64,000 nt of DNA from Acidovorax carolinensis (GTDB taxonomy: Bacteria > Pseudomonadota > Gammaproteobacteria > Burkholderiales > Burkholderiaceae_C), in NCBI RefSeq assembly GCF_002157145.1, contig NZ_CP021361.1, forward strand, positions 3,867,501-3,931,500, written 5' to 3'. The position numbers were made by a program, and so were the translations under genes. The notes below the pieces were generated by a model, which worked only from the letters and a program-made list of their open reading frames with translations, was not told the origin of the DNA and did no database searches. Positions 1 to 64,000 of this stretch are shown here, one piece after another (positions within the stretch are counted from its first letter, which is position 1; each line of letters starts with the position of its first letter).

Positions 1-153
1 AGCCACCTGGCTGCCGCGCTGCCAGACCAGATCCTGCGGCAGGCAGACCGCCAGCGTGTGCCCGCGCCGCTGCGCCTCGCGCATCATGGCGAAGGTGGTG
101 TCTTTGTAGATCTTGAAGCTTTCCAGCGGATCAGCGATGAACAGGAGTTTCAT
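1..153 (-). CDS. gshB: Glutathione synthetase, N-terminal fragment (window edge)
   Basis: The first 51 codons of a gene that continues beyond the left edge. The start is the ATG at 153-151. The encoded N-terminus opens MKLLFIADP, followed by a [11 protein letters not shown] segment and EAQRRGH. This is the pattern at the N-terminus of bacterial GshB, the ATP-grasp enzyme that joins gamma-glutamylcysteine and glycine. gshA lies upstream on the same strand at 3610-4905, separated from gshB by kup and benE, so both glutathione steps are encoded here. Only the N-terminal substrate-binding part is visible; the ATP-grasp domain is outside the window. Confidence 0.85.
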
Positions 154-250
154 GGTCTCTCAGGAAAAAGGCGCCCGGGCCAGAAGGACCCGCATGGCGA
201 AAACACGCGGCCGCCCCGAAAGGCATTGCCGCACACTGCATCTGACCGCG

Positions 251-1438
251 TCAGACACTCCCCTTCGGGGAACGCCTGTACTGTTGCACAAATAGCGCCA
301 GGCTGCCGGCGACCACGCCCCAGAACGCAGATCCCACGCCCGCCACCACCACGCCGCTGAGGGTGACCAGGAATGTGATCAATGCCGCCTCGCGGTGGGG
401 CTCGTCGCGCAGCGCGGCGGCCAGGCCATTGCCGATGGTGCCCAGCAGTGCCAGGCCGGCAATGGCAACCACCAGCTCTTTGGGAAATGCCGTCAGCAGG
501 CCCGTGACAACCGCGCCAAAAATGCCAATTGCCACATACAGCAAGCCGCAGGACACCGCCGCCGTGTAGCGCTTGTCGCGGTCCGGGTGGGCTTCCGGCC
601 CCATGCAGATGGCGGCCGTGATCGCGCTGAAATTCAGCGCATAGCCACCAAATGGCGCAAGCACCAGGGTCGCAAGCCCTGTCATGGTGATGAGGCGCGA
701 GACGGGCAGGTCATAGCCCGTGGCGCGGATCACCGCCACGCCCGGCAGGTTTTGCGACGCCATGGTCACAACAAACAAAGGGAGCGCCAGGCTGATGGCT
801 GCAGACAGGGTGAACTGCGGCGCCGTGAACACCGGCATGGCCAGTTCGAAGCGGATGACCGACCAGGACATCTCGCCACGCAGCGCGGCAAAGCCGATGG
901 CCAGTGCCAGCGTGACGACCACCGCATAGCGTGGCAACATGCGGCGCGCCACCAGATAGGTCCCCAGCATCAGCAAGACCAGCGGCAGGGCCGACTGCGC
1001 CGCAGCAAAAGCCTGCAGGCCAAACCGCGCCAGCACGCCCGCCAGCAGCGCTGCGGCAATCTCCATGGGGATGCGGTTCATGATGCGCTCGAACCAGCGC
1101 GTGACGCCCGCCAGCGTGATCAGCGCTGCACACACCATGAAAGCGCCCACCGCCTCTGCCATGCTGAAGCCCCCGGCCAGCCCGGCGGTGGCCAGCACGG
1201 CCGCGCCGGGTGTGGACCAGGCCACCATGACCGGCTTGCGCAGCAGCAGTGACGGCACCAGCGAGCACAGCCCCATGCCCAGCCCCAGGGCCCACATCCA
1301 CGAGGTGATTTGCGCGGGCGTGGCCTGGAAGGCTTGTGCAGCCTGGAACACGATGGCCACCGAACTCGTGAACCCCACCAGCACCGCGACAAACCCGGCG
1401 GTAAAGGCCGACAGGCTCAAGTCTTTGAAGAATTGCAT
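251..1438 (-). CDS. benE: BenE family benzoate/H+ symporter-like membrane transporter
   Basis: A 395-residue, very hydrophobic protein with about 11-12 predicted membrane segments. The motif SQNLPGVAVIRATGY around residues 228-242 is typical of the BenE/YdcO family of inner-membrane aromatic-acid transporters. I chose the ATG at 1438 (MQFFKDLSLSAF), because the longer in-frame extension to 1495 is a Pro/Arg-rich stretch unlike the family N-terminus. The gene lies between kup and gshB on the same strand. The aromatic dioxygenase cluster about 10 kb away makes aromatic-acid uptake plausible, but the family name does not prove the substrate. Confidence 0.85.
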   Translation of the reverse strand: MQFFKDLSLSAFTAGFVAVLVGFTSSVAIVFQAAQAFQATPAQITSWMWALGLGMGLCSLVPSLLLRKPVMVAWSTPGAAVLATAGLAGGFSMAEAVGAFMVCAALITLAGVTRWFERIMNRIPMEIAAALLAGVLARFGLQAFAAAQSALPLVLLMLGTYLVARRMLPRYAVVVTLALAIGFAALRGEMSWSVIRFELAMPVFTAPQFTLSAAISLALPLFVVTMASQNLPGVAVIRATGYDLPVSRLITMTGLATLVLAPFGGYALNFSAITAAICMGPEAHPDRDKRYTAAVSCGLLYVAIGIFGAVVTGLLTAFPKELVVAIAGLALLGTIGNGLAAALRDEPHREAALITFLVTLSGVVVAGVGSAFWGVVAGSLALFVQQYRRSPKGSV

Positions 1439-1511
1439 GGCCGCATTCTGGCACTGCACCCGGCCAGGCCGAGCCGGCTGCAGCCCCTGGTGCACGCCTC
1501 AATCAGCTATA

Positions 1512-1554
1512 CATTCAATAGCTGCTTGCGCTTTATACATCAGCGCTACCGGCC
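1512..1554. repeat. Palindromic repeat, copy 1 (between kup and benE)
   Basis: One copy of a dispersed repeat whose core, in this orientation, reads AATAGCTGCTTGCGCTT, then a short spacer, then an arm of the form AGCGCTRSMGGC. It starts 18 bp beyond the kup stop codon. Similar cores occur at ten other places in the window, on both strands. It can fold into a hairpin through the GCGCTT/AGCGC arms, but has no T-run. Confidence 0.6.
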
Positions 1555-1572
1555 AAAAACACGCAAAACCGG

Positions 1573-3441
1573 CTAGATTTCAATCTTGGAGCCCAGCTCG
1601 ACCACGGCGTTGTTGGGCAGATGCAGAAAGTCGGCAGCGCCGCTGGCGTTGTGGTGCATCTGGGCAAAAAGCTTCTCGCGCCAAGGCGCCATGCCGCTGC
1701 CGATGGTGGGGATGATGGTGTCGCGCGACAGGAAATAGCTGGTCGTCATGGGCTCCACATCACAACCGCGCCCGCGCAATTGGCGCAGCGCGCTGGGTAT
1801 GTCGGGATCGTTCTTGAACCCGTAATGCACCACCACCTGCCAGCAATCATGCCCCAGCGGCTCCACGTTCAGGCGCTTGTCCAGCCCGATCCAGGGCACC
1901 TCGTGGTTGTGCACGGTGACAAACAGGTTCTGGCGATGCAGCACCTTGTTGTGCTTGAGGTTGTGCAGCATGGCGTTGGGCACGGCCCCCGGCTCGGCTG
2001 TCAAGAACACCGCCGTGCCATCCACGCGGGTGGGCGGGCTCAGGAACACCGACTCGAGAAAACCTTTGAGGTCGATGGCATCGGCGCGCAGCTTCTCGTT
2101 GAGCAGGCGACGCCCCTCCTTCCAGGTCATCATCAGCACGAACACGCCACCGCCGATCATCAGCGGGAACCATCCGCCCTGGAACAGCTTGAGCAGATTC
2201 GAGGTGAAAAAGGCCAGATCCACCACAAAGAAGCAGCCTGTGGCCGCGATGCACAGCGCCAGCGGATAGCCCCAGCCATAGCGGATGACAAAGAACGTCA
2301 GGGTGGTGGTGATCAGCATGTCCAGCGTGACGGCGATGCCATAGGCCGCCGCCAGGTTGCTGGACGAGCGGAACATCACCACCGCCAGCACAATGGCCAC
2401 GAACAGGCCCCAGTTGACCAGCGGTATGTAGATCTGCCCCGTATCCCGCACGCTGGTGTGCAGGATGTTCAGGCGCGGCAGATACCCGAGCTGGATCACC
2501 TGCTTGGTCACGCTGAAGGCGCCCGTGATGAGCGCCTGCGAAGCAATCACCGTGGCCAGCGTGGCCATGACCACCAGCGGCACCAAGGCCCAATCGGGCG
2601 CCATCATGAAGAACGGGTTTTTCACCGCCTCGGGTTCGGCCAGCAGCAATGCGCCCTGGCCGAAATAGTTGAGTGTCAGCGCCGGCATGGCCACGCCAAA
2701 CCAGGCCAGGCGGATGGGGCGCTTGCCGAAATGCCCCAGGTCGGCATACAGCGCCTCGGCCCCGGTCACACACAGCACCACGGCGCCCAGAATGATGAAG
2801 CTGATGCCCGGATGCGCCCACATGAACCCCAGCGCGTGGTGCGGGCTCATGGCCCAAAGGATTTCAGGGTGGGTGACGATGTGCGACACGCCCAGCACGG
2901 CAATCGTCAAGAACCAGATGAGCGTGACGGGCCCGAAGAACTTGCCGATGCCGCTGGTGCCCCGTTTCTGCACGACAAACAGGCAAAAAAGCACCACCAG
3001 CGTGAGCGGAATCACATACTGCTTGAAGTGGGGCGAGACCACCTCCAGCCCCTCCACCGCGGAAAGCACCGAGATGGCCGGGGTGATGACGCCATCACCA
3101 TAAAACAGCGAGGTGCCGAAGATGCCCACCGCCAGCAGCACCTTGCGCAGCCGGGGCTTGTCTTTCACTGCCTGCGAGGCCAGCGCCAGCATGGCAATGA
3201 GCCCGCCCTCGCCATTGTTGTCGGCACGCAGCACCAGCACCACGTATTTGAGGGAGACGATGACCGTCAGGGTCCAGAAGAAGATGGACAGGATGCCGTA
3301 GATGTTGTCCGGCGTGAACGGCACATGGCCCGAGCCGAAGACCTCCTTGACCGCATACAGCACGCTGGTGCCGATATCGCCATAGACAACACCGATGGCG
3401 CCCAGCGTGAGCGCTGCGAGCGATGATTTGGAGCTTTGCAC
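1573..3441 (-). CDS. kup: Kup-type potassium uptake permease
   Basis: A low-affinity K+/H+ symporter of the KUP/HAK family in the inner membrane. About 12 membrane segments fill the first 440 residues, followed by a hydrophilic C-terminal domain. The family signature YGDIGTS is at residues 20-26. I prefer the GTG at 3441 ([11 protein letters not shown], 622 residues, the E. coli Kup length) because a run of six G lies about 5 nt upstream; a second GTG at 3447 is possible. The open frame extends to 3555 but the extra residues do not resemble the family. Potassium systems cluster here: trkH and trkA lie 1.6-4.5 kb upstream on the same strand. Confidence 0.93.
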
Positions 3442-3538
3442 TGACACCCCCCGCTGCACTGGGCAAGACAGGGTTCCGTAACTTTTGGGAACGCTATTGT
3501 GCGCCCGCCCTCGTATTCGTGTATCGGCCCCACGGGTC

Positions 3539-3555
3539 TTGTTGCAGTGCAACAA
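3539..3555. promoter_or_regulatory. 17-bp perfect palindrome upstream of kup
   Basis: TTGTTGCA, one central G, then TGCAACAA: two 8-bp arms in the gshA-kup intergenic gap, about 98 bp before the kup start. The size and symmetry suit a dimeric repressor or activator site. From memory it resembles TGCA-core sites of betaproteobacterial polyhydroxyalkanoate regulators (PhaR/PhbF), but I cannot confirm the cognate protein. Confidence 0.4.
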
Positions 3556-3609
3556 CTACCCTCTGGCCCCGGCGCCCAAGGCGTGGCATGGGTGGCGCAG
3601 TCACCCGGG

Positions 3610-4905
3610 TCAGTCGTAAATCTCGGCGTCCGGGTTGGTGGCTTCCAGCTCATAGCTGGCGGCCAGCATCGCCAGACGCGCCACCACGCCATACATGTAA
3701 AAGCGGTTCGGCGCACTCACGCCAGGGCGCACACCCGGCTGGGGCAGGTGGGTGCTGTGCTCGAAGGCCAGGGGCACGAAGCTGGCGCCCGGGGCGTTGA
3801 GGTTCTCGTCCACGCCGCGCTCGGCATGCATGCGATAGAAGCCGCCCACCACATAGCGGTCCATCATGTAGACCACGGGCTCGGCCACGGCCTCATGCAC
3901 CCGCTCCTGCGTGAGCACCCCTTCCTGGATGATCACATCGCTGACCGGCTGACCATCCTTGATGACGGCCATCTTGTTCTTCGTCTTGCGGTTCAAGGCA
4001 TCGAGCTCCTTGGCATCGCGCACCGTCATGATGCCCATGCCATAGGTGCCGTTGTTGGCCTTGACGATCACGAACGGTTTTTCGTGGATGCCATATTCCT
4101 TGTACTTGCGCCGCACCTTGGCCAACAACGCATCCACGCCGCTTTGCAGCGCATCCATGCCCGTGCCTTCGACAAAGTCCACATCGCCGCACTGGCTGAA
4201 CATCGGATTGATCAGCCAAGGGTCGATGCCCAGCATCTTGCCAAAACGCTTGGCCACCTCTTCGTAGTTCTTGAAATGCGTGCTCTTCTTGCGCACGCTC
4301 CAGCCGGCGTGCAGCGGCGGCAGCAGATACTGCTCGTGGATGTCTTCCAGAATACCGGGCGCCCCGGCAGACAGGTCGTTGTTGAGCAGGATGGTGCAGG
4401 GGTCAAAGTCCTTGAGGCCCAGCCGCCCCTTGGTGCGGATCACGGGTTCGAGCATCACCGAGTCGCCATTGGGCAGCTCGATCAACGTGGATTTCTTGAT
4501 CTCGGGGCTGATGGAGCCCACGCGCACATTCAGGCCCGCCATGTTGAAGATGCGCTGCAGCTGCACCACGTTGGCCAGGTAGAACGTGTTGCGGGTGTGG
4601 TTCTCGGGAATGATCAGCAGATTGCGCGCCTCGGGGCAGATCTTCTCGATGGCAGCCATGGCGGCCTGCACGGCCAGCGGCAGCATCTCTTTGGTGAGGT
4701 TGTTCCAGCCGCCGGGGAACAGGTTGGTGTCCACCGGCGCGAGCTTGAAGCCGGCATTGCGGATATCGACCGAGGTGTAGAACGGCGGCGTGTGCTCCAT
4801 CCACTCCAGCCGGAACCAGCGTTCGATGGCGGGCATCGAGTCAAGAATGCGCTGTTCGAGTTCGTTGATCGGCCCCGTGAGGGCCGTGATGAGATGCGGA
4901 ACCAT
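3610..4905 (-). CDS. gshA: Glutamate-cysteine ligase, ferrooxidans type
   Basis: A soluble 431-residue protein matching the GshA family first defined in Acidithiobacillus ferrooxidans and common in betaproteobacteria, distinct in sequence from E. coli GshA. It makes gamma-glutamylcysteine, the first step of glutathione synthesis. Recognisable segments include DTNLFPGGWNNL (about residues 59-70), PENHTRNTFY (about 100-109) and VKANNGTYGMGIMT in the C-terminal third. The start at 4905 (MVPHLITALTGPINELEQ) matches the family start. trkH ends 97 bp upstream on the same strand and kup follows after 168 bp. gshB lies further down, after kup and benE. Confidence 0.92.
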   Translation of the reverse strand: MVPHLITALTGPINELEQRILDSMPAIERWFRLEWMEHTPPFYTSVDIRNAGFKLAPVDTNLFPGGWNNLTKEMLPLAVQAAMAAIEKICPEARNLLIIPENHTRNTFYLANVVQLQRIFNMAGLNVRVGSISPEIKKSTLIELPNGDSVMLEPVIRTKGRLGLKDFDPCTILLNNDLSAGAPGILEDIHEQYLLPPLHAGWSVRKKSTHFKNYEEVAKRFGKMLGIDPWLINPMFSQCGDVDFVEGTGMDALQSGVDALLAKVRRKYKEYGIHEKPFVIVKANNGTYGMGIMTVRDAKELDALNRKTKNKMAVIKDGQPVSDVIIQEGVLTQERVHEAVAEPVVYMMDRYVVGGFYRMHAERGVDENLNAPGASFVPLAFEHSTHLPQPGVRPGVSAPNRFYMYGVVARLAMLAASYELEATNPDAEIYD

Positions 4906-5002
4906 AGATGCCCTTGGGAAGCGATTGCGGTGGATTGTAGGGATTTGGGGACGGGCCAGGTATTCGCAAGCCGCTGCCGCGGCAGTGCGGATGGCGCCCG
5001 CA

Positions 5003-6469
5003 CTAACGGCGCCAGAACGCCGGGGTGAGCAAGGCCATGAAGCTCAGTATTTCCAGCCGTCCCAGCAGCATCGCCAGGGTGCACACCCAGATCTGAAAAT
5101 CGGTCAGCACCGCAAAGTTGGAGGCGGGCCCAACGGCACCCAGGCCCGGCCCCGCGCAGTTGACACTGGCCAGCACCGCCGAGAACGCGGTCACCGGGTC
5201 CAGGTCGGTCAGCAGCAGCACCATGCTCAGCCCGAAGATCGTGGCGCCATACACCAGCATGAAGGCCAGCACAGAGAAGATCACCCGGTTGTCCACCACC
5301 GCATCGCCCAGCCGCACGGGCTGCACGGCGCGCGGGTGCACCAGCCGGTTCATTTCGCGGCGCGCCTGCTTGAGCAAGATCAGCATGCGCACCATCTTGA
5401 TGCCGCAGCCGGTGGAGCCCGCACTGGTGGCCACGCCCGACAGCAACAGCATGAACACCGGCGCAAACACCGGCCAGCCCAGATAATCCACCGTGGCATA
5501 GCCGGTGGTCGAGGCCATGGAAACCAGGTTGAACATGCCATGGCGCAGCGCATCCAGCGGCGCATACACGCCCTTCACCCACAGCAATGCAGCCACCAGC
5601 AGCCCCCCGCCCACCAGCGTGAACAAGGTCGCACGCAGCTCGGGGTCGTGCCAGAAGCCGTGCCAGTGGCCCTTGCGAATCGCCACGAAATACAGCGCAA
5701 AGTTGCAGCTGGCCACCAGCATGAAGACGATGCAGATGGCTTCGAGCAGCGGCGACTGGAAATACCCGAAGCTCTGGTCATGCGGCGACAGCCCGCCCAG
5801 GCTGACGGTAGAGAACATGTGCATCAGCGCATCCAGCGGCGCCATGCCCGCCGCCCAGTAGGCCAGGCCGCACAGGGTGGAAAACAGGGCATACACGCCC
5901 CACAGCCCTTTGGCCGTGCCAGTCATGCGCGGCGTGAGCTTGGTGTCTTTGAGCGGCCCGGCCGCCTCGGCCTTGAAAAGCTGGCTGCCACCCACCCCGA
6001 GCAGCGGCAACACCGCCACCGCCAGGATCAGAATGCCCATGCCGCCCATCCACTGCAAGAAGGTGCGCCACACATTCACCGAAACGGGCAAGCTGTCCAG
6101 GCCGGTCAGCACCGTGGAGCCCGTAGTGGTCAGGCCTGACACCGCCTCGAAGTACGCGTGCGTGAACGACATGGGCCGCCCGACGTGGTGCCCCGCCAGC
6201 ATTAGCGGCACGGCGGCAGCCAACGGCAGCAGCATCCACACCAGCGAGACCAGCATCACGCCGTGGCGCGGCTGCAGCTCCTGCCGGAACAGGCGCAGGC
6301 GCCACCACAGCCAGGCGCCCGCCAGCAGCGATCCCGCCATGGCCAGCGGGTACACATGCCACACCCCGTCACCGGTCCAGAGCGAGACCGCCAGCGGCAG
6401 CCCCATGGACAGCGAAAAGATCATGACCAGGATGCCCAGCACCCGCAGCACGGGAAACATGTCCACCAT
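5003..6469 (-). CDS. trkH: Trk system potassium uptake membrane protein TrkH
   Basis: A 488-residue channel-forming subunit of the Trk K+ uptake system. It is strongly hydrophobic with about ten membrane helices and the four pseudo-repeated pore loops of the TrkH/KtrB family. Glycine-rich selectivity-filter segments include SGLTTTGSTV (about residues 110-119), SLGGLSPHD, ASTTGYAT and AGSTGCGIKM, each with a filter-position Gly. It starts 23 bp downstream of trkA, so the two form an operon. The cytoplasmic partner TrkA gates it by binding NAD(H). Confidence 0.94.
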   Translation of the reverse strand: MVDMFPVLRVLGILVMIFSLSMGLPLAVSLWTGDGVWHVYPLAMAGSLLAGAWLWWRLRLFRQELQPRHGVMLVSLVWMLLPLAAAVPLMLAGHHVGRPMSFTHAYFEAVSGLTTTGSTVLTGLDSLPVSVNVWRTFLQWMGGMGILILAVAVLPLLGVGGSQLFKAEAAGPLKDTKLTPRMTGTAKGLWGVYALFSTLCGLAYWAAGMAPLDALMHMFSTVSLGGLSPHDQSFGYFQSPLLEAICIVFMLVASCNFALYFVAIRKGHWHGFWHDPELRATLFTLVGGGLLVAALLWVKGVYAPLDALRHGMFNLVSMASTTGYATVDYLGWPVFAPVFMLLLSGVATSAGSTGCGIKMVRMLILLKQARREMNRLVHPRAVQPVRLGDAVVDNRVIFSVLAFMLVYGATIFGLSMVLLLTDLDPVTAFSAVLASVNCAGPGLGAVGPASNFAVLTDFQIWVCTLAMLLGRLEILSFMALLTPAFWRR

Positions 6470-6492
6470 GGTTTCTTGCCAGCCTGGTTGGT

Positions 6493-7956
6493 TCAGAAGA
6501 ACGTGGCACTCACGCGGAAGAGCTTTTCCACGTCGCGCACCAGCCGCTTGTGGGGCAGGAAGAACACCACATGGTCGTTGCTCTCCAGCACCGTGCTGCT
6601 GCGCGGAATGATCACCTGCGGCTCGCGCAGGTCATCGGGCGAGACCTCGTGCGCAACCAGCGAATCCGGCAGGCCGCGCACGATGAGGCCGATGTGCACG
6701 TCGCGCGGCAGGGCCAGCTCGCTGACCTTGCGGCCCACCACGCGCGAGGTCTTGCGGTCCCCGCGCACCACGATCTCCAGCGCCTCGGCCACGCCCCGGC
6801 GCAGGCTGTGCACGGCCTGCACATCGCCCTGGCGCACGTAGGCCAGCAGCTCGCCCAGCATGGCCTGCGCGGGCGACAGGGCAATGTCGATCTGCGTGCC
6901 ATGCATCAGGTCGGCATAGCTGCGCCGGTTGATGAGCGCCAGCACGCGGCGCGCGCCCATGCGCTTGGCCAGCAGGCAGGACATGATGTTGTCCTCGTCG
7001 TCGTCGGTGAGGGCCAGAAAGAGATCGATTTCGTCGATGCTCTCATCCCCGAGCAGGTTTTCATCGGTGGTGTCGCCCTGCAGCACCAACGTGTCGGACG
7101 GCAGGCGCGAGGCCAGCTCGATGCAGCGCGCGCTGTCATCCTCGATGATCTTCACCAGATAGCGCCCAGCCTCCTTGCCCAGCTCCAGCGCCAGGTGCAG
7201 GCCCACACGGCCCCCCCCGGCGATCATGATGCGGCGCACCGGCCGCACCGGTGTGGCATCCCGACGGTGCAAGGTGGCCAGCACATGGGCGATGTGCTCG
7301 CGCGCGGCCAGCACAAAAACCTCGTCGCCGGGCTCGATGCGGGTTTCGCCGGCACAGGCCACGAAACGATCGGGCTCTTCCGGAAAGCGGCGGTAAATGG
7401 CCACCAGGCGCACGGCCACCTCCGGGGTGCTGTTGCGCATCTCGGCCACGGTGTGCCCCACCATGGGCGCGCCGGCACGCGCCCGCACCGACACCAGGCA
7501 GGCCCGCCCACCGGCAAACTCGCGCACCTGCATGGCCTCGGGGTACTCGATGAGCTTGCCGATGTAGCGCGTGAGGGATTGTTCGGGGCAGATGATGCGG
7601 TCCACTGCAAAGCCCTCGGGGCCCGTGAGCAGCGGATCGGCCTGAAACCCCATGGAGCGCACGCGCGCGATGCGCTTGGGGATGTTGAACAGCAGCTGCG
7701 CCACTTTGCAGCACACCAGGTTGGTCTCGTCCTGCGCGGCGCAGGCGATCAACAGGTCGGTGTCCTTGGCGCCCGCCTCGGCCAGCACGGCCGGGTCAAT
7801 GCCGTCGCCCACCACGCCGCGCAGGTCAAAGCGCGACTCCAGATCACGCAGGCGCTCGGCATCGGTGTCGATGACGGTGATGTCGTTGCGCTCCGACACC
7901 AGGCTGTCGGCCACGCTCTGGCCCACGCGGCCCGCTCCGAGGATGATGATTTTCAT
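6493..7956 (-). CDS. trkA: Trk system potassium uptake regulator TrkA
   Basis: A 487-residue cytoplasmic regulator with two RCK repeats. The first Rossmann nucleotide-binding motif is GAGRVG at residues 7-12 and the second is GGGRVG at about 247-252. Each is followed by a TrkA-C domain, so the length and duplicated layout match Gram-negative TrkA. It binds NAD(H) and controls TrkH. It is the promoter-proximal gene of the trkA-trkH pair. EIIA-Ntr (ptsN, at 26383-26850 here) is known in E. coli to bind TrkA, so that functional link is possible in this genome. Confidence 0.95.
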   Translation of the reverse strand: MKIIILGAGRVGQSVADSLVSERNDITVIDTDAERLRDLESRFDLRGVVGDGIDPAVLAEAGAKDTDLLIACAAQDETNLVCCKVAQLLFNIPKRIARVRSMGFQADPLLTGPEGFAVDRIICPEQSLTRYIGKLIEYPEAMQVREFAGGRACLVSVRARAGAPMVGHTVAEMRNSTPEVAVRLVAIYRRFPEEPDRFVACAGETRIEPGDEVFVLAAREHIAHVLATLHRRDATPVRPVRRIMIAGGGRVGLHLALELGKEAGRYLVKIIEDDSARCIELASRLPSDTLVLQGDTTDENLLGDESIDEIDLFLALTDDDEDNIMSCLLAKRMGARRVLALINRRSYADLMHGTQIDIALSPAQAMLGELLAYVRQGDVQAVHSLRRGVAEALEIVVRGDRKTSRVVGRKVSELALPRDVHIGLIVRGLPDSLVAHEVSPDDLREPQVIIPRSSTVLESNDHVVFFLPHKRLVRDVEKLFRVSATFF

Positions 7957-7983
7957 GTGGTATCGGCCTTCAGCGCAATACTG

Positions 7984-8016
7984 TCAAGCGCTACCAGCTA
8001 TGAAATAAGGAGCAAA
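7984..8016. repeat. Palindromic repeat, partial copy 2 (after proA)
   Basis: A partial copy of the dispersed repeat, with AAGCGCTACCAGCTATGAAAT followed by AGCAAA. It ends exactly at the proA stop codon (8017-8019) and fills most of the trkA-proA gap. Only one arm and its flank are recognisable. Confidence 0.5.
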
Positions 8017-9297
8017 TCAGTTCCGCACCTCACCCTCGCCCAGCACCACGTACTTGAGCGAGGTGAGCCCTTCCAGCCCCACGGGCCCGCGCGCGTGGAA
8101 CTTGTCGGTGCTGATGCCGATTTCGGCCCCCAGGCCAAACTCGAAGCCGTCGGCAAAGCGCGTGCTGGCGTTCACCATCACGCTGGCCGAATCCACCTCG
8201 CGCAAAAAGCGCTGGGCGTGCACATGGTTGGTCGTGAGGATGGCGTCGGTGTGGTGGCTTGAATAGTGGTTGATGTGGGCAATGGCTTCGTCCACACCCG
8301 CCACCACCTTCACGCTGATGATGGGCGCGAGGTATTCCTCAGACCAGTCCTGCTCGGTCGCCGCGGCAAGCTTTGCGCCGGGCACGCTGGCCAAAATGGC
8401 CATGGCTTCGGGGCAACCGCGCATTTCCACGCCCTTGGCGGCATACACGGCGCCGATCTGGGGCAGAAACTCGGCCGCCACACCGCGCGCCACCAGCAGG
8501 CCTTCGCTGGCGTTGCAGGGGCTGTATTTGCTGGTCTTGGCGTTGTCGGCCACCTTCACTGCCATCGCGATGTCGCAGGGATCGTCCACATAGGTGTGGC
8601 AGTTGCCATCGAGGTGCTTGATGACGGGCACCTTGGCGTCGCGGCTGATGCGCTCGATCAGGCCCTTGCCGCCGCGCGGAATGATCACATCCACAAACTG
8701 CGGCATGGTGATGAGCTGGCCCACGGCCTCGCGGTCGGTGGTCTGCACGAGTTGCACGGCATCCTCGGGCAGACCGGCTTCGGCCAGCGCCTGCTGCACG
8801 ATTTTGGCCAGCGCCTTGTTGGAATCAATGGCCTCGGAGCCGCCACGCAGGATGCAGGCATTGCCGCTCTTGATGCTAAGGCTGGCCGCCTCGATGGTCA
8901 CGTTGGGGCGGCTCTCGTAGATCATGCCGAACACGCCAATGGGCACGCGCATCTGGCCCACGCGGATGCCACTGGGCTGCTGCTTCATGCCCGTGATCTC
9001 GCCAATGATGTCGGGCATGGCGGCGAGCTGCTCGCAGCCCTGGGCACAGGTTTCCAGCACCTTGGGGCTGAGCTGGAGGCGGTCCACCATGGGTTCGGAC
9101 AGGCCCGCGGCGCGGGCGCGCGCCAGATCGCGGGCATTGTCGGTCTGCAGGGCTGCGGTGTTGTCGCGCAGCAGCCGCGCCAGGGCCTTGAGCGCTTTGT
9201 TTTTAATAGCTGCTGGCGCTTTAGCCATAAGGGCTGAAGCCACTTTTGCCTGTAAACCGAGGGCGTGGGTGTATTCGGTGACGTTGAGGGCGTTCAT
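8017..9297 (-). CDS. proA: Gamma-glutamyl phosphate reductase
   Basis: The second enzyme of proline synthesis. It reduces gamma-glutamyl phosphate to glutamate semialdehyde with NADPH in the cytoplasm. It has the aldehyde-dehydrogenase-superfamily fold, and the catalytic Cys is C261 in SPCNASEG. The ATG at 9297 ([14 protein letters not shown], 426 residues) is preferred to the longer frame starting at 9336. Residues 14-33 are encoded by a copy of the dispersed palindromic repeat in frame, yet protein length and the Ala-rich N-terminal pattern stay normal. In many relatives proA follows holA; here the dodecin gene lies between them on the other strand. Confidence 0.95.
9201..9256. repeat. Palindromic repeat, copy 3, in frame inside proA
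   Basis: Contains TTTTAATAGCTGCTGGCGCTT, a spacer, AAGGGCTGAAGCCA and CTTTTGCCTG, which align along most of the repeat consensus. It is read antisense to this orientation as ProA residues 14-33 with no stop codon and no net length change compared with family members. Confidence 0.55.
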
Positions 9298-9480
9298 ACG
9301 AGGATTTTGCCGCAGATACCTCGCTGCCGCTGCCACGCCTCAATCCCCTGGGCCATACCGCAGCTGCCATGCATGGCGAAAGGCGGCTCAGCCGACTACG
9401 GCTTCAGGTGGATTTGTCCGACAGGGGCGTGCGGCCGCCGCGCCTAGCATGGGGGCTTCCCCCACCCTTCGGAGCCCACC

Positions 9481-9687
9481 ATGAGCGTCGCCAAAGTCAT
9501 TGAAGTCAGTGCCACCAGCAAGACCAGTTTCGAGGATGCCATCAACCAGGGCATTGCCCGCGCCTGCGACACCATCGCCAACGTGCGTGGCGCCTGGATC
9601 AAGGAACAGAAGGTGTCCATCGAGGGCGGCCGCATCACCGGGTACCGGGTGAACATGCAGGTCACCTTTGTGCTCGACGAAAAATAA
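9481..9687 (+). CDS. Dodecin flavin-binding protein
   Basis: A 68-residue protein with the complete dodecin pattern: MSVAKVIEVSATS, an amphipathic helix (SFEDAINQGIARA), then VRGAWIKEQKV with the flavin-stacking Trp, and a C-terminal strand ending VNMQVTFVLDEK. Dodecins form hollow dodecamers that store riboflavin or FMN and protect against flavin photochemistry. It is a single gene, divergent from proA and convergent with holA. Confidence 0.93.
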   Translation: MSVAKVIEVSATSKTSFEDAINQGIARACDTIANVRGAWIKEQKVSIEGGRITGYRVNMQVTFVLDEK

Positions 9688-9735
9688 GCACCCCGAACCG
9701 CTATCAGCCGAGCGCCAGTTCCGCTGGTGCCTGTC

Positions 9736-10824
9736 TTAGCCGCGCTGCGGCACGCCCGCGCACACGCGACCCAGCTGCAGCGCCAGGCGCTGCAACGCCT
9801 GCCATGGGTCGGTGGGCCAATCGGGCACCTTGAGCCCCTTGACGATGCCGTCGACCAGATGGGCCGATTGCAGCAGGCGGTTGGCGCTGGCGTTGGTCAG
9901 GCGCGGCAGGATGCGTTCGTACAGGCGTTCCTTGGCGCCCCAGACGCGGTTCTCGCGCAGCGCCATGGGCAGCGGGCGGCCGGCGCTCATGGCGTCTTTG
10001 ACGCGTTTGAGGGCGCGAATGTCTTCGGCCAGCGCCCAATGCACCAGCACGGCGGCCTCGCCCTCGGCCTGCAGGCCATCGAGCATGCGCTGCACGCGCG
10101 CGATCTGGCCTGCCAGCACCGCCTCGGACAGTTTGAACACGTCGTAACGCGCCACGTTGAGCACAGCGGCCTCCACCTGCTCCAACGTCAACTCGCCCGT
10201 GATGCTCGCGTCTCCTTCCTTGACCGGATGCAGCAGGGCCAGCTTCTGGATCTCCTGGTGCGCGGCCAGCAGATTGCCCTCGACCCGGTCGGCAAAAAAC
10301 TGCAGCGTGCGCTGGCCTTCCTCGCCCGCCACCACGCGCTGGCCTTGGGCTGCCAGGCGCTGGGCAATCCACTGCGGCAGTTGCGCGCGTTCGATGGGGT
10401 CGATCTGGATGGAGGTGCCGGTGGCTTCGAGCGACGCAAACCATGCACCGGTGCGGGTGGCCTTGTCCAGGCGCGGCAGCATCACCAGCGTGAGCGTGCT
10501 GTCGTTGCCCCGGGCCGATTCGGCCACCTGCTGCAGAGCCACACTGCCGTCCTTGCCGGGCTTGCCCGAGGGGATGCGGATCTCGACGATCTGCTTGTCG
10601 GCAAACAGGCTCAGGCTGCCGCCCGCCGCCAGTACCGCGCTCCAGTCAAAGTGCGCGCCCGCCACGGTGTAAGAGTTGCGCTCGGTATAGCCCTGTGCAC
10701 GGGCCGCGGCGCGAATCGCATCGGCCGCCTCCTGTTGCAGCAGCGGCTCGTCGCCGTGCAGGACATACAGCGGCGAAAGGCCCCGTTGAAGATGCTGAGA
10801 GAGTTGGGCCAGGGCGACTTGCAT
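9736..10824 (-). CDS. holA: DNA polymerase III subunit delta
   Basis: The clamp-loader subunit that opens the beta clamp. The 362 residues fit the HolA family, with the N-terminal segment PLYVLHGDEPLLQQEA (about residues 18-33) and ERNSYTVAGAHFDW following. The ATG at 10824 (MQVALAQLSQHLQRGL) is the family start; the frame runs further upstream to 10869 without similarity. In E. coli and most beta- and gammaproteobacteria holA directly follows leuS and lptE. Here lptE ends at 18832, and 8 kb of aromatic-catabolism and arginase genes separate the two, so holA must have its own promoter in the 10825-10980 gap. Confidence 0.92.
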   Translation of the reverse strand: MQVALAQLSQHLQRGLSPLYVLHGDEPLLQQEAADAIRAAARAQGYTERNSYTVAGAHFDWSAVLAAGGSLSLFADKQIVEIRIPSGKPGKDGSVALQQVAESARGNDSTLTLVMLPRLDKATRTGAWFASLEATGTSIQIDPIERAQLPQWIAQRLAAQGQRVVAGEEGQRTLQFFADRVEGNLLAAHQEIQKLALLHPVKEGDASITGELTLEQVEAAVLNVARYDVFKLSEAVLAGQIARVQRMLDGLQAEGEAAVLVHWALAEDIRALKRVKDAMSAGRPLPMALRENRVWGAKERLYERILPRLTNASANRLLQSAHLVDGIVKGLKVPDWPTDPWQALQRLALQLGRVCAGVPQRG

Positions 10825-10878
10825 CGGCAAAGTGTAGCGCGTGGCTTGCACGAAAGGACGCCAAAGCAAGGGTTAACA

Positions 10879-10915
10879 CGAAGATCAGGGTGCACCATGT
10901 GCACCCTGATCTTCG
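10879..10915. promoter_or_regulatory. 37-bp palindrome, predicted activator operator
   Basis: Two perfect 17-bp arms around a 3-bp centre (CAT at 10896-10898). The inner 17 bp (10889-10905) read GGTGCACCATGTGCACC. From memory, the E. coli MhpR operator is nearly the same, GGTGCAC-CTG-GTGCACA. The regulator encoded at 16861-17706 is MhpR-like. The centre lies about 60 bp before the predicted transcription start of the dioxygenase operon, matching the activating position near -58 known for MhpR. Confidence 0.6.
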
Positions 10916-10921
10916 AAAAGA

Positions 10922-10950
10922 TTGATGCCCATCAAAGCGCTCCCTAACAT
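10922..10950 (+). promoter_or_regulatory. Predicted promoter of the dioxygenase operon
   Basis: A -35 box TTGATG (10922-10927), a 17-bp spacer, and a -10 box TAACAT (10945-10950). Transcription would begin near 10957, giving a leader of about 24 nt. Both boxes match consensus at four of six positions, as expected for an activator-dependent sigma-70 promoter. Confidence 0.5.
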
Positions 10951-10980
10951 CCGCCCAACTTCTTGATGCAGGAAAAACCC

Positions 10981-12249
10981 ATGAACGCCAGACTGCCCCC
11001 CCACACCATCACCAAGATGGTCGATGAACAAGCCCATGAGTTCCGCGTGGCCACCGCGGCCTACCGCGGCCCTGAGGTTTTCGCGCAGGAAATGGAACAG
11101 ATCTTCTACAAGACCTGGATCTACTTGTGCCACGAAAGCGAGATTGCGAAGCCGGGTGATTTCAAATCCACCCAGATCGGCACCCGCCCCGTGATCGTGA
11201 CGCGTGGTCGCGAAGGAGGCATCCACGCCCTCCTGAACGCCTGCACCCACCGGGGCGCCACCATCTGCCGCGAGGAAAAAGGCAACACCCGGGCGTTTGT
11301 GTGCCCCTACCACGGCTGGTCCTTTCGCACCTCGGGCGAATTGATCGGCATTCCGGACGATGCCCGCTACCCGGAAGGCTTCAACAAGTCCGACAAAAAC
11401 CTCAAGTCGGTGCCCCGGGTTGCCGCCTACGGCGGGCTGGTGTTCGGCTCTTTCAATCCCGACGTCGAGCCCCTGGAAACTTTCCTGGGCGGTGCCAAGC
11501 AGCACATCGACCTCTGGCTCAAGCGCACCGCAGGCAGCACTTACCGGGTCGCCACCTCGCACAAGTACGGATTCGACGGCAACTGGAAATTCCAGGCCGA
11601 AAACGTCTATGACGGTTACCACCCGGGATTTGTGCACCGTTCCGCGTTCAACACCGTGCGCAAGTTCGAAGGCTCCTTCGAGAACCGTGAACTCCATGCC
11701 GCCGTGCGCCAGCAGGGCTACACCCGGGGCTACCCCGAAGGCCACGGCACGCTGGAAGCCGGCGCACCACTGGAATCGGGGGGCATCGACCCCGCCGTGC
11801 GCGACGCCTACAACACCCAGCTGAAAACGCTGTACGGCGAAGACGGCGCCGCCGAGGTGCTGACCAACCGCCAGTTCCTGATCTTTCCCAACCTGACGAT
11901 CTTCGACTTCAACATCCGCGTGATCCAGCCCATTGCGCATGACCGCACCGAGGTCTACTCCTACCCGCTGATGATCGACGGCGCCCACGACGAGATCAAC
12001 GCCAACCGCATGCTCGACGCCCAGACGCGGGTGGGCACAGCCGGAATTCTGTCCGCCGACGACATCGATGTGTTTGCCGGTGGCCAGAACGCCCTCAGAA
12101 CCGAAGCCTTTGAATGGATCACCCTGAGCCGCGGCCTGGGCAAGGAAGAGGTGAAACCCGACGGCGAACGCGTCGGCGTCTACAGCGACGAAGCCCCGCA
12201 GCGCGCCTTCTGGCGCAAATGGCGCGCCCTGATGGCTGCAGCCGCCTGA
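10981..12249 (+). CDS. Aromatic-ring-hydroxylating dioxygenase, alpha subunit
   Basis: The large catalytic subunit (422 residues) of a Rieske non-haem iron oxygenase. The Rieske [2Fe-2S] ligands are C88, H90, C108 and H111 (CTHRG and CPYHGW). In the catalytic domain the mononuclear iron ligands are likely H214, H219 and a distal Asp near 361; D211 is in the bridging position (DGYHPGFVH). The ATG at 10981 has AGGA 9 nt upstream, so it is preferred to TTG/ATG at 10963/10966. The beta subunit follows after 27 bp, and the reductase is four genes further on. The general form suggests the benzoate/anthranilate/toluate class, but the ring substrate cannot be read from sequence alone. Confidence 0.93.
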   Translation: MNARLPPHTITKMVDEQAHEFRVATAAYRGPEVFAQEMEQIFYKTWIYLCHESEIAKPGDFKSTQIGTRPVIVTRGREGGIHALLNACTHRGATICREEKGNTRAFVCPYHGWSFRTSGELIGIPDDARYPEGFNKSDKNLKSVPRVAAYGGLVFGSFNPDVEPLETFLGGAKQHIDLWLKRTAGSTYRVATSHKYGFDGNWKFQAENVYDGYHPGFVHRSAFNTVRKFEGSFENRELHAAVRQQGYTRGYPEGHGTLEAGAPLESGGIDPAVRDAYNTQLKTLYGEDGAAEVLTNRQFLIFPNLTIFDFNIRVIQPIAHDRTEVYSYPLMIDGAHDEINANRMLDAQTRVGTAGILSADDIDVFAGGQNALRTEAFEWITLSRGLGKEEVKPDGERVGVYSDEAPQRAFWRKWRALMAAAA

Positions 12250-12276
12250 CCCCCTCGGATTCGCGAAAGAAACCCC

Positions 12277-12762
12277 ATGATCCATCCCGTACAGAAACTC
12301 ATCCTGCGTGAAGCCCAGTTGCTGGACGACATGCAGCTCGACGACTGGCTGGCGCTCTACACCGACGATGCCACCTACTGGGTGCCCATCGACGAAACCG
12401 CCGACCCCCTCAAGGAATCCTCGATCATCTACGACAACCGCCTGCGCCTGGCGATGCGGGTGGAACAGATCATGCGGCAAAACCGCGTAGCCCAGAACCC
12501 GGGCTCCAACACCTTGCGTATGGTGTCCAACATCGACATCGAGGACATCGACGCACAGACCGCCAGCGCCCGGTTCGCCCTGCTGCTGACCGAGGTGCGC
12601 TCCGGCGACTGGCGCCAGAAGGGTCTGGGCGAGACCCGCCTCTTTCCAGGCCACTGCAAGCTCGTCTGCAAGAAAGTGGGCGACACCTGGAAGATCCAGC
12701 AAAAGACCATCGTCCTGCTGAGCCGCAAACAACCCATCGTCGGCCTGTCGTTCCTGCTCTGA
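12277..12762 (+). CDS. Aromatic-ring-hydroxylating dioxygenase, beta subunit
   Basis: The 161-residue small subunit, with a cystatin-like (SnoaL/NTF2) fold. The N-terminal region LLDDMQLDDWLALYTDDATYWVP and the YDNRLRLAMRV segment are characteristic of BenB/XylY/NdoC-type subunits. It structures the alpha3beta3 hexamer and carries no metal ligands. It follows the alpha gene by 27 bp and is surely co-transcribed with it. The presence of a beta subunit separates this enzyme from the alpha-only phthalate-type oxygenases. Confidence 0.92.
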   Translation: MIHPVQKLILREAQLLDDMQLDDWLALYTDDATYWVPIDETADPLKESSIIYDNRLRLAMRVEQIMRQNRVAQNPGSNTLRMVSNIDIEDIDAQTASARFALLLTEVRSGDWRQKGLGETRLFPGHCKLVCKKVGDTWKIQQKTIVLLSRKQPIVGLSFLL

Positions 12763-12785
12763 AACGACCACGCCCCCCTTCATCA

Positions 12786-13772
12786 ATGGCTTTTTATATG
12801 CAACAGACACGAAGAACATGGCTTGCCGCTTTTTCCGCATTGACCCTGGCCTTGGGCTTGTCGGCTCACGCACAACAGCCGCGCTATCCAGACAAACCCC
12901 TCAAGCTGGTTGTACCGTTCTCGGCGGGTGGCGCGACCGACGTGGTTGCCAGAGCGGTCGCTGAAAAGCTCGGCACCCGTTTGGGCCAAAACATGGTTGT
13001 GGAAAACCGTGTCGGCGCGGGCGGCAATATCGCCTACGAACATGTGGCCAAGAGCCCTGCGGATGGATACACCTTGCTGTTTGCCTCCACGGGCCTCGCG
13101 ACCAACGCCACCCTCTATAAAAAGCTGAATTACGACGCGCTGAAAGACTTTGCCCCGATCAGCCTGGTGGCACGCAGCCCCCATGTGCTGGTGGTGCATC
13201 CGTCCGTGCCAGCGAACTCGGTGCTTGAACTGATCGCACTGGGGAAAAAGCAGCCCCTCAGCTTTGGTTCGTCTGGCAACGGAACCATATTGCATCTGGC
13301 AGGCGAAATGATGAAAACCATGACAGGTGCTCAGTTGCAGCATGTGCCCTACCGAGGGGGTACGCAGGTTCTCACCGACCTCATGGCAGGCACGGTACAG
13401 CTGGCCTTCTTAGACATGTCCATTGCGACACCCCAGATTCATGCGGGGAAGTTGCGGGCACTGGCCACGACGGGCAAAGAACGGACACCCAAGCTGCCGG
13501 ATTTACCCACCATGAACGAAGCGGGCATCCTTGGCTATGCCATCGATGTCTGGTTTGGCATGTTGGCTCCCGCAGGCACACCACAGCCAGTCGTCGAACG
13601 ATTGAACAAGGAGTTGCAACAAGTGCTCGTGGAACCCGAAATCAAGCAACGCATGCGCGATATCGGCCAGGAGCTGCAGGCCAGTTCTTCCCAGGATTTC
13701 AGCCGATTCGTCCGCACAGAATTGCAGCGCATGGGAGACATCGTGCGCGCCTCGAACGCCACCATTGACTGA
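12786..13772 (+). CDS. Bug family (TctC-like) periplasmic substrate-binding protein 1
   Basis: A 328-residue secreted binding protein with an N-terminal signal peptide ending near SAHAQQ. The Bug/TctC hallmarks are PDKPLKLVVPFSAGGATD, NRVGAGGNIA and the C-terminal WFGMLAPAGTP. In known terephthalate and isophthalate systems a Bug protein (TphC, IphC) delivers the aromatic acid to a TctAB transporter, so a carboxylated aromatic ligand is a reasonable inference. No tctAB genes are in the window. An alternative ATG lies at 12798. Its base composition looks lower in GC than its neighbours, a possible sign of separate ancestry. Confidence 0.9.
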   Translation: MAFYMQQTRRTWLAAFSALTLALGLSAHAQQPRYPDKPLKLVVPFSAGGATDVVARAVAEKLGTRLGQNMVVENRVGAGGNIAYEHVAKSPADGYTLLFASTGLATNATLYKKLNYDALKDFAPISLVARSPHVLVVHPSVPANSVLELIALGKKQPLSFGSSGNGTILHLAGEMMKTMTGAQLQHVPYRGGTQVLTDLMAGTVQLAFLDMSIATPQIHAGKLRALATTGKERTPKLPDLPTMNEAGILGYAIDVWFGMLAPAGTPQPVVERLNKELQQVLVEPEIKQRMRDIGQELQASSSQDFSRFVRTELQRMGDIVRASNATID

Positions 13773-13785
13773 ACGAATCAACATC

Positions 13786-14763
13786 ATGCTCAAAGTATCT
13801 AAGCGTCAATTTGTCTTGTGCTCGACCGCCGCGCTGTGCGCAACGGCCATATTGCCTGTCGCCGCCCAGTCCAGTTTCCCGGACCGCGCCGTCAAGATCG
13901 TCGTCCCATTTGCGCCTGGCGGCTCGTCGGACAGTGCCACACGCATTCTGGCCGAGCAGCTTTCGACCAAGTGGAAGCAATCGGTCGTCGTCGAAAACAA
14001 GCCCGGCGCCAATGGCAGCATCGGCGCCGCCCAGGTGGTGCGCGCTGCGCCCGATGGCACCACCTTGCTGCTGGCGCCGGTCTCGATCGGCTCGGTGAAC
14101 CTGTTTCTCAAAAACCCCGGTTTCGATCCGCTGACCGACCTGGTTCCGGTGACGCAGATCGCAGAAGGCGACTATGTGCTGTCGGTGCGCAACGACGTGC
14201 CTGCCAAGACCATGGCCGAATTCGGCACCTACGCGCGCAACAACCCAGGCAAGGTCTTTGACGGCACCTTCGGCGGTGGCTCCATGCTGGCCTTCCAGCA
14301 GTTTGCGGACCAGATGAAGTTCCAGCGCCAGAGCGTCAGCTACCGGGGCGAAGCTCTGGCCTTGAACGCGCTGATGGCCGGAGAAGTGCATGCGGTACTC
14401 TCGACACTGACGGCTGCGCGCCCCTTTATCGACAGCGGCCGTATCAAGGCGCTGGGCATCCCGTCCAAGCTGCGCTCGCCGATCGCCCCGAATATTGCGG
14501 CCGCCGACGAAAGTGGCGCCAAGGGCTTTTACGTGAACTTCTGGTTCGGCCTGATGGCGCCCAAGGGAACGCCCGACGAGGTACGCAAGAAAATCAATGC
14601 CGATGTGGCCGAGGTCCTGGCGCAGGCCCAGGTCAAGGGCCGGCTCTACAGCATGGGGTTGATCGCCAAGCCCTCGAGTGCAGAGGCCTTCGGCAAGCTG
14701 GTGCAATTTGAAAGCACCCGCTGGCTGGAAACGGCCCAGCGCGCCGGCATCCAGCCGCAATAA
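13786..14763 (+). CDS. Bug family (TctC-like) periplasmic substrate-binding protein 2
   Basis: A second, clearly diverged Bug protein of 325 residues directly behind the first. It has a signal peptide (LPVAAQSSFPD), then AVKIVVPFAPGGSSD, ENKPGANGSIGA, and a late WFGLMAPKGTPDEV motif. The ATG at 13786 is preferred; a TTG at 13765 would overlap the preceding gene. Two different binding proteins in one operon suggest that two related substrates, or a substrate and its intermediate, are captured. No membrane component is nearby. Confidence 0.9.
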   Translation: MLKVSKRQFVLCSTAALCATAILPVAAQSSFPDRAVKIVVPFAPGGSSDSATRILAEQLSTKWKQSVVVENKPGANGSIGAAQVVRAAPDGTTLLLAPVSIGSVNLFLKNPGFDPLTDLVPVTQIAEGDYVLSVRNDVPAKTMAEFGTYARNNPGKVFDGTFGGGSMLAFQQFADQMKFQRQSVSYRGEALALNALMAGEVHAVLSTLTAARPFIDSGRIKALGIPSKLRSPIAPNIAAADESGAKGFYVNFWFGLMAPKGTPDEVRKKINADVAEVLAQAQVKGRLYSMGLIAKPSSAEAFGKLVQFESTRWLETAQRAGIQPQ

Positions 14764-14779
14764 GGCGAAGGGGAACCCT

Positions 14780-15832
14780 ATGTTGGCCTTGAACAAAATC
14801 CGGCCCGGCGTCAACGGGCTGGCCGTGATCGAGCGCGAGGTGCGCGAACCTGGCCCGGGCGAGATGCTGGTGCGGGTGCATGCGGCAGGCGTCTGCGGCA
14901 CGGACATGCAGCTCTACCACGGTGCAGGCGCTTTCGCGCAGCGCCTGAAGCTCCCCACCACGCTGGGACATGAGATGTGCGGCACCGTCATTGCCCTGGG
15001 GCCGGAGGCGGCGACGCCGCAGGGCGCGGGGCGGGTCAAGGTAGGTGACCTGGTGAGCCTGGAAAGCCATATTCCGTGCTGGAACTGCAACGCCTGCCGC
15101 ACCGGCCGGGCCCATGTGTGCCCGAACACCCGCTACCCGGGGATCGACATCGACGGCTGTTTTGCCCAATACATCACGGTTCCAACCTCGATTGCATGGG
15201 TCAACCCACCCGGCACCGCGCCGAAGTTGGCGGCGTTGCTGGAGCCCCTGGGCATTGCGGTGCATGCCACGCTGGAGGGCCGCGGGGTGTCGGGCCAGAC
15301 GGTGGTCGTCAACGGCTGCGGCCCGATCGGGCTGATGAACGTGGCCGTGGCCCGGCATTTCGGAGCGCGGCGCGTGATCGCCATCGACCCCAACGCCAAA
15401 CGCCGCAAGATGGCGCTGCAGATGGGTGCAGACGAAGCCCTGGACCCGACTGCGGCACCACCCGTGCAGACAGTGCGCGATCTCACCCACGGCGAGCTGG
15501 CCGGTGTGGTCTTTGAATACACCGGCAGTCCTGATGGCGTACGCAACACCTTCGCCATGGTTGGCGCGCTGGGTGACGTGCGCTGGTGCGCCACGCCTGG
15601 CCAGCCCATGGACTTTGACTTTGGTGCCTGGCGCAAGAGCCGCCCGACGATCTACAACATCCACGGCCGCCGCCTGTGGGACACCTGGGACGTGGCTGCG
15701 CCCCTGGTCTATGAAAACCACATCGACCTGCAGCCGATCGCCAGCCACGAAATCCCGCTGGCGGACAGTCCCCGCGCTTTCGCACTGATTCTGGCAGGCG
15801 AAGCCATCAAACCCCTGATCCTTTGCGAGTGA
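14780..15832 (+). CDS. Zinc-dependent medium-chain alcohol dehydrogenase
   Basis: A 350-residue MDR-family dehydrogenase. Likely catalytic zinc ligands are C39, H64 and E65. The structural zinc site C100, C103, C106, C114 is intact. A Rossmann motif NGCGPIGLMN follows in the NAD(P) domain. The ATG at 14780 has a strong AAGGGGAA site upstream and starts 16 bp after the second Bug gene. In terephthalate-like clusters the dihydrodiol is oxidised by a PdxA-like enzyme, and in benzoate-like clusters by a short-chain dehydrogenase. Here a zinc MDR enzyme takes that place, so it could oxidise the cis-diol or a different alcohol. Confidence 0.88.
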   Translation: MLALNKIRPGVNGLAVIEREVREPGPGEMLVRVHAAGVCGTDMQLYHGAGAFAQRLKLPTTLGHEMCGTVIALGPEAATPQGAGRVKVGDLVSLESHIPCWNCNACRTGRAHVCPNTRYPGIDIDGCFAQYITVPTSIAWVNPPGTAPKLAALLEPLGIAVHATLEGRGVSGQTVVVNGCGPIGLMNVAVARHFGARRVIAIDPNAKRRKMALQMGADEALDPTAAPPVQTVRDLTHGELAGVVFEYTGSPDGVRNTFAMVGALGDVRWCATPGQPMDFDFGAWRKSRPTIYNIHGRRLWDTWDVAAPLVYENHIDLQPIASHEIPLADSPRAFALILAGEAIKPLILCE

Positions 15833-15836
15833 AGCG

Positions 15837-16799
15837 ATGGACACCAAAACAGCTTTGCGCATTGAGCGCATACAAACCGTTGCACAGGATGTGAAGTGCT
15901 TTGATTTGGTCTCGGTGAACGAGACCGAACTCGCCCCGTTCGAAGCGGGCGCGCACCTTGAGCTGCAACTGCCCAATCACCTGGCGCGCAGCTATTCGCT
16001 GATGAACGCCCCCGGTGAGCGGCACCGCTACCAGATTGCCGTGCACCTGTCTCCCACCAGCAGCGGCGGTTCGCGGTACATGCACGAAAACCTGCAGGAA
16101 AACGATGTGCTGCTGGCCAGCGTGCCGCGCAACAACTTCCCCCTGGATGAAAGTGACAACGTGCGCCACTACTGCCTGGTCGCAGGAGGGATAGGGATCA
16201 CGCCGATGCTGTCGATGGCACAACGGCTCAACGCCCTGGGCCGGTCATGGGAGCTGCACTACGGCGCCCGCACGCGGGCCCATGCCGCGTTTGTAGAGCA
16301 GGCCCGCGCATTGGCCGATGCCTGCGGCAACCAGGCCTTTTTCTACTTCGACCAGGAGCCCGGCGGCCAGCCGATGGACCTGACAGCGCTCGCTGCGGCC
16401 GCGCCCCGGCACACCCACCTGTACTGCTGCGGGCCGCGCGGCATGCTGGACGCGTTCGAACAGGCAACCAGCCACTGCCGCGAGCAGGCGCATGTCGAAT
16501 ACTTCACCGCCAAGTCCGAAGCGGCGCTGCAAGGCGGTTTCACCCTTGAGCTTGCACGCAGCGGCCTGACCCTGCAGGTGCCGCAGGGCCGCTCGATCCT
16601 GGACGTGGTTTTCGATGCCGGCATCTCCGTGCCCTCGTCCTGCCGCGAGGGCATCTGCGGAAGCTGCGAAACCCGCATCCTGGCGGGTGCGGCCGATCAC
16701 CGCGACGCGCTGCTGTCCGAGGCCGAACAAAATGCGAACCAGACGATGATGATCTGCTGCTCCGGCGCCAAGAGCGCCCGGCTGGTGCTGGACCTCTGA
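15837..16799 (+). CDS. Dioxygenase reductase, phthalate-dioxygenase-reductase type
   Basis: A 320-residue electron-transfer component with FMN, NAD and plant-type [2Fe-2S] domains in that order. The flavin motif RSYSLMN is at 51-57, the nucleotide motif GGIGITPM at 117-124, and the iron-sulfur ligands are C269, C274, C277 and C307 or C308. This order (iron-sulfur domain at the C-terminus) is that of phthalate dioxygenase reductase and VanB, not of BenC or NdoR. It starts 4 bp after the dehydrogenase stop, so it is translationally linked. It should pass electrons from NADH to the oxygenase at 10981-12762. Confidence 0.92.
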   Translation: MDTKTALRIERIQTVAQDVKCFDLVSVNETELAPFEAGAHLELQLPNHLARSYSLMNAPGERHRYQIAVHLSPTSSGGSRYMHENLQENDVLLASVPRNNFPLDESDNVRHYCLVAGGIGITPMLSMAQRLNALGRSWELHYGARTRAHAAFVEQARALADACGNQAFFYFDQEPGGQPMDLTALAAAAPRHTHLYCCGPRGMLDAFEQATSHCREQAHVEYFTAKSEAALQGGFTLELARSGLTLQVPQGRSILDVVFDAGISVPSSCREGICGSCETRILAGAADHRDALLSEAEQNANQTMMICCSGAKSARLVLDL

Positions 16800-16830
16800 G
16801 TGGGCCGAGAGAGGTGGGTTGACCGTAAGA

Positions 16831-16861
16831 TGGGCGCCTCTCTCTTCAGCACAGGCGCCCA
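16831..16861 (+). promoter_or_regulatory. Hairpin over the start of the IclR-family gene
   Basis: TGGGCGCC (16831-16838) pairs perfectly with GGCGCCCA (16854-16861). The 3' arm ends on the A of the start codon and covers the weak ribosome-binding region. A second inverted repeat, GAGAGAGG (16807-16814) with CCTCTCTC (16837-16844), overlaps it and is incompatible with it. This could be a translational control element or simply an operator. Confidence 0.35.
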
Positions 16862-17706
16862 TGGACCCGACCAGCTCCAGCAGTTACCGGCATTGCCAAT
16901 CCCTGGTGAAAGGGCTGGATCTGCTGGCGGCGCTGAACCGCCACTCCGGTGCGGCGGCGTCCATCATGGAGCTGAGCCGCAGCACCGGGCAGCATCGCAC
17001 CACAGTCAAACGCCTGCTCGAAACCCTGCGGGACGCCGGTTATGTGGAATGGGAGCCGCACACCAACCTCTACCGGTTGACCTTTCGGGTCCAGCGCCTG
17101 AGTTACGGATTTCGGGACAATGTCTCGGTCACGGAAATCGCCTGGCCTCACATGCGGGCGTTGTCCAAGACCATTGTCTGGCCTTGTTCCCTGGTGTCGC
17201 TGGAGGGGGATGAAATGGTGGTCCGGGTTTCCACCCGCTCGTACAGCCCGCTGTCGTTCCACCCCGGCATGCCGGGGCGCCGGCTTCCGTTACTGACAAC
17301 GGCAGCAGGGCGCACCTACCTGGCGTTTGCCCCCGCAACAGAGCAAACCGCCTTGATCGATCTGCTGCGTGAGCGCCCGGACCACAGCGGGCAGCTAGCA
17401 AGGGATCGCCATTTCGTTCGCACCATGATCGAGAAGACTCGCGAGCGTGGTTATGGCGTCAACCAGGGCGAATGGGCGGAAGAGCCCAAATTCGGTGCGG
17501 TGGCGGTTCCCCTGCACCGGCGTGGACGCTTGCTGGGTTGTTTGAATGTAATTTTCCTCTCCCGTGGCGTTACTGAGGCCACGGCACTCCAGAAAATTGT
17601 GCGCGAATTGCACCACACCGCCAACCGGATTGAAGAGGTGCTGGATTCGGATAGCCCGCGCGGTGGCACGGAGCCAGCAGCAGGGACCCTCAGTCTCTCC
17701 CCCTGA
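16861..17706 (+). CDS. IclR family transcriptional regulator, MhpR-like
   Basis: A 281-residue regulator with an N-terminal winged helix-turn-helix (recognition region TGQHRTTVKRLLETLRDAGY, about residues 44-63) and a C-terminal effector-binding domain. Segments such as SYGFRDN, VWPCSLVSL, SPLSFHPGMPGRRLPLL and WLAF-like YLAFAP recall E. coli MhpR, the 3-(3-hydroxyphenyl)propionate-dependent activator, more than repressors such as IclR or KdgR. It is probably the activator of the operon starting at 10981, acting at the 10879-10915 palindrome. It follows the reductase by 61 bp on the same strand. Confidence 0.88.
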   Translation: MDPTSSSSYRHCQSLVKGLDLLAALNRHSGAAASIMELSRSTGQHRTTVKRLLETLRDAGYVEWEPHTNLYRLTFRVQRLSYGFRDNVSVTEIAWPHMRALSKTIVWPCSLVSLEGDEMVVRVSTRSYSPLSFHPGMPGRRLPLLTTAAGRTYLAFAPATEQTALIDLLRERPDHSGQLARDRHFVRTMIEKTRERGYGVNQGEWAEEPKFGAVAVPLHRRGRLLGCLNVIFLSRGVTEATALQKIVRELHHTANRIEEVLDSDSPRGGTEPAAGTLSLSP

Positions 17707-17756
17707 ACGGGGAGCCCCCGCACCAACGCCCGCCCCTGGATAAAAGCAGCTGCCCC

Positions 17757-18725
17757 ATGCCTTCTTTGCCCCGCCCTCTGCACCTGATCGGCGCCCCCAC
17801 CGACATCGGCGCGGGCGCGCGTGGCGCCTCCATGGGCCCCGAGGCCTTGCGGGTGGCGGGCTTGCAGGCGGCATTGGAGGGCCGCGGCCTGCACGTGGTG
17901 GACGGGGGCAACCTGGCCGGCCCCGCCAATCCCTGGCTGCCGCCCGTGGACGGCTACCGCCACCTGCCCCAGGTCGTGGAATGGAACCAGACGGTATTCA
18001 ACGCCGTGCTGGACGCACTCCGGCAAGGCCACCTGCCCATCCTGCTGGGTGGCGACCACTGCCTGGGCCTGGGCAGCATCAGTGCCGTGGCGCGCCATTG
18101 CGCCGAGGCGGGCAAGAAGCTGCGCGTGCTGTGGCTCGATGCCCATGCCGACTTCAACACCAGCGCGCTCACGCCCAGCGGCAATGTGCACGGCATGCCG
18201 GTAGCCTGCCTGTGCGGTTTTGGCCCCGCAGAGCTGACCCGACTGGCACAGATGCCTGGCGGCGGCCCGGCGCTGCAGCCAGCGCAAATCCGCCAGATCG
18301 GCATCCGCAGCGTGGACGCGGGCGAAAAACGCTTTGTGCACGAGCAAGGACTGGAAGTTTTCGACATGCGCTTTATCGACGAGGTGGGCATGCGCCAGAC
18401 CATGCTGCAGGCGCTGGATGGGCTGGATGCCGACACGCATCTGCATGTGAGCTTCGACGTGGATTTTCTCGACCCCGACATCGCGCCCGGCGTGGGCACC
18501 ACGGTGCCCGGCGGCCCCACCTACCGCGAGGCGCAACTGTGCATGGAGATGATCGCCGACAGCGGGCGGCTCGCGTCGCTGGACATTGTGGAGCTCAACC
18601 CCGCGCTCGATGTGCGCAACCGCACGGCCGTGCTGGCGGTAGACCTGGTCGAATCGCTGTTTGGCAAGAGCACGCTGATGCGCGGGCCGACGATCCCGTC
18701 ACGGTCCGAACCCGGCGGTTCATGA
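17757..18725 (+). CDS. rocF: Arginase (ureohydrolase family)
   Basis: A 322-residue manganese hydrolase of the arginase/agmatinase superfamily. Metal-binding positions are complete: GGDHC with H101, DAHAD with D128, H130 and D132, and SFDVD with D234 and D236. SGNVHGMP (141-148) and GVGTTVPGGPTYRE fit arginases better than agmatinases (arginine to ornithine and urea), though substrate preference is inferred. It is the last gene of the block between holA and lptE. Its link with the dioxygenase genes is positional only. Confidence 0.85.
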   Translation: MPSLPRPLHLIGAPTDIGAGARGASMGPEALRVAGLQAALEGRGLHVVDGGNLAGPANPWLPPVDGYRHLPQVVEWNQTVFNAVLDALRQGHLPILLGGDHCLGLGSISAVARHCAEAGKKLRVLWLDAHADFNTSALTPSGNVHGMPVACLCGFGPAELTRLAQMPGGGPALQPAQIRQIGIRSVDAGEKRFVHEQGLEVFDMRFIDEVGMRQTMLQALDGLDADTHLHVSFDVDFLDPDIAPGVGTTVPGGPTYREAQLCMEMIADSGRLASLDIVELNPALDVRNRTAVLAVDLVESLFGKSTLMRGPTIPSRSEPGGS

Positions 18726-18831
18726 AACGGCCCGCCCCAAGCCGGCCGACGCCGTGGGATGGGCTAGCCCCGGCCACGGGCGTGGTTCGCCTGGGGAAAG
18801 ACGCCGAAGGCGGCTCCGGCGGGTGCAAGTT

Positions 18832-19341
18832 CTAGCGCTTGACTGCCGCCAGCCGCCGCAGCAACTGCTGCACGATGTCGGTCTGCATGTTGCGAAACAG
18901 CAGGGCCTCTTCGGCCTCCTTGGCCAGGGCAATGGCTTCGTTGTAGCTGACCTCGCGCTGCTGCAGCAGTTCGGTGTCGGGAATCAGTTCATCGCCTGCC
19001 GGGGTGCGCAGCCTGAAGCGCACACGCAGACGCAACTCCAGCTCGCGCACCTGGCCGGAGGCGTTCTGGCCCACCACCACGCGTTCGTGCTGCTCCGACA
19101 GCAGATCAAGCACGGCCTCGGCGGTCGGCAGGTCGGCGGCATTGCGCAGCACCCGCAGCGTGCTGCCCGATCCTGCCAGGGTGCGCACCAGCTCCCGCGC
19201 CAGCGACGAGCCCTGCGGTGCCGCCACATAGAGCGAGGCGAACGAAAACTCGGGCACCCCGCGCAGGCGAAAACCGCAGGCGGTCAGCAGGGCCACGGGG
19301 GCGAGGGAGAGCAGTGCGCGCTTGTTCATCATCATGGTCAC
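18832..19341 (-). CDS. lptE: LPS-assembly lipoprotein LptE
   Basis: A 169-residue outer-membrane lipoprotein that plugs the LptD barrel and helps deliver lipopolysaccharide to the surface. It has a lipobox at LLTAC followed by GFRLRG, the typical start of LptE, and a C-terminal region ([18 protein letters not shown]) seen in the family. The ATG overlaps the leuS stop by 4 bp (ATGA), so it is translationally coupled to leuS. The usual next gene, holA, is missing here and lies 8 kb away. Confidence 0.92.
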
Positions 19342-22031
19342 ACCACCACGTTCACCAAGCGTCCCGGCACCACAATCACGCGCTTCGGATGAGCGCCGGC
19401 CGCCTGGGCCGAAAAGGCCTCGCTGGCCAGCGCAATGCGCTCGATCTCGGCCTTGTCGGCCTGGGCCGGCACATGGATGGAGCCGCGCAGCTTGCCGTTG
19501 ACCTGCAGCATGAGTTCGATCTCGTCCTGCACCAGCGCGTTGGCATCGACCTGGGGCCAGGGTGCGTCCAGCAGATCACCCAGGTGCCCGGCGTAGCCCA
19601 GTTGCGACCAAAGGCTGTGCGCCACATGCGGCGTGGCCGGGTACAGGCAGCGCAGCAGGATGCCAAAGCCTTCGATCAGCGCGACCTGGGCGCCGGCCGA
19701 GTCGGTGGCCTTGAAGTCTTCGAGTGCGTTGATCATCTTCATCGCGCCCGACACCACGGTGTTGTACTGCATGCGCTGGTAGTCGTAGTCCACCTGCTTG
19801 AGCACGGTGTGGATCTCCAGCCGCAACGCCTTGGCCTCTTTGCTGAATTCCACGTCTTTCAGGCTGCTGGCGCTTGCCACGCTTGCGCTAGCAGCTTCCA
19901 TATCCATAGCAGACAGCTTCACACCGAAGTTCCACACGCGGCGCAGGAAGCGGTAGCTGCCTTCGACGGCCGCGTCGTTCCACTCCAGCGTGGCCTCGGG
20001 CGGGGCGGTGAACATGGTGTACAGGCGGGCGGTGTCGGCGCCGTATTTTTCGATCAGGTCCTGCGGATCGACGCCGTTGTTCTTGGACTTGGACATGGTG
20101 CCCACGCCCTCGTAGTCGATGGGCGTGCCCACGGGCAGCATGCCATCGCCACTGGTAGCTTCGTTCTTGAGCTTGGCGCCGATGATCTTGCCGCCCTCGT
20201 CGAGCACATGCTCCACATCGTGCGGCCAGAAGTAGTCCTTGCCGCCCTTGGCGGTGCGGCGGCTGTAGATGTGGTTGAGCACCATGCCTTGCGTGAGCAG
20301 CTTGGTGAAGGGCTCATCGACCTTGACGAGCCCCAGGTCACGCATGACCTTGGTCCAGAAGCGCGCATACAGCAGGTGCAGGATGGCGTGTTCAATGCCG
20401 CCGATGTACTGGTCCATCGGCATCCAGTAATCCGCGCCGCCAGCCACCATGGCGTCCGCGTTCTTCGGATCGCAATAGCGCATGAAGTACCACGAACTGT
20501 CCACGAAGGTGTCCATGGTGTCGGTTTCGCGGCGCGCGGCCTTGCCGCACACCGGGCAGGTCACCCCGGCGTGGAAGCCTTCATGCTTGTGCAGCGGGTT
20601 GCCCGAGCCGTCGGGTACGCAGTCGGTGGGCAGCACCACCGGCAGGTCTTTTTCGGGCACCGGCACGGCGCCATGCTCGTCGCAATGGATGATGGGGATC
20701 GGCGTGCCCCAATAGCGCTGGCGGCTCACGCCCCAGTCGCGCAGGCGCCAGGTGGTCTTGAGTTCGCCCAGGCCTTTTTGCGCCAGTGCGTGGGCCACGG
20801 CAGCCACAGCGTCCTTGTGGGAGAGGCCGCTGAAGCTGTCGGAGTTGATGGTCACACCGCGCTGCTTGTCACCGTACCAGTCATGCCACTGGTGGTAGTC
20901 AAAGTGCTCGCCGTCGACCAGCACCACCTGCTTGATCTCGATGCCGTACTTGAGCGCAAACGCGAAGTCGCGCTCGTCGTGCGCGGGCACGCCCATCACG
21001 GCGCCGTCGCCGTAGCCGATGAGCACGTAGTTCCCCACCCACACCTCGACGGGCAGGCCCGTGAGCGGGTGCGTGACGGACAGCCCCGTGGGCACGCCCT
21101 TTTTCTCTTGCGTGGCCAGCTCGGCCTCGGTGGTGCCACCGCTCTTGCATTCTTCGATGAACGCCGCCAGCGCCGGGTTGGATCTGGCGGCATGGGTGGC
21201 CAGTGGGTGCTCGGGCGCCACGGCGCAAAACGTCACGCCCATGATGGTGTCGGCGCGCGTGGTGAACACGTACATCTTGCCGTCGCCAATCAGCGCACCA
21301 TCGTCACCGCGGATGTCATGCGGGAAGGCAAAGCGCACGCCCTCCGATTTGCCGATCCAGTTCTCCTGCATCAGCTTCACGCGCTCGGGCCAGCCCGGCA
21401 GCTTGTCGCCGGTGACAAAGTCGAGCAGCTCTTCGGCGTAGTCGGTGATCTTGAGGTAGTAGCCGGGGATCTCGCGCTTTTCGACCACGGCGCCAGTGCG
21501 CCAGCCCTTGCCGTCAATCACCTGCTCGTTGGCCAGCACGGTCTGGTCCACCGGGTCCCAGTTCACCACCTGGGTCTTGCGGTAGGCAATGCCCTTTTCG
21601 AGCATCTTCAAGAACAGCCACTGGTTCCACTTGTAATAGGTGGGGTCGCAGGTGGCGACTTCGCGGCTCCAGTCGATGGCCAGGCCCATGGCCTGCATCT
21701 GCTTTTTCATGTACGCGATGTTGTCGTACGTCCATTGGGCCGGTGGCACGCCGTTCTTGAGCGCGGCGTTCTCGGCCGGCAGGCCAAAAGCGTCCCAGCC
21801 CATGGGCATGAGCACGTTGTGGCCGTTCATGCGCAGGTAGCGCGTGAGCATGTCGTTGATGGTGTAGTTGCGCACATGGCCCATGTGCAACTTGCCGCTG
21901 GGGTAGGGCAGCATCGAGCAGGCGTAGAACTTCTTCTTGTTGTTGTCTTCCGTCACGCGGTAGGCGTCGGTGGCGGTCCAGTGGTCGTGCGCGGCGCGCT
22001 CGACGTCTTGGGGAGAGTATTTTTCTTGCAT
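19338..22031 (-). CDS. leuS: Leucyl-tRNA synthetase
   Basis: An 897-residue class Ia aminoacyl-tRNA synthetase. HMGH (residues 49-52) and MSKSK (about 644) form the ATP site. An editing domain (CP1) with TTRADT lies between, and a zinc-ribbon-like CPVCGK segment is near residue 490. The start is the ATG at 22031 ([11 protein letters not shown]). Residues about 708-724 ([14 protein letters not shown]) are encoded by a copy of the palindromic repeat, read in frame, just before the anticodon-binding domain. It is first gene of the leuS-lptE unit. Confidence 0.96.
19861..19907. repeat. Palindromic repeat, copy 4, in frame inside leuS
   Basis: GCTGCTGGCGCTTGC, a 3-bp centre, then GCTTGCGCTAGCAGC: nearly perfect 15-bp inverted arms. 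The flank continues with the A/T-rich edge seen in other copies. It encodes an Ala/Ser-rich stretch of LeuS without interrupting the frame. Confidence 0.6.
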
Positions 22032-22158
22032 GGAGGCTCTGCTGGAGGAGAGGGATGCAGCCGCTGGGCTGCTGCTTTGGCCGATTTTAGGCGGTCGCGG
22101 GGGTACAGCCTGGCGGTGCGCCGCACCCGGTGCGGGGTCTGGCCTTGCCGCCAGGGGC

Positions 22159-22584
22159 TCAGGGCGCCGCAACGGGCTGTTCGGCAACGAACCCGATGCG
22201 CTGGAGCCCGGCGCTGTGGGCCGCGCCCATGACTTCAACCACGCGGCCATACGGCACGGCCGCATCGGCCCGCAACTGCACTTCGGTGTCGGGGCGGGCC
22301 GCACCAATGCGCTGAAGCCGCTCGGCCAGGGCGGCCTGCGACACGGGCTGGTCATCCAGATAGGCCTGACCGGTGCGATCCACCACCAGGGTCACGAATT
22401 CGGGCGCGGCGCCGGGGGTGGCCCCTGCTGCGCGGGGCAGATCAAGCCGGATGGAGCTGGCCAGCAAAGGCGCTGTCAGGATGAAGATGACCACCAGCAC
22501 CAGCATCACGTCCACCAGCGGCGTCATGTTGATGTCACTCATGGGCTGCGGGCCGGAGGTGCGTTCAAGGCGGCCAAATGCCAT
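22159..22584 (-). CDS. exbD: ExbD/TolR family biopolymer transport protein
   Basis: A 141-residue inner-membrane protein with one N-terminal membrane helix ([18 protein letters not shown]) containing the conserved proton-relay Asp of ExbD/TolR, and a periplasmic C-terminal domain. The ATG at 22584 ([19 protein letters not shown]) lies 1 bp after the exbB stop. ExbB and ExbD form the proton-driven motor that energises TonB or Tol. No tonB, tolA or tolB is nearby, so the exact system is not decided here. Confidence 0.88.
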
Positions 22585-22585
22585 G

Positions 22586-23254
22586 TCACGACTCCGGGTG
22601 CTGCGCCAGCAACTCGCGCAGGTCGCGCGCAAAACCTTCCAGGTCGGCCTCGATGCGGCCAATGAAGCGACCGAACACGTTGTAGGCCAGCACCGCCGGA
22701 ATGGCCACCGCCAGGCCGGCCGCCGTCATCACCAGGGCCTCGCCCACGGGGCCGGCCACGCGGTCGATGGTGATCTGACCGGCGCCCGCCATCGCGCTGA
22801 GGGCGTGGTAGATGCCCCAGACCGTGCCGAGCAAGCCGACGAAAGGGGCCGTGGAGCCCACCGTGGCCAGCAACACCTGACCCCACTGCAGCCGCCCGAG
22901 GGCGCCATGCAGGGCATCGCGCAGCACACGGGTGATCTGCTGCGAGAGGCTGCCAGATGTGGCCAAGGTGGCCTGCACCCCGGTGCTCACCGGATTTGCT
23001 ATTGAATTTGCAGCAATCACCAAAGGCAGCACCAGCGCTTCGCGGTCAAAAGACTGCAAACGCTGCGCCGCGACGTCCAGCGAGGGCGCCTGCCAGAACG
23101 CCGCGGTGCACCGCGCCACGTCGGCCGTGGCCCGGTGCATGAGGCGCGCCTTCCAGAAAATCACCACCCAGCTGGCCACCGACATGGCAAGCAGCAACAG
23201 GGCCGTGCCCTGCGTCACGGCATCTCCCTGGCGCCACCAGTGCAGTGCGTCCAT
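22586..23254 (-). CDS. exbB: ExbB/TolQ/MotA family proton channel protein
   Basis: A 222-residue protein with three membrane helices. The first is near residues 15-35. The last two flank the conserved LLATVGSTAPFVGLLGTVWG and AGLAVAIPAVLAYN segments. It is the motor partner of the downstream ExbD, which follows after 1 bp. Residues about 79-88 (VIAANSIAN) lie in a partial copy of the palindromic repeat, read in frame. It starts 17 bp after the dapB stop, so it may be co-transcribed with dapB. Confidence 0.9.
   Translation of the reverse strand: MDALHWWRQGDAVTQGTALLLLAMSVASWVVIFWKARLMHRATADVARCTAAFWQAPSLDVAAQRLQSFDREALVLPLVIAANSIANPVSTGVQATLATSGSLSQQITRVLRDALHGALGRLQWGQVLLATVGSTAPFVGLLGTVWGIYHALSAMAGAGQITIDRVAGPVGEALVMTAAGLAVAIPAVLAYNVFGRFIGRIEADLEGFARDLRELLAQHPES
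22992..23018. repeat. Palindromic repeat, partial copy 5, in exbB
   Basis: Shares the flank TTTGCTATTGAATTTGCAGC with the complete purK copy, but the second arm is not recognisable. It is read in frame within exbB. It may be a degenerate copy. Confidence 0.35.
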
Positions 23255-23271
23255 GCCGTCTCGCTTTCGGG

Positions 23272-24111
23272 CTAGTTCAGGCCCAGCACGTCGAACATGT
23301 CGAACATGCCGGTCTTGCGGTCTGCGAGAAAGCGCACTGCACGCAGGCTGCCCTGGGCGTAGGTGGCACGGCTGGACGATTTGTGGGTGATTTCAATGCG
23401 CTCGCCAATGCCGGCGAACAGCACGGTGTGGTCGCCCACGATGTCGCCACCGCGGATGGTGGCAAAGCCGATGCTCGACGGGTCGCGCTCGCCGGTCACG
23501 CCTTCGCGCGCATACACGGCGCACTCCTTGAGGTCACGGCCCAGCGCATCGGCAATTACTTCGCCCATCTTGAGGGCGGTGCCCGAGGGGGCATCGACCT
23601 TGTGGCGGTGGTGGGCCTCGATGATTTCGATGTCGTAGCCGGTTGCCATGGCCTTGGCCGCCATCTGCAGCAACTTGAACGTGACATTCACGCCCACACT
23701 CATGTTGGGTGCCATCACGACGGCGGTGCGCTGGGCGCAGGCCGCGATCTCGGACTTTTGCGCGTCCGTGAAGCCCGTGGTGCCGATGACGGCCTTCACG
23801 CCCAGCTCGCTGCAAACAGCCAGATGGGCCAGCGTGCCTTCGGGGCGGGTGAAATCGATCAGCACATCAGCGTTCTCCAGGCCCGTGCGCAGGTCTGCCG
23901 TGATGGCCACGCCACTTGCATGGCCCAGAAAAGCCGTTGCATCCGAGCCGATGGCGGGGCTGGCCGCCACATCCAGGGCGCCGGCCAGCACCATGTCGTC
24001 GCTGGCACGCAGGGCCTCGATCAGCATGCGGCCCATGCGGCCGGACGCACCAGCCACGGCCACACGCATGGGTTTCGAAGCGGGTTGGGAGGGCAAAGAG
24101 TTGCCTGTCAT
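23272..24111 (-). CDS. dapB: 4-hydroxy-tetrahydrodipicolinate reductase
   Basis: A 279-residue NAD(P)H enzyme of lysine and diaminopimelate synthesis. The Rossmann motif is GASGRMGR near the N-terminus, and the active-site region [13 protein letters not shown] is in the middle of the chain. The ATG at 24111 has AGGA 6 nt upstream and overlaps the end of the bamE frame as it is read here. The next ATG (24069) would give a shorter protein. Downstream exbB follows after 17 bp. Confidence 0.94.
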
Positions 24112-24734
24112 GTCATTCCTGTGTCGGTGAATGCGGCGGGCCATGCCGGGTGCCGGCGCCCTGATCCGCTGCCTTTAGCGCGCGGGGCCTTCGAGCGGGG
24201 GGTAAGAGGTGGAAACCGGTTCTGCAGGTGCAGCCGCTGGTGCGCTGGGCGCGCGCTCGGGGCCGGGAAACGCGCCAGTTGGGCGTCGGTGGCCTCCAGA
24301 ACAGGCACCTTGCCCTTGGTGGAGCGCGACCCCAGCGAGGCTACAAACTCGGCTTCAGAGGGCATGGTGTCGCCGTCGAATCGCTGCAGCAAATCGCCCT
24401 GGAAAAACAGCGTGAGCTTGCGCGTCTGGAGATCTTCACCGGGACGCTTGATGGTGAACACATATTCCCAGCGCTCGGCATGGAACAGGCTGGTCACCAG
24501 GGGCGTGCCGAGAATGTCGCGTACCTGCTGCCGGCTCATGCCCGGCGCAAGCGCTTCTACCTGCTCGCGCGAAACAAAATTGCCCTGCACCACATTCACC
24601 TTGTAAGGCGTCACGACGCTGGCCAAGCGATTGCTTGCACTGTCCAGGCTGCTGCAGCCGGCCACGGCAGTCAGGCAGGCACCAATGAACAAGGTCACAC
24701 CCAGACGGGCGCTGCGATGGGCTTTGACGGGCAT
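24108..24734 (-). CDS. bamE: Outer membrane protein assembly factor BamE, C-terminus frame-shifted
   Basis: A lipoprotein of the BAM complex. The signal peptide ends at the lipobox AVAGC (CSSLDSASN). The SmpA/OmlA core ([36 protein letters not shown]) is intact. After about residue 155 the frame changes into Arg/Pro-rich sequence. In the -1 frame the natural ending ([19 protein letters not shown]) appears and stops at 24175. So one C seems missing in the GGGGCC run at 24258-24264, and 24175-24734 (560 nt) would then be 187 codons. This is more likely a sequence error than mutation. The gene is divergent from fur, a conserved arrangement. Confidence 0.85.
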
Positions 24735-24823
24735 GGAAAAGGGTCGTAAGGCTATGATCGACCCATTGTAGCGGCTGGCCCTGAGGGCTTGGTCGAGCCC
24801 GCCGACACACGAAAGACAGCGCC

Positions 24824-25246
24824 ATGACGAATATCGACGAACTCAAAAGCACGGGACTGAAGGCAACCCTGCCGCGCCTGAAGATTCTGGAGATTTTTCA
24901 GAAGGGCGCACAGCGCCACATGACGGCCGAAGACGTCTTTCGCGTCCTGCTGCAAGAGCGCTCGGACATCGGGCTGGCCACGGTCTATCGTGTGCTCACG
25001 CAATTCGAGCAGGCAGGCATCCTGATCCGCAGCAATTTCGAAAGTGGGAAGGCGGTTTACGAACTCAACGAAGGCCAGCACCACGACCATTTCGTGTGCA
25101 CGACCTGCGGCAAGGTGGAAGAGTTCTACGACCCCGAGATCGAAAAGCGCCAGCAGATCATTGCAAAGGCCAAGGGCTGGGTGGTCCAGGACCACACGAT
25201 GGCCTTGTATGGGCAGTGCGCCCACTGCGCCGCAAAGAGCAACTAA
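24824..25246 (+). CDS. fur: Ferric uptake regulator Fur
   Basis: A 140-residue DNA-binding metalloregulator. It has a winged-helix N-terminal domain ([31 protein letters not shown]) and a C-terminal metal-binding domain with [12 protein letters not shown] and CAHC. It represses iron-uptake genes with Fe2+ as co-repressor. It is divergent from bamE, with 89 bp between them containing a possible -10 box TATGAT at 24753-24758. Length and motifs are standard. Confidence 0.96.
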
Positions 25247-25385
25247 CCCCCTGAGTCGCTTCGCGCCTTCCCCCTGAGAGGGGGGACTCCGCCAGCGCAC
25301 GCAAGTGCAGCGGCGCCTGAACGGCTTGGCGGCCCTTGCGCGGCGGCCGCTGGCCTGGGCTGCGACGGTTTCGTGGACCTGCGGA
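25247..25385. repeat. GC-rich intergenic repeat of the CCCCTGAG type, with hairpin
   Basis: The fur-hprK convergent gap. It starts with CCCCTGAGTCGCTTCGCGCC, contains a perfect hairpin (TCCCCCT 25269-25275 with AGGGGGA 25279-25286 region), and ends in GCGGCCGCTGGCCTGGGC-type sequence. From memory this is a common intergenic element in Acidovorax relatives. Related fragments begin at 40120 (CCCCCTGAGT) and near 17698, and an inverted relative precedes lptE at about 18790. It may end transcription of fur. Confidence 0.5.
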
Positions 25386-26342
25386 TCAGCCCCCGCTGTC
25401 GCGCTCCATGGCGCGGCGGTGCCGCTCCACGAATTCCTGGTAGGTGTCGATGCCGCGCAACTGCAGGATGGTGTTGCGCACGGCGGCTTCCACCAGCACG
25501 GCGATATTGCGCCCCGCCACCACCTGGATCACGACCTTGAGCACCGGCACGCCCAGCACGTCCTGGGTCAGGGGCTCATAAGGCAGGCGCTCGTAGTCGC
25601 GCTCCAGCGTCTCCTTGCGCACCAGATGCACGATGAGCTTCAGGCGCATCTTGCGGCGCACGGCCGTCTCGCCAAAGATGGCGCGGATGTCGAGCAAGCC
25701 AATGCCGCGCACTTCCAGCAGGTTCTGCAGCAGTTCGGGACACTTGCCTTCGATGGTGGTCTGGTTGATGCGAAACAGATCCACGGCATCGTCGGCCACC
25801 AGGCCGTTGCCGCGAGAGATCAGTTCCAGCCCCAGCTCGCTCTTGCCCAGGCCGGATTCGCCCGTAATCATGACACCCAGGCCCAGAATGTCCATGAACA
25901 CGCCGTGCATCGTGGTGCGGTCGGCAAAGTGCTTGGACAGGTACGCGCGCAGAACGTCGATGACGAACGCCGACGACTCATGGGTAGAGAACATCGGAAT
26001 CTGCGCCCGCTCGCACATGGACAGCAGCGCATCCGGTGCAGTCTGCCCGTCGGCCAGCACCAGCACCGGCGGCTCCAGCGTGACGATGCGCGCGATCCGG
26101 CGTTGGCAGTCGTCAGGGGTGGCGTTGGTGAGATAGGCGATTTCGCGCTCACCCAGAATCTGCACCCGGTAAGGGTGGATGTAATTCAGATAGCCGACGA
26201 GATCGGCACCCGATCGGGCCGCGCGCACCGCCACTTCGTCAAAGCGCCGCTCGGACGCGCCCAGGCCCGCCAGCCATTCCCATTTCAGGGTGCCCCGGAA
26301 TTCCTCGAACAGGACATCAGCGCTGACGACGTTGGGCTTCAC
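25386..26342 (-). CDS. hprK: HPr kinase/phosphorylase
   Basis: A 318-residue bifunctional enzyme that phosphorylates HPr on serine. The Walker A motif GESGLGKS is at residues 161-168. The preceding YLSKHF and the downstream [17 protein letters not shown] segment are family signatures. I chose the GTG at 26342 ([14 protein letters not shown] follows); the frame continues upstream to 26414, overlapping ptsN. In betaproteobacteria the ptsN-hprK pair belongs to the nitrogen-related PTS. ptsN precedes it by 40 bp. Confidence 0.93.
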
Positions 26343-26382
26343 GGCAATGCAGCGAATGCGAAGAGCAGGGAAAGGGGCAAGA

Positions 26383-26850
26383 TCACGCGGCCTGGGTGGA
26401 CTGCCATCCGGCAATCATGCCGTGCAGCACCGCGGCGTCGTCGCAGGCCTTGAGTTTCTCGCGCAGCACCGAGTCGCTCAGCAGCTCGGCGATTTCCGAG
26501 AGGATTTCCAGGTGCTTCTGGGTCGCCGCTTCGGGCACCAGCAGAAAAATCAGCAGCCCGACCGGCATTTCGTCGGGCGCATCGAAACCTATCGGTTGCG
26601 CCAGCTGAAAAACCGCGGCCATCGGCGCCTTGAGCCCCTTGATACGGCCATGCGGAATGGCCACGCCATGCCCCAGTCCCGTCGAGCCCAGTCGCTCGCG
26701 CGCAAACAGGCTGTCGGTGATCAGCGCCCGCGAAAGCCCGTGCTGGCCCTCAAACAGGAGACCGGCTTCTTCAAAAGCACGCTTCTTGCTGGTGGCGTCA
26801 ACGCTCACAAGCACTTGAGCGGAGGGCAGGATGGATGCAAGTCGGTTCAT
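26383..26850 (-). CDS. ptsN: PTS IIA-like nitrogen regulatory protein
   Basis: A 155-residue EIIA-Ntr protein. The phosphorylated His is H67 in GVAIPHGR. The ATG at 26850 ([13 protein letters not shown]) matches the family; the frame further upstream is unrelated. It takes phosphate from NPr and regulates, among others, potassium transport via TrkA and sigma-54-linked functions. It is co-directional with hprK (40 bp gap). A hairpin with a T-run 60 bp upstream separates it from hpf, so it probably has its own promoter in 26851-26909. Confidence 0.94.
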
Positions 26851-26909
26851 GGTCAGAGAAACAATTATGCACACATTGGCAGAAACCCTGAGAACAAAAC
26901 GCGGGGCCG

Positions 26910-26932
26910 AAAAAAACCGCCCCGGAGGGCGG
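26910..26932 (-). terminator. Rho-independent terminator after hpf
   Basis: In the minus direction, CCGCCC, a 4-nt loop and GGGCGG (26917-26932), followed by seven T (26916-26910). A classic intrinsic terminator 32 bp beyond the hpf stop. Confidence 0.75.
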
Positions 26933-26963
26933 CTGCGACCGGCAGGCGGTACACCTGCTTGGC

Positions 26964-27296
26964 CTACGCGAGCATTTCGCGTTTGGATGCGTCGTGGTGG
27001 TCCTGGATGCGGTCCTTGTGGCGCACGACCTGGCGATCCATCTTGTCCACCAACTCGTCCACGGCAGCATACAGGTCGAAGTGGGAGCTTTCTGCAAACA
27101 GGTCGCTTCCCTTGACGTGGATATTGCATTCCGCTCGCTGCCGCTTCTCTTTTTCCTTCTGTTTCTCTACTGTCAGCAGTACCTTGACGTCGACCACCTG
27201 GTCAAAATGGCGAGTGATCCGATCCAGCTTCGTGGTGACATAGTTGCGCAAGGCTGGGGTAACTTCGAGGTGGTGACCGCTGATCGTCAGGTTCAT
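26964..27296 (-). CDS. hpf: Ribosome hibernation promoting factor
   Basis: A 110-residue HPF/sigma-54 modulation protein. It starts [20 protein letters not shown], with the basic [12 protein letters not shown] helix and the C-terminal [20 protein letters not shown] segment of short HPF. It binds 30S subunits and helps form 100S ribosomes in stationary phase. Relatives have rpoN upstream; here that gene is absent and purC is divergent across a 439-bp gap. A second RaiA/HPF-like protein is at 58775-59122. Confidence 0.93.
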
Positions 27297-27735
27297 AAAA
27301 AGTCTCCTGTGGCTCTCTGTGACAAAAATGCCGCCCTGGATCCAAAGAGCGGCCCGGCTAACTCGGCTACGTCCGTTGACGCGAAATCACTATGCGCCCG
27401 CCCCAGGCCAAAAGCAATCCCATACCGCCCCTGGCGGATGGGTTATGCCGCCGAAGGTGCCGCCGCCGCGAAAAGCGCGCACAATGGGCAGGCTTTGGGC
27501 GAACCCCTCGTGCACCCGCACCCTGCGCGGCCAATCCGCCAGCCCGGCGCCCGCATTGCAAGGCGCCACGTGCCATGTCGGGGCCTGTCGCCCCAGCCAC
27601 TCGCCGCCGAGGGCAACCACCCGGTCCACCGCCGCGTAAAATCGGTCGGTTCGAAGCAGATCCTGACCGCTCGCAATATCCAACATTTTTCTGGCGCAGA
27701 TCCGTCTCCACGCGCTGCAAGCCCGCACCATCACC
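27297..27735. other. 439-bp gap between hpf and purC
   Basis: No convincing gene. The minus strand has a frame (27390-27818) whose middle reads like protein (RVRVHEGFAQSLPIVRAF, GGTFGGITHPPG), but it overlaps the purC start, has no ribosome-binding site and no family I know; it may be a remnant. The plus strand carries a TAAAAT -10-like box at 27637-27642, a likely part of the purC promoter. The hpf promoter should lie in the first 100 bp. Confidence 0.4.
27637..27642 (+). promoter_or_regulatory. Putative -10 box of purC
   Basis: TAAAAT, five of six matches to consensus, about 94 bp before the purC start. No good -35 box is seen at the usual distance. The same TAAAAT form occurs before purE (29732-29737) and tkt (55515-55520). 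Confidence 0.35.
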
Positions 27736-28656
27736 ATGACCCAGTCCAGCACTTCTGCCCTGCACACATCCACCCTGACCTCGCTGCCCCTTCTGGCACG
27801 CGGCAAGGTGCGCGACAACTACGCCGTGGGCACCGACCGCATCCTGATGGTGGCCAGCGACCGCCTGTCGGCGTTCGACGTGATCATGGGCGAGCCTATC
27901 CCCGGCAAGGGCGAGCTGCTCACCAAAATGGCGCTGTTCTGGTTCGACAAGCTCGGCCACATCTGCCCCAACCACCTGACGGGCGACGACCCCGAAAGCG
28001 TGGTGAGCCCCGCCGAAGCGGCGCAGATCCGTGGCCGCTCGATGCTGGTGCAACGTCTGCAGCCCATTCCCGTGGAAGCCGTGGTGCGCGGCTACCTGGC
28101 CGGCAGTGGCTGGAAGGAATACCAGGCGTCGCAGTCGGTTTGCGGCGTGCCGCTGCCCGCCGGACTGACCAATGCCGCCAAGCTGCCCGAGCCCATCTAC
28201 ACGCCCGCGGCCAAGGCCGCTGCCGGCGAGCACGATGAAAACATCAGCTTCGAGCGCACGGTGGAAATGATCGGCCCCGAACTGGCCGCAAAAATCCGCG
28301 ACCTGAGCATCGCCATCTACAAGGCCGCGGCAGAGATCGCCCTGACCAAGGGCATGATCATTGCCGACACCAAGTTCGAGTTCGGCCTGGCCCCCGACGG
28401 CACGCTGGTGCTGATGGACGAAGTGCTCACGCCCGACAGCTCGCGCTACTGGCCGGTGGAAGGCTATGCCGAAGCCCTGGCCAAGGGCGAAAACCCGCCC
28501 AGCTACGACAAGCAGTTCGTGCGCGACTGGCTCGAGCAGGCCCAGGTCAACGGCAAGCCCTGGGACAAGACGCCGCCTTCGCCCCGCCTGCCGCAGGCCG
28601 TGATCGAAAAGACCGCCGCCAAATACCGCGAGGCGCTGGAGAGGCTGACCGGCTAA
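27736..28656 (+). CDS. purC: SAICAR synthase (phosphoribosylaminoimidazole-succinocarboxamide synthase)
   Basis: A 306-residue enzyme adding aspartate to CAIR in purine synthesis. N-terminal [14 protein letters not shown] and [19 protein letters not shown], then [18 protein letters not shown] and the late [12 protein letters not shown] are the conserved PurC blocks. It is the long betaproteobacterial and eukaryote-like form rather than the about 240-residue form. It is followed by a strong bidirectional terminator. purE and purK lie about 1.1 kb further on, on the same strand, after the thioredoxin-like gene. Confidence 0.96.
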
Positions 28657-28687
28657 ACCGCACGCGCGATATCTCACCTCCCAAGAA

Positions 28688-28710
28688 AAAAGGCCCTGCA
28701 AGGGCCTTTT
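28688..28710. terminator. Bidirectional terminator between purC and cnoX
   Basis: AAAAGGCCCT (28688-28697), a 3-nt loop, AGGGCCTTTT (28701-28710): a 10-bp perfect stem with A-run and T-run at its ends. It can serve purC on the plus strand and the converging thioredoxin gene on the minus strand. Confidence 0.85.
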
Positions 28711-28733
28711 GCATTTTCCGAGTCGAACCGCGC

Positions 28734-29640
28734 TCAGCTGAGCACCACGCTCGACAAGCGGCGCCGGTAGGTGGCCACAACCGGGTCTTCGGGGGAATCT
28801 GGCCTTCTGCCACCTTCACCTTGGGCGGCTCGATGATTTCGAGGATGGCCACATAGGTCTTGCGGGCTGCCTCTTCGCTCCAGGCCTTGTCGCGCATCAG
28901 GATTTCGAGCAGCTCGTCCATGGCCTCCTGCCAGCGCTGCTGCGCCATCAGCCAGCGGGCGCGGGCAAAGCGCGTGTCAAAGTCGCGCTTGTTCGCGGCA
29001 ATCTTGGCATCAAATTCACCCCAGCGCTTGATCCATAAGCGCCAGAAGCTAGAAAATCAAGAGCATCCATCCAGCTCTTGAGTGCCCCGAGCTTGCGCGA
29101 TGTGGCGGCCTTGGCAATCACTGGGGCAAAGGCCACCTTGGCATCGTCCTCGCGGCCCAGCTGCAGCAGCAGCTTGACGTAATCAAAACGCGCATCGTCG
29201 TTGGCCGGATCGGTGGCCACAGCGTGCTGCAGCTTTTCAAGCGCTGTGCTGGTGTCGCCTTCGGCCAGTGCGTCCAGGGCTTCTTCTTCCTCGGCTTCTG
29301 CCACCACTTCCTCCGCGGAGGGCACATGCTTGTCGAGGAATGCGCGCACCTGGCCCTCGGGCAGCGCGCCCATGAAGCCGTCCACGGGCTGGCCGTTCAT
29401 CAGCAGCACGCAGGTGGGAATGCTGCGGATGCCGAACATGCCGGCGATCTGCTGCTCCTGGTCCGAATCGATCTTGACCAGCTTGAATCGGCCCGCGTAT
29501 TCGGTTTCGAGCTTTTCGAGGATGGGGCCCAGCGACTTGCAGGGGCCGCACCAGGGTGCCCAGAAGTCCACCAGGACGGGCACATTCATCGAGGCGGCAA
29601 CCACCTCGGCTTCAAAGTTCTCTACGGTGACGTCAATCAT
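28734..29640 (-). pseudogene. cnoX: Thioredoxin-like co-chaperone (CnoX/YbbN type), two frameshifts
   Basis: An N-terminal thioredoxin domain with WAPWCGPCK active site (about residues 28-36) is followed by an acidic linker and TPR-like helices, the layout of CnoX/YbbN, which protects proteins from oxidation and works with GroEL. As read, the first frame stops at 28948. The rest (ARARWLMAQQRWQEAMDEL) continues in another frame to about 28800, and the natural end (TYRRRLSSVVLS) is in a third frame, stopping at 28734. The total length of 907 nt equals 303 codons minus two bases. One shift lies inside a palindromic-repeat copy (29019-29058), the other in a C5 run at 28791-28795. Possibly sequencing errors; otherwise the gene is broken. 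Confidence 0.75.
29019..29058. repeat. Palindromic repeat, copy 6, inside cnoX
   Basis: CCAGCGCTTGATCCATAAGCG, then CCAGAAGCTA: close to the copy at 63490-63558. It encodes the region between TPR helices, and the reading frame changes within or next to it. Confidence 0.55.
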
Positions 29641-29731
29641 GATGGTGTGGGGCCTTGGGGCCTGTGAAGCGGTTTTCGCGCTATTTTGGCCCATCGAAAC
29701 GGCCCCACGCCATGAAGGGAAGCGCAAAAAG

Positions 29732-29737
29732 TAAAAT
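29732..29737 (+). promoter_or_regulatory. Putative -10 box of purE-purK
   Basis: TAAAAT followed by CGCGGGTT, 60 bp before the purE start. No clear -35 box. The GC-rich discriminator resembles that after the tkt and purC boxes and would suit stringent control, which is inference. Confidence 0.35.
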
Positions 29738-29797
29738 CGCGGGTTCCACCTACAGCGGTGCAGCGGGCGCAGCCCGCGGTCCGGCACCTCCAACACC

Positions 29798-30292
29798 ATG
29801 AAACCCATCCAGATCGGCGTGGTCATGGGTTCCAGCAGCGACTGGGACACCATGCAGCATGCAGTGCAGATTCTTGAACAGTTCGGCATCGCCCATGAGG
29901 CCCGCGTGGTCTCGGCCCACCGCATGCCCGATGACATGTTTGCCTATGCCGAAGCCGCTGCGGGCCGGGGCCTGAAGGCCATCATCGCCGGGGCCGGGGG
30001 CGCTGCCCACCTGCCCGGCATGATCGCCGCCAAGACGCCCGTGCCCGTGCTGGGTGTGCCCGTGGCCAGCCGCCACCTGCAGGGCGTGGACTCGCTGCAC
30101 TCCATCGTGCAGATGCCCAAGGGCATTCCCGTGGCCACGTTTGCCATTGGTACGGCCGGCGCCGCCAATGCCGCGCTGTTTGCCGTAGCGCTGCTGGCCA
30201 ACGAAAGCCCCGAACTGCGCCAGCGGCTCGATGCCTTCCGCGCCGAGCAGACGGAAGTGGCGCGCAACATGACCTTGCCGCCTGCCGCATGA
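29798..30292 (+). CDS. purE: N5-carboxyaminoimidazole ribonucleotide mutase
   Basis: A 164-residue PurE class I enzyme converting N5-CAIR to [16 protein letters not shown] (residues 8-19), VSAHRMPD (38-45) and [11 protein letters not shown] are the active-site segments. It overlaps purK by 4 bp (ATGA), so the two are translationally coupled. The last seven codons are past the family core, consistent with beta-type PurE. Confidence 0.96.
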
Positions 30293-31458
30293 CCGACTCT
30301 GCCAAGCCACTTTTGCCGGGTAGCACGCTGGGCGTGCTCGGCGGCGGCCAGCTGGGCCGCATGTTTGTGCACCAGGCGCAGGCCATGGGCTACTTCACCG
30401 CCGTGCTCGATGCCGACCCCACCAGCCCGGCCGGGCTGGTGAGCCACCACCACATCCAGACCGGCTATGAAGACCCGCAAGGCCTGGCCGAACTGGCCCG
30501 CGTGGCCGATGCGGTGACCACCGAGTTCGAGAACGTGCCCGCCGCCGCGCTGGCTGCATTGGCCGCGCGGCTCCCCGTATCGCCCGCCGCCAGCGCGGTC
30601 TCAGTGGCGCAAGACCGGGCCCGCGAAAAGGCCCACTTTGTGGCCTGTGGCGTGCCCTGCGCGCCCTATGCCGTGATCGAAACGGCCGAACAACTGGCCG
30701 CTGTTGCGCCCGATCTGCTGCCGGGTATTCTGAAAACCGCCCGCATGGGCTACGACGGCAAGGGCCAGGTCCGCGTCAAGACCGCCGCCGAACTGGCCGC
30801 CGCCTGGGCGTCGGTGGGCAAGGTGCCTTGCGTGCTCGAAAAGATGCTTCCGCTGGCACTGGAATGCTCGGTGATCGTGGCGCGGGGCCACGATGGCGCC
30901 ACCGTGCACCTGCCGGTGCAGCGCAACCTGCACCGCGAAGGCATCCTGGCCGTGACGGAGGTTTTTGAGCAAAATCTGCCTCCAGCGCTTATCCAGCAAG
31001 CGGTAGCAGCTGCAATTTCAATAGCAAATGGCCTGCATTACGTGGGCGTGCTGTGCGTGGAATTCTTTGTGCTGCAGGACGGCAGCCTGGTGGTGAACGA
31101 GATCGCCCCGCGCCCGCACAACAGCGGCCACTACAGCCAGAACGCCTGCGACGTGTCGCAGTTCGAGCTGCAGGTGCGCACCCTGGCCCGCCTGCCGCTG
31201 ACGCAGCCGCGCCAGCACAGCCCCGCCGTCATGCTCAACCTGCTGGGCGACCTGTGGTTTGCGCACGGCGATGCCGAGCAGACGCCTCCCTGGGCGCAGG
31301 TGCTGGCCCTGCCCGGCGCGCATCTGCACCTGTATGGCAAGCGCGAGGCCAAGCGCGGCCGCAAGATGGGCCACCTCAATGTCACCGGCCCTACGCCAGA
31401 GGCGGCCCGCGCCACGGCCTTGCAGGCCGCAGCCTTGCTGGGCATCGCGGCGTTTTGA
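30289..31458 (+). CDS. purK: N5-carboxyaminoimidazole ribonucleotide synthase
   Basis: A 389-residue ATP-grasp enzyme that carboxylates AIR with bicarbonate. [11 protein letters not shown] marks the N-terminal domain, GYDGKGQ the ATP-grasp glycine-rich loop, and [14 protein letters not shown] the metal- and nucleotide-binding region. Residues about 225-247 ([18 protein letters not shown]) are encoded by a full copy of the palindromic repeat, without changing length or the local pattern. sua5 follows after 2 bp. Confidence 0.96.
30962..31028. repeat. Palindromic repeat, copy 7, full length, in frame inside purK
   Basis: The most complete coding copy. TTTTTGAGCAAAATCTGCC, CCAGCGCTTATCCAGCAAGC, GTAGCAGCTGC, then AATTTCAATAGCAAAT. 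The intergenic copy at 63490-63558 matches it over nearly the whole length. It contains no stop codon in the purK frame. Confidence 0.65.
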
Positions 31459-31460
31459 CC

Positions 31461-32477
31461 ATGATCCTGGACGGCACCCAGCCCGACTCCATCGCTGCCG
31501 CCGCGCGGGCCGTGCGCAGCGGCGCGCTGCTGGGCCTGCCCACCGAAACCGTCTATGGCCTGGCGGCCGACGCCAGCAGCGACGCGGCCGTGGCGCAGAT
31601 CTTTGCCGCCAAGGGCCGCCCGAGCGACCATCCGCTGATCGTGCATGTGGCCGACGCCTCGGGCATTGCGCACTTTGCCAGTGAGGTGCCCGGCTTTGCA
31701 CAAAAGCTGGTCGATGCCTTCTGGCCCGGCCCGCTCACCCTCATCCTGCCGCGCCGGCCTGGCGTGGCCACGGCCGCGACCGGCGGCCAGGACAGCGTGG
31801 GCCTGCGCTGCCCGGCCCACCCGGTGGCCCACGCACTGCTGGTGGCCTGCGCAGCGCCGGGCCATAGCGCCGATCAGGGTGGCCCGCCCGTGTGGGGCGT
31901 GGCCGCGCCCAGCGCCAACCGCTTTGGCCGCGTGAGCCCCACCACCGCCCGGCACGTGCAGGACGAGCTGGGCGCCGACCTGCTGGTGCTCGATGGCGGG
32001 CCCTGCGATGTGGGCATTGAAAGCACCATCGTGGACTGCACGCGCGGCGTGCCCGTGCTGCTGCGGCCGGGCGCCATCACGCGGGCGCAGATTGCGGCCG
32101 CCTGCGGCATGCAACCGCTATCGAAAGAAGAGCTACCCGCACTTACCCCGCGGGCCTCGGGCACACTGGAGGCCCACTATGCCCCCGCCGCCAAGGTGCG
32201 CCTGATGGACGCCAAGGCGCTGCAGACCGCGCTGGACCTGCTGGGCGCCGACGCCGCCCACATCGCCGTCTATGCCCGCAGCGCACTGCGCACGCGCTCG
32301 TCCCGGCTGGTCATGCGCCGCATGCCCGACGACGCCACCGCCACCGCCCAGCAGCTTTTTGCCGTGCTGCGTGGCTTTGACGACCAGGCCGTGAAACTGA
32401 TCTGGATCGAGACCCCGCCCGCCACCCCCGAATGGGAAGGCGTGCGCGACCGGCTGCAGAGGGCAGCCGCGGCCTGA
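31461..32477 (+). CDS. Threonylcarbamoyl-AMP synthase, Sua5 type
   Basis: A 338-residue enzyme of tRNA t6A37 synthesis. It has an N-terminal YrdC domain (LPTETVYGLAAD, FAAKGRPSDHPLIVH, APSANRFGRVSPTTA) and a C-terminal Sua5 domain, hence longer than E. coli TsaC. It makes threonylcarbamoyl-AMP from threonine, bicarbonate and ATP. The start at 31461 is 2 bp after purK. tsaB (36870-37603), whose partner complex uses this product, is also in the window. A short stretch near 32114-32147 resembles one arm of the palindromic repeat. Confidence 0.93.
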   Translation: MILDGTQPDSIAAAARAVRSGALLGLPTETVYGLAADASSDAAVAQIFAAKGRPSDHPLIVHVADASGIAHFASEVPGFAQKLVDAFWPGPLTLILPRRPGVATAATGGQDSVGLRCPAHPVAHALLVACAAPGHSADQGGPPVWGVAAPSANRFGRVSPTTARHVQDELGADLLVLDGGPCDVGIESTIVDCTRGVPVLLRPGAITRAQIAAACGMQPLSKEELPALTPRASGTLEAHYAPAAKVRLMDAKALQTALDLLGADAAHIAVYARSALRTRSSRLVMRRMPDDATATAQQLFAVLRGFDDQAVKLIWIETPPATPEWEGVRDRLQRAAAA

Positions 32478-32555
32478 GCCGGCTTGCCTGCCTGCTTGCT
32501 TTACATGCGCGGGCTGTGCGTCGTTAAACTAACCCCCACTTTTCTGGAGAAATAC

Positions 32556-33509
32556 ATGGCAACAAATTGGATGCGCCGCACCGTGATGGTCGCCGCATGT
32601 GCGACGGCAGCGTTGCTCGCGGCCTGTGGTTCGAGCACCATCGAATCGGCACTGACACCCGACCGCTTCATTGCCTTTGGCGATGCCTTCAGCGATGTGG
32701 GGCAAAAAGGTCCGCGCTACACCGTCAACGACGGCTCCGTCAACAACTGGACGCAGCAACTGGCGTCGCGCTACGGCAAGACGATCACACCCGCAGCATC
32801 GGGCGGCCTGAGCTATGCCACGGGCAATGCGCGCATCACCATCAAGCCCGACGTGGCCGGCGATGCCACCACGCTCACCGTCACCGAGCAGATCGACCGC
32901 TTTCTGGCGGGCGGCAGCTTTGGCGCCAACGACGTGGTGTTCGTCAACGCCGGGACCAGCGATGTGATCGCTGGCGTGGCGGCTGTGCGCGCCGGCACGC
33001 TCTCTAAAGACGACATGTTGGCAGAGACCCGCAAAGCCGGCCAGCAGCTGGCAACGCAGGTGCGCCGCCTCGTCACGTCGGGTGCGAAATATGTGGTGGT
33101 GATGGGCACCTACGACATGACCAAGTCCGTCTGGGCCACCGCCATCAACGAGGCAAGCCTGCTCCACGATGCCAGCACCAGCTTCAACACCGGCCTGTCG
33201 GTGGGCATCGTCGATCTGGGCGCGAATGTGCTCTCTATCGATGCGGCCTACTACGTCAACCTGTACACCAACGCTCCGGGCTCCTACGGGTTTGACAACG
33301 CCAAGACGCCGGTGTGCACTTCGGTGGATGCGGGCAACGGCATTGGCATCGGCACCGGCCAGGTCAACTCGGCCTTGTGCACTGCCGCCACCTTGCTCCC
33401 CGGCGCCAACCAGAACAAGTATGTGTTTGCCGACGCGGTCTACCTCACGCCATCGGCCCACCGCCAGCTGGGCGACTACGCTTACGACCGGCTGCGGGCC
33501 CGCTGGTAA
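32556..33509 (+). CDS. SGNH/GDSL-hydrolase-like lipoprotein with altered catalytic residues
   Basis: A 317-residue predicted lipoprotein (lipobox LAAC, C24) with the fold signatures of the SGNH/GDSL esterase family. The ATG at 32556 has GGAG 9 nt upstream. The block I motif, normally GDSLSD, is GDAFSD, so the nucleophile Ser is Ala44. In block V the usual DxxH is DAVY (D293, Y296), with a later His302. Block III has FVNAGTSDV instead of GGND-like sequence. It may thus have lost esterase activity and act as a binding or structural outer-membrane protein. A strong terminator follows. Its ligand is unknown. Confidence 0.75.
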   Translation: MATNWMRRTVMVAACATAALLAACGSSTIESALTPDRFIAFGDAFSDVGQKGPRYTVNDGSVNNWTQQLASRYGKTITPAASGGLSYATGNARITIKPDVAGDATTLTVTEQIDRFLAGGSFGANDVVFVNAGTSDVIAGVAAVRAGTLSKDDMLAETRKAGQQLATQVRRLVTSGAKYVVVMGTYDMTKSVWATAINEASLLHDASTSFNTGLSVGIVDLGANVLSIDAAYYVNLYTNAPGSYGFDNAKTPVCTSVDAGNGIGIGTGQVNSALCTAATLLPGANQNKYVFADAVYLTPSAHRQLGDYAYDRLRARW

Positions 33510-33528
33510 GCCGCCCGGCGCACAATCC

Positions 33529-33554
33529 AAAAGCCGACCTGATGGTCGGCTTTT
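33529..33554. terminator. Bidirectional terminator between SGNH protein and lipase genes
   Basis: AAAAGCCGACC (33529-33539), 4-nt loop, GGTCGGCTTTT (33544-33554), followed by two more T. Serves the plus-strand gene and, read on the minus strand, the converging lipase gene. Confidence 0.85.
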
Positions 33555-33577
33555 TTCATGCGCGCAGGGAGCGCCGC

Positions 33578-34885
33578 TTATTTGACGGCATCGAACACCG
33601 CCCGTGCCTGCGCGTGGCAAAACGGCGGCTCGTAGGTGCCGTGGTAGTTGCCGTAATACGTGGCAAACGCCGCCGAGGCCGGATCGGTGGGTGCCTTGCC
33701 GGCAGTGCCGTACGTGGCCTGCACCTGGGGATCGACATCGACAGAGGCCACGTTGGTCAGGCCACGGCTGTCAAAGTCGGCCTTCATGGCCTGCTGGTGG
33801 ATGGCCGGCGGCACCGTGGGGTCGCCCGCGCCACCGCACAGCAGCACGCGCGCCCTGGGGTTCCATCCCAGCAGGTCGTTCTTCCTGGCGGCCAGAAACA
33901 GCGGGTTGCTGCCACCGGCCTGGGCCGCAGCCAGAAATTCGGGCTGGAACAGGAGGTCACGCGCCTGATTGGGCGTAACGCCGGGCCCCCCGGGCAATGC
34001 GCCCGACGAGACCAGCGTGGTGGTGGTGAGCGTCGGGCTGGGCAGCAAGGTTTCGATATAGCCCGAATAGGGCAATTTGAACGCCGTCTTGACGTCGGTG
34101 TAGACGTTGCCATACACCTTTTGCCACGAGGTCACCAGATACGGCACGAAGAACTGCACCCCGGCAATCGCATCGGGCGCCCGCAGCTGGCCTGACAGGT
34201 TGTAGGGCCCGGCCAGGTGGGCACCGGCCACCACGTTGAACTCCCCGGCATGGTCGCGCTCTGCCGCCCGGTGGGCGGCCATGGACGCATGCCCACCCTG
34301 CGAATAGCCGGCGAACATCACCTTGCCCGACAGGTTGGCGCCCACGCTGGGCGCAGCCGCCCGCGCGGCGCGGATGGAGTCCAGCACCGCCGTGGCTTCG
34401 GAGTCCGCATGCAGATAGGGGTGGTAGGCGTAGGCAGACTTGGCAAAACCAAGGTAGTCGGTGGCCACCACGGTGTAACCCTGGGCGGCGTACATCGCGG
34501 CGAGCAAAAAGGTTTCGCCGTCTTGCGGATTGGCCAGCGTGCGGGGCTTTTGCACATCGGAGCCCTTGGCATACGCCACCAGCGCTGACGCGCCGGTGCA
34601 ACTGCCCGCCGGCACCAGCATGACGCCCGAGGCATTGGTGCTTTCGTCGTCCTTGACGCCGACCGTGGTGTAGTTGAGCGCCACCACCTTCACATCACAC
34701 TTTGCTTTGCCGCTGATCGCCTGCAGGCCGCTGCCCGCCGTTGCGGCATCGATCTGCGCGGCGGTCAGCGTGGTCAGCGTGGCGGGCGGGTCCAGCAACG
34801 CGCCCCGTTGCGGGCCATCCGAGCCCCCGCAGGCGACCAGCAACACCGCAGCTGCGGCAACACAGGAAAGGCGGAAATACGTCAT
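33578..34885 (-). CDS. Secreted lipase-like alpha/beta hydrolase (lipoprotein)
   Basis: A 435-residue exported protein. Signal peptide with lipobox LLVAC (C19). The nucleophile elbow is GYSQGG (S195). A late CGGAGDPTVPP supplies the acid residue and NYHGTYEPP likely the catalytic His, as in the secretory lipase family. The ATG at 34885 (MTYFRLSC) is chosen; the longer frame has no signal-like start. Substrates are probably short- to medium-chain esters or triglycerides, by family. It stands alone, converging on the SGNH gene. Confidence 0.82.
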   Translation of the reverse strand: MTYFRLSCVAAAAVLLVACGGSDGPQRGALLDPPATLTTLTAAQIDAATAGSGLQAISGKAKCDVKVVALNYTTVGVKDDESTNASGVMLVPAGSCTGASALVAYAKGSDVQKPRTLANPQDGETFLLAAMYAAQGYTVVATDYLGFAKSAYAYHPYLHADSEATAVLDSIRAARAAAPSVGANLSGKVMFAGYSQGGHASMAAHRAAERDHAGEFNVVAGAHLAGPYNLSGQLRAPDAIAGVQFFVPYLVTSWQKVYGNVYTDVKTAFKLPYSGYIETLLPSPTLTTTTLVSSGALPGGPGVTPNQARDLLFQPEFLAAAQAGGSNPLFLAARKNDLLGWNPRARVLLCGGAGDPTVPPAIHQQAMKADFDSRGLTNVASVDVDPQVQATYGTAGKAPTDPASAAFATYYGNYHGTYEPPFCHAQARAVFDAVK

Positions 34886-34984
34886 GGAGCGACCCCTTGG
34901 AGCGGTGAAGAGCGTCGCATCGTGCGCGCGCGCCGGACTACCCGGCACTAGGGATTACGAGGGCACGCCCGGGCCACCTGACGC

Positions 34985-35290
34985 CTAGGAGACAGGGCCT
35001 CCCCCGGGATCCGCGCCGTTCTTCGCCCCACCCCGGCGGCCATAGCGCAGCTTCATGACCAGGATGGTGCCCGCCAGCGCCAGCGTGACGGCATTGGCCG
35101 CAACGATGGGCCAGGCGGCCAGCGCCACGCCGTAAGCCAGCCACAGCGCCACGCCCAGCGTGAAAGTGCCGTACATGCTCAGCGAGATGCCGCTGACGTC
35201 GCGCGTGCGAAAAGTGTGCAGCGCCTGGGGCAAAAAACTGCAGGTGGTCAGCGTCGCGGCCAGGTAGCCGATGAGGTCGTGAAGAGCCAT
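34985..35290 (-). CDS. SemiSWEET family transporter
   Basis: A 101-residue protein with three membrane helices, the size of a bacterial SemiSWEET. Marks are LTTCSFLPQALHTFRTRDVSGIS (PQ-loop), WLAYG in helix 2, and PIVAANAVTLALAG in helix 3. SemiSWEETs dimerise to form a sugar uniporter of the inner membrane. The C-terminal 17 residues are polar and Gly-rich. It is separated from dacB by 20 bp on the same strand and may be co-transcribed. Confidence 0.85.
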   Translation of the reverse strand: MALHDLIGYLAATLTTCSFLPQALHTFRTRDVSGISLSMYGTFTLGVALWLAYGVALAAWPIVAANAVTLALAGTILVMKLRYGRRGGAKNGADPGGGPVS

Positions 35291-35310
35291 GGTGTGTTGT
35301 GCATCCGGGG

Positions 35311-36764
35311 CTATTGATCGCGCGCGGTCCAGTCCACCAGCGCATCAAGCACGGGCCGCGCTGCGCCCGCCTGCGGGTGGTTGACGAGGGCCACCAGCAC
35401 GTAGCGGCGGCCGCTGGCGGCGTGCACATAACCGGCGACGGCCATCACGTCGCGCAGGCTGCCGGTCTTGAGGTGGGCGGCACCGGCGCGGCTCTGGCTG
35501 GGGCGCAGCGTGCCGTCCACGCCGGCAATCGGCAGGGACGACACCAGCTCGGGCATCACCGGCGACTGCCAGGCCAGCTGCAGCATGCGCGCCAGGGCCT
35601 GCGCGCTGATGCGTGCCTCGCGGCTCAGGCCTGCGCCGTTGTCGGGGGCGGGTGGCTCGGCATCGCCCAGGCGGGCCTGCCACCACTGGCGCAATGCAGC
35701 GCGCGCACCGTCGAACGTGGCCGCGCCGTCTTTGCGCAACGCCAGCGTGAGAAACAGCTGCTGCGCCATCACGTTGTTGCTGTATTTGTTCACATCGCGC
35801 ACCACCTCGGCCAGCGCGGGCGATGTGGCACTGAAGGCCGGCTTGAGCCGCGCAGGCACCGCACCATCGCGCACGGTGCCCGTGAGCTTGCCGCCCAGTT
35901 CGCGCCACATGCCTTCCACCGCGCGGGCCGCAAACCCCTTCGGATCGGGAAACGCCGCCGCCCACACGCGCTCGCCACAGCGGGCCGGATAGACGCCCTG
36001 GAACACGGTGCGCGCCGGGTCTGACAGCTCGGCACGCACGGCGGCGCGCCAATCGCCACATTCGGCGCCCGGCGCCGCCAGCGGCACCGTGGCCTGGCGC
36101 TGCACGCCAGCAAGCGGCGGGTCGTACTGGATGCGTGCCAGCCCGGCGGCGGCATCGGGCACAAAGGTCATGACCACCGCGTTGTAGTTCAGCAGCAAGG
36201 CATCGGGCGCCGCGTTGTAGGGGCGCAGCGGCTCGCCGTCGAAGCGGGCGGCATCGTGCTCGGGCACGTCAAAGGCAGTGCGGTCCAGCACGATGTCGCC
36301 CACGATGACCTGGATGCCCTGGCCCTGCAGGCGGCGCAGCAGCAGCCACAGGCGCTCCATCACCAGCTTGGGATCGCCCTGCCCCTGGATATAAACGTTG
36401 CCCTGGAGGCTGCCGCCCTGCACCTGGCCGTCCACATACACGGGCGTGCTCCAGGTGTAGGCGGGGCCGAGCAGGTCGAGCGCCGCATAGGTGGTCACGA
36501 GCTTCATGACCGAAGCCGGGTTCATGGACGCCTGGGGGCGGTGCGCCAGACGCGGTGCCTGGCGGCCGCCCTGCGCATCCACCACCAGCACCGACAGGGC
36601 GTCCCTGGGCAGGCGGGCACGCACCAGCGCCGCCTCCACCTCGGCGGGCAGCGGCCCTGTTGCCTGCGCCCGGGCAGCCCCACCACGGTGAGCAGGCACA
36701 CAAACCACCAGAGACGCCACCAGCGCAGGGTTGCTGCGCGGCAGCCTAAAGGAACAAACATCAT
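35311..36764 (-). CDS. dacB: D-alanyl-D-alanine carboxypeptidase/endopeptidase (PBP4 family), frameshift in signal region
   Basis: Penicillin-binding protein of the peptidase S13 (DacB) family. Motifs: SVMK (SxxK nucleophile), YSNN (SxN) and KTGS. It trims peptidoglycan peptides in the periplasm. In the main frame the protein extends to 36861, but no signal peptide is seen. The -1 frame at 36764 encodes an ideal one (MMFVPLGCRA, RWWRLWWFVCLLTVVGLPG) that joins the main frame at AQATGPLPAEVEAAL if one base is missing in the CCCGGG run near 36672-36677. The repaired length is 485 codons (1454 nt + 1). I report the repaired extent. Main-frame coding covers roughly 35311-36675. Confidence 0.8.
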
Positions 36765-36833
36765 CGGCCAAGTCTATCGCCGGGCGAATTGGGCATGTCG
36801 GCGGCGAATCCAGCATCCCGCTGGCGCGCCCCT

Positions 36834-36839
36834 GATAAT
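36834..36839 (+). promoter_or_regulatory. Putative extended -10 box of tsaB
   Basis: TGATAAT pattern (GATAAT at 36834-36839) about 31 bp before the tsaB start. No -35 box is evident. Confidence 0.3.
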
Positions 36840-36869
36840 TGCACCCCGAACCCAGACCCACCCGGCCCC

Positions 36870-37603
36870 ATGAACCTGCTTGCCTTCGACACCAGCACCG
36901 ACACCCTCTCCATCGCCGTGCAGGCGGGAGATGCCGTGTGGCAACACACCGGTCCGGGTGGCGCGCAGGCCTCGGCCACGCTGATTCCTGCCATCAGCGC
37001 GCTGCTGGCACAGGCGGGGCTGTCCTTTGCCACGCTGGACACCATCGTGTTTGGCCGTGGGCCGGGTCGTTTACCGGCCTGCGCACGGCCTGCGCGGTGG
37101 CCCAGGGGCTGGCCTTTGGCGCACGCGGCGGCGCGGGCGTGCCGGTGCTGCCGGTGGACACCCTGCTTGCGGTAGCCGAAGAAGCCCGCCACCAGCATGG
37201 CTGCACCCAGGTGGTGGCCACGCTGGACGCGCGCATGGACGAGGTGTACGTGGCACGCTGCGAATGGCTGCCAGCCCAGAACGGCGGCACCGGCCACTGG
37301 CGCACCGATGGCGACTTCGGTCTGTGCGCCCCCGAGGCCGTGCAGGTGCCCGCGGGCTGGACACTGGCGGGCAACGCCCGGGCCGCCTACGCCGAGCGCC
37401 TGGCACCCGGCGCCCTGCACGCCAGCGCGCTGCCCACCGCCGCGGCCCTGCTGCGCCTGGCACCCGCCTTGCTGGCGGCAGGCGGCGCAGTGCCGGCCAG
37501 CGAAGCCCTGCCCCGCTACATCCGCGATAAAGTGGCCTACACCGCTGCCGAACGGGCCGCGATGCGTGCCGCCCAGGCCACCCACGCCGCACAAGCCACA
37601 TAA
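36870..37603 (+). pseudogene. tsaB: tRNA t6A synthesis protein TsaB, one apparent frameshift
   Basis: An inactive ASKHA-fold homologue of TsaD that assembles the t6A modification complex. The N-terminal part (MNLLAFDTSTDTLSIAVQ ... FGRGPG) is in one frame and the rest (SFTGLRTACAVAQGLAFG ... YIRDKVAYTAAE) in the next. Restoring one G in GGGCCGGGTCG (about 37057-37066) gives a normal 245-codon gene: 734 nt is one short of 735. tsaB is essential in most bacteria, so a sequence error is likely. rimI follows after 14 bp. Confidence 0.82.
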
Positions 37604-37617
37604 GACCCACCGACACC

Positions 37618-38097
37618 ATGAGCGCCGTCTTCTCGCCCCCCGCCAACGCCCCCGAGGCACGCTTTGAGCCGCTCACGCTGGCGCGGCTGGACGACGTGCT
37701 CGACGTGGAACACAGCGCCTATTCCCACCCCTGGACCCGCGGCAACTTCACCGACGCCATGGCCTCTGGCTACCAGGCCCAGCTGCTGGTGGCGGGCGAC
37801 CGGTTGCTGGGTTACTTCGTGGCCATGATGGGAGTGGACGAGGTACATCTGCTCAATATCACCGTGGCCCCGGCCTACCAGAAGCAGGGCTGGGCCCGGG
37901 TATTGCTCGACGCCCTGGCGCTGTGGTCGCGCGGGCGCGGCGCCCAATGGCTGTGGCTGGAAGTGCGCGTGAGCAATGAGCGCGCCCTGCACGTTTACCT
38001 GGCCCATGGTTTTCGCCGCGTGGGCGAACGCAAGCGCTACTACCCGGCCCACGCAGGCCAGCGCGAGGATGCGGTGGTCATGAGCCTTCCCCTGTGA
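37618..38097 (+). CDS. rimI: Ribosomal protein S18 alanine N-acetyltransferase
   Basis: A 159-residue GNAT acetyltransferase. The acetyl-CoA loop is seen in VAPAYQKQGWARVLL (Q/R-x-x-G-x-A). WLEVRVSNERALHVYLAHGFRRVGERKRYY is the C-terminal RimI pattern with NxxAxxxYxxxGF. It acetylates the N-terminus of S18. The tsaB-rimI order is conserved in betaproteobacteria. The stop overlaps a GTG at 38094 of the glycosylase frame. Confidence 0.93.
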   Translation: MSAVFSPPANAPEARFEPLTLARLDDVLDVEHSAYSHPWTRGNFTDAMASGYQAQLLVAGDRLLGYFVAMMGVDEVHLLNITVAPAYQKQGWARVLLDALALWSRGRGAQWLWLEVRVSNERALHVYLAHGFRRVGERKRYYPAHAGQREDAVVMSLPL

Positions 38098-38150
38098 ACC
38101 CCTTCCTCCCCCATGCACCCGCCTGCACCTGCCCTTGTGAGCCCGCCGCT

Positions 38151-38940
38151 ATGAGCCTTCACCTCGATGCGCGCCAGCGCGCCATGCTGCAAGAGATGGG
38201 GGTCACTGTGTGGGCGCCCGCTGAAGCGCTGACGCCGACACCCGCGGCGGACCCCGTGGCCGTTCCCGCGCGCGGGCCGCGGACCGCAAACGCCCCCGCA
38301 GCCCCGCCGCGCCGGTGGTTGCGGCAGCCGCCCGCACCGAGCCGGCACCTCGCCCCGTGCGGGAACGTGCAGCGCCCGCCAGCGCTGCCCTGCGGCCCTG
38401 CCTTCAGCGCCGCAGGGCGGCGGCGCGTCGCCCGCGTTGATCCTGCATGCGGCGCAGGCGCTGTACCCCACGGCCGATCCGGCGCAGACGCCGGCCGAGC
38501 TGGGCGCGGGCTGGCTGGTGGTTGCCGAAAGCCTCTCGCCCACCGAGCCGCTGGCGGGCGATGCCGGCCGCCTGCTCGACAACATGCTGCGGGCCATGCG
38601 GCTGCACCGCCACCCGCGCGTTTATCTGGCCGCGCTGGAACGCCCCCAGGCCGGCACCGCCGCAGAGGCCATCGACATCGCCCCGTTATTGCACGACATG
38701 GTGGCGGCACTGCGTCCCGCCATGGTGCTGGTGCTGGGCCATGTGGCAGCCCGGGCCGCCCTCGCGCGCACCGAACCCCTGGGCCGCCTGCGCGCCGAGC
38801 TGCATCAGCTGGCGGGCTGCCCGGCCATCGTCACCTACGACCCCGCGTTCTTGCTGCGCTCCCAGGGCAACAAGGCCGCCGCCTGGGCCGATCTGTGCCG
38901 TGCGCTGGCGCTGGTGCAGGCCGCCAGCCCAGGCACATAA
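38151..38940 (+). pseudogene. Uracil-DNA glycosylase family protein, two apparent frameshifts
   Basis: The C-terminal region, in frame from 38437, has LLDNMLRAM, VLVLGHVAARAALA and TYDPAFLLRSQGNKAAAWADL, the pattern of type-4-like uracil-DNA glycosylases (TYHPAYLLR in typical members; the His is Asp here). The N-terminus (MSLHLDARQRAMLQEMGV) is in another frame, and the Ala/Pro linker between them fits a third. Two single-base deletions, near 38270-38276 and near 38395, would restore 264 codons (790 nt + 2). A GTG at 38094 is an alternative start. It would remove uracil from DNA, but the catalytic motif is unusual. Confidence 0.65.
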
Positions 38941-38991
38941 AACCCGCCATTGGCACGGGCTGGCGTCACACGGACGCCATCGATGCAGTGC

Positions 38992-38997
38992 CATAAT
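38992..38997 (+). promoter_or_regulatory. Putative -10 box of corA
   Basis: CATAAT, five of six matches to consensus. Transcription would start near 39004, giving a leader of about 130 nt with the mini-ORF and hairpin described at 39029-39087. Confidence 0.35.
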
Positions 38998-39028
38998 CCG
39001 CGGCTTGAACTTTGACGGAGAAAACCCC

Positions 39029-39052
39029 GTGGAAACCTACCCGAGTTGGTAG
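39029..39052 (+). CDS. Seven-codon leader ORF of corA (predicted)
   Basis: GTG-GAA-ACC-TAC-CCG-AGT-TGG-TAG, encoding METYPSW. GGAG at 39017-39020 is 8 nt upstream, an ideal ribosome-binding site for such a short frame. The stop codon ends exactly where the following hairpin begins, so ribosomes on this frame would melt its base. Leader peptides control the Mg2+ transporter genes mgtA and corA in Salmonella (MgtL, CorL), which makes a similar role plausible. No sequence similarity to those peptides is claimed. Confidence 0.5.
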   Translation: METYPSW

Positions 39053-39101
39053 CTTTCAGCTCCCCGGCCTGCCGTGGGGATGAAAGCACCCCCAAGCCCC
39101 A
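39052..39101 (+). promoter_or_regulatory. Leader hairpin with alternative pairing upstream of corA
   Basis: The main hairpin has GCTTTCA (39052-39058) pairing with TGAAAGC (39081-39087), plus TCCCC (39061-39065) with GGGGA (39076-39080): 12 bp with a 2-nt bulge. The GTGGGG of the loop side (39074-39079) can instead pair with CCCCAC (about 39097-39102), and the two structures exclude each other. This layout suggests an RNA switch governed by translation of the mini-ORF. There is no T-run after either stem, so control would be translational or Rho-dependent. Confidence 0.5.
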
Positions 39102-39132
39102 CTGCAGATGCCACCTATCACGGGAGTGAGCC

Positions 39133-40119
39133 ATGCTCAATATCTTTTCGCTCGCCAATGGCCGGCTGTTCCAGGAAGAAATCGAATCCCTGGAAGAACT
39201 CACCCGCTTCCAGCCCATCTGGGTTGATCTGGAAAACCCCACGCTCGAAGAAAAGCGCTGGATCAAGCAGCACTACGGCCTGTCCATCCCCGAAGACGCG
39301 ATGGACGAGGACATCGAGGAATCCGCCCGCTTCTACGAAGAAGACAACGGCGACCTGCACATTCGCAGCGACTTTCTCATCGATGACAACGAACAGCCGC
39401 GCTCGGTGCGCGTGGCTTTCATCCTGAACCTGACCAACCCCGAGCTGAAAAGCAAGGGCGTTCTGTTCTCGATCCACGATGAAGACGTGCCCGTGTTCCG
39501 CCTGCTGCGCATGCGCGCACGCCGGGCGCCAGGCCTGATCGAGGATGCCAAGGAAGTGCTGCTGGCGCTGTTCGACGCCGACGCCGAGTATTCGGCCGAC
39601 ACGCTGGAAAACATCTACGACGAGCTGGAGAAGGTCAGCAAGCAGGTGCTGGCTGGCGATGTGACCGACACCCGCGCTGGCGAGGTGCTGGCCGCCATCG
39701 CGCGCCAGGAAGACTTGAACGGCCGCATTCGCCGCAACGTGATGGACACACGCCGCGCCGTGAGCTTCATGATGCGCAGCAAGATGCTCAGCTCCGATCA
39801 GTTCGAGGAGGCCCGCCAGATCCTGCGCGACATCGAGTCGCTCGACAACCACACTGCCTTCCTGTTCGACAAGATCAACTTCTTGATGGACGCCACGGTC
39901 GGCTTCATCAACATCAACCAGAACAAGATCATCAAGATCTTCTCGGTGGCCAGCGTAGCACTGCTGCCGCCCACGCTGATTGCCAGCGTGTACGGCATGA
40001 ACTTCCAACACATGCCCGAGCTGGCCAAGGAGTGGGGCTACCCCTACGCGCTGCTGCTGATGCTGGCCAGCGCGCTGGGCCCCATGTGGTATTTCCGCAA
40101 GCGTGGCTGGTTGAAGTAG
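39133..40119 (+). CDS. corA: Magnesium/cobalt transporter CorA
   Basis: A 328-residue Mg2+ channel. It has a long acidic N-terminal cytoplasmic domain (DEDIEESARFYEED) and two C-terminal membrane helices. The first ends in the signature YGMNF and the second is followed by FRKRGWLK. A GGGAGTGAG site precedes the ATG. It forms a pentamer in the inner membrane. The leader region at 39004-39132 is probably where expression is controlled. Confidence 0.96.
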   Translation: MLNIFSLANGRLFQEEIESLEELTRFQPIWVDLENPTLEEKRWIKQHYGLSIPEDAMDEDIEESARFYEEDNGDLHIRSDFLIDDNEQPRSVRVAFILNLTNPELKSKGVLFSIHDEDVPVFRLLRMRARRAPGLIEDAKEVLLALFDADAEYSADTLENIYDELEKVSKQVLAGDVTDTRAGEVLAAIARQEDLNGRIRRNVMDTRRAVSFMMRSKMLSSDQFEEARQILRDIESLDNHTAFLFDKINFLMDATVGFININQNKIIKIFSVASVALLPPTLIASVYGMNFQHMPELAKEWGYPYALLLMLASALGPMWYFRKRGWLK

Positions 40120-40143
40120 CCCCCTGAGTAACCGTCTTCAAAG

Positions 40144-40251
40144 TCAAGCACTATGAAGCGAAACATCCCAAGGTTTACCGGTTCTGACCATGGCGTTGAG
40201 TATGGTCAGCAGCTAGCGCATGCAAGCGACCAAGGCCACCTTGGGCGCGCC
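40144..40251 (-). pseudogene. Remnant of IS110-family transposase, C-terminal end
   Basis: The minus strand encodes PKVALVACMR, an in-frame TAG (40213-40215), LLTILNAMVRTGKPW and DVSLHSA before TGA at 40144-40146. The segment KVALVACMRKLLTILNAM is typical of IS110-family transposase ends. Lys is replaced by a stop and the upstream part of the gene is absent. It lies in the 196-bp corA-mtn gap beside a palindromic-repeat copy, so this gap collects mobile DNA debris. Confidence 0.6.
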
Positions 40252-40275
40252 AGTTGAAACCAACGGTCGAATCGG

Positions 40276-40320
40276 CCACTAGCGCTTACCAGTAAAGCGC
40301 TAGCAGCTATTAATTTCATA
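40276..40320. repeat. Palindromic repeat, copy 8, overlapping the mtn stop codon
   Basis: ACTAGCGCTTACCAGTAAAGC, then GCTAGCAGCTATTAATTTCAT. Clear arms AGCGCTTAC and GTAAAGCGCT around a CCA centre. Its edge supplies the TGA stop codon of the nucleosidase gene (40316-40318). Confidence 0.7.
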
Positions 40321-41065
40321 GTCTTTGTAAAAACGATTGCACCATGTGGTCGGCATAGCGGCTGGCCACGGTCTGCACGAACTGCGCGAAGTCGCCATGC
40401 GCGGCATCGTCGGCCCGGTCGGAGATGGTGCGCACCGCCGCAAACGGCACGCCATAGTCAAGGCACACCTGGGCCACGGCGGCGCCTTCCATTTCCACGG
40501 CCAGCACGTCATGGCCCGCTTCGCGCAGCGCGGTGCGCAGCCGGTCGGACTCGTGCGCGGCCGATACAAAGCGGTCGCCGCTGGCCATCAGGCCGTGGTG
40601 CACCTGCTGGGCAAGATCGCCATTATTTGAGTCAAATAGCCCTTCAGCGCTTATCAAGCAAGCGCGAGCAGCTTCCAAAAGAAGAGCAGACAAAGCCACA
40701 TCGCAAGCCAGCCGCGCCCGTGCGTAGCCCGGCAGCTCCCAGCGCGGAAACAGGGGCGAGGCGTCCATGTCGTGCTGCACATAGTCCTGCGCCACCACCA
40801 CATCGCCCACCCGCACGCCATCGCCCACTCCACCAGCCACGCCCGTGAACACGATGCGTGCCGCGCCAAACCGCTCGATCAGTGCCGTGGCCGTGGTGGC
40901 GGCTGCCACCTTGCCGATGCCCGAAAGCGCCAGCACCACGCTGTGGCCGTGCAGCGATCCGGTCCAGAAAACACGCCCCGCATGCACCCTGCGCTGGGGG
41001 TGCTGCAAGCTGGCCACAAGGCCCGATTGCTCTTCGGCAAGTGCGCTGAGGATGGCGGTGGTCAT
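40316..41065 (-). CDS. 5'-methylthioadenosine/S-adenosylhomocysteine nucleosidase family protein
   Basis: A 249-residue phosphorylase-superfamily nucleosidase. ILSALAEEQSGL at the N-terminus, FTGVAGGVGDGVRVGDVVVA, and VEMEGAAVAQVC (substrate-binding Glu) and ISDRADDAAHGDF are family marks. It cleaves methylthioadenosine and S-adenosylhomocysteine. Start ATG at 41065, with an alternative at 41074. A repeat copy (40622-40676) is in frame around EAARACLISAEGLFDSNNG, and another repeat supplies its stop codon. The C-terminal residues (QSFLQRL) may therefore differ from relatives. Confidence 0.9.
   Translation of the reverse strand: MTTAILSALAEEQSGLVASLQHPQRRVHAGRVFWTGSLHGHSVVLALSGIGKVAAATTATALIERFGAARIVFTGVAGGVGDGVRVGDVVVAQDYVQHDMDASPLFPRWELPGYARARLACDVALSALLLEAARACLISAEGLFDSNNGDLAQQVHHGLMASGDRFVSAAHESDRLRTALREAGHDVLAVEMEGAAVAQVCLDYGVPFAAVRTISDRADDAAHGDFAQFVQTVASRYADHMVQSFLQRL
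40622..40676. repeat. Palindromic repeat, copy 9, in frame inside the nucleosidase gene
   Basis: TATTTGAGTCAAATAGCCC, TTCAGCGCTTATCAAGCAAGC, GCGAGCAGCTTCC. Matches the core and both flanks of the family. Read on the minus strand it encodes part of a surface loop-like segment with no stop. Confidence 0.6.
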
Positions 41066-41185
41066 GGGCCCCATTATTTCTGCATGAAAAAACCCTGGGC
41101 CGTCTGGCACCAGGGTCTGGCGGCTGCACGGGGCGGCCAGGAAAATTCAGTACTCGATGTCCACACGGTCGGCGTGGAGGACACG

Positions 41186-42871
41186 CTATTTCTTGTCGCG
41201 CAGTTCGCGGCGCAGGATTTTCCCGACGGGTGTCTTGGGCAGCTCGGTGCGGAACTCGATCACCTTGGGCTGCTTGTACCCCGTCAGTTCGTGGCGGCAG
41301 TATTCGCGCACATCGGCTTCGGTGAGATCGGGCGACTTCTTGACGATCACCAGCTTGACGGCTTCCCCCGATTTCTCGTCGGGCACCCCCACCACGGCGC
41401 ATTCCAGAACGCCGGGACAATTGGCCACGACTTCCTCGACCTCGTTGGGGTAAACATTGAAACCGCTGACCAGCACCATGTCCTTCTTGCGGTCCACGAT
41501 CTTGAAATAGCCGCGCTCGTCCACCACGCCGATATCGCCGGACTTGAAGTAGCCGTCTTCGGTCATGACCTTGGCGGTTTCATCCGGGCGCTGCCAGTAA
41601 CCGGCCATCACCTGCGGGCCCTTGATCGCGATCTCGCCGGGCTGGCCGATTGTGGTGACCTCATGACCGTCATCGTCGAGCAGCTTCATGTAAGTGCTGG
41701 GCAAGGGCACGCCGATGGTGCCGGTGAACTCCTTGGCGGTCACCGGATTGCAGCTCGCCGAGGGGCTGGTTTCCGACAGGCCATAGCCTTCGCAGATGGG
41801 GCAACCCGTCTTTTCGAGCCACAGTTTGGCCACGGCGCCTTGCACGGCCATGCCGCCGCCCACCGAGACCTTGAGGTTCTTCCAGTTGACGGTATTGAAG
41901 TCGGGGTGATTAGCCAGCCCGTTGAACAGCGTGTTCACGGCCGGGAAGCTGTGGAAAGTGTGCTTGGACAGCTCTTTGAGCACCGCCGGCAGGTCGCGCG
42001 GGTTGGGAATCAGGATGGTCTTGCCGCCCGTGCGCATGGACAGCATCATGTTCACGGTGAACGCGAAGATGTGGTACAGCGGCAGCGCACAGATGCTGGT
42101 GGGCTGTTCGCCGGCAGGCACCGTCTGCATGACCGGGTCGTTCCAGGCCTCGGACTGCAGCACATTGGCGATCACGTTGCGGTGCAGCAGAACGGCGCCC
42201 TTGCTCACGCCGGTGGTACCACCGGTGTATTGCAGCAGCGCGATGTCATCGGGCTTGATGTCGGGCTTCTTGAACGTGCCACGGGAACCCTGGGCAACCG
42301 CGTCATTGAAGCGCACTGCCGCTGGCAGGTTGTAGGCGGGCACCAGCTTCTTGACGTTGCGCACCACGTAGTTGACCAGTGTCCCCTTGAGCAAGCCCAG
42401 TTGGTCGCCCATGGCGCACAGCACCACATGCTTGACGGGCGTGTGGGTAATGCACTGCTCCAGCGTGCTGGCGAAGTTCTCGATGATCACGATGGCCTTG
42501 GCGCCCGAGTCCTTCAACTGGTGCTCCAGCTCGCGCGGGGTGTACAGCGGGTTCACATTGACCACGACAAAGCCGGCACGCAGGATGGCCGCCACCGTGA
42601 CGGGGTATTGCGGCACGTTGGGCATCATGATGGCCACACGGTCACCCTTGACCAGACCCAGGCTCTGCAGGTAGACCGCAAAAGCGCTGCTCAGGGCGTC
42701 GGTCTGCGCATACGTGACGTCCTTGCCCATGAAGCTGTAGGCAATGCGGTCGGCGTACTTGGTGAATGCCTCGTCCATGAGGGCGACAAGTGACGGGTAC
42801 TTGGACGGGTCAATGTCAGCGGGAACACCTTGCGGATAGGCGGCCAGCCAGGGGCGGTCGGTCATTTTCAT
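41186..42871 (-). CDS. fadD: Long-chain fatty-acid-CoA ligase
   Basis: A 561-residue adenylate-forming enzyme. ATP-binding motif LLQYTGGTTGVSKGA (about residues 200-215), then the adenylation motif YGLSETSP, and the C-terminal GWFKTGD-like GYFKSGDIG and RKKDMVLVSGFNVYPNEVE. These are the ACSL/FadD signatures. It activates fatty acids before beta-oxidation. AGGAG precedes the ATG at 42871 closely; the second ATG (42865) has better spacing and is an equal candidate. pntB ends 89 bp upstream. Confidence 0.93.
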   Translation of the reverse strand: MKMTDRPWLAAYPQGVPADIDPSKYPSLVALMDEAFTKYADRIAYSFMGKDVTYAQTDALSSAFAVYLQSLGLVKGDRVAIMMPNVPQYPVTVAAILRAGFVVVNVNPLYTPRELEHQLKDSGAKAIVIIENFASTLEQCITHTPVKHVVLCAMGDQLGLLKGTLVNYVVRNVKKLVPAYNLPAAVRFNDAVAQGSRGTFKKPDIKPDDIALLQYTGGTTGVSKGAVLLHRNVIANVLQSEAWNDPVMQTVPAGEQPTSICALPLYHIFAFTVNMMLSMRTGGKTILIPNPRDLPAVLKELSKHTFHSFPAVNTLFNGLANHPDFNTVNWKNLKVSVGGGMAVQGAVAKLWLEKTGCPICEGYGLSETSPSASCNPVTAKEFTGTIGVPLPSTYMKLLDDDGHEVTTIGQPGEIAIKGPQVMAGYWQRPDETAKVMTEDGYFKSGDIGVVDERGYFKIVDRKKDMVLVSGFNVYPNEVEEVVANCPGVLECAVVGVPDEKSGEAVKLVIVKKSPDLTEADVREYCRHELTGYKQPKVIEFRTELPKTPVGKILRRELRDKK

Positions 42872-42960
42872 TGTCTCCTGATAAGTTTCATGGTGTCCAC
42901 GAAAGCCCGCCGATGCCTCCCAGCACGGTCGTGCTTTTCCCGCGAGGGGATTATGCCCCG

Positions 42961-44373
42961 TCAGCCCTTGAGCGCGGTGAGCACTTCGTCGAGCATCTTC
43001 TTGGCGTCGCCGAACAGCATGCGGTTGTTGTCCTTGTAGAACAGGGGGTTGTCCACCCCCGCATAGCCCGATGCCATCGACCGCTTCATCACGATCGAAG
43101 TCTTGGCCTTCCACACTTCAAGCACCGGCATGCCCGCAATGGGACTGGATGGATCGTCGAGCGCGCTGGGGTTCACGATGTCGTTGGCGCCAATGACCAT
43201 GGCCACATCGGCATCGGGGAAGTCCTCGTTGATCTCGTCCATCTCCATCACGATGTCGTAGGGCACCTTGGCCTCGGCCAGCAGCACGTTCATGTGGCCG
43301 GGCATGCGGCCCGCCACCGGGTGAATGGCAAAGCGCACATTCACGCCCTTTTCACGCAGGGTCTTGGTGATCTCGTACACCGTGTGCTGGGCCTGGGCCA
43401 CGGCCATGCCATAGCCGGGCACGATGATGACGCTCTTGGCATCGCGCAGCAGTTCGGCCGTCTCGGCGGAGCTGACAGGCACCACTTCGCCTTGGGGTTC
43501 TGCTGCCTCGCCCTTCTTGGCAGGCGTGCCAGCCCCCGAGCCGAAACCACCCGCGATCACGCTGATGAAGTTGCGGTTCATCGCGTTGCACATGATGTAC
43601 GACAGGATGGCGCCCGAGGAACCCACGAGCGCGCCGGTGACGATGAGCAGATCGTTGGAGAGCATGAAGCCCGTGGCCGCCGCCGCCCAGCCCGAGTAGC
43701 TGTTGAGCATGGACACCACCACCGGCATGTCGGCGCCGCCAATAGCCATGACCATGTGGATGCCAAACAGCAGGGCGATCACCGTCATCACGATCAGCGG
43801 CAGCATGCCTTGCTCCACCGTTTCGGCCTGCAAAAACGCACGACCGAACCAGATCACGACCAGCAGGCCGGCCAGGTTGAGCCAGTGGCGCCCAGGCAGC
43901 AACAGCGGCTTGCCGCCGATCTTGCCGTTGAGCTTGCCAAAGGCAATGAGAGAGCCCGAGAACGTGACGGCGCCGATCAGGATACCGACGTAGATTTCCA
44001 CCTCGTGGATGGTTTTCTCCACGCCCTGCAACTGGATCGAGGTGTCCACATAGCTGGCGAAACCCACAAGGCAGGCCGCGAGGCCGACCAGACTGTGCAT
44101 GAGCGCAACCAGCTCGGGCATCTGGGTCATCTTGACGACCTTGGCGGCATACAGGCCGATGCCGCCGCCGATCACCAGCGCGCCAACGATCCAGGCGATG
44201 CCCGAGGCGCTGACGCGCGGGCCGAACACGGTGGCCAGCACGGCCAGCGCCATGCCCACCATGCCGAACAGGTTGCCGCGGCGTGAGGTTTCGGGGTTGG
44301 AGAGCCCACCCAGACTGAGGATGAACAAAATGGCCGCGCCCAGGTAGGCAACGGTAGCGAGACTTTGGGACAT
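42961..44373 (-). CDS. pntB: NAD(P) transhydrogenase subunit beta
   Basis: A 470-residue membrane protein, part of the proton-translocating transhydrogenase that makes NADPH from NADH. About nine membrane helices fill the first 270 residues. The C-terminal NADP(H)-binding domain has [29 protein letters not shown] and GANDIVNP. It starts 27 bp after the pntA stop. Confidence 0.96.
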
Positions 44374-44400
44374 GTTCGTCTTTCCTTGTCTTTGTCGTTG

Positions 44401-46002
44401 TTATTTGCGGAACATGGCGAGCATGCGACGCGTCACGGCAAAGCCGCCGAACATGTTCACGGCCGTGAGCACCAGTGCGGCGAAGGCCAGCCAGAGAATC
44501 AACCCATCCGGGCGCCCATTGATGCCTGCGTCGGGCGGCGCGATCTGCACCAGCGCGCCGATGGCGATGATGCTGGAGATGGCATTGGTCACGCTCATCA
44601 GCGGTGTGTGCAGCGCGGGTGTAACGTTCCACACCACCATATAGCCGATGAAGCAGGCCAGCACGAACACCGTGAAGTGCCCCAGGAAGGCCACGGGGGC
44701 ATAAGCGCCGATGGTCCAGAACAGCGCGGCCAGCACGGCAAAAACGATGGTCAGCGTCTTGGCCGACATGGGCGCGCCCGGACCATGGCTGGATTTCTTC
44801 GCGGCCACGGGGGCCGCCGCAGCCTTGGGCGCCGGCGCGGGAGCTTGCTTGAGTGGCGGGGCGGGCCAGGTGATGGTGCCATCTTTCACCACCGTGAGGC
44901 CGCGGATCGCGTCGTCCTCCATGTTGACCACGGCCACGCCATCTTTGGCCTTGCACAGCTCTTCGGTCAGGCGAAGCAGGTTGGTGGCGTACAGCGTGGA
45001 CGACTGCTTGGCCAGGCGCGAGGGCAGGTCGGTGTAGCCGACGATGGTCACGCCATGGCGCACCACGGCTTGGCCAGGCATGGTCAGCTCGCAGTTGCCG
45101 CCCTGCTCGGCGGCCATGTCCACGATCACGCTGCCGGGCTTCATGCTCTGCACCATCTCGGCGGTGATGAGCTTGGGCGCGGGCTTGCCCGGGATCAGCG
45201 CGGTGGTGATGATGATGTCGGAATCCTTGGCTTGGCTTGCGTACATCTGCCGCTGCGCGGCCTGAAAGCCCTCGCTCATGACCTTGGCGTAGCCGCCACC
45301 GCCTGAGCCTTCCTCTTCGTAATCCACTTTGACAAACTCGCCGCCCAGCGACTTGACCTGGTCGGCCACCTCGGCGCGCGTGTCATTGGCACGCACGATG
45401 GCGCCCAGGTTGGCAGCGGTGCCAATGGCGGCGAGACCCGCCACGCCAGCGCCCGCGATGAACACCTTGGCGGGCGGCACCTTGCCCGCCGCCGTGATCT
45501 GGCCGTTAAAAAAGCGGCCGAAGGCATTGGCCGCCTCGATGACGGCGCGGTAACCCGAAACGCCGGCGGTGGACGTCAGCGCGTCCATTTTCTGGGCCCG
45601 GCTCAGGGTGCGCGGCAGGCAGTCGATGGCCAGCACCGTGGCCTTGCGGGCGGCCAGCTGCTGCATCAGTTCGGGGTTCTGGGCAGGCCAGATGAAGTCG
45701 ATGAGCGTCGTGCCCTCGCGCATCAGCGCCACTTCGTCGCTGCTGGGCGGGCGCACCTTGAAGACGATGTCCGAAGCTGCCCACAGTGCAGCAGCGTCGC
45801 CCACGATCTTCGCGCCCGCTGCGCGGTAAGCGTCGTCGCTGAAATTGGCGGCATCCCCGGCACCCGACTCCACGGCGACAACAAAGCCCAGCTTGATGAG
45901 TTTTTCCACCGTATCGGGCACGGTGGCCACGCGCTTTTCTCCGGGGAAGGTTTCCCTCGGCACGCCGATACGCTGCGGCTGCGGGACTGGGCTTGTCTGC
46001 AT
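44401..46002 (-). CDS. pntA: NAD(P) transhydrogenase subunit alpha
   Basis: A 533-residue undivided alpha subunit, as in E. coli. The N-terminal NAD(H)-binding domain is alanine-dehydrogenase-like (RIGVPRETFPGEKRVATVP, GAGVAGLAAIGTAANLGA). A Pro/Ala/Lys linker follows at about 390-410, then four membrane helices. ATG at 46002 with GAGGAG 8-10 nt upstream. It is first gene of pntA-pntB; the promoter should lie in 46003-46140. Confidence 0.95.
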   Translation of the reverse strand: MQTSPVPQPQRIGVPRETFPGEKRVATVPDTVEKLIKLGFVVAVESGAGDAANFSDDAYRAAGAKIVGDAAALWAASDIVFKVRPPSSDEVALMREGTTLIDFIWPAQNPELMQQLAARKATVLAIDCLPRTLSRAQKMDALTSTAGVSGYRAVIEAANAFGRFFNGQITAAGKVPPAKVFIAGAGVAGLAAIGTAANLGAIVRANDTRAEVADQVKSLGGEFVKVDYEEEGSGGGGYAKVMSEGFQAAQRQMYASQAKDSDIIITTALIPGKPAPKLITAEMVQSMKPGSVIVDMAAEQGGNCELTMPGQAVVRHGVTIVGYTDLPSRLAKQSSTLYATNLLRLTEELCKAKDGVAVVNMEDDAIRGLTVVKDGTITWPAPPLKQAPAPAPKAAAAPVAAKKSSHGPGAPMSAKTLTIVFAVLAALFWTIGAYAPVAFLGHFTVFVLACFIGYMVVWNVTPALHTPLMSVTNAISSIIAIGALVQIAPPDAGINGRPDGLILWLAFAALVLTAVNMFGGFAVTRRMLAMFRK

Positions 46003-46337
46003 CAGAGATCTCCTCAAGTTTCGTAATCGTTATGCCAGGCCGTGAGACACGGGAACTGGCGTGCGCGAGTGACTGGAAGGGGGCACAGAAAACAGGAACA
46101 GCGAAATGACCAAATGGGTACTTTTTTGAAGGCGACTTGGTATCAGACATTTCGCACGGCACCCTCCCCGGGCAAGCTGACCGCGAGCTTACATGAAGAC
46201 AATCGAATGTCTGTCGCATTCCCACCATACGGGCAAGGCTCACCTGCACTTTCCCGCCGCACCACAAAAAAAGCCGGAGACACGCAGTTCCCCGGCTTTT
46301 TCCGGGGCCGCTGGCTGCGGCCCCACAGTGCTGCAGA
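46003..46337. other. 335-bp gap between pntA and fba
   Basis: Contains the pntA upstream region (near 46003-46140, minus strand) and, at 46268-46301, the terminator of fba. No gene or recognisable repeat is seen; codon structure is absent on both strands. Base composition is somewhat more A/T-rich between 46100 and 46220 than the surrounding coding DNA. Confidence 0.5.
46268..46301 (-). terminator. Rho-independent terminator after fba
   Basis: AAAAAGCCGG (46268-46277) pairs with CCGGCTTTTT (46292-46301) across a 14-nt loop. On the minus strand it has a T-run at its end, 37 bp beyond the fba stop. Confidence 0.75.
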
Positions 46338-47402
46338 TCAGTTCACCCGTTGCGCCAGCGCGCCCGAGGCGTATTGGCCGGCCACCACCTGCAGGCTGTG
46401 GCCCTTGATCTTGGCGCCCTGGCCCTCGCAGCCGAATTCGATATAGCGCTGCTTGCAAATCGCCTTGGCGGCTTCGCGCGCAGGCTTGAGCCATTCGCGG
46501 GCATCGAATTTTTCGGGGTTCTCGGCCAGGAACTTGCGCACCGCACCGGTCATGGCCAGACGGATGTCGGTGTCGATGTTGATCTTGCGCACGCCGTGCT
46601 TGATGGCCTCCTGGATTTCCTCGACGGGCACGCCGTAGGTTTCCTTCATCTTGCCGCCGTACTGGTTGATGATGGCCAGCAACTCGGCCGGCACCGACGA
46701 CGAGCCGTGCATCACCAGATGGGTGTTGGGAATGCGCTGGTGGATTTCCTTGACACGGTTGATGGCCAGGATGTCGCCCGTGGGCTTGCGGCTGAACTTG
46801 TAGGCGCCATGGCTGGTGCCGATCGCAATGGCCAGCGCGTCGAGTTGCGTGGCCTTCACGAAAGTGGCGGCTTCTTCGGGGTCGGTCAGCATCTGGCTGT
46901 GGTCGAGCTTGCCCTCGGCGCCAATGCCATCCTCTTCACCGGCTTCACCGGTTTCCAGGTTGCCCAGACAGCCCAGTTCGCCCTCCACCGTGACGCCCAC
47001 CTTGTGCGCCATCTCCACCACCTTGCGGGTGACTTCCACGTTGTAGTCGAACGACGAGGGGGTCTTGCCGTCTTCCATCAGCGAGCCGTCCATCATCACC
47101 GAGCCGAAGCCCAGATCGATGGCGCCCGCACAAACCTTGGGCGAGGTGCCGTGGTCCTGGTGCATCACCAGCGGAATGTGGGGATACATTTCGGCAGCGG
47201 CCTGGATCAGGTGCTTGATGAAGGCCTCGCCCGCGTATTTGCGCGCGCCGGCGCTGGCCTGCAGAATCACCGGGGCGCCCACCTCGTCGGCCGCAGCCAT
47301 GACGGCCTGCACCTGTTCCAGGTTGTTGACGTTGAAGGCAGGGATGCCATAGCCGATGGTGGCAGCATGGTCGAGCAGTTCGCGCATCGAGACGAGGGGC
47401 AT
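46338..47402 (-). CDS. fba: Class II fructose-bisphosphate aldolase
   Basis: A 354-residue zinc enzyme of the Calvin-cycle-type (FbaA) subgroup. Zinc ligands sit in [18 protein letters not shown] and [29 protein letters not shown] is typical of this subgroup and is found in glycolysis/gluconeogenesis of betaproteobacteria. pyk, tkt and gap further on form, with it, a central carbon cluster. No cbb genes are seen, so a Calvin cycle is not implied. Confidence 0.96.
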
Positions 47403-47481
47403 GGTGGTGAAGTCCGTTCAGGGTTGATGGGGGCGCTGCCAGGCAGCCGCTGCGGCGGTAACCGCTTGGTAACCCGCAATT

Positions 47482-48879
47482 TTACCCGGCTGCCGCAGCG
47501 GCGGGGGGCGGGAAATCCAGACGGTAGCAAGTGGTGAATGGCGCCGGCGCTGCCACCGCACCAAAGGCACCGCCATGCATTTGCGCCACGCGCAGCACGA
47601 TTTCATGCCCCAGGTGCAGGCTGTCCACGGGGCGCGCCACCCTGGCATTGCCCATATCCGCCAGGAGCCGCCCGCCGTCATCACACACCTGCAGCCAGGC
47701 TGCACCGGTGTCGAGCTGTCCGATCTGCACGGAAATCCGGGTGCCCTGCGGCGTATGTTTGAGGGCGTTCTCGACCAGATTGCGCACCGCCAGGTCCAGC
47801 AGGACCGCATGCCCTGTCAGTTCCAGTGTGTCGGGCGCCTCCAGGGCGATATCGCCCCCCCGTTGCCATGCGGCCTGCGCATAGTCGGCACACACCGCAC
47901 GCGCCATGGCCGCCAGGTCCACCGGTGCCTTGGCTTCGTGCAACTGTGCGCGGCTGGCCCGTGCGAGCGCCAGCAACTGGTTCAGCACATGGCCGGCACG
48001 CAAGGCGTCCTGCCCGATCCGCGCCACGGCCTGAGCCTGCGCCTGCGGATCCAGCGCGCCCGCCAGCGCACTGGCCTGCAGCGCGATGGAAGACAACGGC
48101 GTGCGCAGCTCGTGGGCCACTTCATTGGCCAGCCGCCGCTCGCGCACCAGCGCGTCATGGTGCCGGTCCAGCAGGGTGTTGATGGACACCACCACCGACT
48201 CGAACTCGGTCCAGGCGTGACGCGACGCCAGCCGCTGCGAGCTGGCAGGGTCCAGCGCTGCCACGTCCGCAGACAGGGCATACAAGGGCCGCAAGCCGCG
48301 CCGCAACGCCAGGCCCAGGGCCAGTGCCACCACGGGCAGCAGCCATAACCCGGGCACGACCATCTGCTCGGCGATGTCTTGCGCCAGCTCGTCACGCTCG
48401 CGCAATTCCAGCAGCACCATGACCTTGCGGGTTTTTGCCGCATCCCATTGCGAAAAACTGCGCCAGGCCACGGCCTGTGGACCCAGGCGCAAGTCGGCAA
48501 ACCCCTCCGAGACCGCGAAGACGGGCAATGGCGCACTGCCGCTTTGCGCCAGCACACGCCCGGCGGCATCCCACTGCACCACGCTGATGGATTGCTGGTA
48601 GTCATGTGATTTGAGCCACGGCATCGGCGCGCGCTGCGTGGTGACGGACGTCTCCACGGCCTCGGAAGCGCGCAGATTGATGAGCAGCGCTGCCACACTG
48701 GCCAGATGGCCATCGGTCAGTTCATCGGCTTCGTGCACACCGGCGCGGTAGCCCATGAACACAAAGCTGGCCCACACCAGCACCAGTGCGCCCAGGGACC
48801 ACAGCAACAGGTGCCGGGTCAGGGAATGGCGACCCGCTCCCGTGGCGGCCGGCTGTTCAGCGGCACCTGGTGCCGGCAT
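47482..48879 (-). CDS. Sensor histidine kinase, QseC/PmrB-like
   Basis: A 465-residue membrane kinase. Two membrane helices (about residues 23-43 and 175-195) flank a periplasmic sensor of about 130 residues. The phospho-accepting His is in VAHELRTPLSSI, and the ATPase domain has NLVENALKHTP and DDGG. The ATG at 48879 overlaps the response regulator stop as TGATG, so the pair is translationally coupled. The G2 region (HLGHEIVLRVAQMHGG) is slightly atypical. The stimulus is unknown; the PAP2 gene next door suggests an envelope signal. Confidence 0.9.
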   Translation of the reverse strand: MPAPGAAEQPAATGAGRHSLTRHLLLWSLGALVLVWASFVFMGYRAGVHEADELTDGHLASVAALLINLRASEAVETSVTTQRAPMPWLKSHDYQQSISVVQWDAAGRVLAQSGSAPLPVFAVSEGFADLRLGPQAVAWRSFSQWDAAKTRKVMVLLELRERDELAQDIAEQMVVPGLWLLPVVALALGLALRRGLRPLYALSADVAALDPASSQRLASRHAWTEFESVVVSINTLLDRHHDALVRERRLANEVAHELRTPLSSIALQASALAGALDPQAQAQAVARIGQDALRAGHVLNQLLALARASRAQLHEAKAPVDLAAMARAVCADYAQAAWQRGGDIALEAPDTLELTGHAVLLDLAVRNLVENALKHTPQGTRISVQIGQLDTGAAWLQVCDDGGRLLADMGNARVARPVDSLHLGHEIVLRVAQMHGGAFGAVAAPAPFTTCYRLDFPPPAAAAAG

Positions 48880-49586
48880 CACACAGCCTCCTGCGGCATG
48901 AAGTACCCCACACCCCGCATGGTCTGGATGCAACCGCTGCCCAGCTTGCGGCGCAAATGGTGGATGTGCACTTCCACCGCGTTGCTTTCGATGGCTGATT
49001 GCCAGCTGTAAAGGCGCTCTTCGATCTGCTGGCGTGACAGCACACGGCCCCTGGCCTGCAGCAGCACCAGCAAGACGGAAAACTCGCGGGGCGACATCTC
49101 GACCGGTTTGCCATCCTGTACCACCGTGCGCGCGGCCGGGTCCACTTCGATATCCCCGTAGCGGATGGTGGGAGAGGCCCGGCCCGCAGCACGGCGCAGC
49201 AACGCACGCAAACGTGCGTCGAGTTCATCGACATCAAAGGGTTTGACCAGATAGTCGTCGGCGCCCTGGTCCAGGCCGGCAATGCGCTGGCTGACCTGGT
49301 CGCGGGCCGTCACGATGAGCACCGGGGTCGCAGGATCAGGCAACGCCGGCGCGCATGCCCCCAGGCCGGCAGTCGGCGGGCTGGTTCGCAGCCGCTGCAA
49401 CAGTTCACTGCCTTCACCGTCGGCCAGCCCCAGGTCCAGCAGCACGGCGTCGAAGGGCTCGGCGCGCAACGCGTTCCAGGCCGAGGCAACGCCATCGCAC
49501 ACATCCACGGCATAACCGCGTTGCTGCAGGTTGGTGCGCAGCCCGTCGGCAATGCCCGCATCGTCTTCCACCACAAGGATTCGCAT
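48879..49586 (-). CDS. Response regulator, OmpR family (QseB/PmrA-like)
   Basis: A 235-residue regulator. Receiver domain with acidic residues VVEDD and phospho-acceptor Asp in LLDLGLADGEG, followed by TARD and KPFDVDEL. A 15-residue insertion lies before the TARD strand (PPTAGLGACAPALPDP). The C-terminal winged helix has SPREFSVLLVLL and VEVHIHHLRRKLG, followed by MRGVGYF. It is divergent from the PAP2 gene with a PmrA-box-like repeat between them. Confidence 0.92.
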   Translation of the reverse strand: MRILVVEDDAGIADGLRTNLQQRGYAVDVCDGVASAWNALRAEPFDAVLLDLGLADGEGSELLQRLRTSPPTAGLGACAPALPDPATPVLIVTARDQVSQRIAGLDQGADDYLVKPFDVDELDARLRALLRRAAGRASPTIRYGDIEVDPAARTVVQDGKPVEMSPREFSVLLVLLQARGRVLSRQQIEERLYSWQSAIESNAVEVHIHHLRRKLGSGCIQTMRGVGYFMPQEAV

Positions 49587-49623
49587 GGCCCCATTGTCGC
49601 CGTGACGGGACTTCGCGGAAAAG

Positions 49624-49640
49624 GTTAAGACCCCGTTAAG
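49624..49640 (+). promoter_or_regulatory. PmrA/BasR-type direct repeat upstream of the PAP2 gene
   Basis: GTTAAG, 5 bp (ACCCC), GTTAAG: an 11-bp-period direct repeat as in the PmrA box (YTTAAK-N5-YTTAAK). It lies 38-54 bp before the start of the regulator gene and, on the plus strand, ends 10 bp before a TATGGT -10-like box (49651-49656), the usual place for an OmpR-family activator. Confidence 0.55.
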
Positions 49641-49663
49641 CGCCTGCGCCTATGGTGCCCCCC

Positions 49664-50413
49664 ATGCCGCATTCGAGCCTTCACCCTGCCTTGCCTCCCA
49701 GTTCCCCACGCACCAATCTGGCCTGGACCATTGGCACCCTCATGTGCCTGCTGGCCTGGGACGCCCTGGGGCAAGACCGGGCGCTGGCCCATGCTTTCGG
49801 CTCGGGCAACGGCTTCCCGCTGCGCGAGCAGTGGTTTTTTGTCCAAGTGCTTCACGAGGGTGCGCGCCGCACGGCCTGGCTTTTTTTACTGCTGCTGACC
49901 CTGGGCGTATGGTGGCCGATGGGCTTGCTGCGGCGTATCGACCTGGGGGAGCGGCTGCAGCTGGCCGTCAGCGCGCTGGTGGCACTGTTTGTGGTGAGCA
50001 GCCTCAAAAGCCTGAGCGCCACCAGTTGCCCCTGGGACCTGGCCGAGTTCGGCGGCGTGGCTCGCTATGCATCGCACTGGGCCCTGGGTATCGTCGATGG
50101 GGGGGGCGGGCGCTGCTTTCCGGCGGGCCATGCCTCGGCGGGGTTTGCCTTTCTGGGCGGCTACTTTGCCCTGCGGCGGCGCCAGCCGCGCGCTGCGCGC
50201 CTGTGGCTGGCGGCATCGCTGGCCGCAGGCCTGATTCTGGGCGGAGCCCAGCAGGTGCGCGGCGCCCATTTCATGAGCCACACCCTGTGGACGGGCTGGC
50301 TGTGCTGGACCACCGGCTGGCTGTGCGACCTGGCGGCGGGCTTGTTGCGCCAGCGCTTTGCGTTTGTCGACAGCCAATTGCCGCCAGACCCACCGCCCCA
50401 TGCGACAACGTGA
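49664..50413 (+). CDS. PAP2-family membrane phosphatase (lipid A phosphatase-like)
   Basis: A 249-residue protein with five to six membrane helices. PAP2 motifs: KSLSATSCPWD (motif 1), CFPAGHASAG with the catalytic His (motif 2), and RGAHFMSHTLWTGW (motif 3 His). Proteins of this type act on lipid A, undecaprenyl or phospholipid phosphates. The adjacent two-component genes and the PmrA-like box suggest a cationic-peptide or envelope response. An ATG at 49652 is possible but overlaps the presumed -10 box, so 49664 may be nearly leaderless. Confidence 0.8.
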   Translation: MPHSSLHPALPPSSPRTNLAWTIGTLMCLLAWDALGQDRALAHAFGSGNGFPLREQWFFVQVLHEGARRTAWLFLLLLTLGVWWPMGLLRRIDLGERLQLAVSALVALFVVSSLKSLSATSCPWDLAEFGGVARYASHWALGIVDGGGGRCFPAGHASAGFAFLGGYFALRRRQPRAARLWLAASLAAGLILGGAQQVRGAHFMSHTLWTGWLCWTTGWLCDLAAGLLRQRFAFVDSQLPPDPPPHATT

Positions 50414-50436
50414 CCTGGCCATCCGTCAAGCGGAAA

Positions 50437-50453
50437 GCGCCATCAACTGGCGC
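50437..50453 (+). terminator. Possible terminator after the PAP2 gene
   Basis: GCGCCA, 5-nt loop, TGGCGC, then GGCAGATTTTT. A weak intrinsic terminator that overlaps the stop codon of the converging pyk gene. Confidence 0.4.
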
Positions 50454-51879
50454 GGCAGATTTTTAACATGTTGGTGCCGCCAGGTGCGCCCATGGGTTCG
50501 CCGCAGGTGATGGCATACACATCGCCGCGCTGCACGATGCCGCGGCTCTTGAGATGGCCTTCGGCCTGCTCCAGTGCCGTGTCGCGGTCGGCGCTGGTGT
50601 CCATCAGCAAGGGCCGCACATTGCGGTACATGGCCATCTTGCGCTGCGTGGCGACCTTGGGCGTGAGCGCATAGATCGGGATATGGCTGCGGTGGCGGCT
50701 CATCCACAGGGCGGTGGCGCCGCTGTCGGTCATCGCCACGATGGCCTTGGCCTCCAGGTGGTGGGCCGTGAACAGCGCACCCATGGCAATGGACTGGTCG
50801 ATGCGGCCAAAGGTGCGGCCGGTAAAGTCGGCGTCCAGCCGGTGGTCCTCGGCCGCCTCGGCAGCGGCGCAGATCTTGGCCATCTCTTCCACGGTCTCCA
50901 GGGGATATTTGCCCGCCGCCGTCTCGGCGCTGAGCATCACCGCGTCGGTGCCGTCCAGCACGGCGTTGGCCACGTCGCTCACTTCGGCCCGGGTGGGCAC
51001 CGGATTGGTGATCATGCTTTCCATCATCTGCGTGGCGGTGATGACCACCTTGTCAAGATCTCGCGCCATGCGGATCATCTTTTTCTGCAAGGCCGGCACG
51101 GCTGCGTTGCCCACCTCCACCGCCAGATCACCGCGCGCCACCATGATGCCGTCGCTGACGCGCAAGATGGCCTCGAGGTGCGGGATGGCCTCGGCGCGCT
51201 CAATCTTGGCGATCAGCCCGGGCTTGTGGCGGTATTCCGTAGCCGCCACATTGCACAGCTGGCGCGCCATCTCCATGTCGGTCGCATTCTTGGGAAAGCT
51301 CACGGCCACATAGTCGGCCTGGAAACCCATGGCCGTGCGGATGTCGTCCATATCCTTGGCGGTGAGGGCGGGCGCCGTGAGGCCGCCGCCCTGCTTGTTG
51401 ATGCCCTTGTTGTTGGACAGCTCGCCTCCGATCTTCACCGTGGTGTGCACGGCCTCGCCGCGCACCGCGTCCACCGTGAGAACGATCAGGCCGTCGTTGA
51501 GCAGCAACACATCGCCCGGCTTCACGTCACGCGGCAGCTCCTTGTAATCGAGCCCCACGCCGGCCAGGTCACCCGGCTCGGTGCGCGAGGCATCCAGCAC
51601 GAACGGCGCGCCCTGCTGCAGGTGCACCTTGCCTTCGGCAAACTTGCCGACCCGGATCTTCGGGCCCTGCAGGTCCGCCATGATCGCCACCTCGCGCCCG
51701 GCCCGCTGCGCGGCCGCGCGCACTGCCGTGGCGCGGTCGATATGGTCCTGCGCCTTGCCGTGGCTGAAGTTCAGCCGGACCACATTGACCCCTGCGCGGA
51801 TCATGGCCTCCAGCAATGCCGGGTCGCTGGATGCGGGGCCCAGGGTGGCAACAATCTTGGTGGCGCGACGGTTGGACAT
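50443..51879 (-). CDS. pyk: Pyruvate kinase
   Basis: A 478-residue enzyme converting phosphoenolpyruvate to pyruvate. Conserved blocks: RATKIVATLGPASSD, RLNFSHGKAQDH, LQGPKIRVG, GLIAKIERAEAIP, VMVARGDLAVEV-like GIMVARGDLAVEVG, and ITATQMMESM. A C-terminal allosteric domain follows. The ATG at 51879 (MSNRRATKIV) is preferred to the upstream one at 51903, which lies outside the family alignment. Confidence 0.96.
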   Translation of the reverse strand: MSNRRATKIVATLGPASSDPALLEAMIRAGVNVVRLNFSHGKAQDHIDRATAVRAAAQRAGREVAIMADLQGPKIRVGKFAEGKVHLQQGAPFVLDASRTEPGDLAGVGLDYKELPRDVKPGDVLLLNDGLIVLTVDAVRGEAVHTTVKIGGELSNNKGINKQGGGLTAPALTAKDMDDIRTAMGFQADYVAVSFPKNATDMEMARQLCNVAATEYRHKPGLIAKIERAEAIPHLEAILRVSDGIMVARGDLAVEVGNAAVPALQKKMIRMARDLDKVVITATQMMESMITNPVPTRAEVSDVANAVLDGTDAVMLSAETAAGKYPLETVEEMAKICAAAEAAEDHRLDADFTGRTFGRIDQSIAMGALFTAHHLEAKAIVAMTDSGATALWMSRHRSHIPIYALTPKVATQRKMAMYRNVRPLLMDTSADRDTALEQAEGHLKSRGIVQRGDVYAITCGEPMGAPGGTNMLKICRAS

Positions 51880-52009
51880 GGATGCGTCTCTTTCACTGAA
51901 CATGTAATTGAGTTTCCATTTTTACACGAATGCGGTTACACCCACGAAACCAACGCTCCCCGCGCGCCCGCGCCGCTCGCCCGGTTCAAGAGATGGGCGC
52001 GCAGCCGCT

Positions 52010-53401
52010 TCAGGCGCGCATCAGGGCTTCGATTTCGTCGGCCTTCACCGGCACACCGCGCGTGATCAGCTCGCAGCCGGACTCGGTGACGATGGCGTCG
52101 TCCTCGATGCGGATGCCAATGTTGTGGAACGCCTCGGGCACGCCCGCAGCAGGCCGCACATAGAGGCCCGGCTCGATGGTCAGCACCATGCCCGGGCGCA
52201 GCACGCGGCTGGGGCGGTTGGTGATGAGCTCGCCCGAAAGCGGGTCCTTGCGCTGGCTCACCTGGCCCAGCTCACCGGGCTCCACATAGCTGCCGCAGTC
52301 GTGCACGTCCATGCCCAGCCAGTGGCCGGTGCGGTGCATGTAGAACTGGAAATAGGCCCGCTGGTCGATCACATCCTGCACCGAGCCCACCTTGTTCTTG
52401 TCGAGCAGGCCCAGATCCAGCAAGCCCTGCGCCAGCACGGCCACGGTGGCATCGTGCGGGTCGGTGAAACGGGCGCCCGCGCGCGTGGCGGCCACGGCGG
52501 CGTCCTGGCTGGCCAGCACCAGGTCGTACAGCGTGCGCTGCGGCCCGGTGAAACGGCCATTGGCCGGGAAAGTGCGCGTGATATCGCTGGCATAGCCGTC
52601 GAGCTCGCACCCGGCGTCGATCAGCACAAGCTCGCCATCGCGCACGGGCGCGGTGTCGGCGCGGTAGTGCAGCACGCAGGCATTGGCGCCCGCCGCCACG
52701 ATGGAGCCGTAGGCCGGGTATTGCGAGCCATGCTGGCGAAATTCGTGCAGCAGCTCGGCATCCAGGTGGTATTCGCGCACCTCTTCGCCGGCACGCAGCA
52801 TGCGGGCCGAGCGCTGCATCGCCCGGACATGGGCGCCCGCGCTGATCTGGCTGGCGCGGCGCATGATGGCCTGCTCGTGCGCATCCTTGACCAGGCGCAT
52901 TTCATCGAGCAGCGTGCACAGGTCGTTTTGCACCGCCGGGCACAGCGCGCCGTAGCGCACGCGGGCGCGCACGGCGTTCAGCCAGCCCTCCACCCGGGCG
53001 GCCAGACCGCTGTGGGTGGCGAACGGGTACCAGACGCAGGCCCGGTTTTCCAGCAGGCGCGGCAGTTGTGCATCCAGCTCGCCGCTGGCATGGGCGGCAT
53101 CCACGCCCAGCGCGGCAGGCGCTGCCTGCGGGCCCAGCCGGTAGCCGTCCCAGATCTCGCGCTCCAGGTCCTTGGGCTGGCAAAACAGCGTGCTGCGGCC
53201 GTCATGGGTGATGACCAGGCAGGCGCCCGGCTCGGTAAAGCCGGTCAGGTAATAAAAGTAGCTGTCGTGGCGAAAAAGGAAATCGCTGTCCCGGTTGCGC
53301 TGGCGCTCGGGCGCCGTGGGGATGATGGCGATGCCGCCTTCGCCGAGCATCGAGGCAAGACGGGCACGACGCTGGGCGTAGATGGATGACTGTAGACTCA
53401 T
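52010..53401 (-). CDS. pepP: Xaa-Pro aminopeptidase
   Basis: A 463-residue M24B metallopeptidase. The N-terminal domain begins YAQRRARLASMLGEGGIAI. The C-terminal pita-bread domain has the metal ligands in IDAGCELDGYASDITRTFP, GHWLGMDVHD, TIEPGLYV and IRIEDD. It cleaves N-terminal residues before proline. The ATG at 53401 (MSLQSSIYAQRR) is used; it lies close to the divergent gene at 53514. Confidence 0.95.
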   Translation of the reverse strand: MSLQSSIYAQRRARLASMLGEGGIAIIPTAPERQRNRDSDFLFRHDSYFYYLTGFTEPGACLVITHDGRSTLFCQPKDLEREIWDGYRLGPQAAPAALGVDAAHASGELDAQLPRLLENRACVWYPFATHSGLAARVEGWLNAVRARVRYGALCPAVQNDLCTLLDEMRLVKDAHEQAIMRRASQISAGAHVRAMQRSARMLRAGEEVREYHLDAELLHEFRQHGSQYPAYGSIVAAGANACVLHYRADTAPVRDGELVLIDAGCELDGYASDITRTFPANGRFTGPQRTLYDLVLASQDAAVAATRAGARFTDPHDATVAVLAQGLLDLGLLDKNKVGSVQDVIDQRAYFQFYMHRTGHWLGMDVHDCGSYVEPGELGQVSQRKDPLSGELITNRPSRVLRPGMVLTIEPGLYVRPAAGVPEAFHNIGIRIEDDAIVTESGCELITRGVPVKADEIEALMRA

Positions 53402-53513
53402 TCGCACATTTTGGGCCCATCTGGCGATGGGCCACCCGCCTGCTGGCGAATTTCCTTCCAAATCCCGGCCTTTCGGCGCCGCAGCGTGCGGGCCCCTTCA
53501 GTTTCTCCAACGC

Positions 53514-54275
53514 ATGTCTGACCTGTTCACGTCCCTCTTGCAGTTCATCATCGCAACCTTCATCCCCTTGGTCGGGCTCGTGCTGGCAACCGCACTGCTG
53601 GTCTACGTTGTGTATGCGCGCTGGATCGACATCCCCCACAAGTGGCTGCTGACCCGGCGCACCGTGCAAGTGCTGCTGGCGGTGGCGCTGCTGTGCAATG
53701 CCTGGCTGGGTTTGCGGCTTTATCTTTCGCACAGTGCACAGCAGGCCTGGCGGGACAGCGCGGCAGTGCGCCTGGGCCGGGAGCGGTTTGTGCTGCCACA
53801 GGACTATGTTTATGGCGAGCTGACCATCCCTGCGGGCAGCCTCATCAACCGCAAAGACCCGTTCGACAAGGGCGAACCCGCCCGCCCGCTGGCGCCGCAT
53901 GGGCTGGAGGCCGTGCGATTCTCGCAGCCGGTGCAGGTGGCGGGTGTCTGGGCCAGCGCGCTGCAGACCGTGCCCATGCGCGTGGAACTGGCGCAGGACC
54001 AGCGCATCGGCCCGCTCTACCGCTTTGACAGCGCCAGCCAGAGCTGGGTGCCCAACACCGTGGTGCCCGCACTGGCCTGCAAGAAAGGTCAGATTGCCCT
54101 GTTCCAGGTGCCGCACATCGCGTACGACATCCAGGCAGAGCTGGGCAAACCCGCCCCCGATGGACCGCAGGCACGGTTTCTGCCCAGCCAATGGCTGTTT
54201 CGCAACTGCGAGGTCGGCCCGGCGATTGCCCTGGAACCCGCGCATGGCACCGTTGCCGCTACGGCTGCCCCTTAG
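53514..54275 (+). CDS. Membrane-anchored protein of unknown function
   Basis: A 253-residue protein I do not recognise. Two N-terminal membrane helices (about residues 7-30 and 45-65) are followed by a soluble domain of about 170 residues, probably periplasmic. That domain has LPQDYVYGELTIPAGSLINR, EAVRFSQPVQVAG and a C-terminal SQWLFRNCE. The ATG at 53514 follows a non-coding start region; the frame is open upstream to 53382. It is divergent from pepP by 112 bp and converges on the murU-like gene, 5 bp apart. It may have an envelope role. Confidence 0.65.
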   Translation: MSDLFTSLLQFIIATFIPLVGLVLATALLVYVVYARWIDIPHKWLLTRRTVQVLLAVALLCNAWLGLRLYLSHSAQQAWRDSAAVRLGRERFVLPQDYVYGELTIPAGSLINRKDPFDKGEPARPLAPHGLEAVRFSQPVQVAGVWASALQTVPMRVELAQDQRIGPLYRFDSASQSWVPNTVVPALACKKGQIALFQVPHIAYDIQAELGKPAPDGPQARFLPSQWLFRNCEVGPAIALEPAHGTVAATAAP

Positions 54276-54280
54276 CCGGC

Positions 54281-55042
54281 TCAGCGGTTGAGTTCTGCGA
54301 GCCGCTCGGGCGTGCCGACATCGGTCCAGCGGCCGGTGTAGAGCGCGGCGGACACACGGCCTGCGTCCATCGCACGGCGCAGCAGCGGGGCCAGCGGGGC
54401 CTTGACGCCCCCCGGGTTACCCGCCGGGATGTCACACCAGGGCGCAGCAAACAGCTCGGCGCGCAGCAGTGCAAGGGTGCTGTAGGTGTAGCGCGGCGCG
54501 GGGTCGTCTGCGGACAGGTTGAGTGCCAGGCCTTCACGGGACAAACCGAAGTCGCCGTGCGGGTTGTGCGCCGGGTTGGGCACCAGCCACAGGTGGGCCA
54601 GATGGTTGCTGGCCGCAAACGCCTGCACGGCGGCGCTGTCGAACACGAAGTCGGGTGCAAACACATCGCCCGCGGCCAGCCAGAAAACAGGCCCCAGCTG
54701 CGGCAGCGCGCGCGCAATGCCGCCCGCCGTTTCCAGCGCGCCACCAAAATCCACGCCTTCGTGCGAGTATGAAATTGATAGCTTATCGCGCTTATCCCAT
54801 AAGCGCTGCAGGCCATTTTCATTGGAAAAATACGCCGGAATCTGCGCTCCCAGCCAGGCGGTGTTGATCACCACGCGCGACACACCAGCATCGGCCAGTG
54901 CCTGCAAATGCCACTGCAGCAGCGGCCGGCCCTGCACCTGCAGCAAGGGTTTCGGGGTGGTGTCGGTAAGGGGCCGCATGCGCTCGCCACGGCCTGCCGC
55001 CAGCACCAGCGCGGGCACTTGCAAAAATGCCGGCTGCGTCAT
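54281..55042 (-). CDS. Nucleotidyltransferase, MurU-like
   Basis: A 253-residue sugar-1-phosphate nucleotidyltransferase. [23 protein letters not shown] at the N-terminus, [15 protein letters not shown] and [11 protein letters not shown] follow, as in MurU (MurNAc-1-phosphate uridylyltransferase of cell-wall recycling). The usual neighbour AmgK is not here; speD is upstream and overlaps by 4 bp. A copy of the palindromic repeat (54771-54825) encodes about residues 73-91 ([17 protein letters not shown]). The family assignment is firm, the exact sugar is not. Confidence 0.82.
54771..54825. repeat. Palindromic repeat, copy 10, in frame inside the murU-like gene
   Basis: GAAATTGATAGCTTATCGCGC, TTATCCCATAAGCGCTGCAGG, CCATTTTCATTGG. 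Flank and arms match the family. Read on the minus strand it encodes about 18 residues between conserved enzyme blocks. Confidence 0.6.
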
Positions 55043-55437
55043 CGCACGGCCCCGCTGGCCTGGCCCACGGCGCCGCGCTGCAGGGCATGGCGTTGCACTT
55101 CGGTGGGCTCGAACAGGGCCAGCAGCGCATCCATCAGCGTCTGGGCCTTGACCGAATGGTCGGCGCCGAAGTTGCACACATACACATCCAGCGTGACGGC
55201 GGTCTGCTCGGGCCAGGTGTGCACGCACAGGTGCGATTCGGCCAGCAACACCGTGGCCGTGACACCGCCCGGGCCTTGCGCCGTGGCCGGAAAGCGGTGG
55301 AACAACTGGTCCACCGCCTGCAGCCCCGCAGCGCGCACGGCATGCGTGCAGGCCAGGGCCAATGCGGCGGCATCCAGCAGGCGCTGGGGGGCGCAGCGGC
55401 AGCCACGCAGATCGGCAGTGAGATGCAGTCCTTGCAT
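55039..55437 (-). CDS. speD: S-adenosylmethionine decarboxylase proenzyme
   Basis: A 132-residue small bacterial AdoMet decarboxylase. The self-cleavage site lies in [14 protein letters not shown], where the Ser becomes the pyruvoyl cofactor. It supplies decarboxylated AdoMet for spermidine synthesis. The ATG at 55437 ([13 protein letters not shown]) is used. It overlaps the murU-like gene by 4 bp (ATGA). No spermidine synthase gene is seen nearby. tkt is divergent, with a TAAAAT box for tkt in the 124-bp gap. Confidence 0.9.
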
Positions 55438-55514
55438 GGCCAGCACTGTAGTGCATAGCCACCCGCCCGGCGGCGTGCGCGGGGGTCCGCCAGGCCCCCT
55501 GCGGGCCGCACCGG

Positions 55515-55520
55515 TAAAAT
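55515..55520 (+). promoter_or_regulatory. Putative -10 box of tkt
   Basis: TAAAAT followed by GCCGGGTT, 41 bp before the tkt start. No convincing -35 box is visible upstream. Confidence 0.35.
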
Positions 55521-55561
55521 GCCGGGTTTCCCTGAACCTCCCACCCGGAGCCGCCCACCCC

Positions 55562-57604
55562 ATGGCCAACACCCAGCAATCCCACCAGATGGCCAACGCA
55601 ATTCGCGCGTTGGCCATGGACGCAGTTCAACAAGCCAATTCCGGCCACCCCGGCGCCCCCATGGGCATGGCCGACATGGCCGTGGCGCTGTGGGGCCGCC
55701 ACCTCAAGCACAACCCGTCCAACCCCCAGTGGTTTGACCGCGACCGTTTCGTGCTGAGCAATGGCCACGCCTCGATGCTGCTGTATGCACTGCTGCACCT
55801 GACGGGCTACGACCTGCCGCTGCAGGAACTCAAGAATTTCCGCCAGCTCGGTTCCCGCACGGCGGGCCACCCCGAAGTGGGCCACACGCCCGGCGTAGAA
55901 ACCACCACCGGCCCACTGGGCCAGGGCATCACCAACGCCGTGGGCTTTGCGCTGGCAGAAAAACTGCTGGCCGCCGAATTCAACCGCGAAGGCCATGCCG
56001 TGGTGGACCACCACACCTACGCGTTCCTGGGCGATGGCTGCCTGATGGAAGGCATCAGCCACGAAGCCGTGTCGCTGGCCGGCGCCTGGAAGCTCAACAA
56101 GCTGATCGCGCTGTATGACGACAACGGCATCAGCATCGACGGCCAGGTCGCCCCCTGGTTCATCGACAACACCCCCCAGCGCTTTGCCGCCTGCGGCTGG
56201 AACGTGATCAACGCGGTCGATGGGCATGACGTGGACGCCCTGGCCGCCGCCATCGCCACGGCAAAGACCAGCACCGACAAGCCCACGCTGATCGTCTGCA
56301 AGACCGCCATCGGCAAGGGCAGCCCGAACCGCGCCAACACCGCCAAAGCCCACGGCGAGCCCCTGGGTGCCGAGGAAATCAACCTCACCCGCGCCGTGCT
56401 GGGTTGGTCGCACGAGCCCTTCGTGATCCCAGAGTCGGTCTATGCCGACTGGGATGCCAAGGCCGCTGGCGAAGCCTTTGAAACCGAATGGACCCTGCGC
56501 TTTGCCGCCTACGAGGCCGCCTACCCGGAACTGGCGTTTGAGTTGACCCGCCGCATGCGCGGTGACCTGCCCAAGGACTTCGCCCAGGTGGCGGTGGACA
56601 CCGTGGTCGCCGCCCACACCAAGGCCGAAACCGTGGCCAGCCGCAAGGCCAGCCAGCTGGCGCTGGAAGCCTTCACCGCCGCGCTGCCCGAGCTGCTGGG
56701 CGGCAGCGCCGACCTGACCGGCTCGAACCTCACCAACACCAAGAGCACGCCCGCGCTGCGCTTCGACGACGAAGGCAAGGTGGTCAAGACCGAAGGCGGT
56801 CAGATCGGCCGCCACATCAACTACGGCGTGCGCGAGTTCGGCATGGCCGCCATCATGAACGGCGTGGCGCTGCATGGCGGCTTCATCCCCTACGGTGGCA
56901 CCTTCCTGACCTTCAGCGACTACAGCCGCAACGCCATCCGCATGGCCGCGCTGATGAAGCAGCGCGTGATCCATGTCTTCACGCACGACTCCATCGGCCT
57001 CGGTGAAGACGGCCCCACGCACCAGTCGGTGGAGCACGCCGCCAGCCTGCGCCTGATCCCCAACCTAGATGTGTGGCGCCCCGCCGACACGGCCGAGACC
57101 GCTGTGGCCTGGAGCGTGGCCCTGTCCAACCGCGACAAGCCCACCGCGCTGCTGCTCTCGCGCCAGAACCTGCCCTACGCACCCAAGCGCGATCTGGGCG
57201 ACATCTCTCGCGGCGCCTATGTGCTGAGCGAGCCATCGGACGTGGGCCTGAAAAAGAAGCCCGTGGCCGTGATCATTGCCACCGGCTCTGAAGTGCAGCT
57301 GGCACTGAAGGCCCAGCGCCTGCTCGCCGACACGAAAGTGGCCGTGCGCGTGGTCTCCATGCCCAGCACCACCACCTTCGACCGCGAAGACGCCAAGTAC
57401 AAGAAGGCCGTGCTGCCCGCAGGCCTGCCGCGCATTGCCGTGGAAATGGGCGTGACCGACGGCTGGTGGAAATACGGCTGCGCCGCCGTGGTGGGCATCG
57501 ACACCTATGGCGAATCGGCACCGGCCCCGGTGCTGTTCAAACACTTCGGTTTCACCGAAGAGAACGTGGCCGCCACCGTGTTGGCCGCGCTCAAGCGCAA
57601 GTGA
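55562..57604 (+). CDS. tkt: Transketolase
   Basis: A 680-residue thiamine-diphosphate enzyme of the pentose phosphate pathway. [12 protein letters not shown] (residues 26-37), [13 protein letters not shown] (ThDP motif GDGx), DGHD and IGKGSPN in the N-terminal half, and [16 protein letters not shown] in the pyrimidine domain. The ATG at 55562 ([12 protein letters not shown]) is the family start. The frame continues upstream only as a shadow. gap follows after 74 bp. Confidence 0.97.
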
Positions 57605-57627
57605 TCGGACAAGGGGCCCCGCAGTGA

Positions 57628-58680
<1,053 letters not shown>

Positions 58681-58700
58681 GCACTGCGACGTGCCCCAAC

Positions 58701-58728
58701 AAAAAACGCGCCCATGGGCGCGTTTTTT
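58701..58728. terminator. Bidirectional terminator after gap
   Basis: AAAAAACGCGCCC (58701-58713), a 2-nt loop, GGGCGCGTTTTTT (58716-58728): 13 paired bases with A- and T-runs. Can act for gap and for the converging RaiA-like gene. Confidence 0.9.
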
Positions 58729-58774
58729 ATGTGCCATCGCTGCGGGGCAGGCTCAGTGCGCAGTGACCGGTGGC

Positions 58775-59122
58775 TTATTCCTGCGCATCGCGGATGGTGT
58801 CGCGCCCATGGCGATCCTTGACCCGGCCCAGGTCGGTATCGAGCGCGCGCGTCAGCTTGTCCACGGCGCTGACGAATGCAGTGGCCATCTTGTCGGCATC
58901 GGCCGTCACCGTCACGGGTTGGCGGTTGGCGACGCGGGCCTCGATGCGGCAGCGCTTGTCTTCCGCCCCCGACTTGCCGGCATCCAGGTCGGTCAGAAAC
59001 ACCTCCAGACGGGTGATGTGCTCGCGAAACCGCGCCAGCCGGGTGCCAGCCTCGTCCTGGATCCATTGCGCCAGCGACTCTCCGCCATGGATATGGTCGT
59101 CGGTGTGTACTTGAACTTGCAT
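58775..59122 (-). CDS. HPF/RaiA family ribosome-associated protein
   Basis: A 115-residue relative of RaiA/HPF. It begins MQVQVHTDDHIHGGESLAQW and has a family-like alternation of strands (HITRLEVFLTDLD; RCRIEARVANRQPVTVTAD) with a final helix region. ATG at 59122 with AGGAG upstream. It is much diverged from hpf at 26964 and lacks some basic residues of that protein, so its function as a ribosome inactivator is likely but not certain. Confidence 0.75.
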   Translation of the reverse strand: MQVQVHTDDHIHGGESLAQWIQDEAGTRLARFREHITRLEVFLTDLDAGKSGAEDKRCRIEARVANRQPVTVTADADKMATAFVSAVDKLTRALDTDLGRVKDRHGRDTIRDAQE

Positions 59123-59386
59123 AGGGCACTCCTTGTGAAAATGGAACGGCACGGCAACAAGGCCATGAACATCATGTATGTTTGCATCATGCCCGCAACC
59201 GCAGTCAATGACTTGACATCCATCAATAGCCCACCGGTCGGCAGGGAGCCAGGCGAGGCCGCGGCAGTAGCATGCACGGCACTTTCCTACAGCGGTCGTG
59301 GGGGTACGGTGCTACAAAGACAATGGCACGGTCGCCCCGCATCGCGTTGATGCGCTTTGCGCCTGCGCACCCAACGGAGCCTCGTC

Positions 59387-60259
59387 ATGCCTGCTTCCCC
59401 CCGCCTCAAGATCGGCCTGTCGGCCTGCTTTCAGCACGCCGACCCTGCCCGCCCGCTGTTCACGGGCAAAACCCTGCAATATGTCGAACAGTCCATCGCC
59501 CACTGGATCATGTCGGCGGGTGCGATGGTGGTCATGGTGCCCTGCCCTACGGGGGCAACGGCACGCGGCGACGTCACGCTGGACCACTATGCCGAATGGC
59601 TCGACGGCATTGTCATGCACGGGGGTGCCGACGTCTGGCCGGGCAGCTACGGCGAGGAACCCCTGCGCGAAGAGTGGGTGGGAGACCGCGTGCGCGACCT
59701 CTACGATCTGGCCGTCGTGAAGGCGTTTGCCCAGGCCGGCAAACCCATTTTCGGGGTCTGCCGCGGCCTGCAGCTGATCAACGTGGCATTTGGCGGAGCG
59801 CTTTACCAGGACTTGCAGACCCAGCATCCGGGCGCGCAACAGCACCGCAACGCCACCACCTACGACCAGCATTTCCACGACATCCACATCGTGCCCGACA
59901 CGCATCTGGCACAGCTTTACCCCGACAAACCGCGCGCGCGCGTCAACAGCATCCACCACCAGGGCATCAAGCGCGTGGCGCCGGATTTTGTCGTCGAAGC
60001 CCTCAGCGAACCCGACGGCGTTCCCGAAGCGATCCGGCTGCAAGCGGCGCCAGGGCGCGGCTACATCGCCGCCACGCAGTGGCACCCCGAGTTTCACCGG
60101 GTTGGCTCGGACACCCTGGACGACACCGCCATCCTCAACGACTTTCTGGCGGCCTGCAGCGCCGCCAAGGCGCGCCCGGCCGCTCCAGGCCCTGGCCCGC
60201 TGGGCCTGCGCGACCGCGCTGCACGCCTGCTGCGCCAGGCGCTGCGCCGGCGCCCTTGA
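59387..60259 (+). CDS. Gamma-glutamyl-gamma-aminobutyrate hydrolase family (class I glutamine amidotransferase)
   Basis: A 290-residue PuuD-like hydrolase. Nucleophile Cys in FGVCRGLQLINV, with the His/Glu pair in QWHPEF. The HHQGIKRVAP segment matches the PuuD family, which opens gamma-glutamyl-GABA in putrescine breakdown. ATG at 59387 with GGAG 8 nt upstream. The last 40 residues are Ala/Pro/Arg-rich and beyond the family core. No other puu genes are near. Confidence 0.85.
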   Translation: MPASPRLKIGLSACFQHADPARPLFTGKTLQYVEQSIAHWIMSAGAMVVMVPCPTGATARGDVTLDHYAEWLDGIVMHGGADVWPGSYGEEPLREEWVGDRVRDLYDLAVVKAFAQAGKPIFGVCRGLQLINVAFGGALYQDLQTQHPGAQQHRNATTYDQHFHDIHIVPDTHLAQLYPDKPRARVNSIHHQGIKRVAPDFVVEALSEPDGVPEAIRLQAAPGRGYIAATQWHPEFHRVGSDTLDDTAILNDFLAACSAAKARPAAPGPGPLGLRDRAARLLRQALRRRP

Positions 60260-60296
60260 CGGCCTGCATCAGCGGGCCCCACTGGACCCGCCGGTG

Positions 60297-60767
60297 TCAG
60301 TGCTGGTGGCCGTGCGCCCCGTGCACATGGCGGTGCGCAATCTCCTCTGCCGTCGCGGCGCGCACGCCAGTCACCTTGCAGCTGAACTGCAGCGCCTGGC
60401 CTGCCAGCGGATGGTTGCCATCGAGGTGCACTTCGGGGCCCTTGATCTTGACGACGTTGAACACCTGCGGCTGGCCATCGGACCCGAGGCCTTGCAGCTG
60501 GCCGCCCACCTTCACGCCCGGGGGAAACTCGGCCTTGGGGATGGTGCGCACCAGGCTTTCGTCGCGGGCGCCAAAGGCGTCGTCCACGGCAAGGTCGAGC
60601 GTGGTGCCAAAGCCCACGGCCTGGCCATCGAGGGCCGCTTCGACCTTGGGAAAGATGTTGTCATAGCCGCCATGCAGATAGGCCATGCTGCCCGCATCGA
60701 GCGGCTTGCCCTGGGGCGTGGTGACCTTGTAGGTGATGGTGACGGCGGCGTCTTTGGTGATGTTCAT
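60297..60767 (-). CDS. FKBP-type peptidyl-prolyl isomerase, SlyD-like
   Basis: A 156-residue protein with the SlyD layout: split FKBP domain (ITYKVTTPQGKPLD; LDLAVDDAFGARDE), an insert-in-flap domain (FPPGVKVGGQLQ to HLDGNHPLAGQALQF), and a His-rich metal-binding tail ending HRHVHGAHGHQH. It helps fold proteins and may bind nickel or other metals. Single gene, 38 bp from the converging hydrolase. Confidence 0.9.
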   Translation of the reverse strand: MNITKDAAVTITYKVTTPQGKPLDAGSMAYLHGGYDNIFPKVEAALDGQAVGFGTTLDLAVDDAFGARDESLVRTIPKAEFPPGVKVGGQLQGLGSDGQPQVFNVVKIKGPEVHLDGNHPLAGQALQFSCKVTGVRAATAEEIAHRHVHGAHGHQH

Positions 60768-60881
60768 GGCGTTGCGCTTTCAAGGGAGCTGCGCGGGGCG
60801 GTTCACGACGCAAGTCGGCACCGCCGCGCGGATCAAACCCCGGATTGTCCACGAGGCGCCTGCCAGACGCCTCTACAACGG

Positions 60882-61952
60882 TCAGGCAGCAGCGCCGGGC
60901 CGCTCTTCATCGGCCTGGCCGGGGTAGCGCGCAAACCGCCGCGCCTCGGTGCCGTGCACAGGGTCCTGCTCGGGCCAGGGCCAGCCGCCAAACTGGGTGA
61001 GGCGGTAATCGTTCATGGCCTGCATGATCTCGGCCTGCGTGTTCATCACGAAGGGGCCGTATTGCGCCACCGGCTCGCCAATGGGCTGGCCCTGCAGCAG
61101 CAGGCATTCCACGGCCGTGGCGCCGGTGTTGGTGAGCAGCCAGTCCTGGCCCGCCACCAGCTCCAGCGCGGCATGCTGGCCCACCTCCTGCGGCCCCACG
61201 CGCAGGCTGTCGCCCACAAAGAAATACAGCATGCGGCGCGTGCCCTGGCCACGCGCGGCCGGCAGCGTCCATTGCGCGCCCGGCTCCATGCGCAGCGTCC
61301 AGATGGCCACGTCGCCCTCGGGCTGCGAGGCCCACGATTCGGGCGGCGGCGCCAGCGGGGCGGGCGCGCCGGGCACTGCGCCGGCCACCACGGTCACGGT
61401 GGTAGCGCGGCCTGCGGCGTCGCTGTGCACCAGGCGCGGGATGCGCTCGTTCCACAGCATGGTGAAGTGGGGCTCTACCAACTTGTTGCGCGCGGGCAGG
61501 TTCAGCCAGATCTGAAAGAGTTCGAGCGGGTTGGGCTCGGTGGCGTTGAGCAGCGGAAACATCTCCGAGTGCACGATGCCCTTGCCGGCCGTGACCCACT
61601 GCACATCGCCGCCGCCAAAGCGCGCGGCCGCGCCCAGCGAATCCGAATGGTCGATGAGCCCCTTGCGCACCAGCGTCACGGTTTCAAAGCCGCGGTGCGG
61701 GTGGCCGGGAAAGCCGGGCACGGTGTCGCCGTGGTACATGCTCCAGCCGTCCTTGCGGCTGAAGTCGCTGCCGATCTGGCGGTCTTCCAGCGACACGGCG
61801 GGCGCGAACGCACCATTGCCTGCGGGATAGGCATCGTCATGGTGGGCGCAGAACAAAAACGGGTCCATCGTGGGCCACAGCGGGCCCAGCGCCTGGGCTT
61901 GCACGATGGGCGGGGTGGTGGCAGACGAAGACACGGCAGGGGAGGACGACAT
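60882..61952 (-). CDS. Pirin family protein
   Basis: A 356-residue double-cupin protein. The N-terminal cupin has the metal-binding pattern HPHRGFETVTLV and HSEMF (about residues 85-130). The C-terminal cupin has RRMLYFFVGDSLRVG and related strands. Some pirins are quercetin-dioxygenase-like or act as redox-sensitive regulators; a specific reaction cannot be stated. Starts MSSSPAVSSSATTPP, an unusually Ser/Thr-rich N-terminus. Confidence 0.85.
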   Translation of the reverse strand: MSSSPAVSSSATTPPIVQAQALGPLWPTMDPFLFCAHHDDAYPAGNGAFAPAVSLEDRQIGSDFSRKDGWSMYHGDTVPGFPGHPHRGFETVTLVRKGLIDHSDSLGAAARFGGGDVQWVTAGKGIVHSEMFPLLNATEPNPLELFQIWLNLPARNKLVEPHFTMLWNERIPRLVHSDAAGRATTVTVVAGAVPGAPAPLAPPPESWASQPEGDVAIWTLRMEPGAQWTLPAARGQGTRRMLYFFVGDSLRVGPQEVGQHAALELVAGQDWLLTNTGATAVECLLLQGQPIGEPVAQYGPFVMNTQAEIMQAMNDYRLTQFGGWPWPEQDPVHGTEARRFARYPGQADEERPGAAA

Positions 61953-62081
61953 CAGGGCTCCTTGAAGTTACGCCGCCACCATCGGCGGTATGTCTGTTGA
62001 ATATGGGGCCAGTGGAGTCGCAATGAAAGTGCTTCGGGTGGAACAGTGCGGTGCGCCCAGCAGGACAGCGGGCGCCCGGTG

Positions 62082-62177
62082 TCACACCCCATGGCGCATT
62101 GACGCCCGCTTCTCGGGGTTGAAGTCCCGCATCCTCCGCATGCGCACATCCATGCCACCGGGCATGGTGCCCGTCAT
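62082..62177 (-). CDS. Small ORF overlapping the VOC-protein gene
   Basis: 31 codons, Met-rich (MTGTMPGGMDVRMRRMRD). Its ATG overlaps the stop codon of the preceding gene as ATGA, which permits translational coupling. No family is recognised and the region beyond it is non-coding. It could be the remnant of a longer gene, or chance. Confidence 0.25.
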   Translation of the reverse strand: MTGTMPGGMDVRMRRMRDFNPEKRASMRHGV

Positions 62178-62605
62178 GACGCCACCACCACCATCCACGA
62201 CAGGCCGAAACGGTCGGCCACCATGCCAAAGGCGGGCGAGAAGAATGTCCTGCCCAGAGGCATCTGCACCGTGCCGCCCTCGGCCAGCGCGCTGAAGAGG
62301 CGCTGCGCCTCGGCCTCAGTGGCGGGATTCAACGACAGTGAGACACCCTGGAAATGGGGCTTGCCCGAGCCCAGGCTATCGGACGCCATGAGCTGCGTCT
62401 CGCCCACGCGGAAAACGGCGTGCATCACCATCTCGGGCTTGGGCCCGGTGCTCGCCCCCTCTGCCGCACAGCCTTGGCCGGCGGCGGGCTCGGGGTTGTC
62501 CTTGTAACGCATCAGTGCCGTCACCTCAGCGCCCAAGGCGCGGCGGTAAAAATCCAGCGCCTCTTCGCAGCGGCCTTCAAAAAACAGATAGGGCTCGACT
62601 TTCAT
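62174..62605 (-). CDS. VOC family protein (PhnB-like)
   Basis: A 143-residue member of the glyoxalase/bleomycin-resistance superfamily. MKVEPYLFFEGRCEEALDFY at the N-terminus and LSLNPATEAEAQRLFSALAEGG then FFSPAFGMVADRFGLSWMV at the C-terminus are typical of PhnB/YjdN-like proteins. AAGGAG precedes the ATG at 62605. Function is unknown for this group. Confidence 0.85.
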   Translation of the reverse strand: MKVEPYLFFEGRCEEALDFYRRALGAEVTALMRYKDNPEPAAGQGCAAEGASTGPKPEMVMHAVFRVGETQLMASDSLGSGKPHFQGVSLSLNPATEAEAQRLFSALAEGGTVQMPLGRTFFSPAFGMVADRFGLSWMVVVAS

Positions 62606-62773
62606 GGCGGTCTCCTTGCGGTGGACGGATGAAAAGGGAAGTGTCCCCATTCCGCTTTGCATGACCGTAACCACCCGCAACAACCCTGCCGCCTGAGTGC
62701 CGCCCGGATGCCACGCCCCTCGCTGGATCAGCGGTTTCTGGACAGGGTGTAGCGCGGACTGTGACCGCGTTGC

Positions 62774-63349
62774 TCAGGGCTGCTTGGCCACAAACGCTAC
62801 CGTCAATCCCTTGGCGGTGACCGTGATGGGCCCCGGCTGCAGGCCCAGGCCGTCGAACACGGCCGTGTCCTGCGGGCGCAGCTGGTGCAGCGTGACTTCG
62901 CGCAGCGATTGCTCGGCCAGCATCGGGCCATAGGCGTTGAGGATTTCCGTGACGGCGGGGCGAAGGGTAGGGAACTCCAGCCGCCCCAGCTTGAGCTGGT
63001 GCGCCCGCAACGTGCGGTCGCTGGCCTCGTAGCGCAGCGCAAACTCCACATCGAACATGCCCGCGTGGCTGCGCCGCAGTGCCGGTCCCGCGGCGTCCAC
63101 CGCCATGGCTGCGCCCAGGCGGTTCACCTCGGGCAGCAGGCGCAGGCGTGGCGCCTGCACCGTAAGGTCAAGCAGCCCCTGCACCGGCACGCTGCGCGGA
63201 AACTTCTGGGCCACCATCTCCTGCAATTGCGCCAGCGGCACGGTGTAACTGGGCTGGGCCTGCGCGCCGCGGCCCACCAGCAACGCCGCGCCACCCCCTG
63301 CCAAAAGGCCGCAGGTGGCAGTGCTCAGAAATCGTCGGCGATGCAGCAT
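62774..63349 (-). CDS. DUF1439-like exported protein
   Basis: A 191-residue protein with a Tat-like signal (HRRRFLSTATCGLLAGG) ending near GAQAQPSY. The rest fits the DUF1439 (YceB-like) pattern, with LAQLQEMVAQKFPRSVPVQG and a C-terminal LQPGPITVTAKGLTVAF. CCAGGAG precedes the ATG at 63349. Role unknown; the family are probably envelope lipid-binding proteins. Confidence 0.75.
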   Translation of the reverse strand: MLHRRRFLSTATCGLLAGGGAALLVGRGAQAQPSYTVPLAQLQEMVAQKFPRSVPVQGLLDLTVQAPRLRLLPEVNRLGAAMAVDAAGPALRRSHAGMFDVEFALRYEASDRTLRAHQLKLGRLEFPTLRPAVTEILNAYGPMLAEQSLREVTLHQLRPQDTAVFDGLGLQPGPITVTAKGLTVAFVAKQP

Positions 63350-63489
63350 GGGTTTCTCCTGGTAGGGAGGTGGGACACGGATGCGGGGAAAAGGTGCCCC
63401 GGCTGCGGTGGGGGGGGTGTGGTGTCGACTGCAGCGCGCCATCCGCGCACGCTGGGGAAGATGGGCAGACTTCCACGCGTTAGCAGCAA

Positions 63490-63558
63490 AAAAATTGAGC
63501 TGTTTTGGCCTCCAGCGCTTATCCAGAAAGCGCCAGAAGCTATGAACTCAATAGCAAT
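63490..63558. repeat. Palindromic repeat, copy 11, full length, intergenic
   Basis: The best intergenic copy, 69 bp: AAATTGAGCTGTTTTGGCC, TCCAGCGCTTATCCAGAAAGC, GCCAGAAGCTATGAACTCA, ATAGCAAT. It abuts the stop codon (63559-63561) of the small zinc-ribbon gene and matches the purK copy across nearly its whole length. Confidence 0.7.
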
Positions 63559-63849
63559 TCAACGGCCCACCACCGACCAGCCGGCCTTCTGGTTGGTCTT
63601 GTCGTTTTCGTATTCCCAGGCCGTGCCACAGCGGTCGCACACATAGCGGGTGATGGTGACCGGGCCCTGTTCGCGGTCCTCCTGGCGGTTGCCACGTTGC
63701 ACCAGTTCAGCATGGCCGGGCGCCTTGCGCCAGTTGCGCTGGATGCCCTGGCAGGGCTCGCACAGCGCCATGGGTTTGAGTTCGTTCTGTCGGGCCAGGT
63801 CTTTGGTCATGGGGAAGCAGCCATCATCGGCTGGTGGGTTGGTTTGCAT
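63559..63849 (-). CDS. Small zinc-ribbon-like protein of unknown function
   Basis: A 96-residue protein with CEPCQ near residue 30 and CDRCGT near residue 71, a CxxC...CxxC arrangement that should bind one zinc. A second possible start is the ATG at 63810 (MTKDLARQNELKP). No closer assignment is possible. A full palindromic-repeat copy lies directly after its stop. Confidence 0.65.
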   Translation of the reverse strand: MQTNPPADDGCFPMTKDLARQNELKPMALCEPCQGIQRNWRKAPGHAELVQRGNRQEDREQGPVTITRYVCDRCGTAWEYENDKTNQKAGWSVVGR

Positions 63850-63918
63850 GCTGCGGGGCGGCTACTGTAAAGCAATGGCGCCATCGCCTGCACAGAAAGG
63901 GTTGCGTGCGGGCTCCGC

Positions 63919-64000
63919 TCAGGCAGTGGTGGCCATGCGCAGCCTGCGCGCCGCGTCTTCGTCGCGCGCATCGTCGATTTCGCGCAGCACGGCCTGCATG
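63919..64000 (-). CDS. C-terminal fragment of a gene cut by the right window edge
   Basis: About 27 codons ending MQAVLREIDDARDEDAARRLRMATTA and TGA (63921-63919). An open frame continues beyond the window. The charged, helical ending does not identify a family. Confidence 0.4.
   Translation of the reverse strand, partial: MQAVLREIDDARDEDAARRLRMATTA

Follow-up and report, generated by a model that had tools for sequence, protein, structure and literature searches.

The 64-kb window, by which we refer to the whole stretch of DNA that was analysed, contains the genes proA, leuS and purK and, dispersed within and between its genes, copies of a palindromic element of about 55–65 nt (Table 1). 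Its sequence forms one hairpin in the core (AGCGCTT-loop-AAGCGCT) and another next to it in the tail (GCTAT...ATAGC), both of which carry A/T-rich flanks, and the GC content of the sampled copies ranges from 30 to 55%. Among 37 copies, hairpin covariation in the form of compensatory pairing is weak, both in the main hairpin and in that of the tail. The consensus of 96 copies, inspected by eye, lacks the tetranucleotide GT[AG]G at the foot of the stem on either strand, and no pair among 96 copies reaches 80% identity.

Table 1. Copies of the element in the 64-kb window, with bit scores of the covariance model R1 and the state of the site in related genomes (G numbers).
Feature	Position	Strand	Score and context	Site in relatives
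Intergenic copy	1502..1570	-	46.1 bits, E 9.4e-11; directly behind stop of minus-strand gene ending at 1573	
Intergenic copy	7949..8017	+	37.3 bits; fills spacer between minus-strand genes with ends at 7956 and 8017	G001, G004, G007, G018 share the spacing and are element-like
In-gene copy, proA (8017-9297, minus)	9190..9258	-	46.5 bits; codons 14-36	Equal length in 6 relatives, each still element-like
In-gene copy, leuS (19338-22031, minus), opposite strand	19846..19914	+	29.6 bits	4 of 8 below 5 bits, all equal in length
Right-tail fragment, gene 22586-23254 (minus)	22992..23018	+	Found by eye; missed by R1	Counterparts in 8 of 8 compared
In-gene copy near 3' end of predicted gene 28948-29853 (minus)	29000..29068	+	47.7 bits	9 relatives 1 nt longer than this genome; G002 lacks the element and differs by +0 to +1 nt
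In-gene copy, purK (30289-31458, plus)	30961..31029	+	65.5 bits; codons 225-247	11 relatives equal in length, with scores from 74.0 down to -41.8 bits
Copy at 3' end of minus-strand gene 40316-41065, convergent spacer	40258..40326	+	62.5 bits	Element-like in G001, G004, G011, G015, G018
In-gene copy, gene 40316-41065 (minus), opposite strand	40623..40691	+	60.9 bits	Length -6 to +18 nt
Intergenic copy by gene caller (adjoining ORF 54566-54772 doubtful)	54762..54830	-	61.4 bits	
Intergenic copy, ends at stop of minus-strand gene 63559-63849	63491..63559	+	65.3 bits	

The covariance model R1 was built from 37 copies of the same genome aligned gap-free across 69 columns. It recovers ten of the 11 window copies listed in an earlier note on this DNA at E ≤ 1.5e-5, with five of the 37 training copies residing in the window and thus being recovered by construction. 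In a 464-kb sample, which comprises the window and 20 evenly spaced 20-kb stretches and covers about a ninth of the 4.12-Mb genome, the model yields 75 rows at E ≤ 0.01, which upon subtraction of four overlapping rows on the opposite strand correspond to 71 distinct copies and by extrapolation to about 630 copies per genome. The exact core AGCGCTTATNNANNAAGCGC is found 81 times in the entire genome compared to zero times for a reversed control, and a survey of 299 genomes from the bacterial family detects it in 38. The coding sequence of this genome contains 14 matches of at least 15 bits to an ungapped profile, compared to none with reversed columns. After masking of whole copies, scans of coding sequence for half-elements detect six right arms against 0.1 expected at 14 bits and five left arms against 0.9 expected, and partial copies therefore exist. 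The number of copies thus exceeds chance and the proposal of the earlier note, that a single dispersed palindromic family resides in genes and behind stop codons, is borne out. An analysis of k-mer enrichment provided nothing informative apart from AAGCGCTA in noncoding DNA, Rfam at gathering thresholds has no match within the window, and a literature search by motif letters returned unrelated titles among the matches listed.

Of the 71 sampled copies, 58 are located between genes and 13 in predicted genes, one of which (L093:12762) lies in a doubtful ORF. When counting intergenic gaps of at least 30 bp in the 464-kb sample, 18 copies are found in 50 convergent, 37 in 179 co-directional and three in 68 divergent gaps. 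The median distance from stop codon to core in co-directional gaps is 25 nt for copies in the same and 35 nt for copies in the opposite orientation. The suggested link of intergenic copies to stop codons thus holds in this sample for both strands, whereas the previous division of the window copies was slightly off, as the gene caller places five of them between genes (1502, 7949, 40258, 54762 and 63491) and five within genes (9190, 19846, 29000, 30961 and 40623). The spacing of copies is Poisson-like rather than even (variance/mean 1.09 in 23 bins of 20 kb, a comparison of low power), the smallest distance between sampled copies is 365 nt, and no strand bias was found in the sample between chromosome halves defined without reference to the origin (15/15 and 22/19). 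The preference for positions behind stop codons, the rarity in divergent spacers and the two hairpins flanked by A/T-rich DNA would also be expected for bidirectional terminators or hairpins at mRNA 3'-ends that have converged by selection without any dispersal. We consider this explanation highly improbable, since the 13 in-gene copies occur on either strand and selection is not expected to place terminators in purK or leuS, and since a simple terminator scan of the stretch L105 has identified 19 sites against 16.6 expected, none of them on its six element copies.

Comparison of in-gene copies with orthologs from species-level genomes demonstrates that these copies replace ordinary codons in place, without a change in length of the size of the element. 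In 20 orthologs lacking the element at eight in-gene sites, the length difference amounts to 0 nt in 16 cases, -12 in two, -9 in one and +15 in one, and none of them is shorter by the size of the element (55–69 nt). On the level of proteins, proA aligns gapless with the structure of a distant homolog (4ghk) and purK with two (4izo and 4e4t), leuS shows six gap positions relative to the structure 6q89, and nadE, leuS and earP contain merely 3–6 added residues, located at loops, compared to distant structures. The earlier note had likened the element to the RPEs of Rickettsia, with which it shares the palindromic character and the location in genes in a readable frame, but which in their published description (PMC3733652) are inserted and lengthen proteins. 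In-frame insertions of this type would account for the in-gene location and for the single frame that is shared by all seven in-gene copies on the opposite strand. They are contradicted at the tested sites, where no copy adds anything near the length of the element, and we have thus rejected the likeness at these sites and assign next to no probability to such an origin.

The replacement is illustrated at the site L095:207, which encodes a signal peptide and which represents an in-gene gain that is confined to this genome among the eight compared. The site scores 45.3 bits here and between -11.2 and -60.5 bits in seven relatives, to which it aligns gap-free. Compared to these relatives, 24–32 of 68 positions have changed, as opposed to 17–25 of 150 in the adjoining stretch, with 14 changes leading toward the consensus and three away from it. 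For the newest in-gene copy, no identical donor was found, and the best other place shows three mismatches in 30. At site 2 of EarP, the codons of a conserved stretch correspond to the element in G007 (76.0 bits) and not in G004 (-34.2 bits). The possibility, raised earlier, that such stretches would be ancestral coding sequence in each gene thus applies to the length and homology of the proteins but not to their nucleotides, which at L095:207 have shifted to the element, with none of the seven relatives being element-like. As the in-gene copies replace rather than add, it is likely that the element has spread by overwriting and not by jumping in. In other genes, the ortholog scores are graded, in nadE with values of 48.5, 46.2, 41.6, 39.0, 37.4, 16.0, 10.8 and 1.3 bits and in purK from 76.9 down to -41.8 bits, so that stepwise point mutation or decay would fit equally well.

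Between genes, insertion may occur too. At three of seven intergenic clusters, relatives without the copy are 22–59 nt shorter, and the difference could thus originate from insertion or deletion. In orthologous intergenic copies, 87 of 651 motif-column cells differ compared to 226 of 403 free-column cells, which suggests that after arrival the motif columns would be held while the remaining positions drift. The shorter relatives and the link to a transposase described below would be compatible with an ordinary REP/MITE family whose old insertions have since decayed, the in-gene copies being insertions accompanied by compensating deletions. This scenario appears unlikely in light of the absence of an element-sized length difference at any of the eight in-gene sites, the rewriting of constrained codons themselves, and the lack of any pair at 80% identity among the 96 copies.

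The earlier note had pointed to a RAYT-like transposase as potential partner of the repeat, and the genome indeed carries a single gene of a REP-type Y1 transposase. In this protein, Pfam detects Y1_Tnp alone and the NCBIfam model REP_Tyr_transpos scores 73.8 bits, which is below its cut-off of 80, and relatives of the gene are present in 51 of 52 genomes. The tail of the element is found with at least 8 bits in the 3' flank of 34 of 50 RAYT loci, compared to a background of 6.5% of 403 ordinary gene ends in the same genome and 0 of 81 in G002. In this flank, the tail is located at constant distance from a TGTCCC motif, and it resides 16–17 nt before the anchor at 43 of the 50 loci. Eleven of these loci (ten with respect to the gene and one to the anchor) were placed by match coordinates and their inclusion lowers the rate of tails. 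R1 itself scores five of 30 RAYT 3' ends, one of them at E 0.17. The tail reaches 8 bits in four of nine genomes labelled element-free, and the transposase gene also occurs in genomes with a core count of zero. The gene alone is therefore no explanation of copy number, and we have rejected its presence as cause of the latter. Among 29 RAYT genes, 24 are followed by GGGGWSAS-like repeats at up to 110 nt and 12 are preceded by them at up to 160 nt (counts without a chance control), and these repeats may correspond to those of the TIR-flanked RAYTs, or TIRYTs, as described in PMC3733652. Unlike in these systems, it is not the putative terminal repeat itself that is dispersed, but the segment that separates it from the stop codon.

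The core of the element corresponds to the motif GCTTAT(N)5AAGCG, reported in 2017 with 114 copies in Acidovorax ebreus TPSY, of which 94% are intergenic and which reside near gene ends, in many cases between convergent genes (PMC5217627). The motif is listed there as potentially novel and unexplained, and the section devoted to it contains no full element, transposase, in-gene comparison or mechanism. The Polaromonas motif ATAGCT(N)22CAAAAG from the same account may be a relative; its spacing is unlike that of the present element. With REP and REPIN sequences and their RAYTs, as portrayed in PMC3116915, PMC3733652 and PMC6006769, the element shares its palindromes, its occurrence in hundreds of copies behind and in some cases within genes, and a Y1 transposase flanked by the repeat. 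It differs from these descriptions in a consensus without GTAG or GTGG at the foot, in the absence of near-identical copies and in the fact that in-gene copies replace instead of interrupt. The BRE of Bordetella and other Betaproteobacteria is also dispersed, including in Comamonadaceae, with some copies in genes, and is characterized in Bordetella by a length of 75–91 bp, 69% GC and frequent tandem arrangement (PMC3110155). We have rejected an identity with BRE based on the lower GC content of the present element, its different length and the distance between its nearest copies. Collectively, we assign the element to REP sequences, as a previously undescribed variant.

The main rival to overwriting is a genome-wide recognition signal that was built in place by point mutation, whether through drive or selection, and that is kept by selection or biased exchange in a similar manner as DNA uptake sequences. 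Candidates for the protein that would read it include a competence receptor, a nucleoid protein, gyrase and a domesticated RAYT. Such a signal would account for the origin of in-gene copies in place without insertion, the graded ortholog scores and the constancy of columns in copies that are nevertheless not near-identical. Uptake motifs are far shorter than the present element, and its Poisson-like spacing and the scarcity of intermediate scores in coding sequence argue against a signal, which we thus regard as doubtful, though closest in probability to the favored explanation. Uptake sequences have been described as products of point mutation in existing sequence (PMC1939737), whereas those of Neisseria were argued to arise by recombination (PMC2397512). 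Like uptake sequences, the element occurs both within genes and near their ends, and its in-gene copies have arisen from sequence that was already present. In contrast to uptake motifs, the present element is much longer, contains a palindromic core and is not evenly spaced.

We thus favor, with a probability of about 0.45, that a REP-like hairpin repeat, whose tail recurs behind a REP-type transposase, spreads through genomes of the Acidovorax group by a register-keeping overwriting of partly matching DNA. In such a process, an HUH/Y1 nuclease would act on the single-stranded hairpin. Pairing with a target of partial match, which would probably take place on the lagging strand, would then involve this hairpin DNA or a switch of the template to another copy, with the copied tract preserving the register. 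Within genes, only those copies would survive that spare the protein. The more specific proposal, that the element is a RAYT-linked REP family whose single-stranded hairpin anneals to partial matches and thereby rewrites stretches of purK, proA, leuS and nadE with protein length kept, is more tentative.

The spread of REP sequences is a long-standing question, and gene conversion was reportedly raised as a possible mode of their evolution in the very title of a review from 1988. The described repeats permit a comparison of in-gene copies with orthologs free of the element, which shows replacement and not insertion, in a dispersed repeat that is tied to a RAYT gene occurring across the bacterial family and whose letters are written into housekeeping genes. 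If the transposase belongs to the TIR-flanked subclass, the element would also constitute the first REP family for a group of RAYTs that was reported without any.

The assignment of eleven stretches of the window to one repeat family, as proposed in the earlier note, is borne out by R1, a covariance model of the element built from an ungapped alignment of 37 own-genome copies over 69 columns, which recovers 10 of the 11 at E ≤ 1.5e-5, five of them being among the model copies. The eleventh is missed by R1 and looks by eye like a fragment of the right tail (see table). Searches of the 4.12-Mb genome for the exact core AGCGCTTATNNANNAAGCGC give 81 occurrences, and its reversed form gives none. 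R1 detects at least 150 matches in the whole genome, and in a 464-kb sample composed of the window and 20 evenly spaced 20-kb stretches, its 75 rows leave 71 copies after removal of four overlapping opposite-strand rows, from which we extrapolate about 630 copies genome-wide.

Among these 71 copies, whose spacing along the sampled sequence is Poisson-like, 58 are intergenic and 13 reside in predicted genes, one in a doubtful ORF. The location behind stop codons suspected earlier is reflected in 18 copies per 50 convergent and 37 per 179 co-directional gaps, with only 3 per 68 divergent ones. Same and opposite orientations number 14 and 23 in co-directional and 9 and 9 in convergent gaps. It is possible that intergenic copies act as terminators, but a simple terminator scan gave no support for this role. 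Within genes, the opposite-strand copies share a single common frame (7/7), and the six same-strand copies use three frames. The alanine-rich hydrophobic stretch of two signal-peptide-like N-termini that hold copies suits the frames of the element.

Location of the transposase gene and of selected element copies
Feature	Location	Strand	Observation
RAYT-like transposase gene (Y1_Tnp)	contig 3444163-3444864	minus	Outside the window
Right-tail fragment	window 22992-23018		Inside gene at window 22586-23254; counterparts in 8 relatives
Predicted gene with element stretch	window 28948-29853		Stretch 1 nt shorter than in 9/9 relatives compared, hence frame would shift near the 3' end
Copy in doubtful ORF	L093:12762
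Copy in signal-peptide-like N-terminus	L100:597-665
Copy in signal-peptide-like N-terminus	L095:207-274
earP with two copies	L100:9272-9793		Copies mutually opposite in orientation

The consensus of 96 copies (gaTTTtgaGTcAAATtGGCCTCTAGCGCTTATccAacAAGCGCTAGCAGCTATtAATTtaATAGCAatt) contains a core hairpin, AGCGCTT...AAGCGCT, which can lengthen via a 2x2 mismatch to ATGGC...GCTAT, and an alternative pairing of GCTAT with a downstream ATAGC. Cells are paired in 79.0% of cases for the core hairpin and 81.6% for the alternative, with slight covariation. The GC content of copies (30-55%) is set against 64.8% for the 464-kb sample. Pairwise identity averages 0.562 and peaks at 0.797, yet 21 columns reach a constancy of 80% or more. 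Recent duplicates are thus absent among the copies, but the same columns are held. Between orthologous copies, differing cells amount to 87/651 in motif and 226/403 in free columns at intergenic sites (31 pairs, 9 sites) and to 124/924 and 200/572 in genes (44 pairs, 10 sites), a contrast that is favoured by the omission of orthologs below 15 bits.

The element extends beyond the source genome: of the family's 299 genomes, 38 contain the core pattern, as do 21 of its 141 genera, at zero control matches. Among the matches listed, a longer pattern occurs in Acidovorax, Comamonas, Diaphorobacter, Extensimonas, Giesbergeria, Paenacidovorax and one Rhodoferax MAG. Of these loci, a contig of Acidovorax defluvii is the most similar to the source genome (94.3% over 1.3 kb), followed by a MAG of Acidovorax (92.1% over 1.6 kb), which places the window in or near this genus. 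Counts of the exact core vary within the genus (81, 42, 15 and 6 in four members), and in 100 kb of the relative G002 there was no R1 match at E ≤ 0.01; by eye, a degenerate hairpin is retained there at one or more intergenic sites. The core has been on record since 2017 as a potential novel motif of Acidovorax ebreus, with 114 copies (PMC5217627).

The suspected RAYT-like transposase exists as a single gene in the genome, the nearest NCBIfam model being the REP-associated tyrosine transposase (73.8 bits vs a cut-off of 80). A relative is encoded in 51 of 52 genomes chosen with and without the element, although the match in one of them, G284, covers just 77 residues, and seven of the 52 hold further, more distant matches. 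In the 3' flanks of RAYT genes, examined at 50 loci (39 + 11), the stretch behind the stop codon ends in GATRTGTCCC or a variant thereof, usually at 36-62 nt. The element tail (columns 48-62) scores at least 8 bits in 34/50 flanks, with its best position 16-17 nt before this anchor in 43/50, compared with 6.5% of 403 gene ends in the source genome and 0/81 in G002, the two genomes from which controls were drawn. The mean tail score of the 39 loci was reached by 0/500 column-permuted profiles, and in genomes labelled element-free the tail attains 8 bits in 4/9 (3/4 + 1/5). With R1 itself, the RAYT 3' end is a match at 5/30 loci, one at E 0.17, and two further matches precede the RAYT gene by about 20 and 90 nt; the source genome's own flank contains by eye a half-element and no R1 match. 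At the level of sequence, our data show a REP-like family that is linked to the transposase. The sequence downstream of RAYT genes also resembles the GGGGWSAS repeats of TIR-flanked RAYTs (TIRYTs), in 24/29 cases downstream and 12/29 upstream as raw counts with no chance baseline. Repeats resembling AATTGGGGTCAGA and RTGTCCCCAATTA border many RAYT genes (L247-L276). Subclass 2.1 RAYTs, probably equivalent to TIRYTs, are reported without REP-like neighbours (PMC6006769).

At orthologous sites of copies scoring at least 45 bits, the element is present in 375 and absent in 52 of 427 comparisons. Leaving out one mixed cluster of 30 copies and with some neighbouring sites lumped, the four independent in-gene clusters without the element differ by -12 to +24 nt. 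Seven intergenic clusters lack it: relatives fall short by 34-59, 24-50 and 22 nt at three of them, and at the remaining four their length is equal or greater (+6, +12, +96, +320). Insertion or deletion of intergenic copies is possible.

REPs behind and within genes have been described, the latter being said to be inserted (PMC3733652), and the earlier note had likened the present element to the Rickettsia RPEs. For its in-gene copies, insertion is contradicted by an ungapped-profile comparison of ten in-gene sites with 69 orthologs from relatives of the genus, of which 49 score 5 bits or more and 20, spread over 8 sites, fall below. These 20 differ in length by 0 nt (16), -12 (2), -9 (1) and +15 (1), where insertion would predict -55 to -69 nt. 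Across the element, PurK gives gapless alignments with structures 4izo and 4e4t, as does ProA with 4ghk, all presumably Burkholderia proteins; NadE, LeuRS and EarP have about 3-6 residues more at this position than distant structures. The clearest recent gain affects a peptide-binding protein, within its signal peptide (L095:207), and scores 45.3 bits compared to -11.2 to -60.5 in 7 relatives with no gap; relative to their majority, 14 changes approach the consensus, 3 depart from it and 8 do neither. At EarP site 2, G007 encodes KREQLSISYLP with codons that match the element (76.0 bits), whereas those for KRGQLSLSYLP in G004 do not (-34.2). Codons in genes were thus rewritten in place. Copies with only the right arm also exceed chance in coding sequence (6 vs 0.1). 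Our literature search, which covered few subscription journals, found no work describing in-place recoding or tying the core to a RAYT.

The main result opposing a gain in one step is the graded series of orthologs, with scores of 48.5, 46.2, 41.6, 39.0, 37.4, 16.0, 10.8 and 1.3 for nadE and from 76.9 to -41.8 for purK, which fits decay after a single event and equally stepwise build-up. Intermediate scores are scarce in the coding sequence of the genome, which contains 14 matches of at least 15 bits and 7 more at 0-15, compared to 0 and 1 for reversed columns; some of these matches may be palindromic copies read on their reverse strand. The main rival, a build-up by point mutations under drive or selection, would be compatible with the species-level genomes compared. 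We favour instead a spread of the element by overwriting target DNA in register, which would explain both the in-gene copies that keep their length and targets that were already element-like, as found in G002 at EarP site 1 (by eye) and in purK (18.6 bits), with a putative role for the action of the RAYT enzyme.
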